Positions 1 to 64,000 of a stretch of 64,000 nucleotides of DNA are shown piece by piece. A program made the position numbers and the translations under genes. Position 1 is the first letter of the stretch. The number at the start of each line of letters is the position of its first letter. Source of the stretch: Rhodothermales bacterium (GTDB taxonomy: Bacteria > Bacteroidota > Rhodothermia > Rhodothermales > VXPQ01); NCBI GenBank assembly GCA_951812335.1, contig OX638293.1, positions 2,439,584 to 2,503,583 on the forward strand. The letters are read 5' to 3'. Below the pieces are notes generated by a model that had not been told where the DNA came from, did not search any database, and saw only the letters and a list, made by a program, of their open reading frames with translations.

Positions 1-48
1 CGAACACCGGGGCAAGGTATTCCCCGGAAAAACCTGACAGAACAGAAC

Positions 49-711
49 GTGGCGGTATTGCAGAAAAAGATCGTAACGAAAACTTCGCGGAGCGTTGCAG
101 GAAAACGGCAGTCGGTCCTCGCCGAAATGACGGACGAGGATTTGATGTCGCAGTTCCAGGCAGGTTCCGTTGCGGCGTTCAATATTCTCGTCGAACGGTA
201 TTCGGAGCGATTAACCCATTACTTGTACGGTTTTCTTGGGGACATGCGCCGTTGCGAAGACCTGTTGCAGGAAACATTCCTGCGCGTGTACCGCAACCGG
301 CACTCGTACCGCCGGATCGCCAAGTTCTCGACCTGGCTCTATACGATCGCGGGTAATCTGGCGCGCTCGGAGTACCGCAAGCGCAAACGCCGCCGCCTCT
401 ACTCGATCCAGAGCGTAAATCGCGATAACGAAGAGTACGAGATGCAGTTGCCGGACGAATCGTTCGCCCCCGACAAGCATGCGGAGAGCATCATTCAGGA
501 CAAGTACATCCAGCAGGCGCTGGACGATATTCCGGCATCGTTCCGGGAAGTGGTCGTGCTGCGCGATGTGCAACAACTCGCCTACGACGAAATCGCAGAA
601 ATCACCGGACTGCCTATGGGGACGGTCAAAAGCCGCATCAACCGTGGCCGGACGAAGCTCCAGACGCTCCTGAAGGATGTCTACCCCTTCTACGAGCCGG
701 CAACGGCCTGA
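49..711 (+). CDS. ECF-type RNA polymerase sigma-70 factor
   Basis: Extracytoplasmic-function sigma factor that would direct core RNA polymerase to a specific promoter set. Region 2 is visible in the first half (DLLQETFLRVYRNRHSYRR, then STWLYTIAGNLARSEYRK), and region 4 with its helix-turn-helix is at the end (AYDEIAEITGLPMGTVKSR). The frame opens with GTG at 49. An ATG at 127 (MTDEDLM) would give 194 residues and matches the usual family N-terminus, so the first 26 basic residues are uncertain. No anti-sigma gene follows; a strong terminator begins 26 bp after the stop, so it appears monocistronic. The family call is firm; the regulon is unknown. Confidence 0.93.
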   Translation: MAVLQKKIVTKTSRSVAGKRQSVLAEMTDEDLMSQFQAGSVAAFNILVERYSERLTHYLYGFLGDMRRCEDLLQETFLRVYRNRHSYRRIAKFSTWLYTIAGNLARSEYRKRKRRRLYSIQSVNRDNEEYEMQLPDESFAPDKHAESIIQDKYIQQALDDIPASFREVVVLRDVQQLAYDEIAEITGLPMGTVKSRINRGRTKLQTLLKDVYPFYEPATA

Positions 712-736
712 GGCAAATCGTTTCCCTTTTGTCCCG

Positions 737-771
737 ACCGGCGCTGTCACCCAGGGCAGCGCCGGTTTTTT
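737..771 (+). terminator. Rho-independent terminator of the sigma-factor gene
   Basis: A perfect 10-bp stem (ACCGGCGCTG at 737-746 pairing with 757-766) with a 10-nt loop is followed directly by a run of six T. It lies 26 bp downstream of the sigma-factor stop. The opposite strand lacks a T-run after the stem, so it should act only on plus-strand transcripts. Confidence 0.9.
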
Positions 772-774
772 ATT

Positions 775-867
775 TCAAGTAAGCACGGCTATAAGCAGCA
801 TCGCGGCAACAAAGATCGCCAGAATGCCCACCGCGATGACAATTTCTCTTTTGCGGCGCTTGTTCAT
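775..867 (-). CDS. 30-residue single-pass membrane peptide
   Basis: A short frame with an unusually good ribosome-binding site for this genome: GGGGGAGG ends 5 nt before the ATG at 867. The product begins MNKRRKREIV, a positively charged cytoplasmic head, and continues as about 22 uninterrupted hydrophobic residues ending IAVLT, so it is a single transmembrane helix with N-in topology by the positive-inside rule. It ends 3 bp from the terminator T-run of the convergent sigma gene. I do not recognise the family. Small stress-related membrane peptides have this shape, but no function can be assigned. Support is the RBS plus the clean head-and-helix composition. Confidence 0.6.
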   Translation of the reverse strand: MNKRRKREIVIAVGILAIFVAAMLLIAVLT

Positions 868-912
868 GAATGCCTCCCCCAAGACGGAAAATCCATGTCG
901 CGGATAGTAAGA

Positions 913-3900
913 TCAAGGTCGCTTTTCCGTCAACGAATCGCAAGCAACGGCGGCACGCACGAAATCTTCGTGTAGTATCCGGTCCAGCGTTTCCACATAC
1001 CGGTCAATCCCGAAAGTTTCTATGACCATGGGAGGTTTGATCTTGAGCACATTGCCGTACGGCCCGTCCACACTGGCAAGAATGCCCGATTCGCGCATCC
1101 GCTCCACTACATAGCAAGCCGCCTGGCCTGCCGGTTCTTTCGATGTCCGGCTGGCAACCAGCTCCACGCCCAGAAAAAGTCCGTGGCCGCGCACGTCTCC
1201 AATCATCTCGTGTATTCCGGCAAGCGCCGTCAACCCATCGAGGAATTGCCCGCCCCTTTCAAACGCACGCTGCATAAGACCTTCCTCCTCGATCGCATCC
1301 AGCACCGCCAACCCCGCCGCACAGGAAGCCGGGCTACCGCCGAAGGTATTGAAGTATTCCATGCCTGTATCGAAGGACCGCGTCAATTCCGGAGTCGTCA
1401 CGACGGCGCCTAACGGATATCCGTTGCCGATGGGTTTACCCATCGTCACGATGTCCGGGATGGCGCCTTGCAATTCAAAGGCCCAGAACGTCTCTCCCAT
1501 GCGCCCGAACCCGGTCTGCACCTCGTCGGCAATGCATACGGCGCCTGCCTCCCGGGCCGCATCGAATGCCTTGCGGAGATACCCGTCGGGGAAAAACACT
1601 TGCCCGGCGCACCCCATTGCCGACTCAGCCATAAAGGCAGCCACTCCGTCAGGCGCATTGGCCAGCGTACGGCGAAGCAGCGTCGCATGATCGTCGGCGG
1701 AACCGGCATGCCGGTACGGGTCGGGAGTGGGCACGATATGTACATGCGCAGGACGCCCCTGCCCGCCCTTCCCATCGAATTTGTACGAACTGACGGCAAT
1801 CAGCGACGACAGGTGACCATGATAGGCCTGTTCTATCGCCGCCACATCCCGGAATCCGGTATGGGCGCGGGCAATGCGCAGCGCCAGATCGTTCGCCTCG
1901 CTCCCGCTGTTTACGAAAAAACACACGGACAGCGGATCCGGGAGCCGGGCCGCAAGACGTTCCGCATAGCGGCTCAGTTCGTCGTAGAGATAGCGCGTGT
2001 TCGTGTTCAGCACCCGCAACCGACGCGCCACAGCCTCGGCCACGCGCGGGTGTGCATGGCCTACATGCGCCACATTGTTGACCGTATCGAGAAAAGGCTG
2101 TCCGTTCTCGTCGTACAGATGTGCCATATGCCCCCGGTGTATGCACAAGGGCGCCCGATACGAAACGCTCAGCGACGGGGCGATACGTTCCCTCCGCTGG
2201 GCCAGCAACTCCGGAGCATTTGGCGTTAAAGGCGCACGAGCCTCAGCGGAAAGCCCCAGCAGATCGGACGGGTCTGGCGAAACGGCCATCCAGACCTCCT
2301 TGCACCACGGCGGCGCCACGCCGGGAAACGCTCCCTCGATATCCAGTCGATCCGCTATGATCTGAACATGCACGTGCGGCGCCCACCCACCGTTTTCGTC
2401 CGATGTCCCGATCTCGGCGATTTTTTCCCCGGCCCGCACTACCGAACCGATCTGTAATCCCTTGATGGAATCTCGGGACAAGTGGCCGTACAATGTGTGA
2501 AACACCGGGCCGCCTTCCAGGGCATGTTCGAGGAGCACAGTGGGACCGTAGTCGTAGGGATTATCGTAATCCGCTACGCTGCACACCACGCCGTCGAGCG
2601 GCGCAAAAACAGGACTCTCCGGCGGCTGGAACAAATCGACGCCCAGATGCACTGTGCGCATCTGCGACCCCGTCCTGAATTGCTCGCCCCGGTATACGAG
2701 GCGCACTTCAGCGTACCTCCCAATGCCGACCCCCGCTTCTTCCTCAAGCATCCTGCGCTGGATCTGCCGGGCTGACCGCTCCGGGTCCAACGGATTTCTG
2801 AAGGTCCATTCCGAGCTCTGCGTACTGAAATCGAACGTCACCGCTTTGGAAGGCGACGCAGCGACGACAGGGGCAAACGTCCCCCTGCTGCTGCGGCGAC
2901 GCCAGGCGGCAATGCGGGTCCCGTTCGGACACGGTTCGTACCCGCAGACATGCCGGAAAACGTATTCCGCAAAACGCGGAGGGACATCTCTGAGGAGGGT
3001 AAGCGTCCGAAGCGCAGGCTTCCGACTGACCATTAGATATGCATTGTCCGGCTCCATACGCTGCTGGTGCGCAGACATGCACACGCTGACGCACAACCGC
3101 ATTGCAAGAAAGGGAAACAGTACGCTCGTATCGTGCTCGTCGAGCGGAAATGCCCGGTGGCAACTTGCTGCAATGACAGAGGCGGCGCGAAGCGGATCGG
3201 CCATGCCAAGCACGCCGTATGCCGCAGCAACGGCCACATCGGCCACCGCGAACGAAACAAGCGTGTCCCCGAAGTCGATCAGTCCGGCAACGCGCCGGTT
3301 TCGGTGCTCCGGACCATTGACAAGCACATTCCAGTCGTTCGCATCGTGGTGCACGACACTACGGCGTAACCGGCCGCCGTAGCGAACCTGCGTATCCCGG
3401 AAAAGCCGAAGAAACGGTTCGACAAGCGCACGTTCGCCCGCCTCCAGAAATTCCATCCGCTCGGTAACGGTCTCTGCGGCGCGGGCCATGTCCCAGACCA
3501 GCGAGCGTTCAAGTGCGGGGTGCTTGAAATCCGTCAGCGCAGAGGACATCCGCCCGACGAATCGCCCAAGGTCGGACAACAAATCGCAGGAGCGCGGGCG
3601 TACCGAAGCAAGCGGTACGCCGGATAACCAGGAAAGAAGTCGCGCGAAATGCCGGCGGCCTTGCTCGTCGGATAGTTGTAGGATATCCTCGCCGTCGAGC
3701 GCCGGAACGACCGCAGGTACAGCCAGTCCGTGGCCTGCAAGGCGGCGCATGACGGCATGATGCGCCTGCAAGACCTGCCTGTCCTCGAGCGCATGAGCGA
3801 TCTTGAATACAAAGGAAGGTTCGCAGGACGAAGAATCGCGAGCCGATCCGTTGCACTCGCCGGTATACACGGCGAAATTGAGATCGCGGTCGCTGGGCAG

Positions 3901-4023
3901 GGTTTCGAGACGCACAGACACGCCATACCGCTCGGCGAGAATCCGGCGGACCGTGTCCTGTTCCAAACGAGGCCGGTGGCGGGCAATGTCGGTGACCTCG
4001 AAGTGCACGGCATCCTCGCTCAT
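913..4023 (-). CDS. Three-domain protein: APH-like kinase, M23 peptidase-like, class III aminotransferase
   Basis: A 1036-residue fusion. The N-terminal third is an aminoglycoside-phosphotransferase/choline-kinase fold with the catalytic loop [11 protein letters not shown] and the metal motif LIDFGDT. The middle (about residues 450-600) is an M23/LytM-like fold with HLGVDLF, YGHLS and HVHVQI. The C-terminal 400 residues are a class III PLP aminotransferase with [11 protein letters not shown] and the PLP-lysine segment [13 protein letters not shown]. The ATG at 4023 overlaps the stop of the upstream lipoprotein gene by 4 bp, which decides this start over one 30 codons earlier. Related fusions are known in Proteobacteria, and the aminotransferase part resembles the phospho-lyase group (AGXT2L/ETNPPL). 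A kinase plus phospho-lyase route on an amino alcohol is my inference. No export signal is visible, which is odd for an M23 domain. Confidence 0.9.
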
Positions 4024-5078
4024 GGCGCAGGTCGGAAAGAAATTCGTGCAATACGCCCTTCGGGCCCCACCATCCATACGGCGTCCGGACTCGCCGCATC
4101 CACGCTCCACCACGTCAGCGAATCGAGCGGCGACCAGGTTTGCGCATCGTCCACAGAGAAGGCTGCTCCACCCGGACCCGTCGCTATAAGGATGCCGCCG
4201 GGAACATACGTTGCGCCATATACCGCCCCGGGAAATCCGGGGGAGGAAGCAAGCCGCCAGGTCGAGCCGCCATCATCCGTGACGGCGACATTCTGCTGTA
4301 TAGCCTCCGGGGCGGTCAGATCCCCGCCCAGCGCCACGCCATGTCGCGCATCCCGGAAGGCCAGCGTGGTCACCCCTGCCGCCTCCCCTCCCGGCAGAGG
4401 TACGTCGCTACTTGTCCAGGCGTTGCCCCGTTCCTCGTTCCTGAACGCTCGCGGCATCGCTGCATTGCCGGTCCCGATAAGAACCGCCTGGTCATCCAGC
4501 ACAATCAAACAGGTCCCGCTGGCGGCAAAGCCACCCTCTCCCGGCTGTGCGGACGGGAGCGTTCCTTCGGGAAGCACCCGCCAGACATCGCCATCCTCCG
4601 TATACAGTAGCGGAAATTCCCCGTCTACCGCGTCACTGAACGCAAACCCCGATCCGTCTTCCCGAAAATCGAAACAATCGAAAAACGCCGCATCGATATC
4701 GTTCTGGAAGAGCATCTGCCATGAAGCGCCCCGGTCAACGGTCCGGTAGATGCGCGAATCCTCCCCCGGCCCGATGCTGAGCAGATAGGCCTCGTCGAGG
4801 CTCACGGCATGCACATCCCGGAACTGGAGGCTGTCGGCGCCGGGCGCCGTGCCGGCATGCCAGATAGCGCCGCCGTCATCCGTCCATGCATAGCTCCCCC
4901 CCGTGCCCGCCGCCCATACAATGCGGTCGGATACCGCGTGCAACCCAATGAGAAGTTCGTCCGTCCCCGATTCCTGCATATGAAGCACCGGAACAACCGG
5001 TCCCTCCTCGGACGAGCCGCACCCGGCGTATACAAGGGCGCACAAAAGAACGAAAAACGAAAAATGCGTTCGAAACAT
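4020..5078 (-). CDS. BNR/Asp-box repeat lipoprotein (YCF48/sialidase-like propeller)
   Basis: A 352-residue exported lipoprotein: hydrophobic signal followed by the lipobox VYAGC near residue 19. The body carries repeated Asp-box/BNR-like blades (WTDDGGAIW, RTVDRGASW, TDDGGSTW), the pattern of YCF48-like and sialidase-fold beta-propellers. Catalytic sialidase residues cannot be recognised, so a binding or structural role is more likely. Its TGA overlaps the ATG of the downstream three-domain gene (4-bp overlap), so the two are translationally coupled. It is divergent from the choice-of-anchor B gene with a 222-bp gap. Confidence 0.8.
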   Translation of the reverse strand: MFRTHFSFFVLLCALVYAGCGSSEEGPVVPVLHMQESGTDELLIGLHAVSDRIVWAAGTGGSYAWTDDGGAIWHAGTAPGADSLQFRDVHAVSLDEAYLLSIGPGEDSRIYRTVDRGASWQMLFQNDIDAAFFDCFDFREDGSGFAFSDAVDGEFPLLYTEDGDVWRVLPEGTLPSAQPGEGGFAASGTCLIVLDDQAVLIGTGNAAMPRAFRNEERGNAWTSSDVPLPGGEAAGVTTLAFRDARHGVALGGDLTAPEAIQQNVAVTDDGGSTWRLASSPGFPGAVYGATYVPGGILIATGPGGAAFSVDDAQTWSPLDSLTWWSVDAASPDAVWMVGPEGRIARISFRPAP

Positions 5079-5300
5079 GATTGTAACCGGAAGAACAGAA
5101 AACGCCGGAAAGCGATTAATTCAGTATAATGTACAGGATACAGAGTTTCCCGCGGAACGAAAAGAATGTCCATTCATAGCATGTGGTCAGGTATTTTTTC
5201 GTACGCCGCGCACAGGGTTATATATCCATACCGGCGCTGTACGTACGGCGCTATGCCAAAACCCCCGGAGCACCATCCATCCGTCACATCTTTCGAGACC
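5079..5300. promoter_or_regulatory. Divergent intergenic region, presumed promoters
   Basis: A 222-bp gap between two divergent secreted-protein genes. Its middle is AT-rich (TTATATATCC near 5219) and is followed by a short palindromic stretch (GTACGTAC near 5239) flanked by two GGCGCT copies. It must hold the promoters of both transcription units, but I cannot point to convincing boxes. Confidence 0.35.
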
Positions 5301-7679
5301 ATGGCAACACAAAGCTACCGCATGCTTCTCGCTGCTTTCCTGACATCTATCTGCCTTGTCGGAACAGCGCATGCCCAGAAAGGATTCGGCAAATCCGTTC
5401 TTGTTTCCGGAGACCGGATTTTTGTCGGGGAACCGGATAACCTCTACCGTCCAGGCGCCGTGTACGTCTTCCGTCAGGCAGACGGCGAGTGGGTGCAGGA
5501 AACCGCGATTACGGCGATGGACGCCGAAATGAACGATGGATTCGGAGGCAGTATGGCGGTTGAAGGAGATATGCTCGTCGTCGGATCTTCCGGCAAGGAC
5601 GGAGAAGCCGGCTCCGCACATGTATTCGAGCACATGGAAGACGGGTGGATGCATCGGGCAGTCCTGACAAGCGACGACGCCGGACCCGACGATGCCTTCG
5701 GGATGACGGTGGGGCTGAGCGACGGCGCCGTGTTCGTAGGGGCTCCGGCCGCCGATTCGTCCGCGGGAGCCGCCTATGTATTCGAGAAGGACGACAACGG
5801 AATGTGGATGCAGGCGGCACGCCTCCAGGGCAGTGAAGTGAAAAAGGGCGGTCGCTTCGGAACAGCCATTGCCGCTGCAGAAGGACGTGCGTTCGCAGGA
5901 GCTCATGGCGGAGACGACGCGGCGGGCGGCGTATATCTGTTCGAGCGGGACGCTTCCTCGGGGGAATGGACCGAATCGCAACTGTTAAAAGGCCGCATCT
6001 CGGAAGAGGGCGATCGTTACGGCGCTTCCCTGGACCTGATGGGCGACGAGCTGCTTGTCGGAATACCCCGGTTCGCCAACCGCACGGGCGGCGCCATCAT
6101 GTACCGAAGAGACGAGGAATCGAACGGATGGGAATCGGCCATGCTGTTTTTGCCGTTCGCGGCGTCGAGCCCGCCCGGATTTGCAACGGGTATTGCACTC
6201 GGCGAGGATGAAGTGTGGAGCGGCGCCCCGTTCGGGGCAGGCTTGCATGGCGGCGTGTACCGATTTGCCGAAGGCGGAGACGGCGTATACGGTAAATCGA
6301 TGCTGATCGACCTTCCGGATCTGGAGCGAGGCGATCTTTTCGGGGAATCGCTGGATGTCTCCGGGAATATTGCCGTTGTCGGCGTTGGTCGAGACGATTT
6401 CGGCGCAGGTACGGCAGCCGTGTTCGAACGCGATGAGGAAGGCGGTTGGATTCATAGCGCCACACTCCGCAGCCCATCGGGCGGACTCGAGGCTGTCACG
6501 GGGGACATGGTGGATTGTACGGAAGGCTCCGCGGGGGTCTTTTCCTGCGATATGGTGGACATGCTTTCGTTCCTGCCGGTGCGCAACATCGGCGGCGAAC
6601 GCGGCGTCCAGGTGAACGACATATGGGGATGGACCGACCCGGAAAACGGACGGGAGTACGCGCTGGTCGGACGCGTCGACGGCACATCGTTCGTTGATGT
6701 AACCGACCCTTCCAATCCGATCTACCTCGGCAACCTGCCGAGAACGGAAGGCACGCCGGGAGCCATCTGGCGCGATATCAAGGTGTATAAGGATCACGCC
6801 TTTATCGTAGCCGATGCTGCCCAGGAGCACGGCGTGCAAGTGTTCGACCTGACGCAACTGCGCGATGTAGACGACATGCCCATGACCTTCGAGGAAACGG
6901 CGCATTACGACGGAATCAACAGCGCACATAATATCGTCATCAACACGGAAACCGGGTTTGCATACACCGTGGGCGGTCGGGCCGGCGGCGAAACCTGTGG
7001 AGGCGGACTGCACATGATCAATATCCAGGACCCGGCCAACCCGACGTTCGCCGGCTGCTATTCCGCCTCGGGGACCGGACGGGCCGGGACAGGATACACC
7101 CACGACGCGCAATGCGTCTCCTACAGCGGCCCCGACTCGGACTACGCCGGGCGAGAACTCTGCTTCAGTTCGAACGAGACGGCCCTGAATATCGCGGACG
7201 TTACCGACAAGGATGCTCCTGTGAGCGTGGCGACGGCGGCGTATCCCAGCGTATCCTACACGCACCAGGGTTGGATCAGCGACGATCACCACTACTTCTT
7301 CGTGAACGACGAGCTGGACGAGATCAGTGGCGCCGTGCCCGAAACCCGTACGCTCATCTGGGACATTGCCGACATTGACGACCCACAACTCGTCAAGGAG
7401 TACACTTGGGGAAGCGAAGCGTCGGATCACAACCTGTATATCCACGGACACCTGATGTACCAGTCGAATTATGTCAGCGGACTCCGCATCCACGACGTGA
7501 GCGATCCCATGAATCCCCGCGAGGTGGGATATTTCGACACCGTACCGATCGGCGACAACTCCCCGGGTTTCGCGGGATCCTGGAGCAACTATCCGTTCTT
7601 CGAGAGCGGTACGATCGTTGTCTCAAGTATGGGCGAGGGACTCTTCGTTCTGAAGAAAAAACAGGAACTGGGTCTTTAA
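5301..7679 (+). CDS. Choice-of-anchor B family secreted protein with FG-GAP-like repeats
   Basis: A 792-residue exported protein. The ATG at 5301 begins MATQSYRMLLAAF, a Sec signal ending AHAQ, so the 45 in-frame codons upstream are not used. Residues about 30-390 are integrin-alpha/FG-GAP-like blades (ATKD-like turns, repeated FG...A/GD motifs). Residues about 420-790 match the choice-of-anchor B family: LVIVD-type propeller with DIWGWTDPENGREYALVG, HNIVINTETGFAYTVGG and a C-terminal GLFVLKK. The family includes cell-surface or secreted proteins of Bacteroidota and Gammaproteobacteria without a known enzyme activity. It heads three consecutive plus-strand propeller genes. Confidence 0.87.
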   Translation: MATQSYRMLLAAFLTSICLVGTAHAQKGFGKSVLVSGDRIFVGEPDNLYRPGAVYVFRQADGEWVQETAITAMDAEMNDGFGGSMAVEGDMLVVGSSGKDGEAGSAHVFEHMEDGWMHRAVLTSDDAGPDDAFGMTVGLSDGAVFVGAPAADSSAGAAYVFEKDDNGMWMQAARLQGSEVKKGGRFGTAIAAAEGRAFAGAHGGDDAAGGVYLFERDASSGEWTESQLLKGRISEEGDRYGASLDLMGDELLVGIPRFANRTGGAIMYRRDEESNGWESAMLFLPFAASSPPGFATGIALGEDEVWSGAPFGAGLHGGVYRFAEGGDGVYGKSMLIDLPDLERGDLFGESLDVSGNIAVVGVGRDDFGAGTAAVFERDEEGGWIHSATLRSPSGGLEAVTGDMVDCTEGSAGVFSCDMVDMLSFLPVRNIGGERGVQVNDIWGWTDPENGREYALVGRVDGTSFVDVTDPSNPIYLGNLPRTEGTPGAIWRDIKVYKDHAFIVADAAQEHGVQVFDLTQLRDVDDMPMTFEETAHYDGINSAHNIVINTETGFAYTVGGRAGGETCGGGLHMINIQDPANPTFAGCYSASGTGRAGTGYTHDAQCVSYSGPDSDYAGRELCFSSNETALNIADVTDKDAPVSVATAAYPSVSYTHQGWISDDHHYFFVNDELDEISGAVPETRTLIWDIADIDDPQLVKEYTWGSEASDHNLYIHGHLMYQSNYVSGLRIHDVSDPMNPREVGYFDTVPIGDNSPGFAGSWSNYPFFESGTIVVSSMGEGLFVLKKKQELGL

Positions 7680-7755
7680 CGGCACACGGCGGCAAACGGG
7701 TTATCCCACCGGCATGGTACATAACGAGCGTGCGCAGCCCGCTTGCCCGTTCCAT

Positions 7756-7779
7756 TTAAGGATACTCTGATTAAGTCCG
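7756..7779 (+). repeat. Solo end of the GGATACTCTGAT repeat (copy A)
   Basis: Contains TTAAGGATACTCTGATTAAG followed by TCCG. It matches the terminal inverted repeat of the full element at 9162-9425 (right-end version, read inward). No partner end lies nearby. It sits 9 bp upstream of the ATG of the YncE-like gene. Confidence 0.75.
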
Positions 7780-7788
7780 ACGGCTTTC

Positions 7789-9159
7789 ATGCGGCGATAT
7801 TTTGAAACCATCGCCCTCGTCTGCATACTGTGCGGCATCGCCGCAACGGTTTCCTCGATACAGGCAGCGGGACAAACGCGAATCGACATCGTGTTTACGC
7901 GCGATGTTCTTCCGGTTATTCGGAAATCCTTTCTTCCTCTTTTTACGGAGGACACCGGGCTCGACGGAGGATCATGGGAAACCTTGATGCGGGGATCCGA
8001 ACAGGGAGAAGTCGTCATTCCCTTCGACGCCGACCGAAGCCTGCTTATAGAGCGCGCAGAACTGGCGGGCATCGACCCCGCCGCCATTGCGCTGGTTCGG
8101 GCATGGATCGAAGGCGGCGCACAGAGCGACGCGGGAGAAATTCCGTATGCGGATGCAGGGCCGCTCCTCTATGTGTGCAACCAGGGATCCGCGGTGATTT
8201 CCGTTATCGACATGGAAGCCCATGTCGTCGTCCGTACCGTGGATCTGCGCGATTTTGGATTCTCCGGGAATGCCAAACCGCACCATGTGGCGGTCACCCC
8301 CGACGGGGCATTCTGGTACGTATCGCTCATCGGCGAGCATACCGTGCTGAAATTCAACCGGCTCAACGAGCTGGTGGGTCGCACGGCGTTCGAGGCGCCG
8401 GGTATGCTGGCCTTCGATCCTGTCCTGGAACAATTGTATGTGGGCCGGTCGATGAGCGCCGTCAACCCGCCGCAGCGCATCGGCATCATCGAGCCGGACA
8501 GCATGGATATCGAGGAAATCGACGTATTCCATCCCCGGCCGCACGCTCTTAACGTGACCCCCGACGGCAGGTACGTGTTCAGCGCCAGTCTCGGCATGAA
8601 TCAGATTGCTGTAGTGGACGCCGAATCCCTGAATATCGAACTCGTCCCCGTCCCGGGCACGCATCACAGCCTGGTGCAATTTACCGTGGCTCCCGACGGA
8701 CGCTCCATGATCGTCGGAGGGCATATGAGTGGAGATATCCTGTTTCTCGACATCACAGAGCCGATGCAGCCCGAGGTCACGCAAACCCTGCCCCTTGGCG
8801 GAGGGCCCTGGCATCCATCGTTTCTCCCCGGAGGGGATCGTGTGGTCTTTCCCGCCAAAATGGCCAACGCCGTTTCTATTCTTGACGTGGCTACCGGAAC
8901 CGAAGTCGAAAGAATTTTCGGGCACGGCCTCGCAGAGCCGCACGGCAGTGCGGTACGACCGGACGGACGGTATATCTACGTATCCAGCAACAACCTGAAC
9001 GCCGCGTTCACCCCCCGATACCACCAGGAAGACAATGATTCTCCCAACGGATCGGTGGTAGTCATCGACGCAAACACGTTCGACATCGTAAAGGTCATCG
9101 AGGTAGAACAGTATCCCACGGGCATCGGCGCTCAGCGGGATGAAGCGGCCGCCCGCTAA
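7789..9159 (+). CDS. YncE/YVTN-like beta-propeller protein with a haem-less cytochrome-like N-terminus
   Basis: A 456-residue exported protein with a signal peptide ending near SSIQAAG. Residues about 30-115 resemble the cytochrome-c-type module common in planctomycete and Bacteroidota proteins (FTRDVLPVIRKSFLPLF, later ALVRAWIEGGAQ), but there is no CxxCH, so haem cannot be bound covalently. Residues about 120-450 are YVTN/YncE propeller repeats (YVCNQGSAVISVIDM, VTPDGRYVF, VRPDGRYIYVSSNN). Probably a periplasmic or surface binding protein. It lies between two other propeller genes and is preceded by a repeat end 9 bp upstream. Confidence 0.82.
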   Translation: MRRYFETIALVCILCGIAATVSSIQAAGQTRIDIVFTRDVLPVIRKSFLPLFTEDTGLDGGSWETLMRGSEQGEVVIPFDADRSLLIERAELAGIDPAAIALVRAWIEGGAQSDAGEIPYADAGPLLYVCNQGSAVISVIDMEAHVVVRTVDLRDFGFSGNAKPHHVAVTPDGAFWYVSLIGEHTVLKFNRLNELVGRTAFEAPGMLAFDPVLEQLYVGRSMSAVNPPQRIGIIEPDSMDIEEIDVFHPRPHALNVTPDGRYVFSASLGMNQIAVVDAESLNIELVPVPGTHHSLVQFTVAPDGRSMIVGGHMSGDILFLDITEPMQPEVTQTLPLGGGPWHPSFLPGGDRVVFPAKMANAVSILDVATGTEVERIFGHGLAEPHGSAVRPDGRYIYVSSNNLNAAFTPRYHQEDNDSPNGSVVVIDANTFDIVKVIEVEQYPTGIGAQRDEAAAR

Positions 9160-9161
9160 GA

Positions 9162-9425
9162 CTTAGGGATACTCTGATCAAAACCGCTTCGATCGAGCGC
9201 TTCATGTTCGTGCGTAAACGACATCATGGTTCCCTCGTTGCAATTTGCGAAAAACACTGAGGTTTCGGGCATCGCGGACGTGAAGCGCCCTTCGGGAGGC
9301 TACGAGAAGCACGCTGGCCGCATCATTCCTCATTATGTGGGACCCGCCACATTGCTTCGTCATTCCTTGCCAGCGCACTTCTCGCAGCCTCTGAACTTCG
9401 CGGACTTAATCAGAGTATTCTTAGG
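9162..9425 (+). mobile_element. Near-complete 264-bp non-autonomous repeat element (copy B)
   Basis: Bounded by CTTAGGGATACTCTG on the left and, inverted, CCTAAGAATACTCTG on the right. It carries an internal inverted repeat of 21 bp (9298-9318 with 9369-9389, 18 of 21 matching) around a 50-bp loop. The left half matches the copy at 39355-39505 almost base for base, and parts match 58888-59024. It starts 3 bp after the stop of the YncE-like gene and ends against the ATG of the next gene. No credible protein is encoded, so I read it as a MITE-like element needing a transposase supplied in trans. Confidence 0.75.
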
Positions 9426-11375
9426 ATGCATCGTTCCCGTCTACTCCCTTTTCTTTTCCTCCTTTTCGGCGCGCTGCCGGTTACATTCCTTCCCGGTTGC
9501 GCCGGTACGGAACCGCGTGCAACAACCGAGCGGGCTGCTGGCGAAATACCCACCCGGCGTATAATCGCTCCCTTCGAGGTATTCAAGGCGAACGGCGACG
9601 CATACGCTTATCCTTTTCTCGGCGGATTCAACATGCCGAGACCTCAACTTCTCGATATCGATGCGGATGGAGACAATGACCTGTTCGTGCAGGAGCATCC
9701 GAACGCAATCATTTTTTTCGAGCGCAACGACACGCCGGGGCCGCTTTTATGGACCTGGCGCTCCGACAAATATGCAGGACTCGACATCGGAGAATGGTAC
9801 CGTTTCGCAGACATGGACGGAGACGGCGATTTCGACCTGCTCGCCGAGCAGCCTTTCAGTCATATGCGGTACTACAAAAACGTAGGAACGCCCCTGCGAG
9901 CCTCCTTCGTACAGGCGGCCGATACCCTTCGGGACGTAGATGGTGAACCGGTATTCTCCGACCGTCAGAACATCCCCAATATTACCGACATCGACTGCGA
10001 TGGCCTGCCGGATCTGTTCATTGGACGCATCGACGGCACCGTCATGCGGTACGAAGCCGTCGAAACCGAACCCACACCCGTATTCAGGCTACTTACAGAA
10101 AATTTTGAGGATATTCGGATTGTGGCTCAGTTTGGACAGCCTGGCATGCTCGCCCCGCCGGCCCTTCCGAATATTCCGGGAGGAGATGAAAATTTCATGA
10201 ACGAAGGGCCGTCTCCGGGAAAAGATTTCTTCGCGAAAGACACGCAAGGCCGGTCCGATCCGCTGCATGGAGCCAATACCATGACCTTTGCCGATATCGA
10301 CGGCGACGGCGACCAGGACCTGTTCTGGGGGGATTTCTTCGAGCCGGGCCTGCTGTATATCGAAAACACGGGGGGCTGCACCAGGCCTCGCCTGCGCACT
10401 ACGCCCGTTCCTTTTCCGCCCGCCGATCCGCTCCAGTCCAGCGGGTACAATGCCCCCTCTTTCGGAGATCTCGATGCCGACGGAGATATGGATCTGCTGG
10501 CAGGTGTCCTCGGGGGAGCCTTCAATCCGAACAGGACGGCGCGATCCAATCTGTATATGTACGAACAGCTCCCGGAAGAACGATTTGCGCTGCGTACGAC
10601 CCGATTCATGGACCAGATCGATGCGGGAAGCGAAAGCTATCCCGTGCTGGTCGATCTGGATGCGGACGGCGACGACGACCTGCTCGTCGCCAATAAAATC
10701 TCATCGGAAGACGGACGTACCGCCTCGCTGGCGTACTTCGAAAACGCAGACGGCGCATACCATGCAGGAGAAGCACCCGTCTTCTTTCCCGCCTATCATT
10801 ACGCGCCGGCCTTCGCAGACCTGGACGCCGACGGCGACAAGGACCTTTTGCTCGGGACATGGAACGACGGCATAGCATGGTACCGCAACGAAGGCGCCCC
10901 CGGCGCGCCGCATTTCGTTTTGAAACAGCGGGCATTTATCCGATTGACGCGCGGCAGTCACACCACGCCGGCATTGGTAGACATCGACAACGACGGCGAC
11001 CTTGACCTGTTCGTGGGCGAAACTTCCGGGACCATCAATTTCTACCGGAATGCAGGGATCCCTTCCGCCCCGGTCTTCGAGTTTGTTTCCGACGAATACG
11101 CCGGGATCGATGTCGGACGCCGCAGCGTTCCGACGTTTATCGATGCAGACCGCGACGGGGACCTGGACATGATTGTCGGAAGCGAGCACGAGGGCCTTCT
11201 GCTCTTTCGCAACCGGGGAGACCGGACCACGCCCATGTTCGGGGAAAGCGAACCGCTGCCGTACGATGTGCCCGAAACAGCAGCCCCGGCATTCGGCGAC
11301 CCGGATGGCGACGGCGCCCTCGAACTTGTGGTTGGCGGATACAGTGGCGGACTCCTTTACTTTGACGGACCGTAA
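9426..11375 (+). CDS. FG-GAP/VCBS repeat lipoprotein
   Basis: A 649-residue lipoprotein: signal MHRSRLLPFLFLLFGAL with lipobox FLPGC at about residue 25. The mature part is built from at least ten FG-GAP/VCBS-type blades with calcium-binding turns of the form DxDxDGDxD (DIDADGDNDLFV, DMDGDGDFDLL, DIDGDGDQDLF, DIDNDGDLDLFV). Such proteins form integrin-like propellers on the cell surface. The ATG directly abuts the right end of the repeat element at 9162-9425, so the leader of this gene is repeat sequence. Confidence 0.87.
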   Translation: MHRSRLLPFLFLLFGALPVTFLPGCAGTEPRATTERAAGEIPTRRIIAPFEVFKANGDAYAYPFLGGFNMPRPQLLDIDADGDNDLFVQEHPNAIIFFERNDTPGPLLWTWRSDKYAGLDIGEWYRFADMDGDGDFDLLAEQPFSHMRYYKNVGTPLRASFVQAADTLRDVDGEPVFSDRQNIPNITDIDCDGLPDLFIGRIDGTVMRYEAVETEPTPVFRLLTENFEDIRIVAQFGQPGMLAPPALPNIPGGDENFMNEGPSPGKDFFAKDTQGRSDPLHGANTMTFADIDGDGDQDLFWGDFFEPGLLYIENTGGCTRPRLRTTPVPFPPADPLQSSGYNAPSFGDLDADGDMDLLAGVLGGAFNPNRTARSNLYMYEQLPEERFALRTTRFMDQIDAGSESYPVLVDLDADGDDDLLVANKISSEDGRTASLAYFENADGAYHAGEAPVFFPAYHYAPAFADLDADGDKDLLLGTWNDGIAWYRNEGAPGAPHFVLKQRAFIRLTRGSHTTPALVDIDNDGDLDLFVGETSGTINFYRNAGIPSAPVFEFVSDEYAGIDVGRRSVPTFIDADRDGDLDMIVGSEHEGLLLFRNRGDRTTPMFGESEPLPYDVPETAAPAFGDPDGDGALELVVGGYSGGLLYFDGP

Positions 11376-11449
11376 CCTTCACATCAGGGCGGGTGTCCGC
11401 AACGACCCGCTGTCGAACACCAACAGGCTTCCGTACACACAGTAGCCCC

Positions 11450-12658
11450 GTGAAAACTTTTATTTCGTTTACGGAAGCGCGGGACATCGTGCTGGATCAT
11501 CTCCCCGGTCCACGTGAAGACGCCATAGCCCTCGATATGGCCCTTGGAAAGACACTGGGCCAACCCATTGTCGCCGCCGAAAACATTCCTCCGTTCGACA
11601 ACTCGGCGATGGACGGTTTTGCCGTACGGGCGCAGGATGTGCCTGCACCGGGCATATGTCTGCCGCTCGCCGGCGAAATCTCCGCAGGCTGCAGCGATAC
11701 CCATCCCCTTGCGCCGGGCGCCTGTGTCCGCATCATGACGGGCGCTCCTTTGCCGGAAGGAGCAGACGCTGTACTCCCTGTCGAGGTCGCAGAACCGCAC
11801 CCTGCGGAAAACTCCATAATATTCCTCAAGGCGGCAATCCCGGGCGATCATGTACGGCCAGCCGGACAGGACATGCCCCGGGGACGTACAGTACTGGAAG
11901 CGGGAAACGTATTAGGACCTGCCGACATTGCCGTGCTCGCCTCTCTGGGACAGGTGCAGGTCCCGATTGCACGCATGCCCGCCGTATCGATCGTTACCAC
12001 AGGCAACGAACTGATCGAACCGTCCGAATCGCTGCGTCACGGCAAGATACGCAACGCGAACGGCCCGACGCTGGCAGCGCAAATCGCTACGGCGGGCGGA
12101 CAATTATATGGTCGATTTCACGCCCCGGACACGCGGGAAGACGTCCGAAGCGCGCTCGAAGCCGCCTGCAAGGGCGACATGCTGGTCATATCGGGAGGCG
12201 TTTCTGTGGGGGACTACGACTTCGTGAAGGATGTATTGGAAGATATGGGCCTGTCCATGCTGTTCTGGCGGGTGCGGCAACGGCCCGGCAAACCCCTCGT
12301 CTTCGGGCTGCTGGGAGATATCCCCGTCTTCGGGCTGCCCGGCAATCCGGTTTCCTCCGCGGTCTGCTTCGAGGCGTACGTGCGCCCTGCTCTTGCCAGC
12401 ATGTTGGGGCGAAAAAACATGTTGCCCCGACTCGAACCCGCTATGCTGGGCAAGGACATTCCCAAAAAGCGGGGGCTTCACCATTTCGTGCCGGGACAAG
12501 CCCGGTGGGTGGACCGCACGCTGACCGTAGTACCTGCGGGGCCACAAGGATCCCATATCGTCTCGTCGCTGGCTTTGGCGGACGGCCTCATTCACCTTCC
12601 GGAAGCGCTCGACGGAGCGCCTGCAGGCATGTCCGTTTCTTTTGAACGCCTGCGTTAG
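11450..12658 (+). CDS. moeA: Molybdopterin molybdenumtransferase MoeA
   Basis: Inserts molybdate into adenylated molybdopterin in the last step of molybdenum-cofactor synthesis. Visible landmarks are PPFDNSAMDGFAV, GAPLPEGADAVLPVE, SIVTTGNEL, the MoCF-type loop ISGGVSVGDYDFVKD and FGLPGNPVSS. GTG at 11450 gives MKTFISFTEARDIVLDHL, a typical MoeA N-terminus, and 402 residues, the normal length. A GTG 19 codons earlier is less likely. It is convergent with moaA, 71 bp apart, so the cofactor genes are adjacent but not co-transcribed. Confidence 0.95.
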   Translation: MKTFISFTEARDIVLDHLPGPREDAIALDMALGKTLGQPIVAAENIPPFDNSAMDGFAVRAQDVPAPGICLPLAGEISAGCSDTHPLAPGACVRIMTGAPLPEGADAVLPVEVAEPHPAENSIIFLKAAIPGDHVRPAGQDMPRGRTVLEAGNVLGPADIAVLASLGQVQVPIARMPAVSIVTTGNELIEPSESLRHGKIRNANGPTLAAQIATAGGQLYGRFHAPDTREDVRSALEAACKGDMLVISGGVSVGDYDFVKDVLEDMGLSMLFWRVRQRPGKPLVFGLLGDIPVFGLPGNPVSSAVCFEAYVRPALASMLGRKNMLPRLEPAMLGKDIPKKRGLHHFVPGQARWVDRTLTVVPAGPQGSHIVSSLALADGLIHLPEALDGAPAGMSVSFERLR

Positions 12659-12729
12659 TCACCCCCTGAAAGCATGCAACAGGGAGGTTTCGTTGGGCCA
12701 GCGCAGGCCCGGGCCACGCAACTTGCCGC

Positions 12730-13710
12730 CTATCCCCCGATCAGGATCATGGGGCGGTTTTCCTGATCCACCAACTGGAGCATACCTGCGTGCGCGGCTT
12801 TCTTCCGCAACACAGCGCCTCGTATCGCCTCTTCCAGCTCCCGATCCGAGGCCCCGCCCCGGAGCAAATCGCGCAGACTGACCTCGGTATGCCCGAAAAG
12901 GCATACCTTGAAAGACCCGTCGGCGGTAAGACGGAGCCGATTGCATGTCCCGCAGAATTTTTCGCTCATCGACGCTATAAACCCTACCGTGCCCCGGTAC
13001 CCGGGGACGCGCCAGGTTTTCGACGTGGCATGCGGTCCGTCTTCCGATCGAACCAGTCCGAAATGAACCATGCGGATGCGCTCCAGCATGTCCGCATACG
13101 GAACAAACCCGTTCTCGGACCAGCCATTGCCTTGAAAAGGCATGTATTCGATGAACCGGACCCCGATCGGGGCGTCTCGCGTCAGCTCCACAAAGTCGAG
13201 TATCTCGTCGTCGTTCACCCCGCGCATTACCACGCAATTCACCTTCACCGGGCTGTAGCCGTACGCAATCGCCAGATCGATGGCTTGCAATACCTCCTCG
13301 AGTCCCTTGCGCCGGGTAATGGTTTCAAATCTTTCCGGTACGAGGGTATCCAGGCTGATATTGATCGCATTGACCCCGGCGGCGTGGAGACGGGGCAGTT
13401 TCTTCGGCAACAGCATGCCGTTCGTGGTAAGAGCCAGCGTCTTGAGCCCAGGCAGGCGCCCCAGCTTCTCCGCCAGATCTTCCATATGCTTGCGTACAAG
13501 CGGCTCGCCGCCCGTCAGTCGAATTTTATCGACGCCATGGCAAACGAAAATGCGTGCGAGTCGTTCGATCTCCTCGAAAGTGAGCAATTCACTTCGGGGC
13601 GAAAGGTCTACCCCTTCCTCCGGCATACAATACCGGCAGCGCAAGTTGCACCGCTCCGTAATGGAAATGCGAAGACAGGTATGCTGGCGTCCGAAGCGAT
13701 CGGTGAACAT
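12730..13710 (-). CDS. moaA: GTP 3',8-cyclase MoaA
   Basis: Radical-SAM enzyme that converts GTP to 3',8-cyclo-GTP, the first step of molybdopterin synthesis. The SAM-cluster motif CNLRCRYC is at about residues 21-28, followed by TGGEPLVR. The C-terminal second cluster motif is CGTCNRLRL with a later Cys in FKVCLFG. The chain ends in the conserved Gly-Gly pair needed for activity. At 326 residues it is normal length. It is divergent from the MATE gene and convergent with moeA. The other moa/mod genes are not in this window. Confidence 0.96.
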   Translation of the reverse strand: MFTDRFGRQHTCLRISITERCNLRCRYCMPEEGVDLSPRSELLTFEEIERLARIFVCHGVDKIRLTGGEPLVRKHMEDLAEKLGRLPGLKTLALTTNGMLLPKKLPRLHAAGVNAINISLDTLVPERFETITRRKGLEEVLQAIDLAIAYGYSPVKVNCVVMRGVNDDEILDFVELTRDAPIGVRFIEYMPFQGNGWSENGFVPYADMLERIRMVHFGLVRSEDGPHATSKTWRVPGYRGTVGFIASMSEKFCGTCNRLRLTADGSFKVCLFGHTEVSLRDLLRGGASDRELEEAIRGAVLRKKAAHAGMLQLVDQENRPMILIGG

Positions 13711-13790
13711 GACGAAGAAGAATAAACGAGCATCCCTGCGTACAAAATCAAACGTTCCGGCACCGGTTTCGATCCGGAGGCAACCACTCC

Positions 13791-15218
13791 TTGTCCCCTA
13801 AAAAACCCTCTCTTGCTAATCTGCCCGGACGTCCCGGCACCTGGGGACGCGCCGCACTCGAAGCCATTCGCGGAACGCATCGGGACTTCACGTCCGGCAG
13901 CCTCGTACGCGCCGTCGTGCTGCTGTCCATTCCGATGGTGCTGGAGATGCTTATGCAATCCGTCTTCGAGTTTGCTGACATTTTCTTTGTCAGCCGGCTG
14001 GGAGCGGATGCCGTGGCGGCAGTGGGCATCGGCGCCTCGTTGCTGATTTTCGTGTTCGCCACGGGCATTGGCCTCAGCATGGCGGTCACTGCCATGGTAG
14101 CCCGGCGAATCGGGGAAAAGAATCCCGAAGCGGCATCCGCCGCTGCCTGGCAAGCCATCATTGCGGGAATCGCTGTTTCCATCCCGTTTTCCGTGGTCGG
14201 CATCTGGTTCGCCCCCGATATGCTTCGCCTCATGGGCGCCGCGGAGGAGGTTGTGGAATACGGCGCCACGTACGTCGCCATCCTCTTCGGCAGTAACATC
14301 ACCATCCTGCTTCTTTTTCTCATCAACGCCATTTTCAGGGGAGCCGGCGACGCCGTATTCGCTATGCGGGCGCTGGCCATCGCAAATCTTCTGAACATTG
14401 CGCTCGACCCCTTATTCATATTCGGCCTGGGACCCATTCCTGCTATGGGCATCACCGGGGCTGCCATCGCTACGGCTATTTCACGAGCCACAGGCATCGC
14501 CTATCAACTCCTTGTGCTGTTTCGGGGCAGCGGACGATTGACGATACGGCGCAAGGCGATACACATGAACGCGAACCTTTTGCGCCGCATGCTGAAAATT
14601 TCCGGACCGGGCATCGTGCAATACCTGGTCGCTTCAGCCAGTTGGATCGCTATCATACGCCTTGTAGCGGTATTCGGCAGCGAGGCGGTAGCGGGGTATA
14701 CGATCGGGATACGTGTCGTCATCTTCGCCATTCTGCCCGCATGGGGCATGGCCAACGCAGCCGCCACGCTGACCGGGCAAAACCTCGGCGCCGGGCAGCC
14801 TGACCGGGCTGCGCGATCCGTGTGGATTACCGCCGGCGCCAGCGCGTCCATTCTTGCGCTGGCGGGGGTCGGCATGATCATGACATCCGGCAGCATCATG
14901 CGCCTTTTCACCGATCAACCCGAGGTGATCGGGGTCGGGGCATTGCTCTTGCGCTATCTCGGCGGCAGCTATCCCTTCCTCGCTCTCGGCATGACCATGC
15001 TACAGGCCTTCAACGGAGCCGGGGATACCCTTACGCCTACATGGATCAACTTCTTCTGCGGATGGCTCTTCCAGATTCCCGCGGCGTTGTTCCTCGCACA
15101 TATACTAAACCTGGGAACGGAAGGCATTTTCATAGGCGTTGCAGCTACCCAGGTATTGTATGCTGCCGTGGGCATCGCATGGTTCCGCCGCGGGCGCTGG
15201 AAACTGAAGGTGGTGTAA
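13791..15218 (+). CDS. MATE family multidrug/Na+ efflux transporter
   Basis: A 475-residue polytopic inner-membrane protein of the MATE family, which exports organic cations or drugs in exchange for Na+ or H+. Twelve hydrophobic segments can be traced, with typical repeats LSIPMVLEMLMQSVFEFAD and INAIFRGAGDAVFAM, and the second half starting KISGPGIVQYLVAS. The frame opens with TTG at 13791, preceded by GGAGG ending 10 bp upstream, which supports this start. Substrate cannot be told from sequence. Confidence 0.92.
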   Translation: MSPKKPSLANLPGRPGTWGRAALEAIRGTHRDFTSGSLVRAVVLLSIPMVLEMLMQSVFEFADIFFVSRLGADAVAAVGIGASLLIFVFATGIGLSMAVTAMVARRIGEKNPEAASAAAWQAIIAGIAVSIPFSVVGIWFAPDMLRLMGAAEEVVEYGATYVAILFGSNITILLLFLINAIFRGAGDAVFAMRALAIANLLNIALDPLFIFGLGPIPAMGITGAAIATAISRATGIAYQLLVLFRGSGRLTIRRKAIHMNANLLRRMLKISGPGIVQYLVASASWIAIIRLVAVFGSEAVAGYTIGIRVVIFAILPAWGMANAAATLTGQNLGAGQPDRAARSVWITAGASASILALAGVGMIMTSGSIMRLFTDQPEVIGVGALLLRYLGGSYPFLALGMTMLQAFNGAGDTLTPTWINFFCGWLFQIPAALFLAHILNLGTEGIFIGVAATQVLYAAVGIAWFRRGRWKLKVV

Positions 15219-15344
15219 CAAAAAAATCTCGGGCTGTGGAATGACGAACGGGTACAGGGAGTCCAATGGCCAAAAGCCACCGGAAACCTGGAAACGATGC
15301 GGCTTCGCACCCTAAACTCCTTCATCACCATACAGTGTTCTATA

Positions 15345-15818
15345 ATGAAACGCTTTCTTCACATCCTGACGGGCATGGCGACTATGGCGACCTGCCTCTT
15401 GTTTGCCACCCCTTCGCTTGCCCAGGACAACGCCGTCCGGGACTCCACGGCAAAAAAATCCGCTTCGGACCATATGGAGCGCAGCATCGAACGGATGACC
15501 GAACGACTCGACCTGACAGACGAGCAAGCCGCCTCGGTGAAGGCCATCCTTTCAGAACACAGAGAATCGCTCGAGGAACTCGGAGAACGGCGACGCGCTT
15601 TGCAAGACGAACTGAAAAATTCCCTCGGAGAAGTCTTGACCGAAGAGCAAATGGAAAAGATGGGCAAGCGTATGTCCGGGGACAAAAACAGGAAAGGCAA
15701 AGCCATGAAAGGCAAACGCGGCGGAGATCGGGATCGAGGCAAGCGCATGCGCGGCGGACGCCGGGGTGACGGTGGACACGGGGGCGACAGAGAACGCGGA
15801 GGCGGGCGCCGGCGATAA
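15345..15818 (+). CDS. Small periplasmic LTxxQ-like protein with Arg/Gly-rich tail
   Basis: A 157-residue exported protein. The ATG at 15345 begins MKRFLHILTGM, and cleavage is expected after LAQ. The central helical part contains LDLTDEQAASVKAIL and LTEEQMEKMG, resembling the LTxxQ motif of Spy/CpxP-type periplasmic proteins that bind misfolded proteins or metals. The last 45 residues are almost all Lys, Arg, Gly and Asp (KGKRGGDRDRGKRMRGG), a low-complexity tail not usual in Spy. Role inferred only: envelope stress or polyanion binding. Confidence 0.7.
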   Translation: MKRFLHILTGMATMATCLLFATPSLAQDNAVRDSTAKKSASDHMERSIERMTERLDLTDEQAASVKAILSEHRESLEELGERRRALQDELKNSLGEVLTEEQMEKMGKRMSGDKNRKGKAMKGKRGGDRDRGKRMRGGRRGDGGHGGDRERGGGRRR

Positions 15819-15956
15819 CGCACCCGGCGGAACCCGGAGGCGGTTCGGGTTGATTGGACGGATTTCGGCGGAATTCAAGGTGTAGTGTTGCGACCTTGTT
15901 CCGACCCGATCAGCCGGACGAGACCCATGCCGAGACGCACATGCAGAACCCGGAAG

Positions 15957-16009
15957 CGCCGGAGCGGTACGAATGGTTTGGCAACCGTTCGTACCGCCCG
16001 GCGTTTTTT
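15957..16009 (+). terminator. Strong Rho-independent terminator
   Basis: A long stem: 15957-15962 pairs with 15998-16003, and after a one-base bulge 15964-15978 pairs with 15983-15997 (one G-T pair), with a 4-nt loop. A run of six T follows. It lies about 140 bp after the LTxxQ-like gene and 28 bp before the next ATG, so it separates the two transcription units. Confidence 0.88.
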
Positions 16010-16036
16010 ATAGATACGCCACACTCGCAACACGCC

Positions 16037-16813
16037 ATGCACGTCCTCTTTACGCCTAAACAAACATTCACCCTCACCGCACTGGCCGCTGTGCTACTCA
16101 CAGGATGCGGCGCCGCCGCCCCGCTAACGAGTTCCACACCCGGCAAGCCGGTCGTCGTGGACGCTCAACTGAACGAATGGGGCGGCAAACTGAAAACGCT
16201 CAGTAGCAAAGACGGCCTGCTGACCGGCATACAGAACGACGACGATTACCTGTACCTGTCGCTCAGCACAAGAAATGTGGAGAGTATCGGAAGCATCATG
16301 CGCGCAGGATTGATTATCTGGGTTGATGCTGCCGGCGGCAAGGAGAAAACATTCGGCATTCGTTTTCCGCTTGGTCTATCCATGGATGAAACCGGCGATC
16401 GCCGCCTCGGCCAAGGGGCGGCAGCCGACCGCGTTCGCATCGAGCGCTCAACCCGGGAAGTAGAAATCATCGGGGCAGACGGACAGGCAATCCGCAGGCG
16501 CAAAGACTCCATTCCAGGTATTTCCGCAGCGGTCGAAGCAGACCAGGGCGTACTGACCTACGAAATCCAGCTCCCGCTTGCGCACACCGATGGGGTGTTG
16601 TATGCTATCGGGACAAAACCGGGCCAGAAAATAGGGGTCGGCATTGCTACCCCGGACGATTTCGTCGTCAATGCAGCGCAGCAACCCGGTTTCGGGGGGT
16701 TGCCGGGTGGACGCATGGCCAGTGCAGAAGGGCGGGGATACCGGGGAGTTCCTCCAAGGGGTTTCGGCATCAGCACGTTCAAGGAATGGATGCTTGTAAC
16801 ACTGGCCGAATAG
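16037..16813 (+). CDS. Putative lipoprotein with CBM9-like domain
   Basis: A 258-residue lipoprotein. ATG at 16037, directly after the terminator, gives a signal peptide with lipobox LLTGC near residue 21. The start of the mature part (KPVVVDAQLNEWGGKL, then DDDYLYLSLS) is the pattern of carbohydrate-binding family 9-like domains, which often stand alone in lipoproteins. The C-terminus is Gly/Arg-rich (GFGGLPGGRMASAEGRG). Specific function unknown. Confidence 0.65.
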   Translation: MHVLFTPKQTFTLTALAAVLLTGCGAAAPLTSSTPGKPVVVDAQLNEWGGKLKTLSSKDGLLTGIQNDDDYLYLSLSTRNVESIGSIMRAGLIIWVDAAGGKEKTFGIRFPLGLSMDETGDRRLGQGAAADRVRIERSTREVEIIGADGQAIRRRKDSIPGISAAVEADQGVLTYEIQLPLAHTDGVLYAIGTKPGQKIGVGIATPDDFVVNAAQQPGFGGLPGGRMASAEGRGYRGVPPRGFGISTFKEWMLVTLAE

Positions 16814-16862
16814 CGCACTATACATCGATTTTCATCGACTTTCGGGGCGCCTGCCTGCACGC

Positions 16863-17933
16863 ATGACCACACACCTCCTCTTAACGCTCTGCAGGTCTCC
16901 GCACCTGTCGCGCATAGCATCCTGCGTAGTACTCGGTATAATCTTTCTGGCGTCCCGCCCGGCGTTCGCGCAGCAAATCCCTGACGTTATCGCCGATGTC
17001 GGAGCGGAATATGCCAAATTGTACCTCCAGCCCTTTGTGAACGCCTTCGGGGCAGATATCAACGCCGGACTGATCCACACCGCTAAAGTGGGTGGCGGGG
17101 CTCTTCCCTTCGACCTGTTCCTCGGCATCAAGGTGATGGGCGCCCTGATCCCCGATACGGACCGGACCCTCGATATCGCATACGAAACCTCCTATACATT
17201 CCACGCTCCCGACGGCAACCGGTACAACCTGCCCGTAACCTTCCGGATAAACGACGGCCCCACCGTATTCGGCGACACGTCGCCGGGAATCGTCACGGGA
17301 AATATCCGACAAACGGTGCATCCTGGTGCGGATGGACTCGACAACACCCCCGACGACATCGTCATTGACAGTACACTTTCATTCAACGTGCTACCGGGTC
17401 TGTACGACGGATCGATCGCCCCCCTCGCTATACCGCAACTCGGCATCGGCTCATTGGCGGGCACAGACCTCATCGCTCGCTACCTTCCCCGTGTCCGCCA
17501 CGAAAACTACGGGGGTCTCGAATTTGTCGGCATCGGACTTCGTCACAGCGTCGACCGCTATATACCGGGCCTGCCTTTCCGGATCGCCGCTCACTTCATG
17601 ATGCAACGCCTTTCGATCACGAACACGGACAGTGAAGAAATCCTCAAGACCTCCTCGCTGGCTGCCGGTCTTGCACTTAGCAAAACGTTCGTCTTCCTGA
17701 CATTGTACGCAGGAATACAAACGGAAGAGACCACCGTGAATGTGGATTACACGTTTCGAGAAGAGCTATCGGCGGCTGAAGGCGAGAATATCTCCTTCGA
17801 ACTGACGGGAGATACGACCCTGCGGGGCATGGCGGGCGCCTCCCTAAAACTCGGCCCATTCCTCGTGAACGTGGAAGCAAGCCAGGGTAACCGCAGAACC
17901 GTGCTCGCCGCCGGCGTAGGTCTTGCCCTGTAA
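16863..17933 (+). CDS. DUF6588-like outer-membrane protein
   Basis: A 356-residue exported protein (signal ending AFAQ). It resembles the DUF6588 family of Bacteroidota: an N-terminal segment VGAEYAKLYLQPFVNAFGAD followed by alternating hydrophobic beta strands with small loops, ending in a strand-like LAAGVGLAL typical of an outer-membrane beta-barrel. The function of the family is unknown. It starts 49 bp after the preceding lipoprotein gene, so the two may be co-transcribed. Confidence 0.7.
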   Translation: MTTHLLLTLCRSPHLSRIASCVVLGIIFLASRPAFAQQIPDVIADVGAEYAKLYLQPFVNAFGADINAGLIHTAKVGGGALPFDLFLGIKVMGALIPDTDRTLDIAYETSYTFHAPDGNRYNLPVTFRINDGPTVFGDTSPGIVTGNIRQTVHPGADGLDNTPDDIVIDSTLSFNVLPGLYDGSIAPLAIPQLGIGSLAGTDLIARYLPRVRHENYGGLEFVGIGLRHSVDRYIPGLPFRIAAHFMMQRLSITNTDSEEILKTSSLAAGLALSKTFVFLTLYAGIQTEETTVNVDYTFREELSAAEGENISFELTGDTTLRGMAGASLKLGPFLVNVEASQGNRRTVLAAGVGLAL

Positions 17934-17998
17934 CGCCAGGCTCCCCCCGTATCCGGAACCGGGAAACCGTGACGCAGGACCAAAAGCGAGTGTGGCGC

Positions 17999-18921
17999 CC
18001 AGACGAGCGATCAACTTCCCGGCACGACAGCATATACAGTGCCCGCCTCTACGTACACTATCGACATACCAGGCCGGAAACGCGAGAAACGCCCACAGCG
18101 AATCCCCCTTACAGTCCTGCAGCGCTGCATGCGGCGGCAATTCTGTTCGATATACTCTTCGTGGTCATAGGGAAAATACGCTCTTCGGCATCGTCGACAC
18201 TTCCCTCTCGACCCTGAGGCGAACGTATCGCCCTCAAGGCCCTGACCGTATCCCTGGTCAGATATCCGGTGTACCCGATCTTATTGGCCTTGCGGGGAGC
18301 CACGGTCAACAAAGCGGTTTCATCGGGCAACCATGCGATCGAACCCCATGTGATACGAATTACCTCATATCTGCACAATGCACAATCGCGCATAACGGAT
18401 ATAAGAGCAATATCCGCTTTCCCGCGCCTGAGCGCATATTCTTTCGTTTCCGTCCGCCCACTCTTGCCAACGCGAACAACGCATGCCGTTGCCTTGATTC
18501 GCGCGAATTGCTCCTGGGTCAACGAGTTGATTCGATTGATAGGTCGTCTTCTTTCGCGTACCGCGTATGTAAGATCGCGCATGGTATCCTGCACATTTCG
18601 GTCCTCCGTCGGATCTGCGCAAACTTTGTATACGCCGGCGGCGCGTTGCGCTACCTGCCTTGCTTCAACGTGCGCTGCCTTGATGGCCGAATAGTCTACC
18701 CGGATCGTACCCGACGACTTGCCGGCAAAGGCGCGTTGCCTGAGATACCTTGTCACCATATCCGCACTCGCCGGAAGCGAGGGAATACCTTGCCCGTCGC
18801 AAAAACGAACAAACCCCCTCCAGGCGCTCGCGTACGTTTTGAAGGTTCCAGTAGATATGGACCTTCGCTTATCCGAAACCACAGAAAAAGGCGACAAGCC
18901 TTGCGACGACAGAAGAAACAT
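17999..18921 (-). pseudogene. Degenerate phage-type tyrosine recombinase
   Basis: The open part (18109-18921, 270 codons) has the SAM-like core-binding domain (TFKTYASAWRGFVRFC, DMVTRYLRQRA) and the first catalytic region (LISVMRDCALCRYEVIRITW), then stops at AAACSAAGL. In the -1 frame the protein continues as KGDSLWAFL, which looks like a decayed box II (GDSLRVG type, Arg to Trp). After an apparent deletion comes PAWYVDSV with a candidate catalytic Tyr and a final IARLG. Frameshift, lost Arg and deletion together make it inactive. It points to a past integration event between 17.9 and 19.1 kb. Confidence 0.75.
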
Positions 18922-19136
18922 ACAGCAGGATGCACAGGAGAATGTTACGGCTCGATTCGAGGAAACGCTTTTGCGTTTACTCTTGCCGGAAACACTCGAA
19001 TGGAAAGAATCCCGTCCCGTCGATTCCGGGCAAAAAACGTTTCCATAACAAGGATCACTGCATTTGCTATAAATCCACGCAGTTGCTCGTGAGAGGAATT
19101 GCGGCGATCCGGGAGGAAGAAGAAAGAAGCTCTCTC

Positions 19137-20174
19137 TTACTTCAGCAAAATTCCCAGCGATAGCCGGCTCACAGACCCGAAGAAAGTCCCAAAGGCCGAA
19201 TAGGCGTAATCCGCGCGGATGCCGTAGCCGCCGGCTTCAACATGTACGCCCAACCCGGCGGACAGATTCTCCTCGTCGTAGTTGAACTTGTATCCGCCGC
19301 GCAAGAAAAACATCTCCATGAACCCGTACTCGAGACCCACATGCAGGCGCTCCGAATAATCGCGCGGATGCACCCAGTCCATCGCAAGCGTCAATCGGCT
19401 ATTGCCCGAGCCGGGCGACGCGTCGAGCAATCGGAACAAGTCCATCGCCAACCCGAAATCCAGCGTAAGGGGTAGTTCGAAGCGCTGATCGAAGTAATCG
19501 CTCTGGTTCGAAAAATTGCGCAACGACGCCCCGAAACGCAAGTCGTGGAACCCCGGATAGTAGAGCGTGCCGAAATCGAACACGATATTGTTGAGGGCGT
19601 TATCGGTGTTCTCAATGTCTCCCGTGAACGCGTTGATAATATCTGTGGAACCCAAATCCTGCTGTGCGATCCGGACGTTCCCGCCCACATAGAACTGCGC
19701 CGTGATCGGGCGCGCATAAGAAAGACCGACGGCGTATTCGCTGACTGAAAAATTCCCGAGGGAAATATAGCCGTCGTTTCTCAAAGAGGGGTCGTCGGTC
19801 GTCTGCCAGGGGCGGGTTGCCTTCAACGTCCCGTAGTCCATCGAAATGAGATTGACGCCAATGACGCCAATGTTGCCAACCCGATAGGCAGCCGTCATAC
19901 TGTAGAGCTTGATGTCGGCAATCCAATCGGTATAGCCGGCCGTGATATCTCCGCCTTCGAGCATGCCCAGCCCGGCAGGATTGGAAAATACCGAGGTGGC
20001 CTTGCCGGTAGTCGCCACATAGGCGCCGCCAAGAGCCGCCACATCCGCCGATGGAGCGATTTGAAGAAAGGGCATCCCGGCCTGGGCAAGTTTCTTGACC
20101 TGCGCCGATGCTGGAGACGCGGTCGCCAGACAGAGTAGAACCACACCGAGTGCGGACGTCACTGCGTTTCTCAT
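19137..20174 (-). CDS. PorV/PorQ family outer-membrane protein
   Basis: A 345-residue outer-membrane barrel. The start at 20174 (MRNAVTSALGVV) has GGAGGAG 7 nt upstream and is preferred over an ATG 5 codons earlier that overlaps the upstream stop. Signal cleavage is expected after ASAQ. The N-terminal segment AGMPFLQIAPSADVAALGGAYVATTG, followed by NPAGLGML, is the PorV/PorQ (UPF0164-like) signature, related to FadL. In this phylum such proteins help type IX secretion or lipid uptake. Last gene of the operon with the TonB receptor and a large secreted protein. Confidence 0.85.
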   Translation of the reverse strand: MRNAVTSALGVVLLCLATASPASAQVKKLAQAGMPFLQIAPSADVAALGGAYVATTGKATSVFSNPAGLGMLEGGDITAGYTDWIADIKLYSMTAAYRVGNIGVIGVNLISMDYGTLKATRPWQTTDDPSLRNDGYISLGNFSVSEYAVGLSYARPITAQFYVGGNVRIAQQDLGSTDIINAFTGDIENTDNALNNIVFDFGTLYYPGFHDLRFGASLRNFSNQSDYFDQRFELPLTLDFGLAMDLFRLLDASPGSGNSRLTLAMDWVHPRDYSERLHVGLEYGFMEMFFLRGGYKFNYDEENLSAGLGVHVEAGGYGIRADYAYSAFGTFFGSVSRLSLGILLK

Positions 20175-20188
20175 GGTTTTCTCCTCCA

Positions 20189-22393
20189 TTATTTAATGAC
20201 CACGAATTTACCGATAGCCTGATTCCCGGTAGCCCCTCCACCGGGACCGCTGAGCTCCTCGACGACGTAAATGTAGATGCCGCTGACAATGCGTGTCGTA
20301 CTGAATGTCTCCTGCCGTTCCCAATCGTTGTTGCCCGTATTCGACACGTGCTCAATGGTCTGCACGCGATCGCCTGTCACGGTGTATATGTGAATGTTGG
20401 CGTATGCGGGCAGATTAAGGAACACCAGCCGGCGATTGGTATCGTAGTTGTAGGCGCCCCGGGCATGGTACGGATTCGGCACCACCACCACGTTTTCCTG
20501 CCAGTTTTCGTCGGGCCCACGGCTGGGCGTAAGCGCTTCGAGAAATTTATCGCTCGTGGTGCCCGTGCGGTTCAGGAAACGGCTGCTTTCGAGGCCACGG
20601 TCATTGACGGCGGCAACGTAGTAGTAATAATCGTCCCCGCGGGTAACGCGCGTATCGGTGTACTCCCGGGCGCTGGCGGGTAACTCCTCGTGAAGCACAA
20701 AGGTGGTGTCCGTTGGCCCCGTCGCACCTGGGGGTCGTACATATTCACGATAGATCCGGTAGCCTGCAATAGACCCTGCCCGGCTATCTTCCGCCGCCTC
20801 ATTCCCCCAATTGAGGTGGACCTGATCGTTCTCGGAAAGACCTGTCAGGGACGGAGTAGCAGGGGCCAGGGGTATATCGAAGGAACCTTGCCCATGCTTC
20901 ACATTCCCGCCTCGCCATGTGCGAACGGCTTTGGAAGCGTTCAGGAAAAGCAAGGGACGCCCGAGGTCGATCACTTCGTTTTTCGTTGTCTTGTCGAGCA
21001 TGCTCCCTTGCGAAGCGATGACTCTTCCTCCGGTATACGCCCGGATAGCATCTATTTCATCCTGCGTAAGGTAATTGGCGTCGGCGTTCGGAATGGCGTA
21101 AGGCAACGCTTCGAGAGGAAGCTGATTCGGATTGCCGTTGGCGTAGGCTGCACCCGCGTCGATGGCCCACCGGTAGGGAATGGTGCCGCCCACGTAGGCC
21201 GTAACGATACGAACGTCCTCGCCTGGATTCAGCGTGTACGGCCCGAAACTTAATAACGAAGTCTTCTCCTGCTCGGTCAGCGGATCGAACTGCGTAGTGT
21301 TGTTGATATCTGCGCTCGCATCTCCGGTGGGGCCAAGATCAGGGTTAAGAATGCGGTAGGGACCTTGCGATACAAGGGCGCCGGTACGATCTACGGTAAC
21401 GCTATAGGCCCCGGGATTGGCGGAATCCCATCCTTTCGACAAATAATCGTAAATGTCCTCGTGTCCGGCGACATTCAAGTCCGGCGCCAGTTCACGCTGC
21501 GACCAACCTGCCTTGACCGGCTTTAACGGATCGTCCGTCTCGTCGCCGGGCGACGTATCGGCATGCAGCACCACATGGCCGAAAAACTGCGATTCCTGGA
21601 AATGCCCCCGTTGTCCATCAGGTTTTGCCCGGCTGTCCGTCGCCACCGTGCTGACCTGGTCACCGTCCCAGGAATACCACAATCGCAGGGAATCGGCGTC
21701 CCGATCGCCCGCAGCGAAACCGGAATAGGTAGCGCCGTAGTAGTTGCCCCACAAATCGGCCGGATAATAGGAATGCGCAGAGGTTTCGGCCTGTAAACCG
21801 AAGTACACACCATCGCGGACTTCGCCGGACGTGTTATTGAACCGGTATTCCATGATGACATAATCGTCATGATCGTCGTTGGCAAAGGCATAGGCCCAGC
21901 GTTCGATGTCGATACCGGTCCAGGTATTAAGGTGCGTGTAGATCACCGCGTCGGCGGGCGAATTCGGATCGACAGGATCCTGCCCACCCTGTAAACTCGT
22001 CCATTCGATTCCATCCAGAATCTTGGACGGATACGGCGTTCGATAGGTCCGCTTGAAAGCGCCCGGCACCGGAGGCGTCACCAGCTCGATGTCGGAAAAC
22101 TTCCGGTTACCTATCTGAGCAACCTGGATATCCCGCACCACGCCGCTGGCGTCAGCCCAGGTCCGTTCCACGCCGATAATGACGGTGTTTGCGTCGAGCA
22201 TATCCCGGCGGTCACCGCCGACAGGTCGGTCAACGGGCCAGGAAATGCCGTCGCTCGTCAGCGCCTCGTTGGTGTTGTATCTCAGAGGCCCCACGTTCAA
22301 ACTGCGTGACTCCTGAGCTCGTACGCTTCCGGAAAAAACCACCGCCAACAAGCAAACGGCGAGGACCTGGTATATGCTTTTGCGATATCTCAT
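20189..22393 (-). CDS. Large secreted protein with FnIII-like region and C-terminal sorting-like domain
   Basis: A 734-residue exported protein beginning MRYRKSIYQVLAVCLLAVV with cleavage near VRAQE. Most of the chain has no motif I recognise. About residues 530-640 look like a fibronectin type III module (LTGLSENDQVHLNWGNEA, then DDYYYYVAAVNDRGLES). The C-terminal 90 residues (NIHIYTVTGDRVQTIEH, SGIYIYVVEE, IGKFVVIK) have the pattern of type IX secretion sorting or FlgD-like domains. It sits between a TonB receptor and a PorV-type protein, an arrangement that suggests a surface protein exported with their help. Its stop overlaps a possible early start of the PorV gene. Confidence 0.75.
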   Translation of the reverse strand: MRYRKSIYQVLAVCLLAVVFSGSVRAQESRSLNVGPLRYNTNEALTSDGISWPVDRPVGGDRRDMLDANTVIIGVERTWADASGVVRDIQVAQIGNRKFSDIELVTPPVPGAFKRTYRTPYPSKILDGIEWTSLQGGQDPVDPNSPADAVIYTHLNTWTGIDIERWAYAFANDDHDDYVIMEYRFNNTSGEVRDGVYFGLQAETSAHSYYPADLWGNYYGATYSGFAAGDRDADSLRLWYSWDGDQVSTVATDSRAKPDGQRGHFQESQFFGHVVLHADTSPGDETDDPLKPVKAGWSQRELAPDLNVAGHEDIYDYLSKGWDSANPGAYSVTVDRTGALVSQGPYRILNPDLGPTGDASADINNTTQFDPLTEQEKTSLLSFGPYTLNPGEDVRIVTAYVGGTIPYRWAIDAGAAYANGNPNQLPLEALPYAIPNADANYLTQDEIDAIRAYTGGRVIASQGSMLDKTTKNEVIDLGRPLLFLNASKAVRTWRGGNVKHGQGSFDIPLAPATPSLTGLSENDQVHLNWGNEAAEDSRAGSIAGYRIYREYVRPPGATGPTDTTFVLHEELPASAREYTDTRVTRGDDYYYYVAAVNDRGLESSRFLNRTGTTSDKFLEALTPSRGPDENWQENVVVVPNPYHARGAYNYDTNRRLVFLNLPAYANIHIYTVTGDRVQTIEHVSNTGNNDWERQETFSTTRIVSGIYIYVVEELSGPGGGATGNQAIGKFVVIK

Positions 22394-22472
22394 AACCAAA
22401 CACATGGATTTGTTTGCGGGAAGGAGAGACGCGAAGACCACGCCGCGCCTCTCCGGGGGCGCTCCGAATTAC

Positions 22473-25400
22473 TCAGAAGTTAAGCCGGATACCGAAGAAA
22501 ATGTCGCGACGCTCGAGAAACGTCCACGGGCTGTAGGCAGGCAGATCTATGGCGTCATTGTCCCAATCGCCGGGGACGCCGATCGTGTTTTCGAACGTAC
22601 CGTCCTGGTTCTGATTATCCACCGTATACCCCAGCGATTCCATGTAATCCAGTCGTTCCCTCTTCCACCACTTGTGTCCATCCCAGGGCCAACTGGTGCT
22701 GGCGTCCACGTCGCTGCCGCTAAAGGAGTTTATGTTGCGGTTGTTGAACAGGTTCGAGACATCGATATAGAATGCCGTTTGGTAACTTCCCGAACGGAAC
22801 AGCGATTTGGTCAGGCGCAAATCCCAACGCTGATAAGGGCGCCAGCGTACGTTATCTTCCACCAAAGGAATTTGAGCCGGATTCCAGGTAAATTGCCTGC
22901 CTCGCCGCCAAGTGTACGACAAACTCAGATTAAGTCCGCCAAACAGGGAAACTTCCCCAAGGCGAGGCCCCCGAACATTATCCGGCAAGTGAAAGCTGAC
23001 GCTGCTTTTGACGATCGGGCGTACATCGGGGCTGGAAACCTCCGTATTCGCCAATCGAGCTTGCCTGAGCGGGTCCTCATAGAACCGATTGTAGCCGTAT
23101 GCGGCGCCGCTCTCCACAAGATAGTTTGCGCTGAGCCAACCGCTGAGATACGGAAGGGATCCACGACGCAATTCCAGGAACGCTTCGAAACCGCGCACAT
23201 CGCGAAAATTCCGGTTCAACCGCGACGAATAGTTACCGCCGCCGTAAAGCAACGGATAGAAACTCACACCGCCGATTTCGCCGTTGACGTTCTTGTAGTA
23301 GCCCGTCATGCGAAGATTCATCCTGTCGAACAGGTTCTGCTCGTACCCCACCTCGTACTGGATCGTCCGCTCCGGCTCCAGCAGGGGATTTCCGAATTCT
23401 CTTACGCGATAACCTCTCGGCGTGTCCAGGCGGGTTCGATACATGTCCGTGGCGTTGGGCCACTGGTAGAAGTGCCCATAGTTCAGAAATATCTTGGCCA
23501 CGGTCGATATCGGATGAGACAGACCGATGCGCGGGGACACCCGGGCCTGGGTCTTACGGTTGACCCCAAGAGTTTCCTTAATGATGTTCTCCTTGATGCC
23601 AAGCACGGGGCCGTCTGGTTCATCTATGGTCGTATTGCCGGCCGCAAAGCCCTCGGCAAAGGGGCCACTCTGAGCGCCGCCAGTGCAGTTTTCAGTGCTT
23701 CCGCCGCTATCGAACAGATTGCATCCTTCCAGTGGCGTCGGAAAATCTCCTGTGTTCAGCACGTCGAGACGCACGCCGAGCGTAGCTACAAAGCCCTGAA
23801 ACTCGAGTTTGTCCTGGAGATAAACGGCGCCGAGCAGATGCTGGCTCTGGGAATCCCATACACTGCCGCCATTGACGGAAGGATCGATCGCCTCGTAGTA
23901 CTGATTGAAATCCTCCGAGCGAAACTGGAAGCCCATCCGAACCTGATTGCTCCGATTTACCTGGCTGGTAAAATTAGCGGTGGCGTCCCATCCGCGCGTA
24001 CCCGACTCGTCGGCACGCAGATTGCAGGATTCCATACGATATTCACCCGTCACATCCCGCCAGTTTACCGGCCCGTATCCTTTCGGCGCCTCGTCGTACC
24101 AATGCTCGCCGATCCGAATCAGGGCCCATTCTCGCCATTTATCCCATCCTTCTTGCCCGGCGGCGGCTCTTTGCATGGCCTCGGCTTCCGTTCCGATGCG
24201 CCCGCCATCGACCCCGGAACCACTGGTCTTGGATGAACTGGTGACGCCTCCGGTACCCGGAATGGGCGCCGTATTGCGGTACTCGAGATCCATGCCGTAA
24301 TCGACCCGATCGTGCGTAAGCTTAACCTCATAGAACGTGCTGGCGGAAAGCGCATGCGTCCACTGCGTTCCGTAAATCTGGCGCGTGCGGTCGCCCGCCA
24401 CGGCGCAATGAGGATACCAATACTTGTTCGTAGACCCCGTGGAAGAGAAAGGATTGCTTGAAACGAATCCCCCGATGCCGGGCCCCTGGCCGCCGCTTCC
24501 GCCTTTTTGCTTGCTGTAATAGCCATGCATATTCAGTTTCTTCCCTCTCCCCACATTCGTGGTCAACTTACCGCGAAAGTTCTGATCCTGAAAACTCGCT
24601 TCCGGAAAACGATAAGCATATTCGGATTGGATCCCGTCGTAGCTGAGAAAGAATTTCAGGGGCCTGAAAAACGGAACGGGACCCCCGAGTGTCGCGGCGA
24701 TGCGATAGTCCGAATTCATACCAGTCTGGTGAAACACGAAATCGTCCGGGTCCATCCCGTCCGCGAACTGCACAATGCCCTGCTCTTGCAAACGCTTCAA
24801 TTCGTTAATGGAGTCCTCCGAACGGTGCCTCCACAGGTAGCGGGCGTACAACTCCATGGGTTTGTCTGCATGGGCTTCGCCCTCCGGCAACGAAGCCGCA
24901 ACCGCATTCCACCCGTCGAAAAACGAATTGCCGCCGTCGAAGGCGCCGAGATTCGAATCCACGAACGGCTCGACAAGCGGGGAATCGAAACCGAACGGTC
25001 CCGGTCCGAAATGCTTGAACTCGGCGGGGCTGTACTGCAGGTTTATGGACCCCGTGTAACGCTCGCTTCCCTCGCGCGTCACCACGTTGATAACGCCCGA
25101 ACGGACATCCCCGTATTCGGCGCTGAAGCCTCCCGTTTGCACCTTGATTTCCTCAACCGCATCGAGATTGGCCCGGTAGTGCGGCTGATTGGTAAGCGGA
25201 TCGTTGTAGTTCACGCCATCGACCAGATAAAGCGACTCGTCGAAGAACGAACCGCGTATCTCCGGCCGGTCCTCTACGCTGCTGATGTCGTTGAACGCGA
25301 CCTGGGCCGTAAGCACCTGTGAAACCGTCTGGTATCTCCCGCTCGCAATCTCCTCCGCATCGATGTTTCGTTGCGAAGCGGCTATGTCTCGTTGAATGAC

Positions 25401-25757
25401 AGGTTGCTCCGCAGTCACGACCACCTCGTCCATACCGACAGCGGCCTCTTGCATGGAAATGTCCACCTCGGTCGTAAGCTCGATGGCCACGCGAACGTCT
25501 TCGACGGTCACCGGCGTAAAACCGATGAACGTAGCCCGCACGGTATGAGTACCGGGGCGAACGTTCAGAATAGAGAAGTAACCGTCGGCGTTCGTGACGG
25601 CGCCGATGGTGGTTCCGTCGATAATGACATTGACCCCGATCAGCGGCTCCTGGTTTTGGTCAACCACACTGCCCGCAATTTTTCCGGTTTGCGCGAAGGC
25701 GGCCACAGACGGCCACAACAGTGCTAGAAAGAGAAAGATAGCATAGCGGTAGTTCAT
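22473..25757 (-). CDS. TonB-dependent receptor with carboxypeptidase-regulatory-like domain
   Basis: A 1094-residue outer-membrane active transporter. Signal peptide ends AFAQ. Residues about 25-110 form the carboxypeptidase-regulatory-like beta-sandwich (GKIAGSVVDQNQEPLIGVNV, NVRPGTHTVRATFIGF). A plug domain follows (VFN-type segment, EIRGSFFDESLYLVDGVNY, SGVINVVTREG). The barrel ends with the C-terminal strand FGIRLNF. The substrate is not evident. It is the first gene of the operon continuing to 19137 and is preceded by a long leader with a strong hairpin. Confidence 0.93.
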   Translation of the reverse strand: MNYRYAIFLFLALLWPSVAAFAQTGKIAGSVVDQNQEPLIGVNVIIDGTTIGAVTNADGYFSILNVRPGTHTVRATFIGFTPVTVEDVRVAIELTTEVDISMQEAAVGMDEVVVTAEQPVIQRDIAASQRNIDAEEIASGRYQTVSQVLTAQVAFNDISSVEDRPEIRGSFFDESLYLVDGVNYNDPLTNQPHYRANLDAVEEIKVQTGGFSAEYGDVRSGVINVVTREGSERYTGSINLQYSPAEFKHFGPGPFGFDSPLVEPFVDSNLGAFDGGNSFFDGWNAVAASLPEGEAHADKPMELYARYLWRHRSEDSINELKRLQEQGIVQFADGMDPDDFVFHQTGMNSDYRIAATLGGPVPFFRPLKFFLSYDGIQSEYAYRFPEASFQDQNFRGKLTTNVGRGKKLNMHGYYSKQKGGSGGQGPGIGGFVSSNPFSSTGSTNKYWYPHCAVAGDRTRQIYGTQWTHALSASTFYEVKLTHDRVDYGMDLEYRNTAPIPGTGGVTSSSKTSGSGVDGGRIGTEAEAMQRAAAGQEGWDKWREWALIRIGEHWYDEAPKGYGPVNWRDVTGEYRMESCNLRADESGTRGWDATANFTSQVNRSNQVRMGFQFRSEDFNQYYEAIDPSVNGGSVWDSQSQHLLGAVYLQDKLEFQGFVATLGVRLDVLNTGDFPTPLEGCNLFDSGGSTENCTGGAQSGPFAEGFAAGNTTIDEPDGPVLGIKENIIKETLGVNRKTQARVSPRIGLSHPISTVAKIFLNYGHFYQWPNATDMYRTRLDTPRGYRVREFGNPLLEPERTIQYEVGYEQNLFDRMNLRMTGYYKNVNGEIGGVSFYPLLYGGGNYSSRLNRNFRDVRGFEAFLELRRGSLPYLSGWLSANYLVESGAAYGYNRFYEDPLRQARLANTEVSSPDVRPIVKSSVSFHLPDNVRGPRLGEVSLFGGLNLSLSYTWRRGRQFTWNPAQIPLVEDNVRWRPYQRWDLRLTKSLFRSGSYQTAFYIDVSNLFNNRNINSFSGSDVDASTSWPWDGHKWWKRERLDYMESLGYTVDNQNQDGTFENTIGVPGDWDNDAIDLPAYSPWTFLERRDIFFGIRLNF

Positions 25758-25801
25758 GGCATATCCCTTTGTTTTGGTGTCCGGATACGATCAAATAACA
25801 T

Positions 25802-25839
25802 CCATGCACAGAGGCGATAAATAACGCCCCTCTGCATGG
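25802..25839 (-). promoter_or_regulatory. 15-bp leader hairpin upstream of the TonB receptor operon
   Basis: Arms 25802-25816 and 25825-25839 pair over 15 positions with one mismatch and one G-T pair around an 8-nt AT loop. It ends 44 bp before the receptor ATG. The stretch after it is not T-rich enough for a convincing terminator, so a 5'-UTR regulatory or stabilising hairpin is my preferred reading. Confidence 0.55.
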
Positions 25840-26133
25840 ACGATTGTTAACGCATTGGGAATTACCCGACAAAACCCTTGCGGAATCGTTATTGGGGCGA
25901 CCCGCATCCATTCTATGCATAAAGGATAAGAAAAACAACCTCTGCATTTCATTTAATTTTAGGGGGGGTGATTTGTGTTTAGTGGTTTTTTTTATCAAAA
26001 AAATGGAAAAGTGGGGTAAATGTATAAATTTTCAAGGGTAAATCTTGCTATTCGTCTAATAAACAATGGTTAAGGAGTAAATTTGTTTTGTTAAAATTCG
26101 ATGAAGGCGATATTTTTTCTGCTTATCTCTCCC
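25840..26133. other. AT-rich non-coding stretch
   Basis: About 290 bp of clearly lower GC than the surroundings, with homopolymer runs (G7 and T8) and no credible gene on either strand. Together with the hairpin it forms the long upstream region of the TonB-receptor operon and the downstream region of the TIM-barrel gene. It probably contains the receptor promoter, but I cannot fix its boxes. Confidence 0.4.
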
Positions 26134-27096
26134 TTACAATGCCGCCTCCATCTGTTGCAGCGTCACCATCGAAGCGGTTGCAATCCGCTCGGGCCCGGGT
26201 TCGAAATCGAACACCTCAAGGGATATCCACTTGTCGTAGCCCTTATCCCGGAAGGCTTGCAATGCCGGCACGTACGCCTCAACGGCGTCGCCGGTACCGA
26301 GGTACGTACCGTCCATCTCCTGAATCTGTATGTGCCCGATGTGATCGTAATAGGCATGCACCAGTTCGTCAAGCGGACTCGTTTCGTCGGCGGTATTGTG
26401 AAAATCGAACATGGTCGAGACGGCCGGGTGATCGACCGCCTCGACAACAGCCAGCGCCTCGCCGAGCGTATTGATCACATCCGTCTGATCGCTGGACAAC
26501 GGTTCAAGCAATAACTGCACACCGTGGCCGGCAATGGACGGCGCCGCATCGCGCAATCCGTTCGTCAGATGCTCGACTGCCTCCTCGGTCGAAATACCCA
26601 CCGAAGAACGCTGTCCCGGCGAACCGAAAATCATCACCTTGCCGCCAAGGTCCGCACAAAACTCTGCAAGCTTCGCCATGTACTCCCAGCTTTCGCGGCG
26701 AATGGCCTCGTCGGGGGTAGTGGTATGAAGGCCTTCAGGCGTCACAAGCAACCAATGCAATCCAAGGATATCCACACCGGCTTCCTCGGCAATGCCCCGG
26801 ATCTCGGCCCGGCGATCCATAGAGATATCGTCCACATGGTTTCCCAACGTAAAAGGCGCCACCTCAATCCCCTCATATCCCGCCTGAGCGGCGTACCTGC
26901 ACTGCCGCTCCCAGTCCCAGTCCTGCATAATCTCGTTGCAGATGGCGTATTTCCAGGGAGGCTTTACGGGCGTTCCGGCGATTTCTCCGGTACCCGCATC
27001 CTCGCTACCGCACCCGGCAACAAGTCCTCCGAAAGCGATTCCTCCGAAAGCAATGGATGAAGTCTCTATAAAACGGCGGCGATCCATACGCTGCAT
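26134..27096 (-). CDS. Tat-exported lipoprotein, sugar phosphate isomerase/epimerase (TIM-barrel) family
   Basis: A 320-residue AP-endonuclease-2/xylose-isomerase-like TIM barrel. The start at 27096 (MQRMDRRRFIETSS) gives a twin-arginine signal, then a lipobox LVAGC, so the enzyme is probably folded in the cytoplasm and exported as a lipoprotein. Fold landmarks: AAQAGYEGIEVAP, LLLEPLSSDQTDVINT, STMFDFHNTADE, HIGHIQIQEMDG and WISLEVFDF, with the metal-ligand Glu, Asp, His and Glu in place. The exact substrate is unknown; the neighbours point to oxidised sugars. Fourth gene of a minus-strand operon. Confidence 0.85.
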   Translation of the reverse strand: MQRMDRRRFIETSSIAFGGIAFGGLVAGCGSEDAGTGEIAGTPVKPPWKYAICNEIMQDWDWERQCRYAAQAGYEGIEVAPFTLGNHVDDISMDRRAEIRGIAEEAGVDILGLHWLLVTPEGLHTTTPDEAIRRESWEYMAKLAEFCADLGGKVMIFGSPGQRSSVGISTEEAVEHLTNGLRDAAPSIAGHGVQLLLEPLSSDQTDVINTLGEALAVVEAVDHPAVSTMFDFHNTADETSPLDELVHAYYDHIGHIQIQEMDGTYLGTGDAVEAYVPALQAFRDKGYDKWISLEVFDFEPGPERIATASMVTLQQMEAAL

Positions 27097-27171
27097 AGCG
27101 GATAAAGAGTTTGGAACGAAAGGATACGGATACAGGGAAAGCACAAGAGCAATCCCTTGACATACGGTACG

Positions 27172-28293
27172 CTATTCTGCAAAATTCCGGTAGGCCGACT
27201 CCATATCGCCAGGCGCCGGATGCCCGGAAAAGAGCATGATCCGATGGCGCAATGTGGTCGATTCCCCCGGCGCAAGGGCGAAATGAAGGGCTTCCGCCCC
27301 CTCGCTGAAAACGGCCTGTCCGAATGGATTGGCGGCAAACAGACCGTAGTCGCGCGCATGCCAGTAGGTAGGAAACCCCGGGTTACGGGGATGATCGAGC
27401 ACGGCGATGGCCACCGGATGGTCGAGGATCGTCCCGGAGAGCATCATCCAGCGCGCACGCTTCCCCCAGACATCGGGATATCCCGCGACTCCTTCGCTGT
27501 TGCGATACTGACCGGTCACGTGTTCGTTGTCCGACGTGCTGATCACCGAACCGTCGGCAGCAAGCACATCCACAGGACGATTCGAAGGCATTTCAAGCGC
27601 GCGCCTGACCCGCAAACCGAGAGCCCCTTCCTTGTTGTCCTCGAAAGACACCGTCCGGTCCAGCGCCGTCAGCGTCGTGATGCGATCGACTACGCGGAGA
27701 TCGGATTCGACACGAAACACAAAGCGGGTATCCTCACGAAGGAGCGCCGTGCCGTCCGGGGCAAGCCAGTCCATCGTGACATGAAGCGCACCGCGTCCCG
27801 CACCGCTTTCGACATGCGTGACCGCCCGGTGGAGAATCGTGCCCATCGAAGCGGCGCGCTCGGCGGATACGGCATCCGAGTTGTTCCAGAAATCCAGCCC
27901 GTTGATGTCGCCGTAATTGAACCACAGGCCAATATGGTGCGGGTGATCCACCCGTTCGCCCGCGGCCTCTTCGAGAGGGTATCCCCGCGTCACAGCGATG
28001 CCGGACGATGTCCGCAGCGGATAAAGCACCGGCTTTTTAAGCACGGAAAGCGTGTCTGCATAAAGGTATGCGGTAAATAACTCGCCATCGACCAGTACAT
28101 CTACACGCTGCGCCGCCGAATCCGGCACAACAAGAACCTTCGGCGTATCGAGCGCCTGTCCAAGCGTAGCGACGGGAAAAACCCCCGCTATCGGGAAAAA
28201 CCCCGCAAGAACGAACAGTCCACTCCACCCGCAAAAGAACCGTCTGCGCAAAAATCGCGCGACGCCCAGGACAAACACGGTCATTAAATCCAT
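27172..28293 (-). CDS. PmoA family protein (DUF6807)
   Basis: A 373-residue protein with an N-terminal hydrophobic signal (start at 28293, MDLMTVFVLGVARFL). The core matches the DUF6807/PmoA family: HPHHIGLWFNYGDINGLDFW, DRTVSFEDNKEGALGLRV, the WMMLSG segment and NPGFPTYWHARDYGLFAANPFG. Despite the PmoA name these are not methane monooxygenase subunits. They are secreted beta-sandwich proteins found in glycan-use loci. It begins 5 bp after the stop of the Gfo/Idh/MocA gene, so the genes are co-transcribed. Confidence 0.85.
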   Translation of the reverse strand: MDLMTVFVLGVARFLRRRFFCGWSGLFVLAGFFPIAGVFPVATLGQALDTPKVLVVPDSAAQRVDVLVDGELFTAYLYADTLSVLKKPVLYPLRTSSGIAVTRGYPLEEAAGERVDHPHHIGLWFNYGDINGLDFWNNSDAVSAERAASMGTILHRAVTHVESGAGRGALHVTMDWLAPDGTALLREDTRFVFRVESDLRVVDRITTLTALDRTVSFEDNKEGALGLRVRRALEMPSNRPVDVLAADGSVISTSDNEHVTGQYRNSEGVAGYPDVWGKRARWMMLSGTILDHPVAIAVLDHPRNPGFPTYWHARDYGLFAANPFGQAVFSEGAEALHFALAPGESTTLRHRIMLFSGHPAPGDMESAYRNFAE

Positions 28294-28298
28294 CTCGT

Positions 28299-29684
28299 TC
28301 AGCTTACCACAACATCCATTTTCTGCATGTCGAAGGTAATGCGCTTGCCGGTATGCAAGGCGGCGATCGTCATGCAGAGCGCCACCGAATGATTCCAGGC
28401 AGCATGAATGTCTGCATTGGGCGTCTCGCGCGAGCGCACGCATTCCATCCAATTGCGCATGTGCGACATGGTGGCATTGTCTCCGCCCGTGTTTGCCGCC
28501 GTGGCTACACCCCCCACCTCGTCCAGCTTCATTTGGTCGAGCTGGAACGGCTGCATGCCCATGGAAACGGCATGGCGTTCGGTTAACCCTCCTTCAGGAC
28601 TCACCGTGTTCGTATCGAGATTCAGTGTGCCCCCATTGGAATAATAGAGTTCCCGGACGCCGCCAGCCGCGTTCGTCTGCCGGGAAGAATACACCACCTG
28701 AAACCCGCTGGTTGGGTCGTCCAGCGGACCGTAATCGTAGACAGCGGTCATCGTGTCGAAATTCTTTCGCCCGTCCTTCCACAGATAAATGCCGCCGTTG
28801 CCGACCACGCTGCGAGGATATGGCATACCGGTGAACCAGTGCACCGTATCGATCTGATGCACCATCCATTGATCGGGAATACCGGAAGAATAAGGCCAGA
28901 ACAACCGATATTCGAGATATTTTCGCGGGTCCCATTCCTCGTGCGGGCGATTCATCAGGTAGCGCATCCAGTCCGTATCCGATTCCTTAATGGACGCCAC
29001 CAGATCCGGACGCCGCCACCGCCCCGGCTGGTTCACATTCCAGGTCATATGCGCCGATACGATATCGCCGAACTTCCCGGAGCGAATATACTCGTTGGCA
29101 GCCATGTAATTCGAGGCGCTGCGACGCTGCGTGCCCACTTGCAGAACGCGATCCGACGCAGTAATCCTGTTCAGAGCCTGATTGGCGTCCCCCATCGTAT
29201 TGGCGAACGGCTTTTCGACATATACGTCGCACCCGGCCTCGACGGCTTCGATGGCATGAAGCGCATGCTGAAAATCCGCTGTGGAAATGATCACCGCATC
29301 GACCATGCCGGATTCGTACAGTTCCTCGTTGTTGCGCATCGCCTTGACACCGTCCCCTGCCTCCATGCCGGCTTCCGCGCGCTGCGCATCCACGAATGCC
29401 GCACCCTCTTCGCGGCGGCGGTTCCAGATATCGGACACGGCCACAATGTCGAAATTCATATCCTTCGCGGAAGCGAGGAACGCAGGAATGAGCGAACCGC
29501 GCGCCCGGCTGGAAAAACCCACGACGCCGACACGGACGCGATCGTTGGCGCCCAGAATGCGACCGTAACTCTTCGAGGTCATACCGCTCGCGAAGACACC
29601 TCCTCCAAGCACGCCGCCAGCCGCGCCGGCGGTCATAGTTTTGAGAAAGGTCCTGCGAGATGATGAGGTTTTCTTGTGCGCCAT
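28299..29684 (-). CDS. Tat-exported Gfo/Idh/MocA family oxidoreductase
   Basis: A 461-residue NAD(P)-dependent sugar oxidoreductase. The N-terminus SSRRTFLKTMTAG is a twin-arginine signal. The Rossmann fold follows (RVRVGVVGFSSRARG) with CDVYVEKPFA, the conserved Glu-Lys-Pro catalytic segment. This secreted branch often processes glycosides by transient oxidation. GGGAG lies 6 nt before the ATG. It is the second gene of the operon, 51 bp after the TIM-barrel gene that starts at 30605. Confidence 0.92.
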   Translation of the reverse strand: MAHKKTSSSRRTFLKTMTAGAAGGVLGGGVFASGMTSKSYGRILGANDRVRVGVVGFSSRARGSLIPAFLASAKDMNFDIVAVSDIWNRRREEGAAFVDAQRAEAGMEAGDGVKAMRNNEELYESGMVDAVIISTADFQHALHAIEAVEAGCDVYVEKPFANTMGDANQALNRITASDRVLQVGTQRRSASNYMAANEYIRSGKFGDIVSAHMTWNVNQPGRWRRPDLVASIKESDTDWMRYLMNRPHEEWDPRKYLEYRLFWPYSSGIPDQWMVHQIDTVHWFTGMPYPRSVVGNGGIYLWKDGRKNFDTMTAVYDYGPLDDPTSGFQVVYSSRQTNAAGGVRELYYSNGGTLNLDTNTVSPEGGLTERHAVSMGMQPFQLDQMKLDEVGGVATAANTGGDNATMSHMRNWMECVRSRETPNADIHAAWNHSVALCMTIAALHTGKRITFDMQKMDVVVS

Positions 29685-29735
29685 GATATCTCCCGGTGTG
29701 TATGTTCTGTGTATGTTCTGTAAATAGCGTTGCCG

Positions 29736-30605
29736 TTACGCCGCCATTCCGGCAAGCACTCCCCGCATGTACGCAAAGGATTGCTTCATGCCCGGCAGGG
29801 GGGCATTGGCGTCGATCTCGTATTCGAGGTTAACGTAGCCGCGATAATTCATCTTCACCAATTGCCTGAAAATGTCGGCTACAGGCATGGCGCCTTCGCC
29901 CACAATGCACTGGCTGGCCCGGTCGCTCAAATCCCGCAGGTCCTTCATATGCACGTCCAGCAGGCGGTCGCCCGCTTCGGCGATGGATTCCACCACATCC
30001 ACGCCGGTGCGGGCCGTATGCCCGACATCGATGCATAAACCCACACGCGGATCCATATCCCGGATGACTTCGAGGCCGTCTCGGGGTCCGGGAAAATGCG
30101 AGTCTTCCGGACCGTGGTTGTGAATGGCCACGCGAATATCGTATTCCTTGACGAACCGTTCGATCCGGGGCATGTTTTCCGCTGTCGGAGCAATGACCAG
30201 CAAGGGAATTCCGACGGCCTTTGCATATTCGAAAAACATGCGCACATGATCGTCGTCATCTTCCCGGATGTTGTTGTTACCCCCGCTTACGATCTCGATG
30301 CCTGCTTTCGCAAACGCCTGCACACCTGCCGCCAGCTCTTCCGGGGAATCCTCATAGGGCATGTGGTGCGACTTGACGCTGATATGTTTCACATGCAACG
30401 CCTGGAGGATGGAGATCGCCTCGGTCCGATCGAATTGACGCAGCGAAAAGGTGGCTACCCCGAGGGTGAAAGGTATGTCGGCGGCCGAACGCCCAGCCTC
30501 CGGAAAGGAAGCGGCGTCAGCGGCGTACGGGGCAAATCCGGCTCCTGCGGAAGCGAGGGCGGCTGTTTTTAGGAATCGACGGCGAGTCAGTTCTATAAAG
30601 GACAT
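29736..30605 (-). CDS. Tat-exported sugar phosphate isomerase/epimerase (TIM-barrel) family protein
   Basis: A 289-residue TIM barrel. The ATG at 30605 gives MSFIELTRRRFLKTAAL, a twin-arginine signal; the long upstream frame is not used. Landmarks: VKHISVKSHHMPYE, IEIVSGGNNN, RVAIHNHGPEDSHFPG, PRVGLCIDVGHTARTG, LLDVHMKDL and GYVNLEYEID, which provide the metal-binding His, Asp and Glu set. It leads the four-gene operon and is divergent from the outer-membrane channel gene at 31110, so the set resembles a periplasmic sugar-conversion pathway with its own entry pore. Confidence 0.88.
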   Translation of the reverse strand: MSFIELTRRRFLKTAALASAGAGFAPYAADAASFPEAGRSAADIPFTLGVATFSLRQFDRTEAISILQALHVKHISVKSHHMPYEDSPEELAAGVQAFAKAGIEIVSGGNNNIREDDDDHVRMFFEYAKAVGIPLLVIAPTAENMPRIERFVKEYDIRVAIHNHGPEDSHFPGPRDGLEVIRDMDPRVGLCIDVGHTARTGVDVVESIAEAGDRLLDVHMKDLRDLSDRASQCIVGEGAMPVADIFRQLVKMNYRGYVNLEYEIDANAPLPGMKQSFAYMRGVLAGMAA

Positions 30606-31109
30606 GGGATGTAGTACGCTCGTTAAAGACGAATCGATCAGGACGGGAAACAATGTACAAAATGAACTTGCACTGTTACAATGCTTTCCTGACGGAGATA
30701 TTAACAACCAGATCCCCGCTCCAGATCTCCGATCGCGAAAAAACCGTACGGGTACGGAAACATACCATCGGGAAATAGCTCTAAAAAAGTAAGGGATCGG
30801 GTTTGTGTTTGTTTGTGAATTTTGCGCAAAGATACTCGCACGCTCCCCGTGCTTCATGCGGGCCCGTAAACCCCATTGCATCCGCATGGCCGCGACAAGG
30901 AATGTCGTTCCGGTTCGCTGCCTGGAGCATCTTCCTGTGTACATCCCCGACCTGCCGACATCGCGATTCCTTGTCGAAAGCAAGGTATGCAACCCGGAAA
31001 AACACGACATTTTCATAAGGATATGCACCGACGGAAAACGCTGCTACAGTATCTTTCGGCCTGTTTCAGATTGCTTTCGGCAAGAAAAACCTCGGCGAAA
31101 CCGCTCCCT
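30606..31109. promoter_or_regulatory. 504-bp divergent intergenic region
   Basis: Lies between the TIM-barrel operon (minus) and the Tsx/OmpK-like gene (plus). Frames run through it, but their composition is not protein-like and no recognisable domain is present. An earlier in-frame ATG at 31023 could lengthen the channel protein. Presumably holds both promoters; I see no clear operator or riboswitch. Confidence 0.35.
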
Positions 31110-31910
31110 ATGCACAGATGCCTCCGCCTCCTCGCAACGCTCTGCCTTATTGCAACCTGCCCGCTCGCCACCGGCAGCAACGCCGACGCCCAGGGGTGGA
31201 GCGTGACGGAGGTGCAATACCAGGGGGGCTCCGCACTACAGGATCACGACGTGAGCCCCACCGGAACGCAACACCTGATCACATTCCAGCACGCAAGCGG
31301 CTGGAACCTTGGCGAGAATTTTTTCTTTGTGGACATGGCGTGCTGCAGCGGCGCCGGAGACGCTAACCGGGAAATCTATATGGAATGGTATCCATTCCTG
31401 AGTCTCGGGGCGATCACCGGGAAGGAAATCGCATGGGGCCCCGTACGGGGCGTGGGGCCTCTGGGGGGAATAAACTGGGGAGCGCAGGGCAAGCTGCTGA
31501 AAATCGCGCCCGGATTCCGACTGCAACTGGACCTGCCGGGCTTCGCTTTCGCAAATCTCGACTATCTGTATCTCGTGGATCGCAGCGCCGGACTGGCCGA
31601 GGGCGGCGCACCCCAAAGCGACAATAGCCACCTCATCGATTTCAACTGGGCGCTGCCGTTCGACATCGGCGGAGGCGCATTCTCGCTGGAAGGACATGCC
31701 GAGTGGCAAAGCAAACGGAATACCGAAGTCGGTCATGCGCCGTACTGGATCCTGATGCAGCCTCAGCTACGGCTGGATGTCGGTAAGGCGCTCGCCGGAA
31801 ACCCGGGACGCTTTTTTGCAGGAACCGAATTGCATATCTGGATCAACAAGTTCGGCTTCGAGGACGCCGACGAGGTCATTCCCCAGTTTCTCGCCGTATT
31901 TCGTTTTTAG
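31110..31910 (+). CDS. Tsx/OmpK-like nucleoside-type outer-membrane channel
   Basis: A 266-residue outer-membrane barrel with a signal peptide ending NADAQ. The pattern ITFQHASGWNLGENFFFVDM, EIYMEWYPFLSLGAITGKE, LDLPGFAFANLDYLY and a final strand FLAVFRF resembles Tsx/OmpK/DUF5020-type channels, which let nucleosides and other small polar solutes through the outer membrane. The start at 31110 puts the signal peptide at the N-terminus. Divergence from the sugar-oxidation operon suggests uptake of its substrate, which is inference. Confidence 0.72.
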   Translation: MHRCLRLLATLCLIATCPLATGSNADAQGWSVTEVQYQGGSALQDHDVSPTGTQHLITFQHASGWNLGENFFFVDMACCSGAGDANREIYMEWYPFLSLGAITGKEIAWGPVRGVGPLGGINWGAQGKLLKIAPGFRLQLDLPGFAFANLDYLYLVDRSAGLAEGGAPQSDNSHLIDFNWALPFDIGGGAFSLEGHAEWQSKRNTEVGHAPYWILMQPQLRLDVGKALAGNPGRFFAGTELHIWINKFGFEDADEVIPQFLAVFRF

Positions 31911-31931
31911 CGTATACCGGGGACTTCTTCG

Positions 31932-31947
31932 GGAAGCGATCGCTTCC
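31932..31947. repeat. Perfect 16-bp palindrome between convergent genes
   Basis: GGAAGCGATCGCTTCC is self-complementary over all 16 bases and lies in the 57-bp gap between the channel gene and the BCCT gene. It lacks a T-run on either side and has no loop unless the centre opens, so it is a weak terminator candidate and a possible protein-binding site. Confidence 0.5.
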
Positions 31948-31967
31948 GTCAAAACCACAAACCCCTG

Positions 31968-33581
31968 TCAGGGAGCGTCCTCACGAACCCACTTCATAAA
32001 GGACACGGCGAGGAGAACCAGAATCGCCATCAACGGGATGGATACCAGGACGGAGGACGCCTTCAGCGCGTCTATACTCTCCTGCTCCTTCCCCCCTGCG
32101 AACATCAACGTAAGGGATACGCACGCGAGTACGACCGCCCAGAAAATACGATGCCACCGGGCCGGCTCGACAACCCCTCCTTGCTCTTTCGTGGCCACCG
32201 CAGCCAGCACATAGGCCGCGGAGTCCAGGGTGGTCGCCCCGAAAATGAAAGCCAGCGCAACAAAAAGCGCCACGAGCGGCGCGGCAACCGGGAGCACCCG
32301 CCCGCCTACTGCGGCAATGGTTGCTACGATCGCCTCGGGCGCCTGGCCGATCGCCACCATCTCCACCAGGTTTTGCGATCCTTCCAGATTCAAAAACATG
32401 CTGGTGTTGCCAAGCACGCCAAAAACGAGCCAGCATCCCAGCGACCCGGCAATCATCTCGCCCAGGATTACTTCTCGGACGGTGCGCCCCCTCGATATGC
32501 GTGCTATGAAGAGCCCCATGAAGGGCGCATACGCCACCCACCAGGCCCAGTAAAAAATAGTCCATTCTTCGGCAAAGGTGGCGCCGGAGGCCGCAGAGGC
32601 TACGCCGGACGCCGCAATCGCGCTGCCGGCCTTGGCGACCGCATCGGCATAGAAACTCATCTTGATGAAATTCTGAAATATCAGCCCGACGCTATGGGTG
32701 AAGGAATCGAGAATGAACATCGTCGGACCGAACACGAACACAAACGCCATCAGCGTAACGACCAGCCAGACGTTGATGTCGCTCAGGATTTTGATCCCCT
32801 TTTTCAACCCGGAATAGACGCTGAATCCGAACAGCGCGCTCCAGATCGCTATGACGACGGCGTCGAGGAAGAAGGTGCGCTTGATGTCGAACAGGTCGGC
32901 AATGCCTGCGGAAATGAGGGGCGTGCTGAGCCCTATGGAAGTCCCGACCCCGCCGAGCAGGCCCAGAATAAACACGATGTCGATGACCTTTCCCGGCAGG
33001 CCCGCAGCCGCCCGGGCGCCGATCGCACCTTCGCACGCCGCCGAAAGACGCAGGACGGACCGCCCCCGGTTCCAGTACAGGTAACCCAGAGGAAGCACCG
33101 GCACAGTATAGATGGCCCAGGCCAGCGGCCCCCAGTGGAACATACCATAGGCGGCAGCCCACTCTATGGCTTCCTTGGACCGGGGCTCGATATCGAACGG
33201 GGGATTCGTGTAATAATAGGCCCACTCGATGGTGCCCCAATAGATGACGCTGGCCCCGATACCGGCGCAAAACAGCATGGCGCCCCAACTGAACAGCGAA
33301 AACTCCGGTGGGCTGTCGGGGCCGCCGAACCGGATACGGCCGTATTTCCCCAGCGCGACGTAGAGCAGAAAACCGAAGACGACCACAAAAAACCACAGAT
33401 GCAGCCATCCGAGGGTCCGGGTCATCCAGTTCATGGCGTCGCCCAACACCTCGGCGCCGCCGGACGGAAACATGATCAGCGGGACGATCAGGCAAAGAAC
33501 ACCGCCGAAGGTAACCCAGAAAATGACCTTTTCTATCTTTGGTCCTTGCACAAGGGTATCCCTTCTTTTCTTTCCCGCCAT
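31968..33581 (-). CDS. BCCT family betaine/carnitine/choline transporter
   Basis: A 537-residue inner-membrane transporter of the BCCT family (12 membrane segments), taking up quaternary ammonium compounds such as glycine betaine, typically Na+-coupled. Landmarks: GAMLFCAGIGASVIYWGTIE in segment 3-4, the Trp-rich box WTIFYWAWWVAYAPFMGLF and ISRGRTVREVILGE. The ATG at 33581 (MAGKKRR) is preferred over a TTG 7 codons earlier. It follows the PIG-L gene after 27 bp on the same strand, so they are probably co-transcribed. Suits a marine or saline habitat. Confidence 0.93.
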   Translation of the reverse strand: MAGKKRRDTLVQGPKIEKVIFWVTFGGVLCLIVPLIMFPSGGAEVLGDAMNWMTRTLGWLHLWFFVVVFGFLLYVALGKYGRIRFGGPDSPPEFSLFSWGAMLFCAGIGASVIYWGTIEWAYYYTNPPFDIEPRSKEAIEWAAAYGMFHWGPLAWAIYTVPVLPLGYLYWNRGRSVLRLSAACEGAIGARAAAGLPGKVIDIVFILGLLGGVGTSIGLSTPLISAGIADLFDIKRTFFLDAVVIAIWSALFGFSVYSGLKKGIKILSDINVWLVVTLMAFVFVFGPTMFILDSFTHSVGLIFQNFIKMSFYADAVAKAGSAIAASGVASAASGATFAEEWTIFYWAWWVAYAPFMGLFIARISRGRTVREVILGEMIAGSLGCWLVFGVLGNTSMFLNLEGSQNLVEMVAIGQAPEAIVATIAAVGGRVLPVAAPLVALFVALAFIFGATTLDSAAYVLAAVATKEQGGVVEPARWHRIFWAVVLACVSLTLMFAGGKEQESIDALKASSVLVSIPLMAILVLLAVSFMKWVREDAP

Positions 33582-33608
33582 ACTTTTCGGGATCGGAAAC
33601 AAATCCGT

Positions 33609-36299
33609 TCACTGACCCGATTGTCCGCCGAGCGCAATCGCATTGGACAATATGCGGAATGCTCCCGGGACCCCGTACGGCGTCTGGCGGTGAAGCGCCA
33701 GCGAAAGGTAGCTATAGTACCCTGACCCCACCTCTGCGGCCAGCCATATGCCCCGCTGCGGGTCCTGCCCGGTATCCTGCGTTTCCACGAGCGGCGTATA
33801 CGCGGCGTCCCACTCCGTGAAGAACTTGGAGCCCCGCTGCTCGATCCAGTGGTCGAAATCGGCCACGGAAATCGCGTTGGGCGTAGTCAGGAGGGGATGA
33901 TCCGGCGCAAGGATACGCACGGGGGAATCCTGTTCGGAGACTTCCTGCGCCCCCCGGGGCAATTCGGCGGGATGCGCCGCCATGTCGTTCGGCACGAATT
34001 CCTGGGTCTGATACAGGATAATCAGGTTTCCGCCCGCCGCCGCGTAATCCAGCAGGCGCCGGTTATGCTCCACAAGGTCCTGTCGGACGGCGTACGCCCG
34101 CGTCCCCACGACGATCGTATCGAAGCGATCCAGGGAACCGCTCGCCAGATCCGCCTCGCCAAGCAACTGCACGGAAGCGCCAAGGTTTTCGATCGCAGCG
34201 GGGACCTCGTCGCCCACGCCCATTACGTACCCCACCTGCATCCCGTCAAGCCGGGCGACCGGCACGGAGAGAATGACAATTTCCGCCGGCATCCGGAGAC
34301 GGGCAAGCGGTAAATCCCGGTGCTCGATGACCTGGTACCCATGTCGGTATTGCCTGCGCTCTTCCCCTTCCCCGGCCTCGGCCACGGCCTGGATCGTGGC
34401 TTCGCCGGACCAGTCCGCAGGGGGCTGCACCATGAAACGCGCCTCGACGACCTCGCCCCGGTTATGGAACGCATGCTGCATGGAAGCCGGATCGCTCGTC
34501 CAGCCTTCGGGCAGTTCGACAGCTATGTCCGCAACGACCGAATCCGCAATAGCCTCGACGCGCACGAGCACCGGAACCGCCTCCGCCGCGCCGGTATCTT
34601 CCATGTCCATCGGCAGGACATATGCGCGCGGACCGATCGAAACGGACAAATCGGGCAGCATTTCCACCCGGCGGGCAAGGAACCCGTACGGCAGGCGGGA
34701 TACGTACCCGGTGACAGGCATCGTCCGCATGATCTCTACCCCGTCCACCTCCAGAAGCGCCTGCACGGACAAGGCCATAGGACGCCAGGGCAAGTGCATC
34801 GCCGAAGCAGACTCCAGAATCCGATACATGTTTTCGGTGGGGCCGCTACGCTCGAAATACGGTCCATCGAAGATGGTTTCGCCCGACCCGACTTCAATCA
34901 TGAGTTCCACTTCGTTCCCGGCCCCTTCGTCCGACCGGGCCAACTGGGCGGCACCCTCCATATTGCGCTCGAGGACCAGTACCTCATTCACCGCAATCCG
35001 ATCGGGCAGTTCGCTCTCTACAGCGACCGTGACAGCGGCTTCCTGATGCGTCACCAGCGCAGCGCCCAATGCCTGATCGGCCAGTTCGGCTCGTATGCGC
35101 ACACCCGCTGCGGCCATGATCGCATCTTCGAATTGCTGCGCCTTCACGGACAACTGAAAGGCCGTCTCCGGGAGATCCGCCGCAGCCTCTATGGTGGAGC
35201 GCACCAGACCCAAGCCGCGCACAAGTTCGGACACCACCTGCTCCGGCGCCCGAAAATCGAAATCCTGCATCACCCCGTCGATCAGGGTCTGAAGTTCGGC
35301 AAGGGATGAAGCAACCTCGGGAGACGCCTCTTCGCCTACCAGCGCCGGCAACCCGGGCAGACTCGTATCGATCCCCGCAAAAAAGGTGTCGGACACACGG
35401 TTTGCCGCATCGGCGGGCAACTCGCCGAGACGTTCGTAGCGGTACGTACGGCCTCCCCAGCTCCGGAATCGCCCCGACGTCTGGGAACGCTGTAGGCTCA
35501 GGCCATAGCGCGCATAGTCTCCGTACGACGTGCCGAGCAGAGGGCTGTATGCCGTAGCGTCCAGAACCACATGGTGCGGCTCGTCTTCGGCGGCCCCGCC
35601 CCGGAAGAGCAGCGGAACGGACCAGGGACGAAGACCTTCTTCCGAAATCTGCTCCGGGAAGCGGTTGGGATCGGCTGCGGCAGCCACCGCCCGGGGCGTA
35701 AGCACGCCCGAAGCATGATGGTGTCCATGCCCGTCTCGCCGGTCGCCATAGAACCGGGAAACCACGGCGATCGGACGATTCAGGCGAATGACCCGCACCA
35801 TGTCCGCCAGCACGACTTCGGGATCCCAGCTACGGAGCGCTTCGTCCAGTGTCTTGGAATACCCGTAATCGACGGCGCGGGTAAAGTATAAATCGTCCAG
35901 GCCGTAATACCGTCCCGCCAGCACCAGTTCCCGCGTACGGATCAGCCCCAGCGCGTCGAACAGCTCCGGGCCGATGGCGTTGGCGCCCGCTTCGCCTCGG
36001 TTCAGGGTCAACTGGGATGTGCGCGCGCCCCATTTCCGGGAAGACAAGGCAAGCATGCCCGAATGTTCGTCGTCGGGGTGAGCCAGCACATGCAGCAAGG
36101 AAGCCGTCGTGCCCAGTTTGTTGATGCGGTGCCAGGCGCCCGGCGCTCCTTGATCGGACGGCAAAACCTCGCCCGAAACGGGAGACGGGAACGCCAGCAC
36201 GCGATCGGGCGCCGACTGGCCTGCAGCAGGCCGGGCCGTCAGAGTGAGCGCACAAACGGCAAATAGAGAAACGGACCAGGAACTGTGGAAGAAGCGCAT
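33609..36299 (-). CDS. Secreted PIG-L family deacetylase
   Basis: An 896-residue exported protein with a signal peptide ending PAAGQ. The N-terminal 300 residues are a PIG-L/LmbE zinc deacetylase with the metal-binding motif AHPDDEHSG and a distal GHGHHHASG. These enzymes remove acetyl groups from N-acetylglucosamine-type substrates. The following 600 residues contain beta-rich modules and near the end a glutamine-amidotransferase/ThuA-like region (LDYAAAGGNLIILYQTQEF). Long secreted PIG-L proteins of this layout occur in Bacteroidota. The ATG at 36299 is preferred over a GTG 3 codons earlier. Confidence 0.88.
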   Translation of the reverse strand: MRFFHSSWSVSLFAVCALTLTARPAAGQSAPDRVLAFPSPVSGEVLPSDQGAPGAWHRINKLGTTASLLHVLAHPDDEHSGMLALSSRKWGARTSQLTLNRGEAGANAIGPELFDALGLIRTRELVLAGRYYGLDDLYFTRAVDYGYSKTLDEALRSWDPEVVLADMVRVIRLNRPIAVVSRFYGDRRDGHGHHHASGVLTPRAVAAAADPNRFPEQISEEGLRPWSVPLLFRGGAAEDEPHHVVLDATAYSPLLGTSYGDYARYGLSLQRSQTSGRFRSWGGRTYRYERLGELPADAANRVSDTFFAGIDTSLPGLPALVGEEASPEVASSLAELQTLIDGVMQDFDFRAPEQVVSELVRGLGLVRSTIEAAADLPETAFQLSVKAQQFEDAIMAAAGVRIRAELADQALGAALVTHQEAAVTVAVESELPDRIAVNEVLVLERNMEGAAQLARSDEGAGNEVELMIEVGSGETIFDGPYFERSGPTENMYRILESASAMHLPWRPMALSVQALLEVDGVEIMRTMPVTGYVSRLPYGFLARRVEMLPDLSVSIGPRAYVLPMDMEDTGAAEAVPVLVRVEAIADSVVADIAVELPEGWTSDPASMQHAFHNRGEVVEARFMVQPPADWSGEATIQAVAEAGEGEERRQYRHGYQVIEHRDLPLARLRMPAEIVILSVPVARLDGMQVGYVMGVGDEVPAAIENLGASVQLLGEADLASGSLDRFDTIVVGTRAYAVRQDLVEHNRRLLDYAAAGGNLIILYQTQEFVPNDMAAHPAELPRGAQEVSEQDSPVRILAPDHPLLTTPNAISVADFDHWIEQRGSKFFTEWDAAYTPLVETQDTGQDPQRGIWLAAEVGSGYYSYLSLALHRQTPYGVPGAFRILSNAIALGGQSGQ

Positions 36300-36524
36300 G
36301 AAAGGCACGGGAATGGATTTGCAGGAAGAGAAAGCCTTGTCAAATAATCAAAAAATGAGTTGAAGCGCAAGAAAAATGAGTCCGGCGGGGATTACTATGT
36401 CTGTAATATGCGCCTGTACACTGCGACAGCGCCGTTGATCGTTCGTCGCCCGGCCCGTATCTTGCGCATAAGCTATCCCCACCGAAAACAACGCTGCATG
36501 CACCAGCGACCCTACGACGCATCC

Positions 36525-37076
36525 ATGACCGATCGCACCTCTCCTTCCCGATTTCTCACGCTACGATTCGGCGCGCTTTGCGCGTTTGTGCTTGCGGCAG
36601 CGCTGATGCGTTTTCTCCCTCACCCTCCGAACGTCGCTCCCATAGGCGCCATGGCGCTGTTCGGAGGCGCGCTCTTCGCCAGAAAGGGAGTAGCCGTCGC
36701 CATGGTCTTCACCGCTATGTTGCTCGGCGATATTCTCCTGGGTTTTCAGCCTGTGCCTATTGTGTATTTTGCCTTCGCAGGCGTGGTAGGCATCGGGTTC
36801 CTGTTGCGCAAAAACCGTACTCCGTGGCGGATCGCAGGAGCTTCCGTCACCGGGTCCGTGCTGTTCTTCATTGTGACGAATTTCGGCGTCTGGGCGGGCG
36901 ACATGCTGTTCCCGCAGTCGATGTACCCGCAAACCTTCGAGGGGCTCATAGCATGCTACGTAGCCGCGATCCCTTACTTTCACAACACCCTCCTCGGCGA
37001 CGCGCTCTTTACGGCGGTGCTCTTTGGCGGATTCGCCTTTGCGGAGAAGAGATTCCCTGCGCTGCGAACCGCGTGA
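36525..37076 (+). CDS. DUF6580 family membrane protein
   Basis: A 183-residue protein with about five hydrophobic segments. The conserved start RFLPHPPNVAPIGAMALFGG and AMLLGDILLGF, plus the C-terminal PYFHNTLLGDALFTAVLFGG, match DUF6580, a family resembling the small integral-membrane substrate-binding components of ECF-type transporters; that link is inference. The ATG at 36525 is chosen because the upstream frame lacks membrane-protein character. It ends 17 bp before the convergent outer-membrane gene. Confidence 0.75.
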   Translation: MTDRTSPSRFLTLRFGALCAFVLAAALMRFLPHPPNVAPIGAMALFGGALFARKGVAVAMVFTAMLLGDILLGFQPVPIVYFAFAGVVGIGFLLRKNRTPWRIAGASVTGSVLFFIVTNFGVWAGDMLFPQSMYPQTFEGLIACYVAAIPYFHNTLLGDALFTAVLFGGFAFAEKRFPALRTA

Positions 37077-37092
37077 AGCGATTCCTTCCCGT

Positions 37093-37875
37093 TCAATACG
37101 AATAAATCACGCTTGCGCTCCAGAGAAAATCGTCACCCGAGATTTCGGTGTGCAAGGATTTGTTGATCATCGCCGACAGGGAAAACGGAAGACCTCTTTT
37201 CGCCAATACGGCGTGCGAAGAAAAATACGTCCCGCTCTCATCGTCTACCATATCGTCCATATCCTCTATTCCCAGATAGTAGACTTGCGAGTTTAGCGAA
37301 ACGGTCCATCCGTCGAACACGTCGATATTCGATAATGCGGTATTGAAGACGATAAAATTCAGGTTGCGCAAGGTGGTTTTTTCTATACCGCGCGCATACA
37401 GAACCAGCAGCCCTACACTCAGATTTTTCGTAAGGGAATATTCGGGCAGGACCTGCCCGCCTACGAATCTGCGGGCTATGATGGCGTCCCGAGGGACCTT
37501 ATCTTCGTCTTCCGTTTCCGTGACGGTCGATGTGACGAAGTTAAGGACGGAGTTGAGGGCGACTCGAAGCCTGAACTTGTCGGTTTGCATCATTCGGTAT
37601 TGCCACCGGAACACAAAATCCCAGGGTCTCCCTGTCGTGGCAAACCGAAGTTCCGGCTCGAACGTAAATTTCCCCTTTCCGATTCTCGTGTACGATTGTA
37701 TGGCGGGCTTACCGAGGGTAAAGTTGGGTATTTGCGAAACGCCTTTGTTGGTAATGCCGATCGTCCCCTCGAAGGCTTTCCGCTCCTGCTCGACCTCTTG
37801 AGCAAGCGCAAAGCGGGCAGGCAGGATGAACGAAAGGAACAGGATCGCGCCTGCGATCGGATAGGTCGTTTTCAT
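37093..37875 (-). CDS. Uncharacterised outer-membrane beta-barrel-like protein
   Basis: A 260-residue exported protein (MKTTYPIAGAILFLSF, cleavage after ALAQ). The mature part alternates hydrophobic and polar residues as in a beta-barrel (KFTFEPELRFATTG, FVFRWQYRMMQTDKFRLRVA, LSVGLLVLYARG) and ends with the aromatic strand FLWSASVIYSY. I do not recognise the family. The ATG at 37875 lies at the edge of a 59-bp tandem repeat array, so its leader consists of repeat copies. A remnant of a second copy of its 3' end lies at 39242-39354. Confidence 0.7.
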   Translation of the reverse strand: MKTTYPIAGAILFLSFILPARFALAQEVEQERKAFEGTIGITNKGVSQIPNFTLGKPAIQSYTRIGKGKFTFEPELRFATTGRPWDFVFRWQYRMMQTDKFRLRVALNSVLNFVTSTVTETEDEDKVPRDAIIARRFVGGQVLPEYSLTKNLSVGLLVLYARGIEKTTLRNLNFIVFNTALSNIDVFDGWTVSLNSQVYYLGIEDMDDMVDDESGTYFSSHAVLAKRGLPFSLSAMINKSLHTEISGDDFLWSASVIYSY

Positions 37876-38050
37876 AGTGCTTGTCAATGGACGATCCTTG
37901 CCTCAGGCTGCAAGCCCGCCTGCTTGATTTTTATGGTGCTTGTCAACGGACGATCCTTACATCAGGCTGTAAGTCCGCCTGCTTGATTTTTATGGTGCTT
38001 GTCAACGAACGATCCTTACATCAGGCTGTAAGTCCGCCTGCTTGATTTTT
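37874..38050. repeat. Three tandem copies of a 59-bp unit
   Basis: Units start at 37874, 37933 and 37992 and share GTGCTTGTCAA, GATCCTT, CAGGCTG and CCGCCTGCTTGATTTTT. Units 2 and 3 differ at few positions and unit 1 is more diverged. Each contains a small stem (CAGGC with GCCTG). The array begins at the start codon of the outer-membrane gene on the minus strand and extends upstream of it. Confidence 0.85.
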
Positions 38051-38267
38051 ATGGTTTTTCCCGGTTGTCGCCGCCCTGACCGGGTACCGGATAGGCTGCA
38101 ACAACATGTCGCTCTCCAACCGGAAACGCAAACGGCCCTTCGGCCCGCTGCGATCCGCGACGAAGAACGGTTGCAGAAAGCCGAAGGAGCACATTCCGTA
38201 AAGATAGGCAACCGGGACCGGCTTTCCAGTTTAGAGCACAAGCCCCTTATGTTATGAGTAATCTGGT
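38051..38267. other. Non-coding gap between the tandem array and the palindrome pair
   Basis: Frames exist on both strands but are short, Cys- or Arg-rich and without recognisable motifs. Together with the flanking repeats it forms a region of nearly 700 bp (37876-38566) lacking a confident gene, in an accessory patch of decayed sequence. Confidence 0.35.
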
Positions 38268-38355
38268 TATTCGACGCATTTATTACGTTGAATAATTATG
38301 TGACTTTTTTATGCATGAGCAGCGCTACTATTCGACGCATTTTTTGCGGTGAATG
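38268..38355. repeat. Pair of direct repeats, each a gapped palindrome
   Basis: TATTCGACG followed 9 nt later by CGTTGAATA at 38268-38294, and TATTCGACG followed 9 nt later by CGGTGAATG at 38329-38355. The first is an inverted repeat with one mismatch, the second with three. The units are 61 bp apart. They may be operator or recombination sites; nothing in the sequence decides. Confidence 0.5.
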
Positions 38356-38375
38356 ACTGCGTAAGCCCCTTGTAC

Positions 38376-38555
38376 ATGGGCGACACATCATCTTGCAGTG
38401 CCGGAAGCACGCCGAACGCTTGCGGATGCTGTGCCCCGGTTGAAACAGTTCAGGATACTCTGATCAAAACCGGTTCGCCCAAAAACGAGGGCGAACCGGT
38501 TGGAACAATTGTTTATTCTTTTCGTGATTGCATGAAATCATTTTTATCCGAATGA
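38376..38555 (+). pseudogene. Cys-rich 5' gene fragment interrupted by a repeat end
   Basis: From ATG 38376 the frame reads MGDTSSCSAGSTPNACGCC, then APVETV. The next codons (QDTLIKTG) are the GGATACTCTGATCAAA repeat end and its hairpin, after which the composition changes. I read this as the first 25 codons of a gene truncated by insertion of the repeat. The Cys cluster resembles the metal- or metalloid-binding N-termini of some arsenic-related or redox proteins, but I cannot name the family. A short Cys-rich peptide is the alternative. Confidence 0.3.
38452..38501 (+). repeat. Repeat end joined to a perfect 13-bp hairpin (copy C)
   Basis: GGATACTCTGATCAAA starts at 38453 and runs into an inverted repeat of 13 bp (38468-38480 with 38489-38501, no mismatches, 8-nt loop). 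The second arm is not the usual repeat end, so this is a chimeric copy. It lies 65 bp upstream of the antitoxin start and could influence transcription of the toxin-antitoxin pair. Confidence 0.7.
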
Positions 38556-38566
38556 ACGAGGATCTT

Positions 38567-38821
38567 ATGGCCAGTATCACCATTCGCAATCTCTCCGCAG
38601 AGTCGAAGGAACGACTCCGGCGCACAGCCAGAAAACGGGGTTGTAGCCTTGAAGCGTTGGTCCGGTCTATTCTGGACGACGCCGCCAGAGACGCTACCCA
38701 CGATACGGCAGCGGCCTCCGGATTTCCGTTCGATCTCATTTCGATGGTCGAGCCCGGCGAAGACATCGAACCGTTTCTGGAAGATCACGACCACCCGCAA
38801 GCGCCTCTGAACCTGCAATGA
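38567..38821 (+). CDS. FitA/VapB-type antitoxin
   Basis: An 84-residue protein starting MASITIRNLSAESKERLRR, a ribbon-helix-helix DNA-binding domain of the FitA/VapB type. The acidic C-terminus (EPGEDIEPFLEDHDH) would wrap the toxin. AGGAT lies 4 nt before the ATG at 38567; a longer start 13 codons upstream lacks this. Its stop overlaps the toxin ATG by 4 bp, the standard coupling of such modules. It would neutralise the PIN-domain toxin and repress the operon. Confidence 0.87.
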   Translation: MASITIRNLSAESKERLRRTARKRGCSLEALVRSILDDAARDATHDTAAASGFPFDLISMVEPGEDIEPFLEDHDHPQAPLNLQ

Positions 38822-39228
38822 TCCTGCTGGACACAAATGTATTGTCCGAGCTGACCAAGCCAACGCCTTCAGCTCATGTGGTCGCCTGGCTCAACGACAA
38901 CGAACCCATACTGGCGCTGTCGGCCGTCACGCTCGCCGAGTTGCGTTACGGGATAGCGCGGCTCCCCGATGGCAAGCGAAAGTCGAGCCTGATCCGTTTC
39001 TGGAACATGACCAGAGATCGTTTCAAAGGAAGAACCTTACCCTTCGACGAACGCACAGCCGAAATCTACGGCGATATCGTAGCCGAAGCCGAAAAGCAAG
39101 GACGGCGACTGAATGTTGCCGATGCGCAAATTGCGGCAATTGCTCTCGCGCACCGTATGTCCGTGGCGACGCGGAACACAGGGGATTTCGAGAATACGGG
39201 CGTGACGGAAATCAATCCCTGGACGTGA
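38818..39228 (+). CDS. vapC: VapC/FitB-type PIN-domain ribonuclease toxin
   Basis: A 136-residue PIN-domain protein with the expected acidic residues: Asp in MILLDTNVLSEL, Glu in VTLAELRYGI, Asp in LNVADAQIAAIA and Asp near the end in TRNTGDFENTG. PIN toxins of this class cleave tRNA or rRNA when freed from the antitoxin. The length is normal and the active site looks complete, so the toxin is probably functional. Its ATG overlaps the antitoxin stop. Confidence 0.93.
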   Translation: MILLDTNVLSELTKPTPSAHVVAWLNDNEPILALSAVTLAELRYGIARLPDGKRKSSLIRFWNMTRDRFKGRTLPFDERTAEIYGDIVAEAEKQGRRLNVADAQIAAIALAHRMSVATRNTGDFENTGVTEINPWT

Positions 39229-39241
39229 TTTCATCCTCTCC

Positions 39242-39354
39242 TCAATACGAATAAATCATACTTGCGCTCCAGAGAAAACTGTCACCGGGAAGATCGGTCC
39301 GAAAAGCCTTGTTCATCATAGCCGACAGGGAAAGCGGAAAACCGAAGTTGCACA
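39242..39354 (-). pseudogene. 3' remnant of a second copy of the outer-membrane protein at 37093-37875
   Basis: The minus strand encodes GFPLSLSAMMNKAFRTD and then FLWSASMIYSY before a stop, matching the last 37 or so codons of the gene at 37093-37875 in sequence and length. Upstream the match ends abruptly where the repeat element at 39355-39505 begins, so the 5' part has been lost or replaced. Confidence 0.8.
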
Positions 39355-39505
39355 GCCAGCGTGCCCCTCTCTGCCTCCCGAAGGGCGCTTCACGCCCGCC
39401 GACGCCCCGAATCTGCGGTGTTTTCCACTAATTTCAATGATGTAAAATCTTTTACGCACGAGCGTGAAGCGCTGGTCAAAGTGGATTTGATCAGAGTATC
39501 CTTAA
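39355..39505 (-). mobile_element. Half-element of the GGATACTCTGAT family (copy D)
   Basis: Read on the minus strand from 39505, it follows the left half of copy B (TTAAGGATACTCTGATCAAA, then GCGCTTCACGCTCGTGCG, then CGTGAAGCGCCCTTCGGG) as far as GCACGCTGGC, the inner edge of copy B's hairpin arm, then stops. Its other end and half the hairpin are missing. Its terminal bases form the last codons and the stop of the coiled-coil gene at 39491-39835. Confidence 0.8.
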
Positions 39506-39835
39506 AATCTGGAATACAAACTGCGCCAATACGCCGGCAATAACCCCAAAGCCCAACCCCATTATCCAGCGAAGAAGGACATTGTTTTGCTCCATCATGT
39601 CGGCCCGGAGTTCGCCTATCTCAGCGCGTACGGAACCTACCTCAGCTCGTACGGAACCTACCTCGGCTCGTACGGAACCTATCTCGGCTCGTACGGAACC
39701 TATCTCGGCTCGTACGAAATCTTCCGAGGCCGAGCCCCCCTGCCCGTTACGAATAGCTTTCGCTATCGCTTCGGCCGGGCGCTGTCCGAGGCCCGCATTC
39801 ACAAGAGCGTGGGCGATGGCAAGGGTGTCGATCAT
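39491..39835 (-). CDS. Coiled-coil protein with heptad repeats and C-terminal membrane anchor
   Basis: A 114-residue protein. The N-terminus (MIDTLAIAHALVNAGLGQRPAEAIA) resembles DUF1640/CCDC90-like proteins. The middle is a coiled coil built from five copies of a 7-residue unit (SVRAEIG/SVRAEVG). The C-terminal MGLGFGVIAGVLAQFVFQIL is a transmembrane helix. The last four residues and the stop (LRIL, TGA) are encoded by the end of the repeat element at 39355-39505, so the natural C-terminus may differ. Another repeat copy lies 15 bp upstream of the ATG. Function unknown. Confidence 0.72.
   Translation of the reverse strand: MIDTLAIAHALVNAGLGQRPAEAIAKAIRNGQGGSASEDFVRAEIGSVRAEIGSVRAEVGSVRAEVGSVRAEIGELRADMMEQNNVLLRWIMGLGFGVIAGVLAQFVFQILRIL
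39615..39719. repeat. Five tandem 21-bp repeats inside the coiled-coil gene
   Basis: Five contiguous 21-bp units of the form CCTATCTCGGCTCGTACGGAA begin at 39615, 39636, 39657, 39678 and 39699, with one to three differences between neighbours. They encode the heptads of the coiled coil, so copy-number change would keep the frame and alter coil length in steps of seven residues. Confidence 0.92.
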
Positions 39836-39850
39836 GGCTTTCGGAAAGGT

Positions 39851-39896
39851 TTAAGAATACGCTGACCAAAATCGCTTCGCTCAGGGTATCCTTAAG
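39851..39896. repeat. 46-bp mini-palindrome of the same repeat family (copy E)
   Basis: TTAAGAATACGCTGACCAAA at the left and CAGGGTATCCTTAA at the right are inverted versions of the family end, with only 12 bp between (TCGCTTCGCT core). It begins 15 bp upstream of the coiled-coil gene start, so that gene is bracketed by copies D and E. Confidence 0.78.
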
Positions 39897-40136
39897 AATT
39901 AATATGCCGTTTTCGGCGTTCTGTTTCAAGTGCACCCGAATGGTTTCCATAGAAAGGCCAACATGGAAAAAGCGCCTTGCAAAGCCCCCCATCCGAGCGA
40001 TCTTTCTCTGGCGGCCTCCCTTGTTGCATGCTGGCCCGGTTCTGCGCACATAGACACATAACCCGCCAAAACATAACCCTGCTCGCCAGCGGGCGACGGG
40101 TGCGCCAAAACCCGAATTTTTTCCTACATTAATTTT
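39897..40136. other. Non-coding gap before the TIM-barrel gene
   Basis: No credible gene. Contains ACATAACCC twice within 25 bp near 40055-40080 and an AT-rich end (TTTTTTCCTACATTAATTTTTA near 40118) that could hold the promoter for the following TIM-barrel/glycosidase operon. Confidence 0.35.
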
Positions 40137-40160
40137 TACGGATACTCCGATCAAAACACT
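40137..40160 (+). repeat. Solo end of the GGATACTCTGAT family (copy F)
   Basis: ACGGATACTCCGATCAAAAC differs from the consensus end at one position (CTCTG to CTCCG). It ends 10 bp upstream of the ATG of the TIM-barrel gene, in the leader or promoter region. Confidence 0.7.
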
Positions 40161-40170
40161 CGATACCACC

Positions 40171-41136
40171 ATGAATCGCCGCACTTTTATGTATCGCATG
40201 GGGGGCGCCGCCGTCGGCGGCCTGACGCTGAGTAGCCTGGGCTTTCCGGCGAAAAGCATGGGCCGCGCATTCGCGGGCGCATCCGACGTGCAAATAGGAG
40301 CTATTTCCTACAGCTTTCGTCAGATTCCCTCCAGCGCCGAGGAAATCCTTAGCTATATGGTTGAACTCGGTCTTAATTCGGTCGAGCTCATAGGCAGCCC
40401 GGCGGAGGAGTTCGCCGGGGGGCCGGCAGCGCCGCCTTTTCCCCGCAACTGGAGGGAGTTGAGCGAGGACGAGCGCGCCGAACTTAGAGCCGAACGGGAA
40501 GCGGCGGACAAAGAGGCTACCGAATGGCGCGTGTCGGTTCCTATGGACAAGTTCGAAGCCCTCGGCAAGATGTATCGCGACGCCGGGGTCCATATCGACA
40601 TCCTCAAACTGGGCAATCCGGGGTGGTCCGACGGAGAGATCGACTACGCCTTCCGGGCGGCCCGGGCGATGGGCGCGCGCGGCATCTCGTTCGAAATATC
40701 GAATGAAGCCGGCGAGCGGATGGGGCCGTTCGCCACGAAGCACGAACTGGTCACGGGCATGCATAACCATACCCAGGTGGCCGATGAGGATTTCAGTTTC
40801 GACATCCCGCTCTCCTACTCGCCTTACAACATGCTCAATCTCGACATCGGGCACTACGTGGCGGGGCTGGGTACCTCTCCCATCCCGGTAATACAAAAGT
40901 ACCACGACCGGATTACGCACCTGCATCTGAAGGATCGGAAAAACCCGGAAAACGGCGCCGAGAACGTGCCCTGGGGCGAGGGCGACACGCCGATCGGCGA
41001 GGTGCTCCGGTTGCTTCGGGACGAAGCGTATCCGATCCCGGCAATGATCGAACTGGAATATCCGATTCCGGAAGGCTCGACGGTGATGGAGGAAATGAAG
41101 AAGTGCGTGGACTACTGCAAGGAGGCGCTTTCCTGA
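40171..41136 (+). CDS. Tat-exported sugar phosphate isomerase/epimerase (TIM-barrel) family protein
   Basis: A 321-residue TIM barrel with a twin-arginine-like signal (MNRRTFMYRMGGAAVGGLT). Landmarks: AISYSFRQIPSSAEEIL, GLNSVELIG, GARGISFEIS, HNHTQVADEDF, NMLNLDIGHYVAG, HLHLKDRKNP and PAMIELEYPIPEGS with the expected His, Asp and Glu metal ligands. The substrate is unknown; the neighbouring glycosidase and GMC dehydrogenase suggest oxidised glycosides. It probably starts an operon with the GH3 gene 53 bp downstream. Confidence 0.87.
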   Translation: MNRRTFMYRMGGAAVGGLTLSSLGFPAKSMGRAFAGASDVQIGAISYSFRQIPSSAEEILSYMVELGLNSVELIGSPAEEFAGGPAAPPFPRNWRELSEDERAELRAEREAADKEATEWRVSVPMDKFEALGKMYRDAGVHIDILKLGNPGWSDGEIDYAFRAARAMGARGISFEISNEAGERMGPFATKHELVTGMHNHTQVADEDFSFDIPLSYSPYNMLNLDIGHYVAGLGTSPIPVIQKYHDRITHLHLKDRKNPENGAENVPWGEGDTPIGEVLRLLRDEAYPIPAMIELEYPIPEGSTVMEEMKKCVDYCKEALS

Positions 41137-41189
41137 AAGGCTTAGGACCGAGTTTCGGAATGGCAAAGACTATTACGGAGGCGTCAGCC

Positions 41190-43565
41190 ATGAAGAACCG
41201 CCCATCGCATCGTTCTTTTGCATACGTATTTCCGGTGGTCGCAGCGCTCATCGTACTCAACGGCTGTTTCACCAACGCGCCCCGATGGAGCGAGACAGCG
41301 TCCGGAACGATCAAAACCGTAACCAACAGGGGAGGACAGACCCTGGGGTATGCTGCCACATCAGGCGTTGGCCTGCTCACCGTCGATGGGTTCGCGTTCA
41401 AGGACCTGAACAAAAGCGGGGCGCTGGATCCGTACGAAGACTGGCGCCTCCCCGCCGACGTTCGGGCAAAAGACCTGGCCTCCAGGATGTCTGTCGATCA
41501 GATCGCCGGCCTGATGCTCTACAGCGCCCACCAGGCCATCCCTTCGACAGGGAGACGGGGTAGCGTCCCTACCTATAACGGAAAGCCGTTTGCCGGGAAC
41601 GAGGCCAACGCCTGGGACCTCTCCGATGCCCAGAAGAACTTTCTGACCCAAGACAATCTGAGGCACGTGCTGATCACATCGGTGGAAAGCCCCGAGGTGG
41701 CGGCGCGCTGGAATAACAACATGCAGGCGTTGGTCGAAGGGGTCGGGTTGGGCATTCCGGCCAATAACAGTTCCGACCCGCGCCATCGCACGCGGGCCGA
41801 CGCCGGATTCAATGCCGGTTCCGGAGGAGACATCTCCATGTGGCCCGGCCTTATCGGCCTTGCAGCGACCTTCGACCCCGGCCTCGTGCAGCAGTTCGGC
41901 GAAATCGCTTCGAAAGAATATCGCGCGCTCGGCATCGCAACGACCCTGTCCCCCCAGATCGATCTGGCCACCGAGCCCCGCTGGTATCGCCTTAACGGCG
42001 CCTTCGGAGAAAATCCGAAGCTTTCCACCGACATGGCACGGGCCTACATCGACGGTTTTCAATCTTCCCCCGGCGAAGCCGAAATTGCCGACGGCTGGGG
42101 CTACGAAAGCGTCAACGCGATGGTCAAGCACTGGCCGGGCGGGGGTTCGGGCGAAGGCGGCCGCGATGCGCACTACGGATACGGCAAATACGCCGTGTAT
42201 CCCGGGGGCAACTTCGATCTCCACATGACTCCTTTCACAGAGGGCGCTTTCAAGCTGGAAAGCGAGACGGGTATGGCGGCGGCGGTCATGCCGTACTACA
42301 CCGTCTCTTTCAAACAGGACAACGCGTATGGCGAAAATGTGGGTAATTCCTACAGCACATACATCATCAACGATTTGCTCCGGGAGAAATACGGCTACGA
42401 CGGCGTAGTGTGCACCGATTGGGGCGTTACGCGCGATTATACGGCCCTGGATGGATACGGCGCCGCACCCTGGGGCGTGGAAGGGCTGTCCGAAGCCGAA
42501 CGGCATTACAAAGCCCTGCTCGTAGGCATCGATCAATTCGGCGGCAACAACGATTCCGGCCCGGTTATCGAGGCCTATGAACTGGGCGTGCAGGAACACG
42601 GCGAAGCGTTCATGCGCGTGCGTTTCGAGGCGTCCGCCGTGCGGCTGCTGAAAAACATCTTCCGCACCGGCCTGTTCGAAAACCCCTACCTGGACATCGG
42701 GCAGACCAACGCTACAGTCGGCAACGCCACGTATATGGCCGCCGGGTACGGAGCGCAACGCAAGTCCCTGGTGCTCCTGAAGAACCGGGACAGTGTCCTG
42801 CCGCTAAAACAAAACGCAACGGTATACATCCCCCGGCGCTATGTGCCGGAACGCCAAAACCCTTTCCGTGGCAGCGTCACGCCTGCGACGTACGAGGATC
42901 CGCTTAACCTGGACATTGCAGGAGCGTATTTCGACGTAACCGACGACCCGGACGCAGCGGACGCAGCCCTCGTCGTCATCGCAAGCCCGACATCTACAAG
43001 GGGGTATGACAAAGCGGACGCAGAGGCGGGCGGCAACGGGTACGTTCCCATCAGTCTTCAGTACGAACCCTACACGGCTACGCACGCCCGCGCCGAAAGC
43101 ATCGCCGGCGGGGATCCGCTGGAAACCTTCACGAACCGTACGTACAAGGGCAAAACGGTCACCCCCTCGAATGCGACCGACCTGCAAGCGATCCGCGATG
43201 CCCGTGAAAAAATGAACGGGAAGCCCGTCATCGTCGTGCTCGATATGTCGGTCCCAACCGTGGTATCGGAATTCGAGCCGAGCGCCGACGCCATCCTCGT
43301 CAGTTTCGGCGTACAGGATCAGGCAATCCTCGACATCCTGACCGGCGAAGCGGAGCCTTCGGGCCTGATGCCCTTCCAAATGCCGGCGGATATGCAAACC
43401 GTCGAGGAACAGTACGAGGACACGCCGCACGACATGCGCCCCTATGTCGATGCCCAGGGAAACGCCTACGATTTCGCTTTCGGACTCAACTGGAGCGGAA
43501 TTATCGAAGACGCCCGGACCGCAACGTACGGAAGGAAACAAGCATTGCCTGAACCCGGCCTGTAA
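41190..43565 (+). CDS. Glycoside hydrolase family 3 lipoprotein (beta-glucosidase-like)
   Basis: A 791-residue exobeta-glycosidase. The ATG at 41190 has GGAGG 8 nt upstream and gives a lipoprotein signal with lipobox VLNGC. The GH3 N-terminal barrel shows VKHWPGGGSGEGGRD and the nucleophile Asp in VCTDWGV, followed by the alpha/beta sandwich (VLLKNRDSVLPL) and VVLDMSVPTVVSEFEP. Substrate likely a beta-linked glucoside or similar, cleaved from the non-reducing end outside the inner membrane. Second gene of the presumed operon starting at 40171. Confidence 0.9.
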   Translation: MKNRPSHRSFAYVFPVVAALIVLNGCFTNAPRWSETASGTIKTVTNRGGQTLGYAATSGVGLLTVDGFAFKDLNKSGALDPYEDWRLPADVRAKDLASRMSVDQIAGLMLYSAHQAIPSTGRRGSVPTYNGKPFAGNEANAWDLSDAQKNFLTQDNLRHVLITSVESPEVAARWNNNMQALVEGVGLGIPANNSSDPRHRTRADAGFNAGSGGDISMWPGLIGLAATFDPGLVQQFGEIASKEYRALGIATTLSPQIDLATEPRWYRLNGAFGENPKLSTDMARAYIDGFQSSPGEAEIADGWGYESVNAMVKHWPGGGSGEGGRDAHYGYGKYAVYPGGNFDLHMTPFTEGAFKLESETGMAAAVMPYYTVSFKQDNAYGENVGNSYSTYIINDLLREKYGYDGVVCTDWGVTRDYTALDGYGAAPWGVEGLSEAERHYKALLVGIDQFGGNNDSGPVIEAYELGVQEHGEAFMRVRFEASAVRLLKNIFRTGLFENPYLDIGQTNATVGNATYMAAGYGAQRKSLVLLKNRDSVLPLKQNATVYIPRRYVPERQNPFRGSVTPATYEDPLNLDIAGAYFDVTDDPDAADAALVVIASPTSTRGYDKADAEAGGNGYVPISLQYEPYTATHARAESIAGGDPLETFTNRTYKGKTVTPSNATDLQAIRDAREKMNGKPVIVVLDMSVPTVVSEFEPSADAILVSFGVQDQAILDILTGEAEPSGLMPFQMPADMQTVEEQYEDTPHDMRPYVDAQGNAYDFAFGLNWSGIIEDARTATYGRKQALPEPGL

Positions 43566-43673
43566 CTTGTATACATCGGCAGAGCACGGAACATCGCAGA
43601 TCCGATCGGAAAGCGCCAATGCCTGATCACAGGCGTGTGAAGCACAGGATCGCGCTGCGGTCGAGAAGATTAT

Positions 43674-44450
43674 ATGGCTAAGATATCTCGCAAGGTATGG
43701 CTCGGCGGCGTGTGGTTAAGCCTGCTCCCGCTTATCGCAACGGCGCAAATCACGGAGCCGCTCCATATTGAGAGCGGTCTGCTTACCGGTATGCCCGGTT
43801 CCGACCCGACCGTCCGGGTATACAAAGGCATCCCGTACGCCGCGCCGCCCGTCGGCGCGCTGCGCTGGCATGCTCCACAACCGCCTCCTTCATGGGAAGG
43901 AGGTCGCGAGGCAGACACATTCGGTCCCGGTTGCATGCAACATGTAGCGGGGTCACGGCCGCCGTGGACCGAAGAGTTCATGCACCAGGGTAGCGTTAGC
44001 GAGGACTGCCTGTATCTCAACGTCTGGACCACAGCGAAGGACGCCAACGAGAAGCGCGATCTGGCCGCCGTGGCTATAGAGCAGTTAGCTGCGGAACGCG
44101 CGCAGACGGCGAAAACAGACCTCTACCTGTATTATTTTGAGCGGGGCATACCCTGGCCGGAGCGCCCGGAGTTCGGGGCGTTCCACACCGCCGAAGTGCC
44201 GTACTTCTTCAACAACCTCGAGATGCTGGACCGCCCCTGGGAATCCCTGGATCGGCGCCTTGCCGACACGATGTCGTCGTACTGGGTCCATTTTGCAACC
44301 CACGGAAATCCGAACGGCGCAGAGTTACCCGAGTGGCCGGCCTGTAACGGGCAGGACGTGCTCTTCATGTGCTTGGGCGAGCGGATTGCGCCCGATGCAA
44401 TGGCGGATCGAGCCGTGCGCGATTTTTTTGAAGCGTATCTGGCAGAGTAA
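43674..44450 (+). CDS. Internally deleted type-B carboxylesterase
   Basis: A 258-residue exported protein of the carboxylesterase type-B family, which normally has about 500 residues. The N-terminus is typical (VYKGIPYAAPPVGALRW, SEDCLYLNVWTTAK) and the C-terminal part too (LYLYYFERGIPWPERPEFG, AFHTAEVPYFF with the catalytic His). The roughly 250 residues between, with the oxyanion GGG, the GESAG serine and the acidic residue, are missing. The frame is intact across the join after DANEKR. It cannot have normal esterase activity, so it is probably a decaying gene. Confidence 0.78.
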   Translation: MAKISRKVWLGGVWLSLLPLIATAQITEPLHIESGLLTGMPGSDPTVRVYKGIPYAAPPVGALRWHAPQPPPSWEGGREADTFGPGCMQHVAGSRPPWTEEFMHQGSVSEDCLYLNVWTTAKDANEKRDLAAVAIEQLAAERAQTAKTDLYLYYFERGIPWPERPEFGAFHTAEVPYFFNNLEMLDRPWESLDRRLADTMSSYWVHFATHGNPNGAELPEWPACNGQDVLFMCLGERIAPDAMADRAVRDFFEAYLAE

Positions 44451-44500
44451 CTGGCGCCCTGAGCGTATTCTTCCCATATCTGAAAACCTGCGGACAAACG

Positions 44501-44887
44501 ATGGACAGACGCCATTTTATCACGCGCGCGGCGGCAGGCACGCTGGCTCTCGGCCTGCCGGGTGCAACATGGCAAACGGGTCCTTCCGAGAATCTGCAAA
44601 CCCTGGCTCGGCCCGCTTTACTCGACATGCTCGGCAACCGGCGTGTTCGCGACCTGGGAGTGCATTATCGAGAGATGTATCCCGCAGAGTCCAGTGTGAA
44701 TATCCTGAGTGCAGTCATTCCGGGCAACGATAGGCAGGCCCTGGCGGGCGCCCCTACCCTGCACTCGCACCTAAAGACAGCGATCCGGGGCGACTTTGCC
44801 GCCGGGCGAACGGTTCTTCTCAAGGGGTGGGTGCTTTCCGTCACCGAGGCACGCCAGTGCGCTCTCTTCTCGCTCATCTACCCGTAA
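44501..44887 (+). CDS. Small Tat-targeted subunit of a GMC dehydrogenase (gluconate 2-dehydrogenase subunit 3-like)
   Basis: A 128-residue protein with a twin-arginine signal (MDRRHFITRAAAGTLALG). The C-terminal part, IRGDFAAGRTVLLKGWVLS and TEARQCALFSLI, matches the small subunit found with membrane-bound GMC-type sugar dehydrogenases. It would carry the flavoprotein partner through the Tat system. The GMC gene begins 13 bp downstream, which supports the assignment. Confidence 0.78.
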   Translation: MDRRHFITRAAAGTLALGLPGATWQTGPSENLQTLARPALLDMLGNRRVRDLGVHYREMYPAESSVNILSAVIPGNDRQALAGAPTLHSHLKTAIRGDFAAGRTVLLKGWVLSVTEARQCALFSLIYP

Positions 44888-44899
44888 TCGTCATCGGAT

Positions 44900-46447
44900 A
44901 TGCATACAGATGCCCGAACTCTGGAGGACGGCGCCCTCATTGAAGGCGATCTCTGCATCGTCGGCGCCGGCGCTGCCGGCATCAGCATGGCCATGGAATG
45001 GATAGGAACGCCCTACACCGTCATTTTGCTTGAAGGCGGGGGGTTCAACTATGAACCGCAGATGCAGGCCCTCTATGCCGGCAAAAGCATTGGCGATCCG
45101 TATCAGGTGCCCCTCGAAGTCGCACGGCTCCATTACTTTGGCGGCACCACCGGGCACTGGGCCGGCTGGTGTGCGCCCATGGACCCCATCGATTTCCAAA
45201 AACGCGACTGGGTGCCCCATAGCGGCTGGCCGTTCCGGAAAGAACACCTCGACCCATTCTATGAACGCGCACAAGCCTATGTCGAACTGGGGCCCTATGT
45301 ATATGACGCAGCCGACTATGAAGCCAAATATCCCCCGCAGCAGCGGCTGCCGTTCGACGAAGAAAAGATATGGACGAAGATGTGGCAGTTCAGTCTGCCA
45401 ACACGATTCGGGACACGGTACCGGGATACGATTATCGATGCGGAAAATCTTCATCTTTACACCTACGCCAACGTCACGGAGATCGAAGCGAACGAGTCGG
45501 TACGGGCCGTGGCCGGATTGCGGACGCAAACCATCGACGGCAAGCATCACCGTGTTCGGGCCCGGCGCTACGTGCTGTCCTGCGGATCGATTCAGAATGC
45601 CCGGATCCTATTGGCCTCCAATGCGCAGGCGCCCGCCGGGCTGGGCAATGACCACGATCTGGTGGGGCGCTTTTTCATGGAACACTTCGAGATGGGCGGA
45701 GCGCAGTTGATCCTGGAGAAGCCGGACCCTATGCCTATGTACGCGTTCCGATTGGGCGGGGAACGGCCGCCCAGTGGAGAACTGGCGTTGACCGAGCAGG
45801 CTCAGCGGACGCATCGTATTCTCAACGGCACTGCCTCGCTACGGCCGGGGACCTTTCCCGAAGAGATGAGGAGTTTTTTTCAGAGATTTTCGGAAGGCGC
45901 TCTCGGACAACGGATGCGCAGTGACGAACAGGAAGGGGAAGAGCCGCAGCGCCCCCCCAACCGACCCGCTACATCTGACGAGGGGCGTCGTGATTATCGG
46001 CTCCAGTCACGCGCCGAGCAAATGCCTAACCCCGCCTCCCGTGTCGTGCTCAGTGCCGAGAAGGATGCGCTGGGGATGCCCTATGCCGATTTGCACTGGG
46101 AACTGTCGGAGTTGGACAAAAGGTCGATGCGAACCTTTTTCGAAATTGTGGCGCATGAATTCGGCCGAACCGGGCTGGGCCGGGTTCAAATACTGGACTG
46201 GTTGCTCGAAGACGATACCACCTGGCCATCCTTTCTGAGTGGAGGGTTTCATCACATGGGCACGACGCGCATGCATGAGGATCCGAAGCAAGGGGTGCTC
46301 GACGCCAACGCAAAGGTGCATAGCCTCGAGAATCTGTATGTAGCCGGCGCCTCGGCTTTCCCAACGTCAGGAGCTCCGAATCCAACACTGACGTTGATTG
46401 CGCTGAGCTTGCGATTGTCGGACCATCTCAAGCATAAAACCCGGTAA
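44900..46447 (+). CDS. GMC family FAD-dependent oxidoreductase (sugar dehydrogenase type)
   Basis: A 515-residue flavoprotein. The FAD dinucleotide motif LCIVGAGAAGISMA is near the N-terminus, with GTTGHWAGWCAPMD next and the C-terminal GMC signature HHMGTTRMHEDP and YVAGASAFPTSGAPNPTLT. It has no signal peptide of its own, consistent with export piggy-backed on the Tat-targeted small subunit 13 bp upstream. Such pairs oxidise sugars or sugar alcohols in the periplasm and pass electrons to a cytochrome. The exact sugar is unknown. Confidence 0.9.
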   Translation: MHTDARTLEDGALIEGDLCIVGAGAAGISMAMEWIGTPYTVILLEGGGFNYEPQMQALYAGKSIGDPYQVPLEVARLHYFGGTTGHWAGWCAPMDPIDFQKRDWVPHSGWPFRKEHLDPFYERAQAYVELGPYVYDAADYEAKYPPQQRLPFDEEKIWTKMWQFSLPTRFGTRYRDTIIDAENLHLYTYANVTEIEANESVRAVAGLRTQTIDGKHHRVRARRYVLSCGSIQNARILLASNAQAPAGLGNDHDLVGRFFMEHFEMGGAQLILEKPDPMPMYAFRLGGERPPSGELALTEQAQRTHRILNGTASLRPGTFPEEMRSFFQRFSEGALGQRMRSDEQEGEEPQRPPNRPATSDEGRRDYRLQSRAEQMPNPASRVVLSAEKDALGMPYADLHWELSELDKRSMRTFFEIVAHEFGRTGLGRVQILDWLLEDDTTWPSFLSGGFHHMGTTRMHEDPKQGVLDANAKVHSLENLYVAGASAFPTSGAPNPTLTLIALSLRLSDHLKHKTR

Positions 46448-46536
46448 GGAGGCGTAACGTCCGGTTACCTGAAACAGAAGGCGCAACGATCAAGTGCACC
46501 ACAATAATTACGAGCTTCCAACAGGATCTTTTGAAA

Positions 46537-46612
46537 TGGAGCCAACGACCGGACTCGAACCGGTGACCTGCTCATTACGAGTGAGCTGCTCTACCAACTG
46601 AGCTACGTTGGC
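46537..46612 (-). tRNA. tRNA-Thr (anticodon CGT), CCA encoded
   Basis: Minus-strand cloverleaf: 7-bp acceptor stem GCCAACG with CGTTGGC, D arm GCTC/GAGC, anticodon stem GCTCA/TGAGC around the loop CTCGTAA (anticodon CGT, reading ACG), T arm ACCGG/CCGGT with TTCGAGT, discriminator T, and CCA in the genome. All stems are complete. It stands alone between the GMC gene and the DAHP synthase gene. Confidence 0.97.
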
Positions 46613-46809
46613 CGATAGATGCGCCGCTTACGACGAAGCGCCCCTCTCACGCATGACCTTCCGACTTGATCCCGGCATGATCGACATTGCCGGAAGGCCA
46701 CTGAGCATCTTCCTGGAAACACGCCGCTCCACATGAAACGCAATGTGTTTCCAGGCGTTCGTGTGTACCTTGCGCATACTTCGCTCCGTATCCTTGCATT
46801 TCATCGGAC

Positions 46810-48183
46810 GTGCCCCTTCCCCCTGCCATAAAAGATTGGAGTCCTGCGTCCTGGCGAGAGCGGTCTGCGATGCAACAAGCCACGTACCGCGATCAGGCCG
46901 AATTGTCCGAAGCGCTGGCGCAGTTACACGCTTTGCCCCCGCTCGTGACATCCTGGGAAATCCATGTGCTCAAAAAACAGATTGCCGAAGCAACGCAAGG
47001 ACAGCGTTTTATCCTGCAGGGCGGCGAATGTGCGGAACACTTCGACGAATGCAGTGCGGAGATTATCGCCAATCGCCTGAAGGTGCTCCTTCAGATGAGC
47101 CTCGTGCTGATCTTCGGGATCCGGACACGCGTCGTACGGATAGGCCGCTTCGCCGGCCAGCATGCCAAGCCTCGCTCTGCCGGTACGGAGACACGCAATG
47201 GAGTAACGCTCCCGAGCTACCGAGGCGACATCGTCAACGGCGCAGCGTTCACACCCGAAGCGCGCGAACCGGACCCCAGGCGCATGCTGCGCGCCCATGC
47301 GCATTCCGCGATGACGCTGAATCTCGTCCGGGCGCTCACCAATACGGGGTTTGCGGATCTCCACCACCCGGAATACTGGAATCTCGATTTCATCCACCGT
47401 ACACCGCTGGAAAAAGAATACCGGCAGATCCTGGAATCCATTCGAGAGACCGTTGCATTCATTGAAACCGTCTCGGGCAACCCGCTTCACAGTCTGGAAC
47501 GCACCCAGTTCTTCACCAGCCACGAAGCATTGCACCTGCTTTACGAAGAAGCTTTCACGCGCAGCGTGCCGCACAATGAAGGCATATTCAATCTGGCAAC
47601 CCACTTCCCGTGGATCGGCGCCAGAACTTCAGACTACGAGGGAGCCCACATCGAATACGCACGGGGGCTTGTCAATCCGATCGGCGTGAAAGTGGGACCC
47701 TTCATGGCTCCGGAGGACCTGGTGCGCATCGTACGAATCCTGAACCCCGAAAACGACCCCGGTCGACTCGTACTCATTCATCGTCTGGGCGCCGGCTGCA
47801 TCGCCGATCTCCTGCCGCCCCTGATCCGGGTCGTGCAGGCTACGGGTACGCCGGTACTGTGGATGAGCGATCCCATGCACGGAAATACCGAGTTGACGGA
47901 CACAGGTATCAAGACCCGGCGTTTCGAAAACATTCTGGACGAACTCGAACAGGCATTTGACATTCATGCTGCGGAGGGTTCGCATCTCGGCGGCGTGCAT
48001 TTCGAACTCGCGGGAGAAGACGTTACCGAATGTACGGGCGGCGCAAGCGGCCTGGAGGACACGGATCTGGTGCGCGCCTACAAATCGCAAGTCGATCCGC
48101 GGCTGAATTACGAACAAGCGCTGGAAATGGCATTTCTCATCGTGAGAAAGAAAAATCGCATGGAAAACAAATCGGCTCAATGA
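46810..48183 (+). CDS. Class II 3-deoxy-7-phosphoheptulonate (DAHP) synthase
   Basis: Condenses phosphoenolpyruvate and erythrose 4-phosphate, the first step of the shikimate pathway. A 457-residue plant-type (class II) enzyme: FILQGGECAEHFDEC, VVRIGRFAGQHAKPRS, YRGDIVNG, LVNPIGVKVGPFM, WMSDPMHGNTEL and GVHFELAGEDVTECTGGA, including the metal-binding Cys, His, Glu and Asp. The frame opens at GTG 46810. Its stop overlaps the ATG of the next TonB receptor gene by 4 bp, an odd coupling between amino-acid synthesis and an outer-membrane receptor. Confidence 0.94.
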   Translation: MPLPPAIKDWSPASWRERSAMQQATYRDQAELSEALAQLHALPPLVTSWEIHVLKKQIAEATQGQRFILQGGECAEHFDECSAEIIANRLKVLLQMSLVLIFGIRTRVVRIGRFAGQHAKPRSAGTETRNGVTLPSYRGDIVNGAAFTPEAREPDPRRMLRAHAHSAMTLNLVRALTNTGFADLHHPEYWNLDFIHRTPLEKEYRQILESIRETVAFIETVSGNPLHSLERTQFFTSHEALHLLYEEAFTRSVPHNEGIFNLATHFPWIGARTSDYEGAHIEYARGLVNPIGVKVGPFMAPEDLVRIVRILNPENDPGRLVLIHRLGAGCIADLLPPLIRVVQATGTPVLWMSDPMHGNTELTDTGIKTRRFENILDELEQAFDIHAAEGSHLGGVHFELAGEDVTECTGGASGLEDTDLVRAYKSQVDPRLNYEQALEMAFLIVRKKNRMENKSAQ

Positions 48184-50447
48184 TCGCGCTCCTGTCACGG
48201 AACGTTCGTATCCTTCTCGGGCTTGTCGGGTTCGCGTTATTATTCATGCCGGGCCGCGTCCATGCGCAGCAGCAGCACGCCGCCGTGCGAGGGTTCGTAA
48301 CATCCCTGGAGGACGGACAACCTCTCCAGGGGGTACATGTCATTCTTACACGGGACGACGCCATTCTCGGCGCCGTAACCGATCCCGACGGGATATACCT
48401 GATAGGCCGTGTTCCGGAAGGGCGGTACATACTCCGGGCCACATTTATCGGATTCCAGACCTTTGCGGACACCCTCGACCTTGCAGCGGGCGACTCAAGG
48501 CACCTCGACATTGCACTGGCCGGGCAACAAGCCGCAATAGGCGAAATCGTAGTCGAGGCCGAACGGGAAACAGGCGCTGCCCGCGTGACCGCAGGCCAGC
48601 AACGAGTGCTCCCGCAAGACATCGAGTTGATCCCTTCGCCCAGCGTTTCCGGCGATCTCGTCAACTACCTTGCCGCTCAGCCCGGCGTGGTATCCATGGG
48701 AGATCGTGGAGGACAGATCTTCATTCGAGGCGGGGAGCCCTCCCAGAACCTTACGCTGCTCGACGGCATGAATATCTACCAGCCGTTCCACCTGCTGGGG
48801 TTCTATTCGGCGTTCCCATCGGACATCATCAATAATGCGGATATCTATGCGGGCGGATTCGGCGCTGAATTTTCGGGACGCCTCTCCTCCGTGATCGACG
48901 TACAAACACGCAACGGCAACAAACGGCGCTACGAAGCAGGCGTCGCGCTGACGCCCTTCGTGAATTCGGCCCGTCTGGAAGGACCGCTTGTAGGGAATAT
49001 CTCCTTCCTCGGCTCTGCCCGTATCTCGACCCTCGAAGAAGTGGCGGCCCTCTATGTGGCGGACGACCTGCCCTACCGGTTCGGCGACCTGTTCGGCAAG
49101 ATGCACATCCCGATCGCGCGGAATCACCAGACTTCCGTTTCGACGGTGCATACGTTCGACCGGGGCACGTTGGCGGAACCGACGCTCTTCAGCTCCAACA
49201 ATGAGATTCGCTGGAAAAACACCGCGCTCGGCGTACGACATCTCGTGCTCCCCGGGTCGCTCCCCATCCTCGGCGAAGCGCTGTTTTCCTGGTCCCGCCT
49301 CCAAACAGAGTTCGGGCCGAGCGACGAGCCATCCCGAACCACTGACGTGGACAATTATAATCTCGAGGTCAATTTTACCAACTTCGGGCAACGCGTTGAA
49401 GTGGGATGGGGTTTCTTCGTGCGTAATGTCGAACTCACCGCAGACCTCGGAGGAGCCTACCAGAACATTGTAGACAACTTCGTCCGCTCGACCAATGCAG
49501 GCGGCTGGGCGGAACCGGAATTCGACTTTGGCAACGGCTTCCGATTGCGGGTCGGAGCAGTCGGGCAGTTTTTCGGCAATTCGGGCTTCTTCGTGGAGCC
49601 ACGCATGCGTGGTGTCTTTGAACGAGGCATACATCAGTGGAGTATGGCCGCCGGCATGTACCGGCAAAACATCATCGGGTTAAGTGATCGGCGCGACGCC
49701 GCCAGTATCTTTACGGCCTACGCAGAGGCGCCAACCGGGGAAGTTCCGGTCGCTCTGCATAGCATTGCCGGGTATCGGATCACGCCCTCTTCCTCCCTCG
49801 AGGTTTCGGCGGAAGCGTTCTACAAAAATCTCCGTAACCTGTTTATTGCGGAATGGACGTCTTTCCCTCGTTTCACGACGCGACTTCAGCCGGCGGACGG
49901 TCAGGTTATCGGCATGGACCTCCGCGTAGAGTTCCGCCGTCCGAATTTTTACGCCTTCCTCAACTACGGCTACTCCTCGACCCGGTACAACGCTATGCAG
50001 GAATCGTTGCCTGTATGGTTCGGCGCGGATCGGCTCGCCTTCCGTCCTCCGCACGACCGGCGCCACCAGCTCAACCTGATCCTGAGCGGGTCCATGTACG
50101 GGTTCGACATGAGCGCCCGCTGGAATATCGGATCGGGCCTTCCCTATACCCAGGTACGCGGTTTCGACGGATTCATTCTTATGGATGGCGTGGTGGATGT
50201 GGAAGGTATACAGGGCTTTCCGCGCGTGATCTACGATCGGCCCTACGAGGGTATTCTCCCCACATACCACCGGTTCGACGTAATGATCGAGCGGAAGATG
50301 TCCACGCGCGCGGCGGACATCACCTTACACATCGGCGCGATCAACACCTACAACCGCCCCAATCTTTTTGCCCTGGACGTATTCACCCTGCGGCGAACCG
50401 ACCAGCTCCCCTTCGTTCCCACTGCGGGCATCGAGATCGAATTCTGA
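48180..50447 (+). CDS. TonB-dependent receptor with carboxypeptidase-regulatory-like domain
   Basis: A 755-residue outer-membrane receptor. The ATG at 48180 overlaps the DAHP synthase stop and starts a signal peptide ending RVHAQ. Residues about 30-115 are the regulatory-like beta-sandwich (AVRGFVTSLEDGQPLQGVHV, ILRATFIGFQTF). The plug has QIFIRGGEPSQNLTLLDGMN and SGRLSSVIDVQTRNG. The barrel ends in FVPTAGIEIEF. It is followed after 2 bp by a DUF4249-like lipoprotein, a common pairing in Bacteroidota. Confidence 0.92.
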   Translation: MIALLSRNVRILLGLVGFALLFMPGRVHAQQQHAAVRGFVTSLEDGQPLQGVHVILTRDDAILGAVTDPDGIYLIGRVPEGRYILRATFIGFQTFADTLDLAAGDSRHLDIALAGQQAAIGEIVVEAERETGAARVTAGQQRVLPQDIELIPSPSVSGDLVNYLAAQPGVVSMGDRGGQIFIRGGEPSQNLTLLDGMNIYQPFHLLGFYSAFPSDIINNADIYAGGFGAEFSGRLSSVIDVQTRNGNKRRYEAGVALTPFVNSARLEGPLVGNISFLGSARISTLEEVAALYVADDLPYRFGDLFGKMHIPIARNHQTSVSTVHTFDRGTLAEPTLFSSNNEIRWKNTALGVRHLVLPGSLPILGEALFSWSRLQTEFGPSDEPSRTTDVDNYNLEVNFTNFGQRVEVGWGFFVRNVELTADLGGAYQNIVDNFVRSTNAGGWAEPEFDFGNGFRLRVGAVGQFFGNSGFFVEPRMRGVFERGIHQWSMAAGMYRQNIIGLSDRRDAASIFTAYAEAPTGEVPVALHSIAGYRITPSSSLEVSAEAFYKNLRNLFIAEWTSFPRFTTRLQPADGQVIGMDLRVEFRRPNFYAFLNYGYSSTRYNAMQESLPVWFGADRLAFRPPHDRRHQLNLILSGSMYGFDMSARWNIGSGLPYTQVRGFDGFILMDGVVDVEGIQGFPRVIYDRPYEGILPTYHRFDVMIERKMSTRAADITLHIGAINTYNRPNLFALDVFTLRRTDQLPFVPTAGIEIEF

Positions 50448-50449
50448 TT

Positions 50450-51475
50450 ATGCGCTTTGCATCCCTGCAAAATACGACCCTGGGCATCCTGGTTGCCGCT
50501 GCCTTTCTTGCTTCCTGCGAGACGGCTGTCAACCCGCTCATCGGCGAACCGCGCCCCTTCACGATCTGGGGACTTCTGGACGCCGCGGCAGACACCCAGC
50601 GCGTACGCATCTTTGCTATCGAAGGGGAACCCGGTATCGACCGACCCGGCAACCTGGATGCCGCCGTAACGACTACGGACCTCGAAACCGGAGAAACGCT
50701 GGCCTGGACGCCCTACAAGGTAACGTACGACGATGGCGTTACAGCACATCTCTTCGAAGCAGCGTTTCGTCCGGTGCATGGACACCGCTACCGCCTTGAC
50801 ATCGTCCGGTCGGACGGGGCCGTATCCAGCGCCACGGTGAAGGTGCCGCCCGAGGTGGACTTCACGATCGAACGCTCGGATACCAGCCCGATAGTCTATG
50901 CCTACGTACGAGGAGATCCGCTTCCCAACCTGCTGGGCGTCGAAATGCGATACGAAGCCACTAACGTACCCCCCGCCCAGACCTGGCCCACCGACCTGAA
51001 ACTCCATCCGGTCGTTAACTATCCTGTGGAAATATCCTATCAGGGTACGGAGGACAGAGTGAGGGACGGTGTGCGGTACGATATCAACATGGTAAACGAT
51101 TTCGAGATCGTAGAGGAGGTATACAAAAGCAAATGCCTGGTGACCGATGGCAACCCCAATATCGCCCTGCGCCGCATCGAGTTTCATTTTATAGCGGCGA
51201 ACGAAGAATGGAGTCCGCCGGGAGGCGTGTTCGATCCCGAGGTGCTCATCGAACCCGGCGCTCTTTCCAATATTGAAAACGGATACGGCTTCTTCGGCGC
51301 AGGCGTGGTGGTCGCCGAGCGGTGGACCCCCCCGAAAAGCCTGCGAAACTTTATCGGATTCAGTTCGGAGCAGGGATGCTCTCTAGTGCCAAGCGCCACC
51401 AACCCGTCATGCACCGCTCCACCCATTCCGTGCCTCGACAATGTCAACGAAGATGTCTGGAGTCTTTATTTTTGA
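50450..51475 (+). CDS. DUF4249-like lipoprotein
   Basis: A 341-residue lipoprotein with lipobox FLASC near residue 22. The extracellular beta-sandwich pattern (RPFTIWGLLDAAADTQRVRI, TTTDLETGETLAW, GHRYRLDIVRSDG, SATVKVPPEV) and the Cys-containing C-terminus resemble DUF4249, usually encoded right after a TonB receptor and thought to act as its surface partner. It starts 2 bp after the receptor stop. Its 3' end overlaps the convergent mnmA by 10 bp. Confidence 0.75.
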   Translation: MRFASLQNTTLGILVAAAFLASCETAVNPLIGEPRPFTIWGLLDAAADTQRVRIFAIEGEPGIDRPGNLDAAVTTTDLETGETLAWTPYKVTYDDGVTAHLFEAAFRPVHGHRYRLDIVRSDGAVSSATVKVPPEVDFTIERSDTSPIVYAYVRGDPLPNLLGVEMRYEATNVPPAQTWPTDLKLHPVVNYPVEISYQGTEDRVRDGVRYDINMVNDFEIVEEVYKSKCLVTDGNPNIALRRIEFHFIAANEEWSPPGGVFDPEVLIEPGALSNIENGYGFFGAGVVVAERWTPPKSLRNFIGFSSEQGCSLVPSATNPSCTAPPIPCLDNVNEDVWSLYF

Positions 51476-52623
51476 AACTCCAGAGAAGCACTATGATGGG
51501 CCGGCTCCCCCACCTGCTCGATCCAGCCGCCGCCCACCACATCGTCGCCCTCGTACAGCACCACGGACTGCCCGCGCGTGACGGCCTGACGCGGCGTGGC
51601 GAAGGCTACGTGGAGTTCATCCGGCCCTTCTTGCCGGACCATACCGGACACGCCCGGATCGTTGTAACGGATTTTCACGTCCACCGGCAATGCGTCGTCA
51701 AGATGTTCGTATTTCACAAGATTGATCTGCCGGGCCGTGAGCGCGCCGCGGAATAACTCGTCGCGCGACCCCAGAACAATGGTATTCGTTTCGGCGTCGA
51801 TATCGATCACGTAGGCCGGATACCCGAGCGCCACGCCAAGACCCCGGCGCTGTCCGATCGTGTAAAACGGATACCCCTCATGCTTCCCGACGGTAGCCCC
51901 GTCCGAGGTCACGAACAATCCTCCCGATACTTCCTCCGCCAACCCGTCCACGCGGTCTTTAAGAAACCGCCGGTAATCGTTGTCCGGGATGAAGCATATC
52001 TCGTAGGAATCGGGCTTGTCCGCCACGCGGTCCAGCCCGTACGCAGCAGCCATTTCCCGGATAGCCGGCTTCTCGAATGCGCCCAGGGGCAGCAAGGTGC
52101 GGGCCAGATGCTCCTGGGACACCCCCCACAAGGCATAACTCTGATCCTTGCGAGCGTCAAGCCCCTTCATCAGCACGATGCGGCCCGTGGATTCTTCGCG
52201 CCGCAGCCGGGCGTAATGCCCCGTCGCAATGTAGTTGCAATCCAGTTGCTCGGCCCGGCGCATCAGCGCCGCCCACTTTATATGCGTATTGCACAACACA
52301 CACGGATTGGGCGTGCGGCCAGCAAGATATTCGCCCGTGAACCGCTCGATCACCCAGTCGCCGAATTCCTCGCGGATGTCTACGATAAAATGAGCAAAGC
52401 CATACTTCACGGCGACGGAGCGCGCATCGTTCATGGATTCGAGCGTGCAACACCCCACTTCCTTGTCCCCGCGCTTTCCGGTGCGCCCGCCGCTGCGAGC
52501 GTAATCCCACGTCTTCATGGTGACGCCGACCACCTCGTAACCCTGCTCGTGCAGCATGACCGCCGCAACCGACGAATCCACGCCGCCGCTCATAGCCACC
52601 AGTACCCGTCCCTTCCTGTTCAT
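51466..52623 (-). CDS. mnmA: tRNA-specific 2-thiouridylase MnmA
   Basis: Thiolates U34 of tRNAs for Lys, Glu and Gln. A 385-residue protein with the PP-loop ATPase motif VAMSGGVDSSVAA at the N-terminus, the catalytic Cys in NPCVLCN, GHYAR, the second catalytic Cys in SYEICFIPD, and GQRRGLGVALG in the C-terminal half. Full length, with all key residues present. Its ATG is 20 bp from a mini-copy of the repeat family, which lies in its leader. Confidence 0.97.
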   Translation of the reverse strand: MNRKGRVLVAMSGGVDSSVAAVMLHEQGYEVVGVTMKTWDYARSGGRTGKRGDKEVGCCTLESMNDARSVAVKYGFAHFIVDIREEFGDWVIERFTGEYLAGRTPNPCVLCNTHIKWAALMRRAEQLDCNYIATGHYARLRREESTGRIVLMKGLDARKDQSYALWGVSQEHLARTLLPLGAFEKPAIREMAAAYGLDRVADKPDSYEICFIPDNDYRRFLKDRVDGLAEEVSGGLFVTSDGATVGKHEGYPFYTIGQRRGLGVALGYPAYVIDIDAETNTIVLGSRDELFRGALTARQINLVKYEHLDDALPVDVKIRYNDPGVSGMVRQEGPDELHVAFATPRQAVTRGQSVVLYEGDDVVGGGWIEQVGEPAHHSASLEFQK

Positions 52624-52643
52624 GGTTTGTCCTATGTTGCTAC

Positions 52644-52682
52644 AGGATACTCCGATTAGGTCCGCAAATCTCAGCGTATCCT
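52644..52682. repeat. 39-bp mini-palindrome of the repeat family (copy G)
   Basis: GGATACTCCGATTAGG on the left and, inverted, GGATACGCTGAGATTTG on the right, with only a few bases between. It fills most of the gap between the mnmA start and the SDR stop, and its right boundary overlaps the SDR stop codon (TAG followed by GATAC). Confidence 0.72.
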
Positions 52683-53496
52683 ACAATACGTGCTTCGACC
52701 ACCCGCCGTCCACGGGAAACCCTACGCCGGTTATGTACGCGGCCCGCCTGCTTACGAGAAAAGCCGCCGCCGCCGCAAACTCCTCCGGTTCGGCAATGCG
52801 CCGCAGCGCATTGTTTTCGGCCCATCCGGCCTCGACCTCTTCGACGGGAGTCCCTGACGTCGAGGCAAGGTGTGCCGCCAGTTCCTTCAACCGTTCCGTA
52901 CGCGTATACCCCGGCAAAATGGTATTGACCGTAATACCCGCCGGACCCAATTCCTCCGAAAGGGTCTTTGCGAAGCCTTGTACCCCGGCGCGGGTCGCAT
53001 TGGAAAGGTACAGACCGGGAATCGGGCGTTTGGCTGAAATCGACGTGATCATCAGAATGCGGGCATGCGGATCATCGGCCGCCGCAGCCGCCCGCAAATG
53101 CGGCAACGCCGCCCGGCACAACTGGATGGTGCTTATCAGGTTCAATTCAATCGCTGCACGCCACGTTTCGAGGGACAAATCGTCGATATAGCCCGGGGGC
53201 GGCCCGCCGGCGTTCGTCACCAGGATATGCAGCCCGCCGAAATGCGCGTAAGTCCGCTCGATCGCATCGTCCACATCACGCTCTTTCGTCACATCGCACA
53301 CAAGCGGAAGAATGCGCTTCCGATCGACGCCGGCTTCCCGCGCCACACGGTCGGCAGCCGCTGCAATACGCCTCTCGTTCCGGGAACAGATCGCTATGCA
53401 AGCCCCTTCCCGGGCAAGTGCGACGGCCACGGCATGCCCCAACCCGCTGCTGGCGCCGGCTATAAATGCGATCCGTCCTTCGATACCCAGGTCCAT
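52681..53496 (-). CDS. SDR family oxidoreductase lacking the usual YxxxK lysine
   Basis: A 271-residue Rossmann-fold dehydrogenase/reductase (start at 53496, MDLGIEGRIAFIAG). The cofactor motif GASSGLG and the NAG segment TNAGGPPPG are present, as is the C-terminal PVDGGW. In the active-site helix the usual Tyr-x-x-x-Lys reads YLSNATRAG, so the Lys is replaced by Thr. A known SDR branch has this SNA-R-AG form, but its activity is not well defined. The stop codon is at the edge of repeat copy G. Confidence 0.87.
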   Translation of the reverse strand: MDLGIEGRIAFIAGASSGLGHAVAVALAREGACIAICSRNERRIAAAADRVAREAGVDRKRILPLVCDVTKERDVDDAIERTYAHFGGLHILVTNAGGPPPGYIDDLSLETWRAAIELNLISTIQLCRAALPHLRAAAAADDPHARILMITSISAKRPIPGLYLSNATRAGVQGFAKTLSEELGPAGITVNTILPGYTRTERLKELAAHLASTSGTPVEEVEAGWAENNALRRIAEPEEFAAAAAFLVSRRAAYITGVGFPVDGGWSKHVL

Positions 53497-53581
53497 GATC
53501 TTTGACAAATATTCGCTTGTGAAAACCCGATACAATTACGAAAGTTAGGCATACACTCCATTTTTTAACAGCAGCGGCTTC

Positions 53582-53989
53582 ATGAACAACCACAGCTCGG
53601 ACCAATCGACATCCCGTCGCGCCGTCAAAACCCCGCTGGCTCCGGCAGCCATAGGCCCCTACAATCAGGGCATTCTCGCCGGAAACACGCTCTATTGCTC
53701 CGGACAGCTGGGAATCGATCCCGAAACGGGGAGCATGGTGCCCGGCGGCGCAGAGGCCGAAACGGAACGCGTGCTGAAAAACCTCGGCGCCGTGCTCAAA
53801 GCCGCACAAATGGATTACAGAAATGTCGTTCGTTGCACGGTGTTCCTGGCGGACATCAACGACTATGGGATCGTGAACGATGTATACGCCCGGTATTTTT
53901 CGGAACTCCCCCCTGCCCGCGAAGCCGTGGAAGTTGCCGCGCTACCCCGGGGTGCACGGGTGGAAATCTCCTGTATTGCAGTCCGGTAG
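53582..53989 (+). CDS. ridA: RidA family protein (enamine/imine deaminase)
   Basis: A 135-residue YjgF/RidA protein that hydrolyses reactive enamine or imine products of PLP enzymes. Signature pieces: APAAIGPYNQGILAGNTLYC, CSGQLGIDPETG, the arginine in VVRCTVFLADINDY, and PPAREAVEVAALPRGARVEI. The N-terminus has a roughly 15-residue extension beyond the family core. It is divergent from the SDR gene and convergent with apt. Confidence 0.93.
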   Translation: MNNHSSDQSTSRRAVKTPLAPAAIGPYNQGILAGNTLYCSGQLGIDPETGSMVPGGAEAETERVLKNLGAVLKAAQMDYRNVVRCTVFLADINDYGIVNDVYARYFSELPPAREAVEVAALPRGARVEISCIAVR

Positions 53990-54022
53990 CACCCGGATCC
54001 GGGACTGTCCGCCCCCGGTGCA

Positions 54023-54571
54023 CTACCCGTCGAACCGGAGCACGGACCCGATCATCGCATCGCTCTCAAGACGCTCCCGACCTGAGAGGTAATCCAGTTC
54101 GGCAAGGAATGAAAACCCGGCGAGCTCGCCACCGGCTTCCCGGATCAACTTCGCCGCCGCCGCCGCCGTACCGCCCGTGGCGATCACATCGTCATGGATA
54201 AGAACGCGGTCTCCTTTCACGACGGCATCCATGTGCATCTCTACACAATCCGTGCCGTACTCGAGATCGTATTCCATCCAATACGTCCGCCAGGGCAGTT
54301 TGCCCTGTTTCCGAACGGGTACAAAACCTGCATCGAGTTCCTGAGCCAGAGATAATCCGAACAGGAAACCGCGCGCTTCGATCCCCGCTACCTTCGTGAC
54401 GCCAGCGTCCCGAAAAGGCTCCGCAAGCGCCTCGACGGCCTGTCGAAACAGGACGGGATCCAGCAAGATCGGCGTGATATCCTTGAACGCAATACCCGGT
54501 TGGGGGAAATCCGGTACGGTGCGAACCGCATCGTGCAAGGATTGTACGGATACTTCGGGGAAAGAATTCAT
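54023..54571 (-). CDS. apt: Adenine phosphoribosyltransferase
   Basis: Salvages adenine to AMP with PRPP. 182 residues from the ATG at 54571 (MNSFPEVSVQSLHDAVR). Landmarks: PDFPQPGIAFKDITPIL, VAGIEARGFLFG, RKQGKLPWRTYWMEYDLEYG and the PRPP loop VLIHDDVIATGGTAAAA. The length is normal for the family. An upstream in-frame start is possible but would add a non-conserved extension. Confidence 0.95.
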   Translation of the reverse strand: MNSFPEVSVQSLHDAVRTVPDFPQPGIAFKDITPILLDPVLFRQAVEALAEPFRDAGVTKVAGIEARGFLFGLSLAQELDAGFVPVRKQGKLPWRTYWMEYDLEYGTDCVEMHMDAVVKGDRVLIHDDVIATGGTAAAAAKLIREAGGELAGFSFLAELDYLSGRERLESDAMIGSVLRFDG

Positions 54572-54640
54572 TCGGAAAAAAACCGGAAAACGGAAAACGA
54601 ACTGCACGGCCGAACGGAAATGCATTCCGGCCGGGGCGCA

Positions 54641-55972
54641 TTACGGAAGGCTCGCCTGCGAACCGAGACCCTTGTCATACTGCTCCTTGTACGCGCGAAC
54701 CGCCCTGAAAATAGCGCTTGCCAGATAATCCTGCCCGCGTTCGCTTGCCAGAAACGCCGCCTCGGACCGATTGCTGAGAAAGCCCAATTCAACCAGTACG
54801 GCGGGCATGGAAGCACCCCAGAGCACATAGAAACCGGCCTGTTTGACGCCCCGGTTCTTGCGTTGCACCCGTTTCTCGAACTGATCCTGGATAAGCACGG
54901 CGAGTTCCTGACTCTGCTGCATGTACGCGCTTTGCGTAAGCGCCATGCGAATGAGCGCTTCCTCGTTCATATCCTCGTATTCCCGCTGGGAACTCTCCAT
55001 CTTCACCACCTCGTTCTCCCGCTCCATCGTGCTGCGGGCGGCATCGGTTTTGTGCAGGCCGATGAAAAAGGTTTCGGTACCGCTCGCCGCCTTATTGCCC
55101 GCCGAATTCGCATGGATCGAAATGAACAGCTTGCCCCCGTGCTCGTTGGCGATCCGCCCCCGGTCCTTGAGTTCGATAAACCGGTCGTCCTGCCGCGTAT
55201 ACTCGACCTGCACGCCAAGACGCTCCTCAAGGTACGCTCCGAGTTTCAGCGAAACGGCAAGGGTAATGTTTTTTTCGATCAAGCCGTGCCCCCTCGTTCC
55301 CGGATCCTTGCCGCCATGTCCGGCATCGATCACCACGGTGTCCAGAAGCCACTGTCCACCCGCCGGGGCCTCTCCACTGGACGGCAAGGACGCCTCCCGG
55401 GTCCGACCCGTGGTCCCCCCACCGATAGCCGGCAACCGATCGGTGGACGTCGTGGCCAGCAGCGATACCGACCGAACGGGAATCTGCTGCGGATTCCCGT
55501 CCGCCTCCCGGCGCGAAGCGATCCGCCCGGATGTATACGCAAGTCCTACAAGAATATCGTTGGAGCCCCCGTCGCGGTATGCCGACACATCCACAGGCTG
55601 TCGGGCGTCAAGAGTAAACCGGAAAAACAGATGGCCTTCCTCTTCCTCCCCCGAATACCGGATGACAGGCCCTGCGGCATCACCCCTCACATGATCGGAG
55701 GCAAGCCTCGTATTGAAAAGGATCACCTCCAACTGTCCATCGGCAAGCATGCGCGGCTCGCTGTAGGCAGCCACCGGGCCGTCCGTATGAAAACGGATAA
55801 CGTAGCCCTTGCCGTCGGATCGCTCGGTCAGGGAAACGCGCTCCACCTGTGGGACGGCGCGAAGAGCAACCGCGTTTGACGAAGCAAGCGGAGCGACGGC
55901 CCCCTCGCTTTCATGAGAAGACGCCCCCGCCGCAGAAGCGGCAAGGACGATTATGGCGCAAAACCGGACCAT
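54641..55972 (-). CDS. N-acetylmuramoyl-L-alanine amidase (AmiC-like, AMIN plus Amidase_3)
   Basis: A 444-residue periplasmic zinc amidase that cleaves the amide between MurNAc and the stem peptide. The start at 55972 has GGGGG just upstream and gives the signal MVRFCAIIVLAASAAG; earlier ATGs are in frame. Residues about 45-150 resemble an AMIN-type domain (VERVSLTERSDGKGYVIRF). The catalytic domain has VVIDAGHGGKDPGTRGHG, the Glu in GLIEKNITLAVSL, SIHANSAGNKAASGTETFF and LVELGFLSN. Zinc ligands and the catalytic Glu are present. Confidence 0.92.
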   Translation of the reverse strand: MVRFCAIIVLAASAAGASSHESEGAVAPLASSNAVALRAVPQVERVSLTERSDGKGYVIRFHTDGPVAAYSEPRMLADGQLEVILFNTRLASDHVRGDAAGPVIRYSGEEEEGHLFFRFTLDARQPVDVSAYRDGGSNDILVGLAYTSGRIASRREADGNPQQIPVRSVSLLATTSTDRLPAIGGGTTGRTREASLPSSGEAPAGGQWLLDTVVIDAGHGGKDPGTRGHGLIEKNITLAVSLKLGAYLEERLGVQVEYTRQDDRFIELKDRGRIANEHGGKLFISIHANSAGNKAASGTETFFIGLHKTDAARSTMERENEVVKMESSQREYEDMNEEALIRMALTQSAYMQQSQELAVLIQDQFEKRVQRKNRGVKQAGFYVLWGASMPAVLVELGFLSNRSEAAFLASERGQDYLASAIFRAVRAYKEQYDKGLGSQASLP

Positions 55973-56159
55973 TCCCCCTACGGGAAATCCGCCGCGCAAA
56001 AAAAAGCCCGGACGCAAACGATGCATCATAGTTACGGAAACGGTCAGCAGGATCGCCTCCTCTGCATCTTGCGCCGGCGAAAGGGTGGGTGGTGGACGGG
56101 CAGAAAAGCAAATCGCAGCGCAAAACCCCACACTATCGGTAAATATACAAAAAAACTAT

Positions 56160-56192
56160 TAAAAAGCATAAGGGGAGGCCATGCGCCTCCCC
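56160..56192 (-). terminator. Rho-independent terminator of the coiled-coil protein gene
   Basis: On the minus strand an 8-bp stem GGGGAGGC with GCCTCCCC (56185-56192 with 56172-56179) around a 5-nt loop is followed by TTATGCTTTTT. It lies 22 bp after the stop of the gene ending at 56214 and so ends the sigma/membrane-partner/coiled-coil unit. Confidence 0.75.
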
Positions 56193-56213
56193 CGGCCTTT
56201 CAAAAAAGAAACC

Positions 56214-57131
56214 TTACCAGTCCAGCGTATCGTTTCCCAGCAACTCCTGCAGGCGGCGATCCACGATATCGCGCTGAAGCCGTTGGCGCTCGCCAATAGC
56301 CCACTGCAACTCTCGCAGCCGCTCCTTGAGTTCTTCCACTTCACGGCGACGATTCTCCTGTTTGAGTTCGAATATTTCGGCCAACCGTTCCCGCAATACC
56401 GCTATGCTGTCCCGGCGCGCTTTCCCCTCCTGCATCTCGACAAACTTTTGGGCCATACCCAGCACCTCTTTCTCCATGAACCGCTCACTCATCAGTTGGT
56501 TGAAAAGCCCCTTGTTCTTGTGCTGCATGTTCGAGAAATACCGCTGCATCTGGATATGCGGCAACTCGCTGGCCGTACGGGCCGCTTCCGCCGCATGAAG
56601 CGTCATATCCTCAGCCATTTGTCGCAATTCACCTATCCGCGATTTCTCAAAACGATGCTGCAGATCCTGGATGCGTTTTGCCTGTTCGCGCAGGTCCTCG
56701 GCCTTCCGTTCCAGAATGGTCTCGGGCGGTGCGGTAACGATAAACAAAATCATAGCGTTTTCTTCCATGCCCTCACAACCCCCATCCCGCAGGATGCAAT
56801 CAAAATTGCCCGTGGGAGTTTTCAACCACAAACTATCCCCTTCGAGAGCATACCGCCGCCCGTCTTGCAGTTGAATGATCAGATCCTTGTCGGAAGAAAA
56901 CGTAGTAAAATTCACGGAGGCCCCTTGCGGGGGAAATCCTTCAGGAAGGTTCTCGGGAGGAATTTCCCGGTCGTCGATAAACACAGCCCCCCCATCTACG
57001 CGAAACGAACGAATCGCCGGTTCGGCAACGCCATTGGAAACAACGTACTGCGCCGTCGCCGTTCCGGCAGCGAGAATCAGCATCGGCAGGGCAAGCAACC
57101 AGCCTTTGGAGTACAGGGAAAGAGAGTTCAT
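56214..57131 (-). CDS. Exported coiled-coil protein of unknown function
   Basis: A 305-residue protein with a signal peptide ending ATAQY. Residues 30-135 look like a small beta domain with two Cys (NFDCILRDGGCEGM). From about residue 140 to the end the chain is almost wholly helical and charged (ERKAEDLREQAKRIQDLQHR, RRREVEELKERLRELQWA), a long coiled coil. Family not recognised. It is the third gene after the sigma factor and its membrane partner, so it may belong to the same envelope-stress response. Confidence 0.7.
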   Translation of the reverse strand: MNSLSLYSKGWLLALPMLILAAGTATAQYVVSNGVAEPAIRSFRVDGGAVFIDDREIPPENLPEGFPPQGASVNFTTFSSDKDLIIQLQDGRRYALEGDSLWLKTPTGNFDCILRDGGCEGMEENAMILFIVTAPPETILERKAEDLREQAKRIQDLQHRFEKSRIGELRQMAEDMTLHAAEAARTASELPHIQMQRYFSNMQHKNKGLFNQLMSERFMEKEVLGMAQKFVEMQEGKARRDSIAVLRERLAEIFELKQENRRREVEELKERLRELQWAIGERQRLQRDIVDRRLQELLGNDTLDW

Positions 57132-57208
57132 GGCTTTACGGTATTTGTTGAGTATGGTGTGTTACCTCCAGTTTCCAGTAATCGATAGCGTAGTTTCGAT
57201 GTGCACCG

Positions 57209-58090
57209 TCAGCGGCGATCCGAGGCGGGCGTCAACCCGGGATTCCCCGATCCGACAGGGAGCATTTCGAGCGGCATCGCAGGCGTTTCCCAGCCTCCGG
57301 CCACCCCATCGCCGATACTCTGGATGCGCTGTTGCAGGTAAATGACATCGCTCCGATCGTCCCAGGCCGGTATTTCCAGCAGGACGAACCCCGGCTGTGC
57401 AAGCGCGCCGTCTCCAGCCTGTTCGGACGCAACAGCCGCCGTTTGCACTGGCCCGGCAGCGTCAGCAGGCGACGCATCCGCCAAGGCCGTTTGAGAAGGA
57501 GCTTCCGGCGCTGTTTCCGAGGGCGGGGCGCCGGAAGCAGCGGGAAGATCAGGAGAAGAAACAGCGGCAAGCCCCGTATCCCCACGCTGCACATCGGCCG
57601 CGCGATTCTCGGCCTCTCCGGCCGGGGAAAGTGTTTCGGGGAGAGCTACGGAAGGGGCTGCTTCCGTAGATACAGATGCATCGGGCCGGAGCGCCACCGG
57701 TTCGGAATCGGTCGAAGCTGGAGCAAACACATCCGCCCGAAACAATCCGATGAGCGCGACCGCCGCCAGCATCGCGGCGATGGCCCCGCCCGCGATACGT
57801 CTCGGCAGTCGCCGCACCACTCGTTTACGGGACAGGGCAGGGCGATTTTGTCGGGCGCCAGCGGGCTGGGCCTTCCGGGCGCCGGAGAGCGTCGTATGTT
57901 GCGCTGCCGCTTGCAGCACAGCCTCCACGGCCTCCGGATCGGGCCTCGCAGACCGGATTGCGGATCGCGCATCCAGCCAATCCTTCATTTCGCGCAGGGA
58001 AGCGGCCTCTTCCGTGCTCCCGGAGCCGGGATCCGAGGGCGTCCCCGAACCCTCGTACAGTTCGAGAAGCCTGGCGTTTTTCTTGTCCAT
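57209..58090 (-). CDS. Putative membrane-bound anti-sigma factor
   Basis: A 293-residue protein encoded 14 bp after the ECF sigma gene. The N-terminal 85 residues are cytoplasmic and charged (KNARLLELYEG, EMKDWLDARSAIRSA), then one transmembrane helix (IAGGAIAAMLAAVALIGLF), then a periplasmic Ala/Pro/Ser-rich linker and a C-terminal FVLLEIPAWDDRSDVIYL segment. This layout and the position fit an anti-sigma factor, but no zinc-binding His-Cys anti-sigma motif is visible, so the role rests on context. Confidence 0.6.
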   Translation of the reverse strand: MDKKNARLLELYEGSGTPSDPGSGSTEEAASLREMKDWLDARSAIRSARPDPEAVEAVLQAAAQHTTLSGARKAQPAGARQNRPALSRKRVVRRLPRRIAGGAIAAMLAAVALIGLFRADVFAPASTDSEPVALRPDASVSTEAAPSVALPETLSPAGEAENRAADVQRGDTGLAAVSSPDLPAASGAPPSETAPEAPSQTALADASPADAAGPVQTAAVASEQAGDGALAQPGFVLLEIPAWDDRSDVIYLQQRIQSIGDGVAGGWETPAMPLEMLPVGSGNPGLTPASDRR

Positions 58091-58104
58091 ACCGGTTCGT
58101 TGTA

Positions 58105-58710
58105 TCAAGTGGTTCGTATTCCTTCGGCCTCCTCGCCGAGTTCCATCCGTATCATCTTTTGCAGGTTGAGAAGCGCATAGCGCATCCGTCCCAGCGCCGT
58201 ATTGATAGACACATTCGTAAGCTCCGCAATCTCCCGAAACGTCATGCCGGTTTCGTGACGCAGCAGCAGTACCTCGCGCTGTTCGCCCGGCAACCGTTCG
58301 ATGCATTGTTCCATAATGTCAATCCGGTGGCGCAGGTCCACCTGTTTGTCGGCAGGCGCCGGTGCTCCCGGCAAGCGATCCCAAAAAGAGCCGTCCTGCG
58401 CATCGTTCGTTTCCACATCGGTCCATTTTTTTCGCTCGCGCATGTGGTCGAAGACCGCATTGCGGGCAATGCGCATCACCCAGGCCAGCCATTTGCCCTG
58501 CGATGCATACGATCCGCGTTCCTTCTTCATCGCGCGGATAGCGCGAAAGAAGGTTTCCTGAAACAGGTCGTTCGCTATGTCCCGATTACGCACCATGCCC
58601 ATCACATAGCCGAATATGCGCTCCTGATGCCGTTCCACCAGCTGGCGGAAGGCCTCCTGATCGTCTTCTTCAATGTATGCGACCGCAAGGGCCTCATCCG
58701 TACGATGCAT
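58105..58710 (-). CDS. ECF-type RNA polymerase sigma factor
   Basis: A 201-residue sigma factor. Region 2: RQLVERHQERIFGYVMGM, DLFQETFFRAIRAMKKE, WLAWVMRIARNAVFDHMRE. Region 4: LPGEQREVLLLRHETGMTFR, then EIAELTNVSINTALGRMRYA. First gene of a probable operon with a membrane-anchored partner and an exported coiled-coil protein, hence probably an envelope-stress regulator. The ATG at 58710 (MHRTDEALAVAYIEED) is the natural start. Confidence 0.93.
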   Translation of the reverse strand: MHRTDEALAVAYIEEDDQEAFRQLVERHQERIFGYVMGMVRNRDIANDLFQETFFRAIRAMKKERGSYASQGKWLAWVMRIARNAVFDHMRERKKWTDVETNDAQDGSFWDRLPGAPAPADKQVDLRHRIDIMEQCIERLPGEQREVLLLRHETGMTFREIAELTNVSINTALGRMRYALLNLQKMIRMELGEEAEGIRTT

Positions 58711-59185
58711 TCGGAATGACGGAACGGACGGGATGCAGAAAAATTATCCTGTTCCAGCCGCGCAATCCTTATCCAGAGAACCAATTCCTATGCAAGAACG
58801 AGGCAGGAACGGAATTATTGTTTCACGGACGAATTGGTTGGTTTTATTGAAACCGCACGCTGCCGGGAAAGATCGATCCGGGCGGCTTTAAGGATACTCT
58901 GATCAAAACCGCTTCGCTCAGCGCTTCGCGTTTGTGCGTATAAGAATATCATAATTGCATCGTTGAAATTAGCGGAAAACGCTGCGGACTCGGGGCAGTG
59001 CGGACTTAATCAGAGTATCCTTAAGGAACCATTCGGGCATCTCTTTCATAATGAATTGGTTGCCGAAGACCGCCGCAAAGGCGCCTTCCTGTTCGAAAAC
59101 GCAACGCAACACGCCGTGCGCAGCGGCATCGCCACCCCTTGTACCGCCACTGCCTTACTTCTTCGTTCGATTCCCGCCGCGCGCA
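58711..59185. other. 475-bp divergent intergenic region with a repeat copy
   Basis: Separates the sigma-factor operon (minus) from the Mla genes (plus). Its centre is repeat copy H (58888-59024). The flanks hold no credible gene, although an ATG at 59051 is in frame with mlaE and would add a 45-residue non-conserved extension. Promoters of both operons must lie here. Confidence 0.4.
58888..59024 (+). mobile_element. Internally deleted element of the GGATACTCTGAT family (copy H)
   Basis: A 137-bp copy with both ends: TTAAGGATACTCTGATCAAA at the left and CGGACTTAATCAGAGTATCC then TTAA at the right. Between them it shares the left-interior sequence of copies B and D (GCGCTTCGCGTTTGTGCG, GTTGAAATTAGCGGAAAA), but the central hairpin arms are missing. 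The outermost bases are TTAA on both sides. Confidence 0.8.
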
Positions 59186-59947
59186 ATGACGTACTCGCTT
59201 ACCTGGTTCCTGCGTCCTTTCACCATTCTGGGAAAATATTCGCTACTGATCTTCCATGCGTTCGTATCGCCGGACGATTTTCGCACGTACCGAAAGAACA
59301 CCTTCAACCAGATGATGCGCATCGGCGTGGAATCCATCCCGATCGTTGCGCTGGCCGCCGCTTTTTCCGGCGCCGTTACCACGGTACAGGTGTCCTATCA
59401 GCTCGTTTCGGTCTTTCTGCCCGCCACCGTCATCGGATCGGTCGTGGCGCCCTCCATGATTCTGGAACTCGGGCCTGTAGTGACGGGATTCATTCTGGCG
59501 GGGCGCGTCGGCGCACGCATTGCCGCCGAACTGGGAACCATGCGCGTCACGGAACAGATCGACGCACTCGAGGCAATGGGTCTTAACTCAATAAGCTATT
59601 TGATCGCGCCCCGGATCCTCGCGGGCATCATTATGTTTCCGATGCTCTACGTGGCGGCCTGCGCCATCGGGATCGGAGGCGGAATTACCGTAGCCAACCT
59701 CGGCGGTTATCTGACCACGCAGGAATTCGTACAGGGCGCCCAGGATTTCTTTCGTCCATTCGATCCGTACTTCGGCCTGAGCAAGGCATTCGTTTTCGGG
59801 TTTATCATTACCTCGGTATCCTGTTATATGGGGTATTTTACGGCCGGCGGCGCCGAGGGCGTCGGCAAAAGCACGACGCAAGCAGCCGTGATGAGTTGCG
59901 TTTTTATTCTTATTGCAGACCTCGTCCTCGCCGTCACGCTGCTGTAA
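59186..59947 (+). CDS. mlaE: MlaE family ABC transporter permease
   Basis: A 253-residue inner-membrane permease of the Mla/MCE lipid transport system, which moves phospholipids between inner and outer membranes. MlaE signature pieces: FNQMMRIGVESIPIVALAA, SVVAPSMILELGPVVTGFIL, AGRVGARIAAELGTMRVTEQ, DALEAMGLN and a final run of hydrophobic helices. The ATG at 59186 (MTYSLTWFLRP) fits the family. It is first in mlaE-mlaF-mlaD, with gaps of about 15 bp. Confidence 0.93.
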   Translation: MTYSLTWFLRPFTILGKYSLLIFHAFVSPDDFRTYRKNTFNQMMRIGVESIPIVALAAAFSGAVTTVQVSYQLVSVFLPATVIGSVVAPSMILELGPVVTGFILAGRVGARIAAELGTMRVTEQIDALEAMGLNSISYLIAPRILAGIIMFPMLYVAACAIGIGGGITVANLGGYLTTQEFVQGAQDFFRPFDPYFGLSKAFVFGFIITSVSCYMGYFTAGGAEGVGKSTTQAAVMSCVFILIADLVLAVTLL

Positions 59948-59962
59948 AGGCCTTCCCGCGCC

Positions 59963-60736
59963 ATGATCCGGCTCGAACATATCACCAAGCAGTTCAATAA
60001 CACGGTCGTGCTTCGCGACGTTTCCCTCGACATTCCCGAGGGGGAAACGCTGGCGGTCATCGGGCGATCGGGTTCCGGCAAAAGCGTGCTCATCAAACAT
60101 GCAGTCGGCCTGCTCACGCCCGACGAGGGGCGCGTGGTTGTGGACGGCGCCAATATCCATGAGGTATCGTACAAGGAGTTGCGGCGTATCCGGCGCAAGT
60201 TCGGTGTGCTGTTTCAGGGTGGAGCGCTGTTCGATTCGATGTCCGCTTTCGAGAACGTCGCTTTTCCGCTGCGCACCTTCACCGGAAAGCCCGATGGAAA
60301 TATCCGGAGCCGCGTAGAAGCGTGCCTCGAAATGGTGCAATTGCCCGACATCGGTAAAAAAATGCCGTCCGAATTGTCCGGAGGCATGCAGAAGCGCGTA
60401 GCGTTGGCCCGGGCCATTGCACTGGAACCCAAGTACATCATATACGACGAACCGACAAGCGGCCTCGACCCTGCAACGTCCAACCATATCGACGAACTCA
60501 TCCTGTCGCTGAACGAGCGATTGCGCGTAACCAGCATCGTGATAACACACGACATGCATTCGGTGCTTGCCATTGCAGATCGGGTCGCCTTTATCCATAA
60601 GGCCCGGATCGCCTGGAGCGGGACCGTAGACGATATCCACCGAAGCGATCACAAATCTCTGCTCGATTTCGTCCGAGCCAACGAATACGTGATCGGCGAA
60701 CAGACTTCCGCATCGGAAGTATCCCTGCATCCCTAA
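59963..60736 (+). CDS. mlaF: MlaF family ABC transporter ATP-binding protein
   Basis: A 257-residue ATPase subunit. Walker A IGRSGSGKSVLIKHAVG, Q-loop in FGVLFQGGALFDSM (the GGALF form is typical for Mla ATPases), signature LSGGMQKRVALARAIA, Walker B YIIYDEPTSGLDP and the switch His in VITHDMHS. It starts 15 bp after mlaE and ends 15 bp before mlaD. It powers the lipid transporter. Confidence 0.95.
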   Translation: MIRLEHITKQFNNTVVLRDVSLDIPEGETLAVIGRSGSGKSVLIKHAVGLLTPDEGRVVVDGANIHEVSYKELRRIRRKFGVLFQGGALFDSMSAFENVAFPLRTFTGKPDGNIRSRVEACLEMVQLPDIGKKMPSELSGGMQKRVALARAIALEPKYIIYDEPTSGLDPATSNHIDELILSLNERLRVTSIVITHDMHSVLAIADRVAFIHKARIAWSGTVDDIHRSDHKSLLDFVRANEYVIGEQTSASEVSLHP

Positions 60737-60751
60737 CGAATATCCATCCCT

Positions 60752-61681
60752 GTGAAGCACTCCAAAGAACTGATTGTCGGTCTGAGCCTCGCCGCTGCGA
60801 TGGTTGTTTTTGTACTGGGCATCCGTTTCCTGCAGGATGTGCCGCTTTTCCGCAGCACGTACGTACTCCACACCCATTTCGAATCGGCCGGCGGCCTTTC
60901 GGGAGGCAGCCCCATACGCATCAATGGAGTCGATGTGGGCGCGGTGGAACATGTCCGGCTGGACACGGACAATCGGGTGAGCGTCCGACTGCACCTCGAC
61001 GACAATCTTCATATCCCGGAGGGCTCCCATGCCGAAATCGGCGGCATTTCCGCCCTGGGCAGTAATTATGTGATTATTTTCCCCGCCCCTCAGGGCAACC
61101 CGCCGATATCCGACGGCGGATACATCGAAGGCGTCAGCGCACCGGACGCCTTCGAAGCGGTGACGGAACGAAGTGTCCGCCTTACCGAAAATGTCGAGGA
61201 AGCCTTGGCGAACGCAAACCTCCTTCTTGAAGATACCGGCCTACTGATCGGGGAAACCGGCGCCGATATCCGCCCGACGCTCCGGGCTTTGCGTGAAGTC
61301 ACGGACGCTCTGGCCCAGACGCTGCGCGAGGAACAGGAATCCGTAAGACAGATCATCGGCAACGTCGAGACTGTTTCGGGGGACCTTGCCAGATTATCGG
61401 GGGCCGGTACGGACACACTGGCCCAGACGCTGCACCGCCTCGACCAGATAACGGTGCATCTCGAAAGCTCCCTGCAAATGCTGGAAGGCGCCACGCACAA
61501 CCTGGACGAGATTCTGACAAAGATCAATAACGGCGACGGCACATTAGCCCGGCTACTAAACGACCCTACCTTGTACATACGCATGGGCTCCACGCTAGGG
61601 ACGCTCGAATCCCTGCTGCAAGACCTGCAGGATAATCCTCGCAAGTACTTGCGGCACATGGACATTGTGGACGTTTTTTAG
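60752..61681 (+). CDS. mlaD: MlaD family MCE-domain lipid-binding protein
   Basis: A 309-residue periplasmic lipid-binding subunit. GTG at 60752 starts MKHSKELIVGLSLAAAMVVF, one membrane anchor; the MCE domain follows (LHTHFESAGGLSGGSPIRIN, GVDVGAVEHVRLD, AEIGGISALGSNYVIIF). The C-terminal part is helical (SLQMLEGATHNLDEILTKIN, LNDPTLYIRMGS), as in other MCE proteins that form hexameric tunnels. MlaB and MlaC partners are not in the window. Confidence 0.92.
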   Translation: MKHSKELIVGLSLAAAMVVFVLGIRFLQDVPLFRSTYVLHTHFESAGGLSGGSPIRINGVDVGAVEHVRLDTDNRVSVRLHLDDNLHIPEGSHAEIGGISALGSNYVIIFPAPQGNPPISDGGYIEGVSAPDAFEAVTERSVRLTENVEEALANANLLLEDTGLLIGETGADIRPTLRALREVTDALAQTLREEQESVRQIIGNVETVSGDLARLSGAGTDTLAQTLHRLDQITVHLESSLQMLEGATHNLDEILTKINNGDGTLARLLNDPTLYIRMGSTLGTLESLLQDLQDNPRKYLRHMDIVDVF

Positions 61682-61785
61682 CGGAAGGCGTAGCAACGAG
61701 GTAAGATTTTTTCAATATTCTCCCGCACCGGCGCGACCGTTTCTTTTTTGGCGCCGCGCCATAATATGCTTGTCTTGTTTATCCG

Positions 61786-62940
61786 ATGCTGATTGAATAC
61801 ATCCGGCGTCACCTCCCGCCTCTTCCTGCGCCGCTCCGCACGAAGCTTGAACTCCCGCCCCGGGAGCAAGGCCGCGTTCTGTGGTTTGTACTGCTTCTGC
61901 TGCGCAGCGTACCGCCGTTGCTCCTCGCCGCGTTCATATTCAGTTTCTGGTGGGATGTGCCGATTGGAGATCGCACGTACTTCGGCATAACGTACCGCTT
62001 TGAAAACCTCCTCCGCATCATCTCCGTGAGCGGATTGATCGGGTACCTCACGAACTGGCTGGCCATTACCATGCTGTTCCACCCGAGGCGGAGGCGACCC
62101 TTGCTGGGACAAGGCCTCATTCCCGCTCAGCGGGAACGCGTGATATACCGACTGGCGAAGACCGTCTCCGAAGAACTCATCAACGAAGAAATTATCAAGG
62201 AAAAAATTGAGGCTTCAGGGCTCCTCCGAAAATACCGTGAAACGGCCTTCCTGGTAACGCGCAACATCATCGAGGACCCCGAGTTTCGCCGCGAACTGAA
62301 GACCTTTTCGGCCCGCTACCTCAACGAGGCGCTTTCCTCGCCGGAAGTACGCGATCGGATCGTAACTTTCGTGGAAGACAAGCTCCGGCGCATGGCCGGC
62401 AGAGGCGTGGCGGGCCTTGCGCTGCGCAGCTGGCGTTTCTGGAATCGGGAGGATTTCCGACAGCGGCTGGAAGAAATAGTCCGGGAAATTCCCGCCTCGA
62501 TGGATACGATCCTGGACGAACTGGACCCCGTACTTGACCAGCTTCCGGACAAAATCGAGGCCCGTGCCGAGGACATCGAAAACTGGTCGGCGCACATTGT
62601 ACTTGGATTCGTCGAACGGCTCGACGTCTACGGCATGGTCGTGTCGAACATGCAGAAGTACAATGAAGACAAACTGGAGGCGCTCATCCTGAACGCTTCC
62701 AACGAACAACTCCGGTACATCAAATATCTCGGGGGCGTACTCGGCACCGTGGGCGGTCTGGTGATCTGGGAACCGTTCACAAGCATGGTATTGTTCGTGG
62801 CCGGAGGAGGAACCATATATGCCCTGGACAGCCTGCTACTGATGCGATCCCGAGCGCATCGGCGCGCCGGACAGGGACTCGACGGAAACGCCCCGAACGG
62901 TCCGGGACAGGACGGGACGAGCAGCGACCTTCCTGCGTGA
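61786..62940 (+). CDS. DUF445 family membrane protein
   Basis: A 384-residue protein with hydrophobic segments near the N-terminus (WFVLLLLRSVPPLLLAAFIF) and near the C-terminus (GGVLGTVGGLVIWEPF). The DUF445 signature GLIGYLTNWLAITMLFHPRR is present, followed by GLIPAQRERVIYRLAKTVSE and long amphipathic helices. Function unknown; the position next to the Mla genes hints at envelope work. Its last 105 bp overlap the 3' end of dusB on the other strand. Confidence 0.85.
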   Translation: MLIEYIRRHLPPLPAPLRTKLELPPREQGRVLWFVLLLLRSVPPLLLAAFIFSFWWDVPIGDRTYFGITYRFENLLRIISVSGLIGYLTNWLAITMLFHPRRRRPLLGQGLIPAQRERVIYRLAKTVSEELINEEIIKEKIEASGLLRKYRETAFLVTRNIIEDPEFRRELKTFSARYLNEALSSPEVRDRIVTFVEDKLRRMAGRGVAGLALRSWRFWNREDFRQRLEEIVREIPASMDTILDELDPVLDQLPDKIEARAEDIENWSAHIVLGFVERLDVYGMVVSNMQKYNEDKLEALILNASNEQLRYIKYLGGVLGTVGGLVIWEPFTSMVLFVAGGGTIYALDSLLLMRSRAHRRAGQGLDGNAPNGPGQDGTSSDLPA

Positions 62941-63942
62941 CGCAAGAGATCGAACAGGCGCCCGGACATACGGCGTGTGTTCTTCGAAATTCAGAAGCGT
63001 TTCGAGCGTGTCCTGCATAGTGTCCTGCTCCATGAGCGCCGTACGCAGTAAACCGGCGTTCCGGAATCCCTTGAAATACCCTCCGTAATGCCGCCGCATC
63101 TCAAGTACCCCCTTCCTCTCGCCCAGCCATTCGCATTTCAACGCAAGATGCTCGGCTACCACGGCGAGACGCTCCTCCCAGCCGGGCGGATCCATCTTCT
63201 CGCCCGTCTCCAGCCAGGCCTTCGTTTCCCGGAAAATCCATGGGTTGCCGATCGCGCCCCGCCCGACCATCACGGCATCCACGCCCGTCTCGGCGAACAT
63301 GTCCCGTATTTTGACCGGATCGGTGGCGTCTCCGTTGCCGATGAGCGGAATGTCCTGCACGCCCTCCTCCCGGATGCGGCGCAGCCATTCCCAACGGGCA
63401 TCGCCGCGGTACATCTGACTGCGTGTCCGGGCATGTACGGCCAGCGCAGCAATGCCCGCTTCCTCCAGCAGGCGCGCCACCTCTATGATCCGGATAGAAT
63501 CGTCATTCCAGCCCAGACGCGTCTTGACCGTCACGGGCCGCGTGGCGCGTTCGATCACCGCTTCGGCGATCTCCAGCATCTTCGGTAGATTGCGCAGAAT
63601 ACCCGCCCCACCGTCCTTGCATACGACCTTTCGGACCGGGCATCCGAAATTGATATCGATCAGGTCCGGGTTGGCTCGGTCAACGAGAGATACCGCTTCC
63701 CGCACCTGTTCGACATCGCCGCCGAACAATTGGATACCGACCGGTCGCTCCTCTTCATAGATATCCAGCTTTTGCAGGGAATCTTTCGCATCGTAGACCA
63801 ATCCTCCACTGGAGATAAACTCGGTGTAGAGCAAATCGGCCCCGTACCGCTTGCACAGGATGCGGAACGGCGGATCGCTCACATCCTCCATAGGCGCGAG
63901 AAACAGGGGATACCTTCCGAATTCGAGAGAACCGATGCGCAT
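62836..63942 (-). CDS. dusB: tRNA-dihydrouridine synthase (DusB-like)
   Basis: A 368-residue FMN enzyme that reduces uridine to dihydrouridine in the tRNA D-loop. Landmarks: FLAPMEDVSDPPFRIL, IQLFGGD, IDINFGCPVRKVVCKDGGAG with the catalytic Cys, VTVKTRLGW, AVHARTRSQMYRGDARW and GNGDATDP, VMVGRGAIGNPW. The body ends near residue 325; the last 40 residues (RAPVRSLASRRKVAARPV) are a basic extension encoded opposite the DUF445 gene and may be non-essential. Confidence 0.95.
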   Translation of the reverse strand: MRIGSLEFGRYPLFLAPMEDVSDPPFRILCKRYGADLLYTEFISSGGLVYDAKDSLQKLDIYEEERPVGIQLFGGDVEQVREAVSLVDRANPDLIDINFGCPVRKVVCKDGGAGILRNLPKMLEIAEAVIERATRPVTVKTRLGWNDDSIRIIEVARLLEEAGIAALAVHARTRSQMYRGDARWEWLRRIREEGVQDIPLIGNGDATDPVKIRDMFAETGVDAVMVGRGAIGNPWIFRETKAWLETGEKMDPPGWEERLAVVAEHLALKCEWLGERKGVLEMRRHYGGYFKGFRNAGLLRTALMEQDTMQDTLETLLNFEEHTPYVRAPVRSLASRRKVAARPVLSRTVRGVSVESLSGAPMRSGSHQ

Positions 63943-64000
63943 GGACTGGCGAATAAAGGAAACAGGGTGAACTCCGGCAGCTAAAAAAGGGAATACCTGC

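Follow-up and report, generated by a model that had tools for sequence, protein, structure and literature searches.

We found that the short repeats scattered through this Rhodothermales genome all derive from one small passenger element, as copies of it or as its scars; they form a new family within a known class of elements. The element has the properties of a bacterial MITE: it is short, has terminal inverted repeats, makes a target duplication of fixed length, occurs in many dispersed intergenic copies, and has an autonomous relative with the same ends. It is very probable, on the evidence as a whole, that the element was mobilised by an IS5-family transposase, inserted at TTAA-like sites, and decayed by loss of its core. 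The original prediction, made from the 64-kb stretch of DNA analysed here (the window), had described a MITE-like, non-autonomous family that spread and then decayed; the copies, an IS5-family partner, and empty sites all support this description. The word "undescribed" in that prediction agrees with the open-access literature searched, among the matches listed.

A repeat that accounts for 2% of the sampled sequence in a Rhodothermales genus is now tied to a likely IS5 parent, and two collinear genomes show insertion, core loss to a 37-bp scar, and breakdown of the parent, site by site. Genome annotators can mask the element, which avoids naming its copies as genes or regulatory RNAs.

Structure and distribution of the element

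At full length the element measures about 254 bp (exactly 254 bp in 33 of 85 full copies); it has the termini GGATACTCTGAT and contains two internal hairpins. Its consensus ends are identical over the first 12 bp and match partially thereafter, and either end forms a degenerate 37-bp palindrome, GGATACTCTGA-N15-TCAG. A genome-wide count of the end motif in the own genome (G000; one contig of 2.69 Mb) gave 465 matches and none in the control, which answers the question of further copies raised with the original prediction. The element was also present in all five of the other genus genomes examined. A 264-kb sample held 37 clusters, 15 of them full-length; the element made up 2.0% of this sample and about 12% of its non-coding bases. 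Nearly all copies were intergenic, with 6.3% of the element bases inside predicted genes, compared with 84.8% coding sequence in the sample. Paralogous copies were up to 98.8% identical. Among 88 full copies, the longest stop-free run was 86 codons, and the best reading frame was open in 44. The lengths were spread over all three modulo-3 classes (37, 37, and 14 copies). On these results together, the copies have no coding frame in common and contain no transposase gene. Plasmid records queried with the window piece 46743-50447 gave no match, and viral contigs scanned for a 21-base end pattern gave 0 matches.

In the window, GGATACTCTGATCAAA with at most three mismatches was found 10 times (0.39 expected; at least 10 in 0 of 100 shuffles). 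These matches cover seven of the eight places at which copies with inverted ends had been predicted. The remaining place, 52644, had no motif match at this threshold and was recovered by a profile (E 0.00088) and as a palindrome with such ends, so that all eight copies were confirmed (Table 1). The profile, built from 30 copies with the 9162 copy itself among them, scored 282.8 bits at 9162, 128.4 bits at 39355, and 100.0 bits at 58888, and the interior sequence proposed to be common to these three copies was thus recovered. The 264 bp previously given for the 9162 copy takes in flanks. The left end in the third row of Table 1 and the end at 39501 point towards each other across a toxin-antitoxin pair; facing end pairs more than 300 bp apart numbered 22 in the 1.17 Mb of DNA examined. 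For comparison of individual sites, we used G004, a collinear relative in the same genus (87-95% identity) that contains empty sites.

Table 1. Copies of the element in the 64-kb window, with the supporting evidence or the state of the same site in G004
Feature	Position	Strand	Evidence or state in G004
Solo right-end fragment	7758-7779	-	Motif and profile; same site in G004 without element
Full element of 255 bp in the gap between two tandem genes	9167-9421	+	Full copy at same place in G004
Left end, then unrelated hairpin	38453-38481	+	Motif and profile
Truncated element, model positions 2-160	39348-39501	-	Absent from G004
37-bp mini-palindrome, flanks TTAA/TTAA	39855-39891	+	Identical situation in G004
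Solo end	40140-40155	+	Motif only (1 mismatch), no profile listing; 38-bp palindromic version in G004
37-bp mini-palindrome, flanks TACA/TACA	52645-52681	-	Full-length element in G004, also TACA/TACA
Element with internal deletion (model 2-114 fused to 234-256), flanks TTAA/TTAA	58892-59020	+	Single TTAA without element in G004

Target sites and shortened forms

Insertion leaves a 4-bp, TTAA-like duplication. At k=4, the two flanks of 85 full copies agreed at 237 positions; 2000 permutations gave a mean of 167.1 (sd 6.9) and never more than 197. An exact 4-bp flank repeat was present in 21 of these copies, most commonly TTAA (nine copies), and 64 had no exact 4-bp duplication. Exact pairs at k=2 also exceeded the permutations (15 versus a mean of 4.9 and a maximum of 12); the summed agreement at k=2 showed no excess (45 versus 43.8).

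The comparison of occupied and empty sites that had been suggested earlier could be made with G004, which has a single target and no element at the site of the internally deleted window copy at 58892-59020 (TTAA). Single targets were likewise found in G004 for S0 139488 (TTAA), a full copy accompanied by a partial one, and for S0 4299 (TTAT) and S0 108007 (CATA). The 15 full copies of the 264-kb sample corresponded in G004 to five full copies, four partial copies, five absences, and one unresolved case. Several of the absent sites were not clean, and these could be deletions in G004.

At two sites, one of the two genomes has the full-length element and the other has 37 bp. In one case, the 37-bp form is in the own genome (window 52645) and the full element in G004; in the other, the full copy at S0 24667 corresponds to 37 bp at S4 277728. 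The junctions read in deleted forms fall at short direct repeats, and the halves, deleted copy, mini-palindromes, and solo ends are borne out as decay forms by these two observations. The mini-palindromes are consistent with deletions that have short direct repeats as their endpoints. The 37-bp pattern with three mismatches is unfit for counting, as many of the listed matches are ends of full copies.

The 37-bp mini-palindrome could instead be the basic mobile unit, with the 254-bp element as a composite in which a pair of such palindromes encloses a core. The palindromic nature of each end of the full element agrees with such an arrangement, as do several 37-bp forms with exact 4-bp flank repeats (TTAA, TACA, and CTTG), the empty site in G004 for one 37-bp form (S0 4299), and the occurrence of one identical 37-bp sequence in two differently flanked positions (L059 3189 and L064 2733). 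However, the two sites with full and 37-bp versions, the first with the same TACA flanks in both genomes, are most simply explained by deletion, and the 37-bp forms are of a left-end and a right-end type, matching the prediction of two deletion routes. We therefore regard a mobile 37-bp unit as unlikely, and take core loss from full copies as the preferred reading.

Complementarity of the hairpin arms

Selection between genes for a regulatory or structural RNA (an attenuator, terminator, or processing hairpin), whatever its origin, would account for the very stable predicted folds on both strands (-107 and -126 kcal/mol) and for the covariation of the arms (107 compensatory cells versus a permutation mean of 37 and a maximum of 50 in 300). 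Copies are often closely enclosed by tandem genes; 33 are oriented with transcription and 18 against it (p=0.049). Nevertheless, among the 64 pairs common to the folds of both strands, G-T and A-C mismatches were equally common (222 versus 224), and reading 51 copies on the mRNA strand gave 132 G-T and 136 A-C. With G·T and A·C equally frequent in arms that covary, nothing points to selection acting on a transcribed RNA, and these two tests do not support RNA-level selection. A terminator role has no support from gene context, the gaps between convergent genes holding 3 of 72 placed copies, whereas 30 of the 185 pairs of neighbouring genes in the sample are convergent. Close relatives also differ in the copies present, and an Rfam scan of the window at gathering thresholds returned one tRNA and nothing else. 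An RNA function thus appears very improbable.

The arms may have been kept complementary as DNA, either because a cruciform or hairpin is needed for mobility or persistence or because the arms are continually re-copied from one another by template switching; this predicts covariation with equal G-T and A-C mismatches. We propose it only tentatively, and other explanations are more likely, though the family is large enough, with its hundreds of copies, for a test.

The putative parent and comparison with known elements

The parent was reached through a search with PF01609, not through the facing end pairs. In the own genome, PF01609 had one match only, and a search with the transposase fragments found the only matching relic at 2,685,034; both lie outside the window, in agreement with the earlier statement that it contains no transposase with such ends. 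In fragment L132 of G004, GGATACTCTGATTTAATCC starts 66 bp before the ATG and GGATTGATCAGAGTATCC ends 157 bp after the stop. The 3' end lies at 157 bp in L125 and, damaged, in the own-genome relic L136, and at 167 bp in L129; the 5' end of L141 lies at 66 bp. The autonomous partner that had been sought is thus represented by IS5-family fragments in G004 that carry the ends of the MITE, and by a relic in the own genome. The likeness of the MITE to the insertion sequence is limited to the ends, with a common prefix of 12-15 bp.

A 145-aa transposase fragment scored 142.9 bits against NF033581 (IS5_4; cut-off 140), and an N-terminal fragment scored 25 bits against DUF772 (cut-off 23.1). An intact relative in another family of the order (L143; 328 aa) shares 72% identity with the fragment. 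Its ends, GGAATGTCTGATCAA and GGATGTTCTGATTTA, are similar to those of the MITE; its flanks do not match. Besides the fragments in G004, relics occur in G000 and G001, and G002, G003, and G005 gave no match to the parent transposase. A transposase that is intact and has such ends was found in none of the six genus genomes searched, which leaves this enzyme as a putative mobiliser of the MITE. From sequence comparison, an IS5-type element is most likely the parent that spread the MITE. Another IS5-like element of the genus (L126 and L130) was rejected as the parent; it has different inverted repeats and lacks such ends.

REP-associated tyrosine (Y1) transposases act on single-stranded hairpins and leave no target duplication. 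Spread of REP/BIME-like palindromes by such an enzyme would suit palindromic, intergenic repeats with several hundred ends, but PF01797 was found in none of the six genus genomes, although 5 of 14 control genomes were positive, and with 4-bp target duplications and the same ends on IS5 fragments, we consider the "REP-like" part of the original prediction unsupported as a mechanism and this route the least credible of all.

In the IS5-based reading that we prefer, the transposase would recognise the ends common to the MITE and its own insertion sequence and would move the MITE in trans into AT-rich, TTAA-like intergenic sites, each insertion making a 4-bp target duplication. The family would have multiplied inside one genus, with fragments or nothing found of the parent in the six genus genomes searched. 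Slippage at short direct repeats would then remove the hairpin core from resident copies, a mechanism and direction suggested by the junctions, and leave 37-bp palindromes, halves, and solo ends.

IS5_4 insertion sequences (NF033581) are the likely parent, in that their transposase fragments carry the ends of the MITE; the MITE differs in having no transposase and has about 12-15 bp per end in common with them. ERIC, Correia, and REP sequences are alike by description, being palindromic intergenic repeats of high copy number (PMC10969869, for REP in part), whereas the enzyme class of REP is different and absent from the six genus genomes (PF01797). According to the same source, ERIC reaches 711 copies in Photorhabdus luminescens; the present copy number is therefore not extreme.

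QMITE1 of Coxiella burnetii ranges from 39 to 400 bp, and 10 of 78 copies of QMITE2 are full-length (PMC10969869). Both resemble the present family in having few full and many shorter copies and a very stable predicted fold, and differ in their 7-9 bp direct repeats and 23-29 bp ends, and in the 78 copies of QMITE2. The Chunjie MITE of Geobacter uraniireducens is likewise intergenic, with a 235-bp full element and many partial copies; 38 copies with conserved ends and 57 partial copies are given for that genome (PMC10969869). Unlike Chunjie as described there, the present family occurs in all six genus genomes examined and has more copies.

BrickBuilt and related MITEs of Porphyromonas gingivalis have ends that match an IS5-family insertion sequence and an interior without transposase remnant, and for a MITE of this type, one site has been seen both occupied and empty, with a 4-bp duplication (PMC4596501). 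The present family is similar in all these respects. BrickBuilt has the ends GAGACCTTCGCA, about 10-20 copies, a 23-nt internal repeat, and duplications of varying length (PMC4596501), whereas in the present family the ends number several hundred, the core is palindromic, and the duplication is 4 bp long and TTAA-like.

Abundance and distribution of the repeat

The dispersed repeat family originally predicted from eight places in the window was followed through the whole genome, a single contig of 2,686,407 bp. With up to two mismatches allowed, the end pattern GGATACTCTGATYAA matched at 465 positions (227 forward and 238 reverse); the reversed control matched at none. With the 264-bp sequence as query and 40 of the 270 candidates scored, similarity searching gave at least 48 matches, of which 41 were full-length or nearly so. 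In a 264-kb sample (the window with 200 kb of surrounding DNA, a single contiguous stretch and not a random draw), a profile of the element, used with E-values of up to 0.1, gave 48 matches, 15 of which spanned at least 230 model positions; the same profile gave 43 and 14, respectively, in 320 kb of G004, a collinear relative from the same genus. The 48 sample matches, a few of them weak, formed 37 clusters and occupied 5,301 bp (2.0% of the 264-kb sequence). Extrapolation from this one region gives about 150 full copies and about 375 places per genome.

In the window, the end motif matched 10 times, against a chance expectation of 0.39. Seven of the eight predicted places have a motif match; the eighth, 52644, is a profile match, namely a palindrome with such ends. 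The near-complete copy at 9162 was confirmed at 9167-9421, and the 264 bp originally assigned to it takes in a few flanking bases.

The element was found in all five other genomes of the genus and in none of 34 other genomes drawn from the order (6 of 40, including the own genome). In a phylum-wide draw of 394 genomes, with only two candidates scored in each, four matched, all from this genus. A 21-base end pattern, scanned against named genomes, matched at least 68 stretches, in three Rhodothermales MAGs (OX638295.1, JANQSQ01, and JAJDWX01) and in a contig of 5.2 kb labelled Latescibacterota. This contig (JAGWBX010000099.1, by label Candidatus Latescibacterota) shares 89% identity with G004 over 1.9 kb and is probably a misbinned Rhodothermales contig.

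Structure, coding content and decay

A consensus drawn from 30 full copies measures about 254-256 bp, and its ends are identical over 12 bp (GGATACTCTGAT) and divergent beyond. Either strand is predicted to fold into a closed multi-branched hairpin with a terminal stem and two internal hairpins. Covariation between the arms in 88 distinct full copies amounted to 107 compensatory cells, where permutation gave a mean of 37 and, in 300 rounds, a maximum of 50. Cells changed on both sides numbered 147 unslid and 24-92 when the partner was shifted by 1-3 columns. These figures overstate independence, because the copies share ancestry, some are orthologues from two genomes, and part of the set was picked for resembling the window copy or for having an exact right end.

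Under selection for a transcribed RNA, the transcribed strand should tolerate G·U pairs and not A·C mismatches. At the 64 pairs that the folds of the two strands share, G·U and A·C were about equal (222 versus 224). As the insertions face both ways, the test was repeated on the mRNA strand of the 51 copies between tandem genes, with the same outcome (132 versus 136, p=0.85); the signature of a selected transcribed RNA was thus absent. Each strand showed a G·U excess in its own fold (bottom, 703 to 320; top, 563 to 291), as would be expected when the fold is chosen on that strand. The RNAalifold score was better for the bottom strand (-45.4) than for the top strand (-29.4).

One frame (+2) is stop-free across the element in 44 of the 88 full copies, over up to 86 codons, which is probably a by-product of base composition. 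Since the remaining half contain stops and the element lengths are spread over all three classes modulo 3, we regard the element as non-coding. Genes predicted from open reading frames and codon usage contained 6.3% of the element bases, and the 264-kb sample is 84.8% coding; by arithmetic, the elements make up about 12% of its non-coding bases. Tandem genes flank 51 of the 88 copies, divergent genes 18, and convergent genes 3 (16 were unplaced). Between tandem genes, 33 copies are oriented with transcription and 18 against it (p=0.049, orthologues being counted separately).

Short two-ended copies comprise a sharp class and scattered longer ones; in the DNA analysed, the sharp class has 12 sites with 37 bp and 2 with 38 bp, after chance matches and ends of longer copies were removed by eye. 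Two deletions of the element would leave 37 bp: one joins the CTCTGA of the left end to a CTCTGA close to the right end, and the other joins a TCAG close to the left end to the TCAG of the right end. The copy at 58892 is joined at GCGGAC, present on both sides of the lost piece. The 37-bp palindrome at 52645-52681 and the full element at this site in G004 are both flanked by TACA; the reverse is seen at S0 24667 in the sample, where the own genome has the full element and G004 a 37-bp copy. Deletions of this kind are produced by slippage at a palindrome's foot, and the sequences of the decay forms have this pattern. The near-complete, half, internally deleted, mini-palindromic and solo-end forms noted originally are accounted for by such short-repeat junctions and by the full/37-bp site pairs.

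Target sites and the probable parent insertion sequence

The 4-bp flanks on the two sides of 85 full copies agreed at 237 positions, versus 167.1 (sd 6.9) with re-paired flanks; 15 of the 100 profile matches were left out because their junctions were identical, their ends were not recognised or their flanks were short. Exact 4-bp pairs were present in 21 of the 85, most commonly TTAA (9 of 21). Summed agreement at other lengths from 2 to 9 was never above the permutation range; exact 2-bp pairs numbered 15, above the permutation maximum of 12. YTAR-like duplications of 4 bp are common among members of the IS5 family.

In reverse orientation, G004 runs collinear with the window (87-95% identity). 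The 15 full copies of the sample are full (5), partial (4), absent (5) or unplaced (1) in G004. TTAA flanks the copy at 58892-59020 on each side; G004 has a single TTAA, no element, and about 14 further differing bases on the left. The site at S0 139488 (TTAA), where a partial copy adjoins the full one, is similar in G004 to this empty site. At S0 4299 (flanks TTAT/TTAC) and S0 108007 (CATG/CATA), the empty sites are TTAT and CATA, respectively. At S0 12057, 35907 and 90595, the junction differences are wider, and these absences could include deletions in G004. The comparison of occupied and empty sites proposed originally thus yielded 4-bp duplications with single-target sites in G004, some junctions not being clean. 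Paralogues in the own genome are up to 98.8% identical (median nearest neighbour 91.4%, 45 copies).

An autonomous element with the same ends, absent from the window according to the original prediction, was sought elsewhere; IS5-family copies were found, broken in G004 and as a relic in the own genome (see the table). PF01609 (DDE_Tnp_1) gave 9 matches in 4 of the 6 genus genomes, and an element-type end lies near each of the three G004 matches and near none of the other six.

Transposase remnants related to the element, and genes between two element ends in the window
Feature	Location	Description
L132	G004	internally deleted frame; end starts 66 bp before ATG, opposite end stops 157 bp after stop codon
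L125	G004	transposase 3' half kept
L129	G004	internally deleted, 3' end present
L141	G004	5' part only
L136	own genome, 2,685,034	3' relic; downstream sequence as in G004 fragments, damaged end
L135	G001 (same genus)	transposase relic joined to MITE core sequence
FitA-like antitoxin	window 38567-38821	between the two facing ends
PIN-domain gene	window 38818-39228	between the two facing ends

A 145-aa transposase fragment scored 142.9 bits with the IS5_4 model (cut-off 140), and an N-terminal fragment carries DUF772. The family search with this model gave, in the genus, the G004 fragments only; MAGs can lose repeats (a lesser concern for the own genome and G004, which are single contigs), and transposase searches for these ends would miss a more distant enzyme. 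Another IS5-like element in the genus (L126 and L130, in the own genome and G002) has inverted repeats TAGGGC(G/C)TGTTAACACTA and frames of 221-231 aa; the MITE ends are absent from both loci.

Two facing element ends (38453-39501, flanks TTCA/TTAA) bound a segment missing at the corresponding G004 site; the toxin-antitoxin pair may have been caught between them. A 59-bp tandem repeat (3.2 copies, 37869-38055) directly precedes this segment, where the own genome and G004 differ. A reverse-strand ORF at 39491-39835, which matches a coiled-coil family below threshold, contains a 21-bp tandem repeat (4.9 copies, 39615-39716). Another small palindromic repeat, of the ATTCGACGCATTTTTTGCG type, has two copies at 38260-38375 and three at the matching place in G004.

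Comparison with related elements

Relatives of the fragment occurred in 11 of 114 genomes of the order, all from this genus or from one other family (f15). In this family, an intact 328-aa transposase (L143), 72% identical over the fragment, lies between the ends GGAATGTCTGATCAA and GGATGTTCTGATTTA; these resemble the MITE ends, and the 4-bp flanks do not match. The f15 genome G049 has 33 matching pieces, many cut short or with stops, so the same group of insertion sequences seems to have expanded and decayed in that family.

The 12-base end string appears in six open-access papers, whose titles show none to be on bacterial repeats, and no description of the family was among the matches listed in open-access searches on MITEs, IS5, Rhodothermales and sponge symbionts. 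Bacterial MITEs for comparison are described in PMC10969869 and PMC4596501.

Follow-up and report, generated by a model that had tools for sequence, protein, structure and literature searches.

A very probable IS5-type MITE with a strong predicted hairpin between a beta-propeller gene and an FG-GAP lipoprotein gene in a Rhodothermales bacterium

The window analysed here is a 64,000-nucleotide stretch of the genome of a Rhodothermales bacterium (G000; 2,686,407 bp in one contig), in which a 254-bp element lies between a gene for a beta-propeller protein and a gene for an FG-GAP repeat protein with a lipoprotein-like signal sequence (Table 1). The 4 bp TTAG stand on both sides of the element as a perfect direct repeat, and the span of 9162-9425 given in the preliminary description takes in both copies of this repeat. 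The stop codon of the beta-propeller gene (9157-9159) is located 3 bp before the left TTAG and the ATG of the FG-GAP gene (9426) one base past the right TTAG. No ORF of 100 aa or more is contained in the element, and the sole overlapping ORF (9226-9564) extends into the FG-GAP gene. Orthologues of both genes were found in all five same-genus relatives (G001 to G005), with 78-89% identity for the beta-propeller gene and 80-92% for the FG-GAP gene, and the two genes are adjacent in each of the five. A single 24-bp end of the same repeat family was also observed at 7756-7779, close before the beta-propeller ORF, which starts at 7789; the orthologous loci of G003, G004 and G005 lack this end.

Table 1. 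Coordinates of the element, its parts, the flanking genes and shorter family members in the window.
Feature	Position	Strand	Basis or remarks
Upstream gene, beta-propeller protein	7789..9159	+	Pfam Lactonase, 1.6e-8
Target-site duplication, left copy, TTAG	9163..9166	.	Identical to 9421-9424
Probable full-length MITE, 254 bp, ends GGATACTCTGATYAA	9167..9420	+	Alignment including 47 further full-length copies
Left terminal inverted repeat, GGATACTCTGATCAA	9167..9181	+	Whole-genome pattern matches
5'-half hairpin	9197..9289	+	Arms near AGCGCTTCATGTTCGTGCG and GGACGTGAAGCGCC; MFE structure
3'-half hairpin	9298..9389	+	Arms 9298-9318 and 9369-9389, 50-nt loop 9319-9368; sequence and MFE structure
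Right terminal inverted repeat, GAATACTCTGATTAA on the - strand	9406..9420	-	Pairs with the left end in the fold
Target-site duplication, right copy, TTAG	9421..9424	.	
Downstream gene, FG-GAP repeat protein, lipoprotein-like signal sequence	9426..11375	+	Pfam FG-GAP_3, 1.1e-35
Truncated family member	39355..39501	-	Consensus 1-152 only
Short family member, 129 bp	58892..59020	+	Lacks the 3'-half hairpin, keeps both ends, TTAA on either side

Comparison of the orthologous loci showed that G004 is the sole one of the five relatives with the element at this position. The spacing between the two genes is 11 bp in G003 and G005 (GCTGAGACCCAGGATG), and 20 bp separate the aligned ends in G001 and G002. 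A single 4-bp counterpart, either CCAG or CGAG, lies in register at these four empty sites. Joining the two flanks of the filled site gives GCTAAGACTTAGGATGCAT, which aligns in register with G003 and G005 (GCTGAGACCCAGGATGCAT); the sequence left when the element and one TTAG are cut out, GCTAAGACTTAGGATG, lines up with the empty sites. As the element is absent from four of the five orthologous loci, the outcome favours insertion. With just 11-20 bp between the ORFs in these four relatives, the sequence was found to be a discrete repeated element and not an ordinary leader; conservation of the same 264 bp as a leader, which the preliminary description had named as the finding that would speak against it, was not observed. 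If the copy shared by G000 and G004 is shared by descent, the insertion would predate the split of these two genomes. The orthologous copy in G004 (L047) carries an extra left-end piece of about 39 bp ahead of a second left end, which suggests a nested insertion followed by loss.

A DNA search of G000 found about 270 candidate places for the family; forty of them were scored, and nearly all were full-length matches with 81-100% identity. The end motif GGATACTCYGATYAA has 422 matches in G000 (208 forward and 214 reverse), whereas the reversed-pattern control has none. Counted by the conserved core TGCTTCGTCATTCCTTGCC, with at most two mismatches, the family is represented 147 times in G000, 107 in G004, 58 in G002, 55 in G001, 38 in G005 and 22 in G003, a sevenfold difference inside the genus, and the core is absent from five genomes of the order outside the genus. 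A DNA search of sixty genomes of the genus and the order recovered the family in all six members of the genus and in none of the other 54 members of the order. A search for an exact 31-base core in one genome from each of 84,980 species gave matches solely in MAGs with the title Rhodothermales bacterium. Judged from these matches, the family is apparently confined to one Rhodothermales genus within the collections searched. In the draft relatives, several contigs stop within a copy.

Shorter members occur in the window (Table 1), and the smallest forms of the family are 37-bp minimal members that mostly consist of two ends placed head to head (L097 13070-13106, L098 4299-4335 and L075 9396-9432); one such member faces an apparently empty site in G004. 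At 38453-39501, two family ends in inverted orientation, 1049 bp from each other and with the truncated member on the right, enclose a VapBC-like pair consisting of a FitA-like antitoxin (38528-38821) and a PIN-domain protein (38818-39228). G004 has just about 116 bp at this locus, and the arrangement is possibly a MITE-flanked toxin-antitoxin cassette.

The assessment of target duplication drew on sampled stretches of G000 (0.78 Mb) and G004 (0.4 Mb) with 51 full-length and sixteen shorter end-to-end units. The 4-bp flanks are identical in seventeen of the 51 full-length units, compared with a mean of 6.0 for shuffled right flanks (p < 0.0005); at 3 or 5 bp, exact matches are not in excess in these units. 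Models of a TA-only, a 3-bp and a 6-bp duplication, which had been drawn by eye from single sites, were dropped since the test on the 51 copies favours 4 bp. The preferred target is TTAA or YTAR-like, with T/C, T, A and A/G at the successive positions in most copies; TGCA, CAAG and TATG are exceptions. G000 and G004 are about 90% identical across aligned stretches. Within collinear stretches, four full-length insertions are present in G000 where G004 is empty (B 32057, 55907, 64568 and 110595), and three (C 257107, 319775 and 347278) differ in the opposite way; several short insertions differ as well. The duplications at these filled and empty pairs include CTAT and TAAA. The differences between the two genomes therefore indicate that the family moved after they separated.

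The family shares a number of properties with repeats of the REP/REPIN type, which would be moved by a RAYT (IS200/IS605-like Y1) transposase: it is palindromic, intergenic and present in many copies, and its tiny 37-bp derivatives, made of two ends only, are REP-like. However, IS200/IS605-type transposition makes no target duplication, whereas the duplications observed here are clear and 4 bp long, and the same ends bound relics of a DDE transposase. We regard a REP/REPIN origin as extremely improbable.

These relics were identified through Pfam searches for DDE_Tnp_1 and DUF772 across the six genomes of the genus, and all three of them occur in G004. One relic is a 666-bp unit (G004:1211472-1212137) with family ends on both sides, enclosing N- and C-terminal pieces of one IS5-family transposase; it is decayed and not autonomous today. 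The other two retain the right end only. The longest relic matches NCBIfam IS5_4 (NF033581) with 143.1 bits (cut-off 140; 1.1e-41), and the transposase linked to the ends also matches PF01609 and PF05598. An intact relative, 328 aa long and with 72% identity across the relic, was found in G029, which belongs to another family of the order. This transposase sits between the similar ends GGAATGTCTGATCAA and GGATGTTCTGATTTA, with no matching target duplication on its two sides (CTAA vs TTTG). Other candidates were set aside: no family ends were found near the PF01609 matches in G000 (636280-636654), G001 and G002, nor, with up to 3 mismatches allowed, at a transposase remnant of 29 aa in G000 (2685034-2685120). 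Because no intact transposase with family ends was found in the six genomes of the genus, mobilisation by an IS5-family transposase is a matter of inference, and the sequences point to an IS5-family element, now decayed in the genus, as the most likely mobiliser. IS5 inserts with a YTAR duplication (PMC10359306). The present family resembles the IS5 family (NCBIfam IS5_4; E. coli IS5) in that its ends bound IS5-family relics and its 4-bp duplications resemble YTAR. It differs from IS5 in having no transposase, and the sequence that the 254-bp element shares with the relics is limited to their ends of about 15 bp.

Two sets of nested inverted repeats had been reported within 9162-9425, and both were confirmed. 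The ends of the span pair with each other, as seen in the sequence and in the fold, and the inner 21-nt arms, GGCTACGAGAAGCACGCTGGC (9298-9318) and GCCAGCGCACTTCTCGCAGCC (9369-9389), form pairs at 18 of their 21 positions around a 50-nt loop that includes CCCGCCACATTGCTTCGTC, as read directly in the sequence. The 5' half contains a further hairpin, in which AGCGCTTCATGTTCGTGCG pairs with CGCGGACGTGAAGCGCC, that had been overlooked. RNA folding, which the preliminary description had called for, gave a strong predicted hairpin for the + strand, with an MFE of -112.8 kcal/mol compared with -77.2 +/- 4.6 for shuffles (z -7.8; all 200 shuffles were less stable). The fold of the minus-strand RNA has a z of -5.6.

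Compensatory (both-sided) changes among the copies were found in twelve of 43 consensus pairs, with 52 cells compared with 18.5 after shuffling, counts that are inflated by relatedness among the copies; the signal is lost once the pairing is slid. The helix of the 5' half has compensatory changes in three of its seven consensus pairs. G-U and A-C cells are equally frequent (103 and 111, respectively) in the 51 pairs that the two strand folds have in common, and there is therefore no sign that the RNA of one strand is what selection keeps. The alignment of 9167-9420 with the 47 other full-length copies has a mean column identity of 82%. The terminal repeats are 93-95% conserved, and the 3' loop, measured as the 53-nt interior around it, is the top interior segment with 94.7% conservation, level with the ends, compared with 80.5% for the 5' loop.

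This pattern of conservation, a palindrome maintained through paired changes without strand bias, and the finding of only four of the 51 copies inside ORFs, where about 85% of random points would be expected to fall with a greedy ORF set, would be in keeping with a domesticated element acting at the DNA level, for instance by binding a nucleoid protein or one that processes DNA, that is retained between genes as useful. Gene avoidance is however expected from purifying selection alone, and the copies are spread across the types of gene-pair gap roughly as intergenic length predicts. The copies are also polymorphic among close relatives, their numbers vary sevenfold in the genus, and the differences in conservation may stem from subfamily mosaicism of the 5' half. 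Domestication is thus judged quite improbable, and the distribution is that of a selfish element which is tolerated where harm is small. The conserved 50-nt loop and the strand-neutral paired changes might reflect a selected function of the DNA hairpin, either in the element's own spread or as a site bound by a host factor, which we consider unlikely; if true, the family would be more than a passive IS5 passenger.

The preliminary description had also placed a long RNA hairpin in the leader of the FG-GAP gene. This proposal stands in so far as a strong hairpin is predicted just upstream of the ATG if the region is co-transcribed, whereas a role for the hairpin as RNA was unsupported. A functional RNA leader or attenuator, i.e., a cis-regulatory hairpin of the FG-GAP gene, would account for the predicted stability, for the compensatory changes and for the pairing of the 18 nt before the ATG, which in the predicted folds are less unpaired at the filled sites (0.06 in G000 and 0.13 in G004) than at the empty or joined sites (0.17-0.42). 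On the other hand, the locus is without the element in G001, G002, G003 and G005, and about 150 unrelated sites carry it. Relative to co-directional genes, seventeen copies have the same and fourteen the opposite orientation, which amounts to no bias, and the equal numbers of G-U and A-C mismatches, which show no strand preference, are unexpected under selection on the RNA of one strand. At the locus, the terminator scan returned one weak terminator-like match that is not above shuffles, i.e., no U-tract terminator beyond chance, and the promoter scan no sigma-70-like promoter. The Rfam scan of the window returned one tRNA alone, and the element has no Rfam match. We consider a functional RNA leader very doubtful.

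We are highly confident that the feature is an IS5-type MITE inserted between the two ORFs. It is short (254 bp) and non-coding, has 15-bp inverted ends, dispersed copies, a 4-bp duplication and empty sites, and shares its ends with a transposase-bearing relic in G004. In the mechanism proposed, the inverted ends of about 15 bp would be recognised by an IS5-family (DDE) transposase that, acting in trans, would have put the MITE into a YTAR-like target (TTAG) and duplicated 4 bp; the host genus would later have lost its intact transposase copies. As a side effect, the insert would separate two ORFs that once lay almost side by side, and transcripts across the junction would carry a long hairpin in which the sequence directly before the FG-GAP start codon is buried. 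As the 18 nt before the ATG are almost fully paired in the predicted fold, it is fair to predict that the lipoprotein gene is translated less or in an uncoupled manner, and such an effect of the hairpin is the most likely one under this model.

A literature search found no described MITE in Rhodothermales. Compared with the bacterial MITEs covered in a review (PMC10969869), namely Chunjie of Geobacter uraniireducens, QMITE2 of Coxiella and Correia of Neisseria, the element is alike in its size class (about 200-250 bp), terminal inverted repeats, target duplications, intergenic location and copy number (tens to more than 100), as well as in its truncated derivatives and stable predicted stem-loops. 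The value given there for the QMITE2 transcript, about -113, is similar to that of the Rhodothermales element. The latter differs from the named MITEs in sequence, host, 4-bp TTAA/YTAR-like duplication and, within the collections searched, its one-genus range. Elements of this kind are well documented and ordinary, and no new system is revealed; what is added is a MITE family of IS5 type that has a high copy number, clean empty sites, insertions that differ between close relatives and decayed transposase relics, which is useful for annotation and offers a natural experiment on a strong hairpin placed right before a start codon.

Three features unrelated to the family were also observed in the window. 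Three direct repeats with a period of about 59 bp, unmatched by the MITE consensus, lie at 37869-38055. A 21-nt tandem repeat in five copies (39579-39725) is located inside the minus-strand ORF 39491-39850, where it encodes a VRAEIGS repeat. Finally, a 1066-aa protein encoded at 913-4113 joins APH kinase, M23 peptidase and class-III aminotransferase domains.
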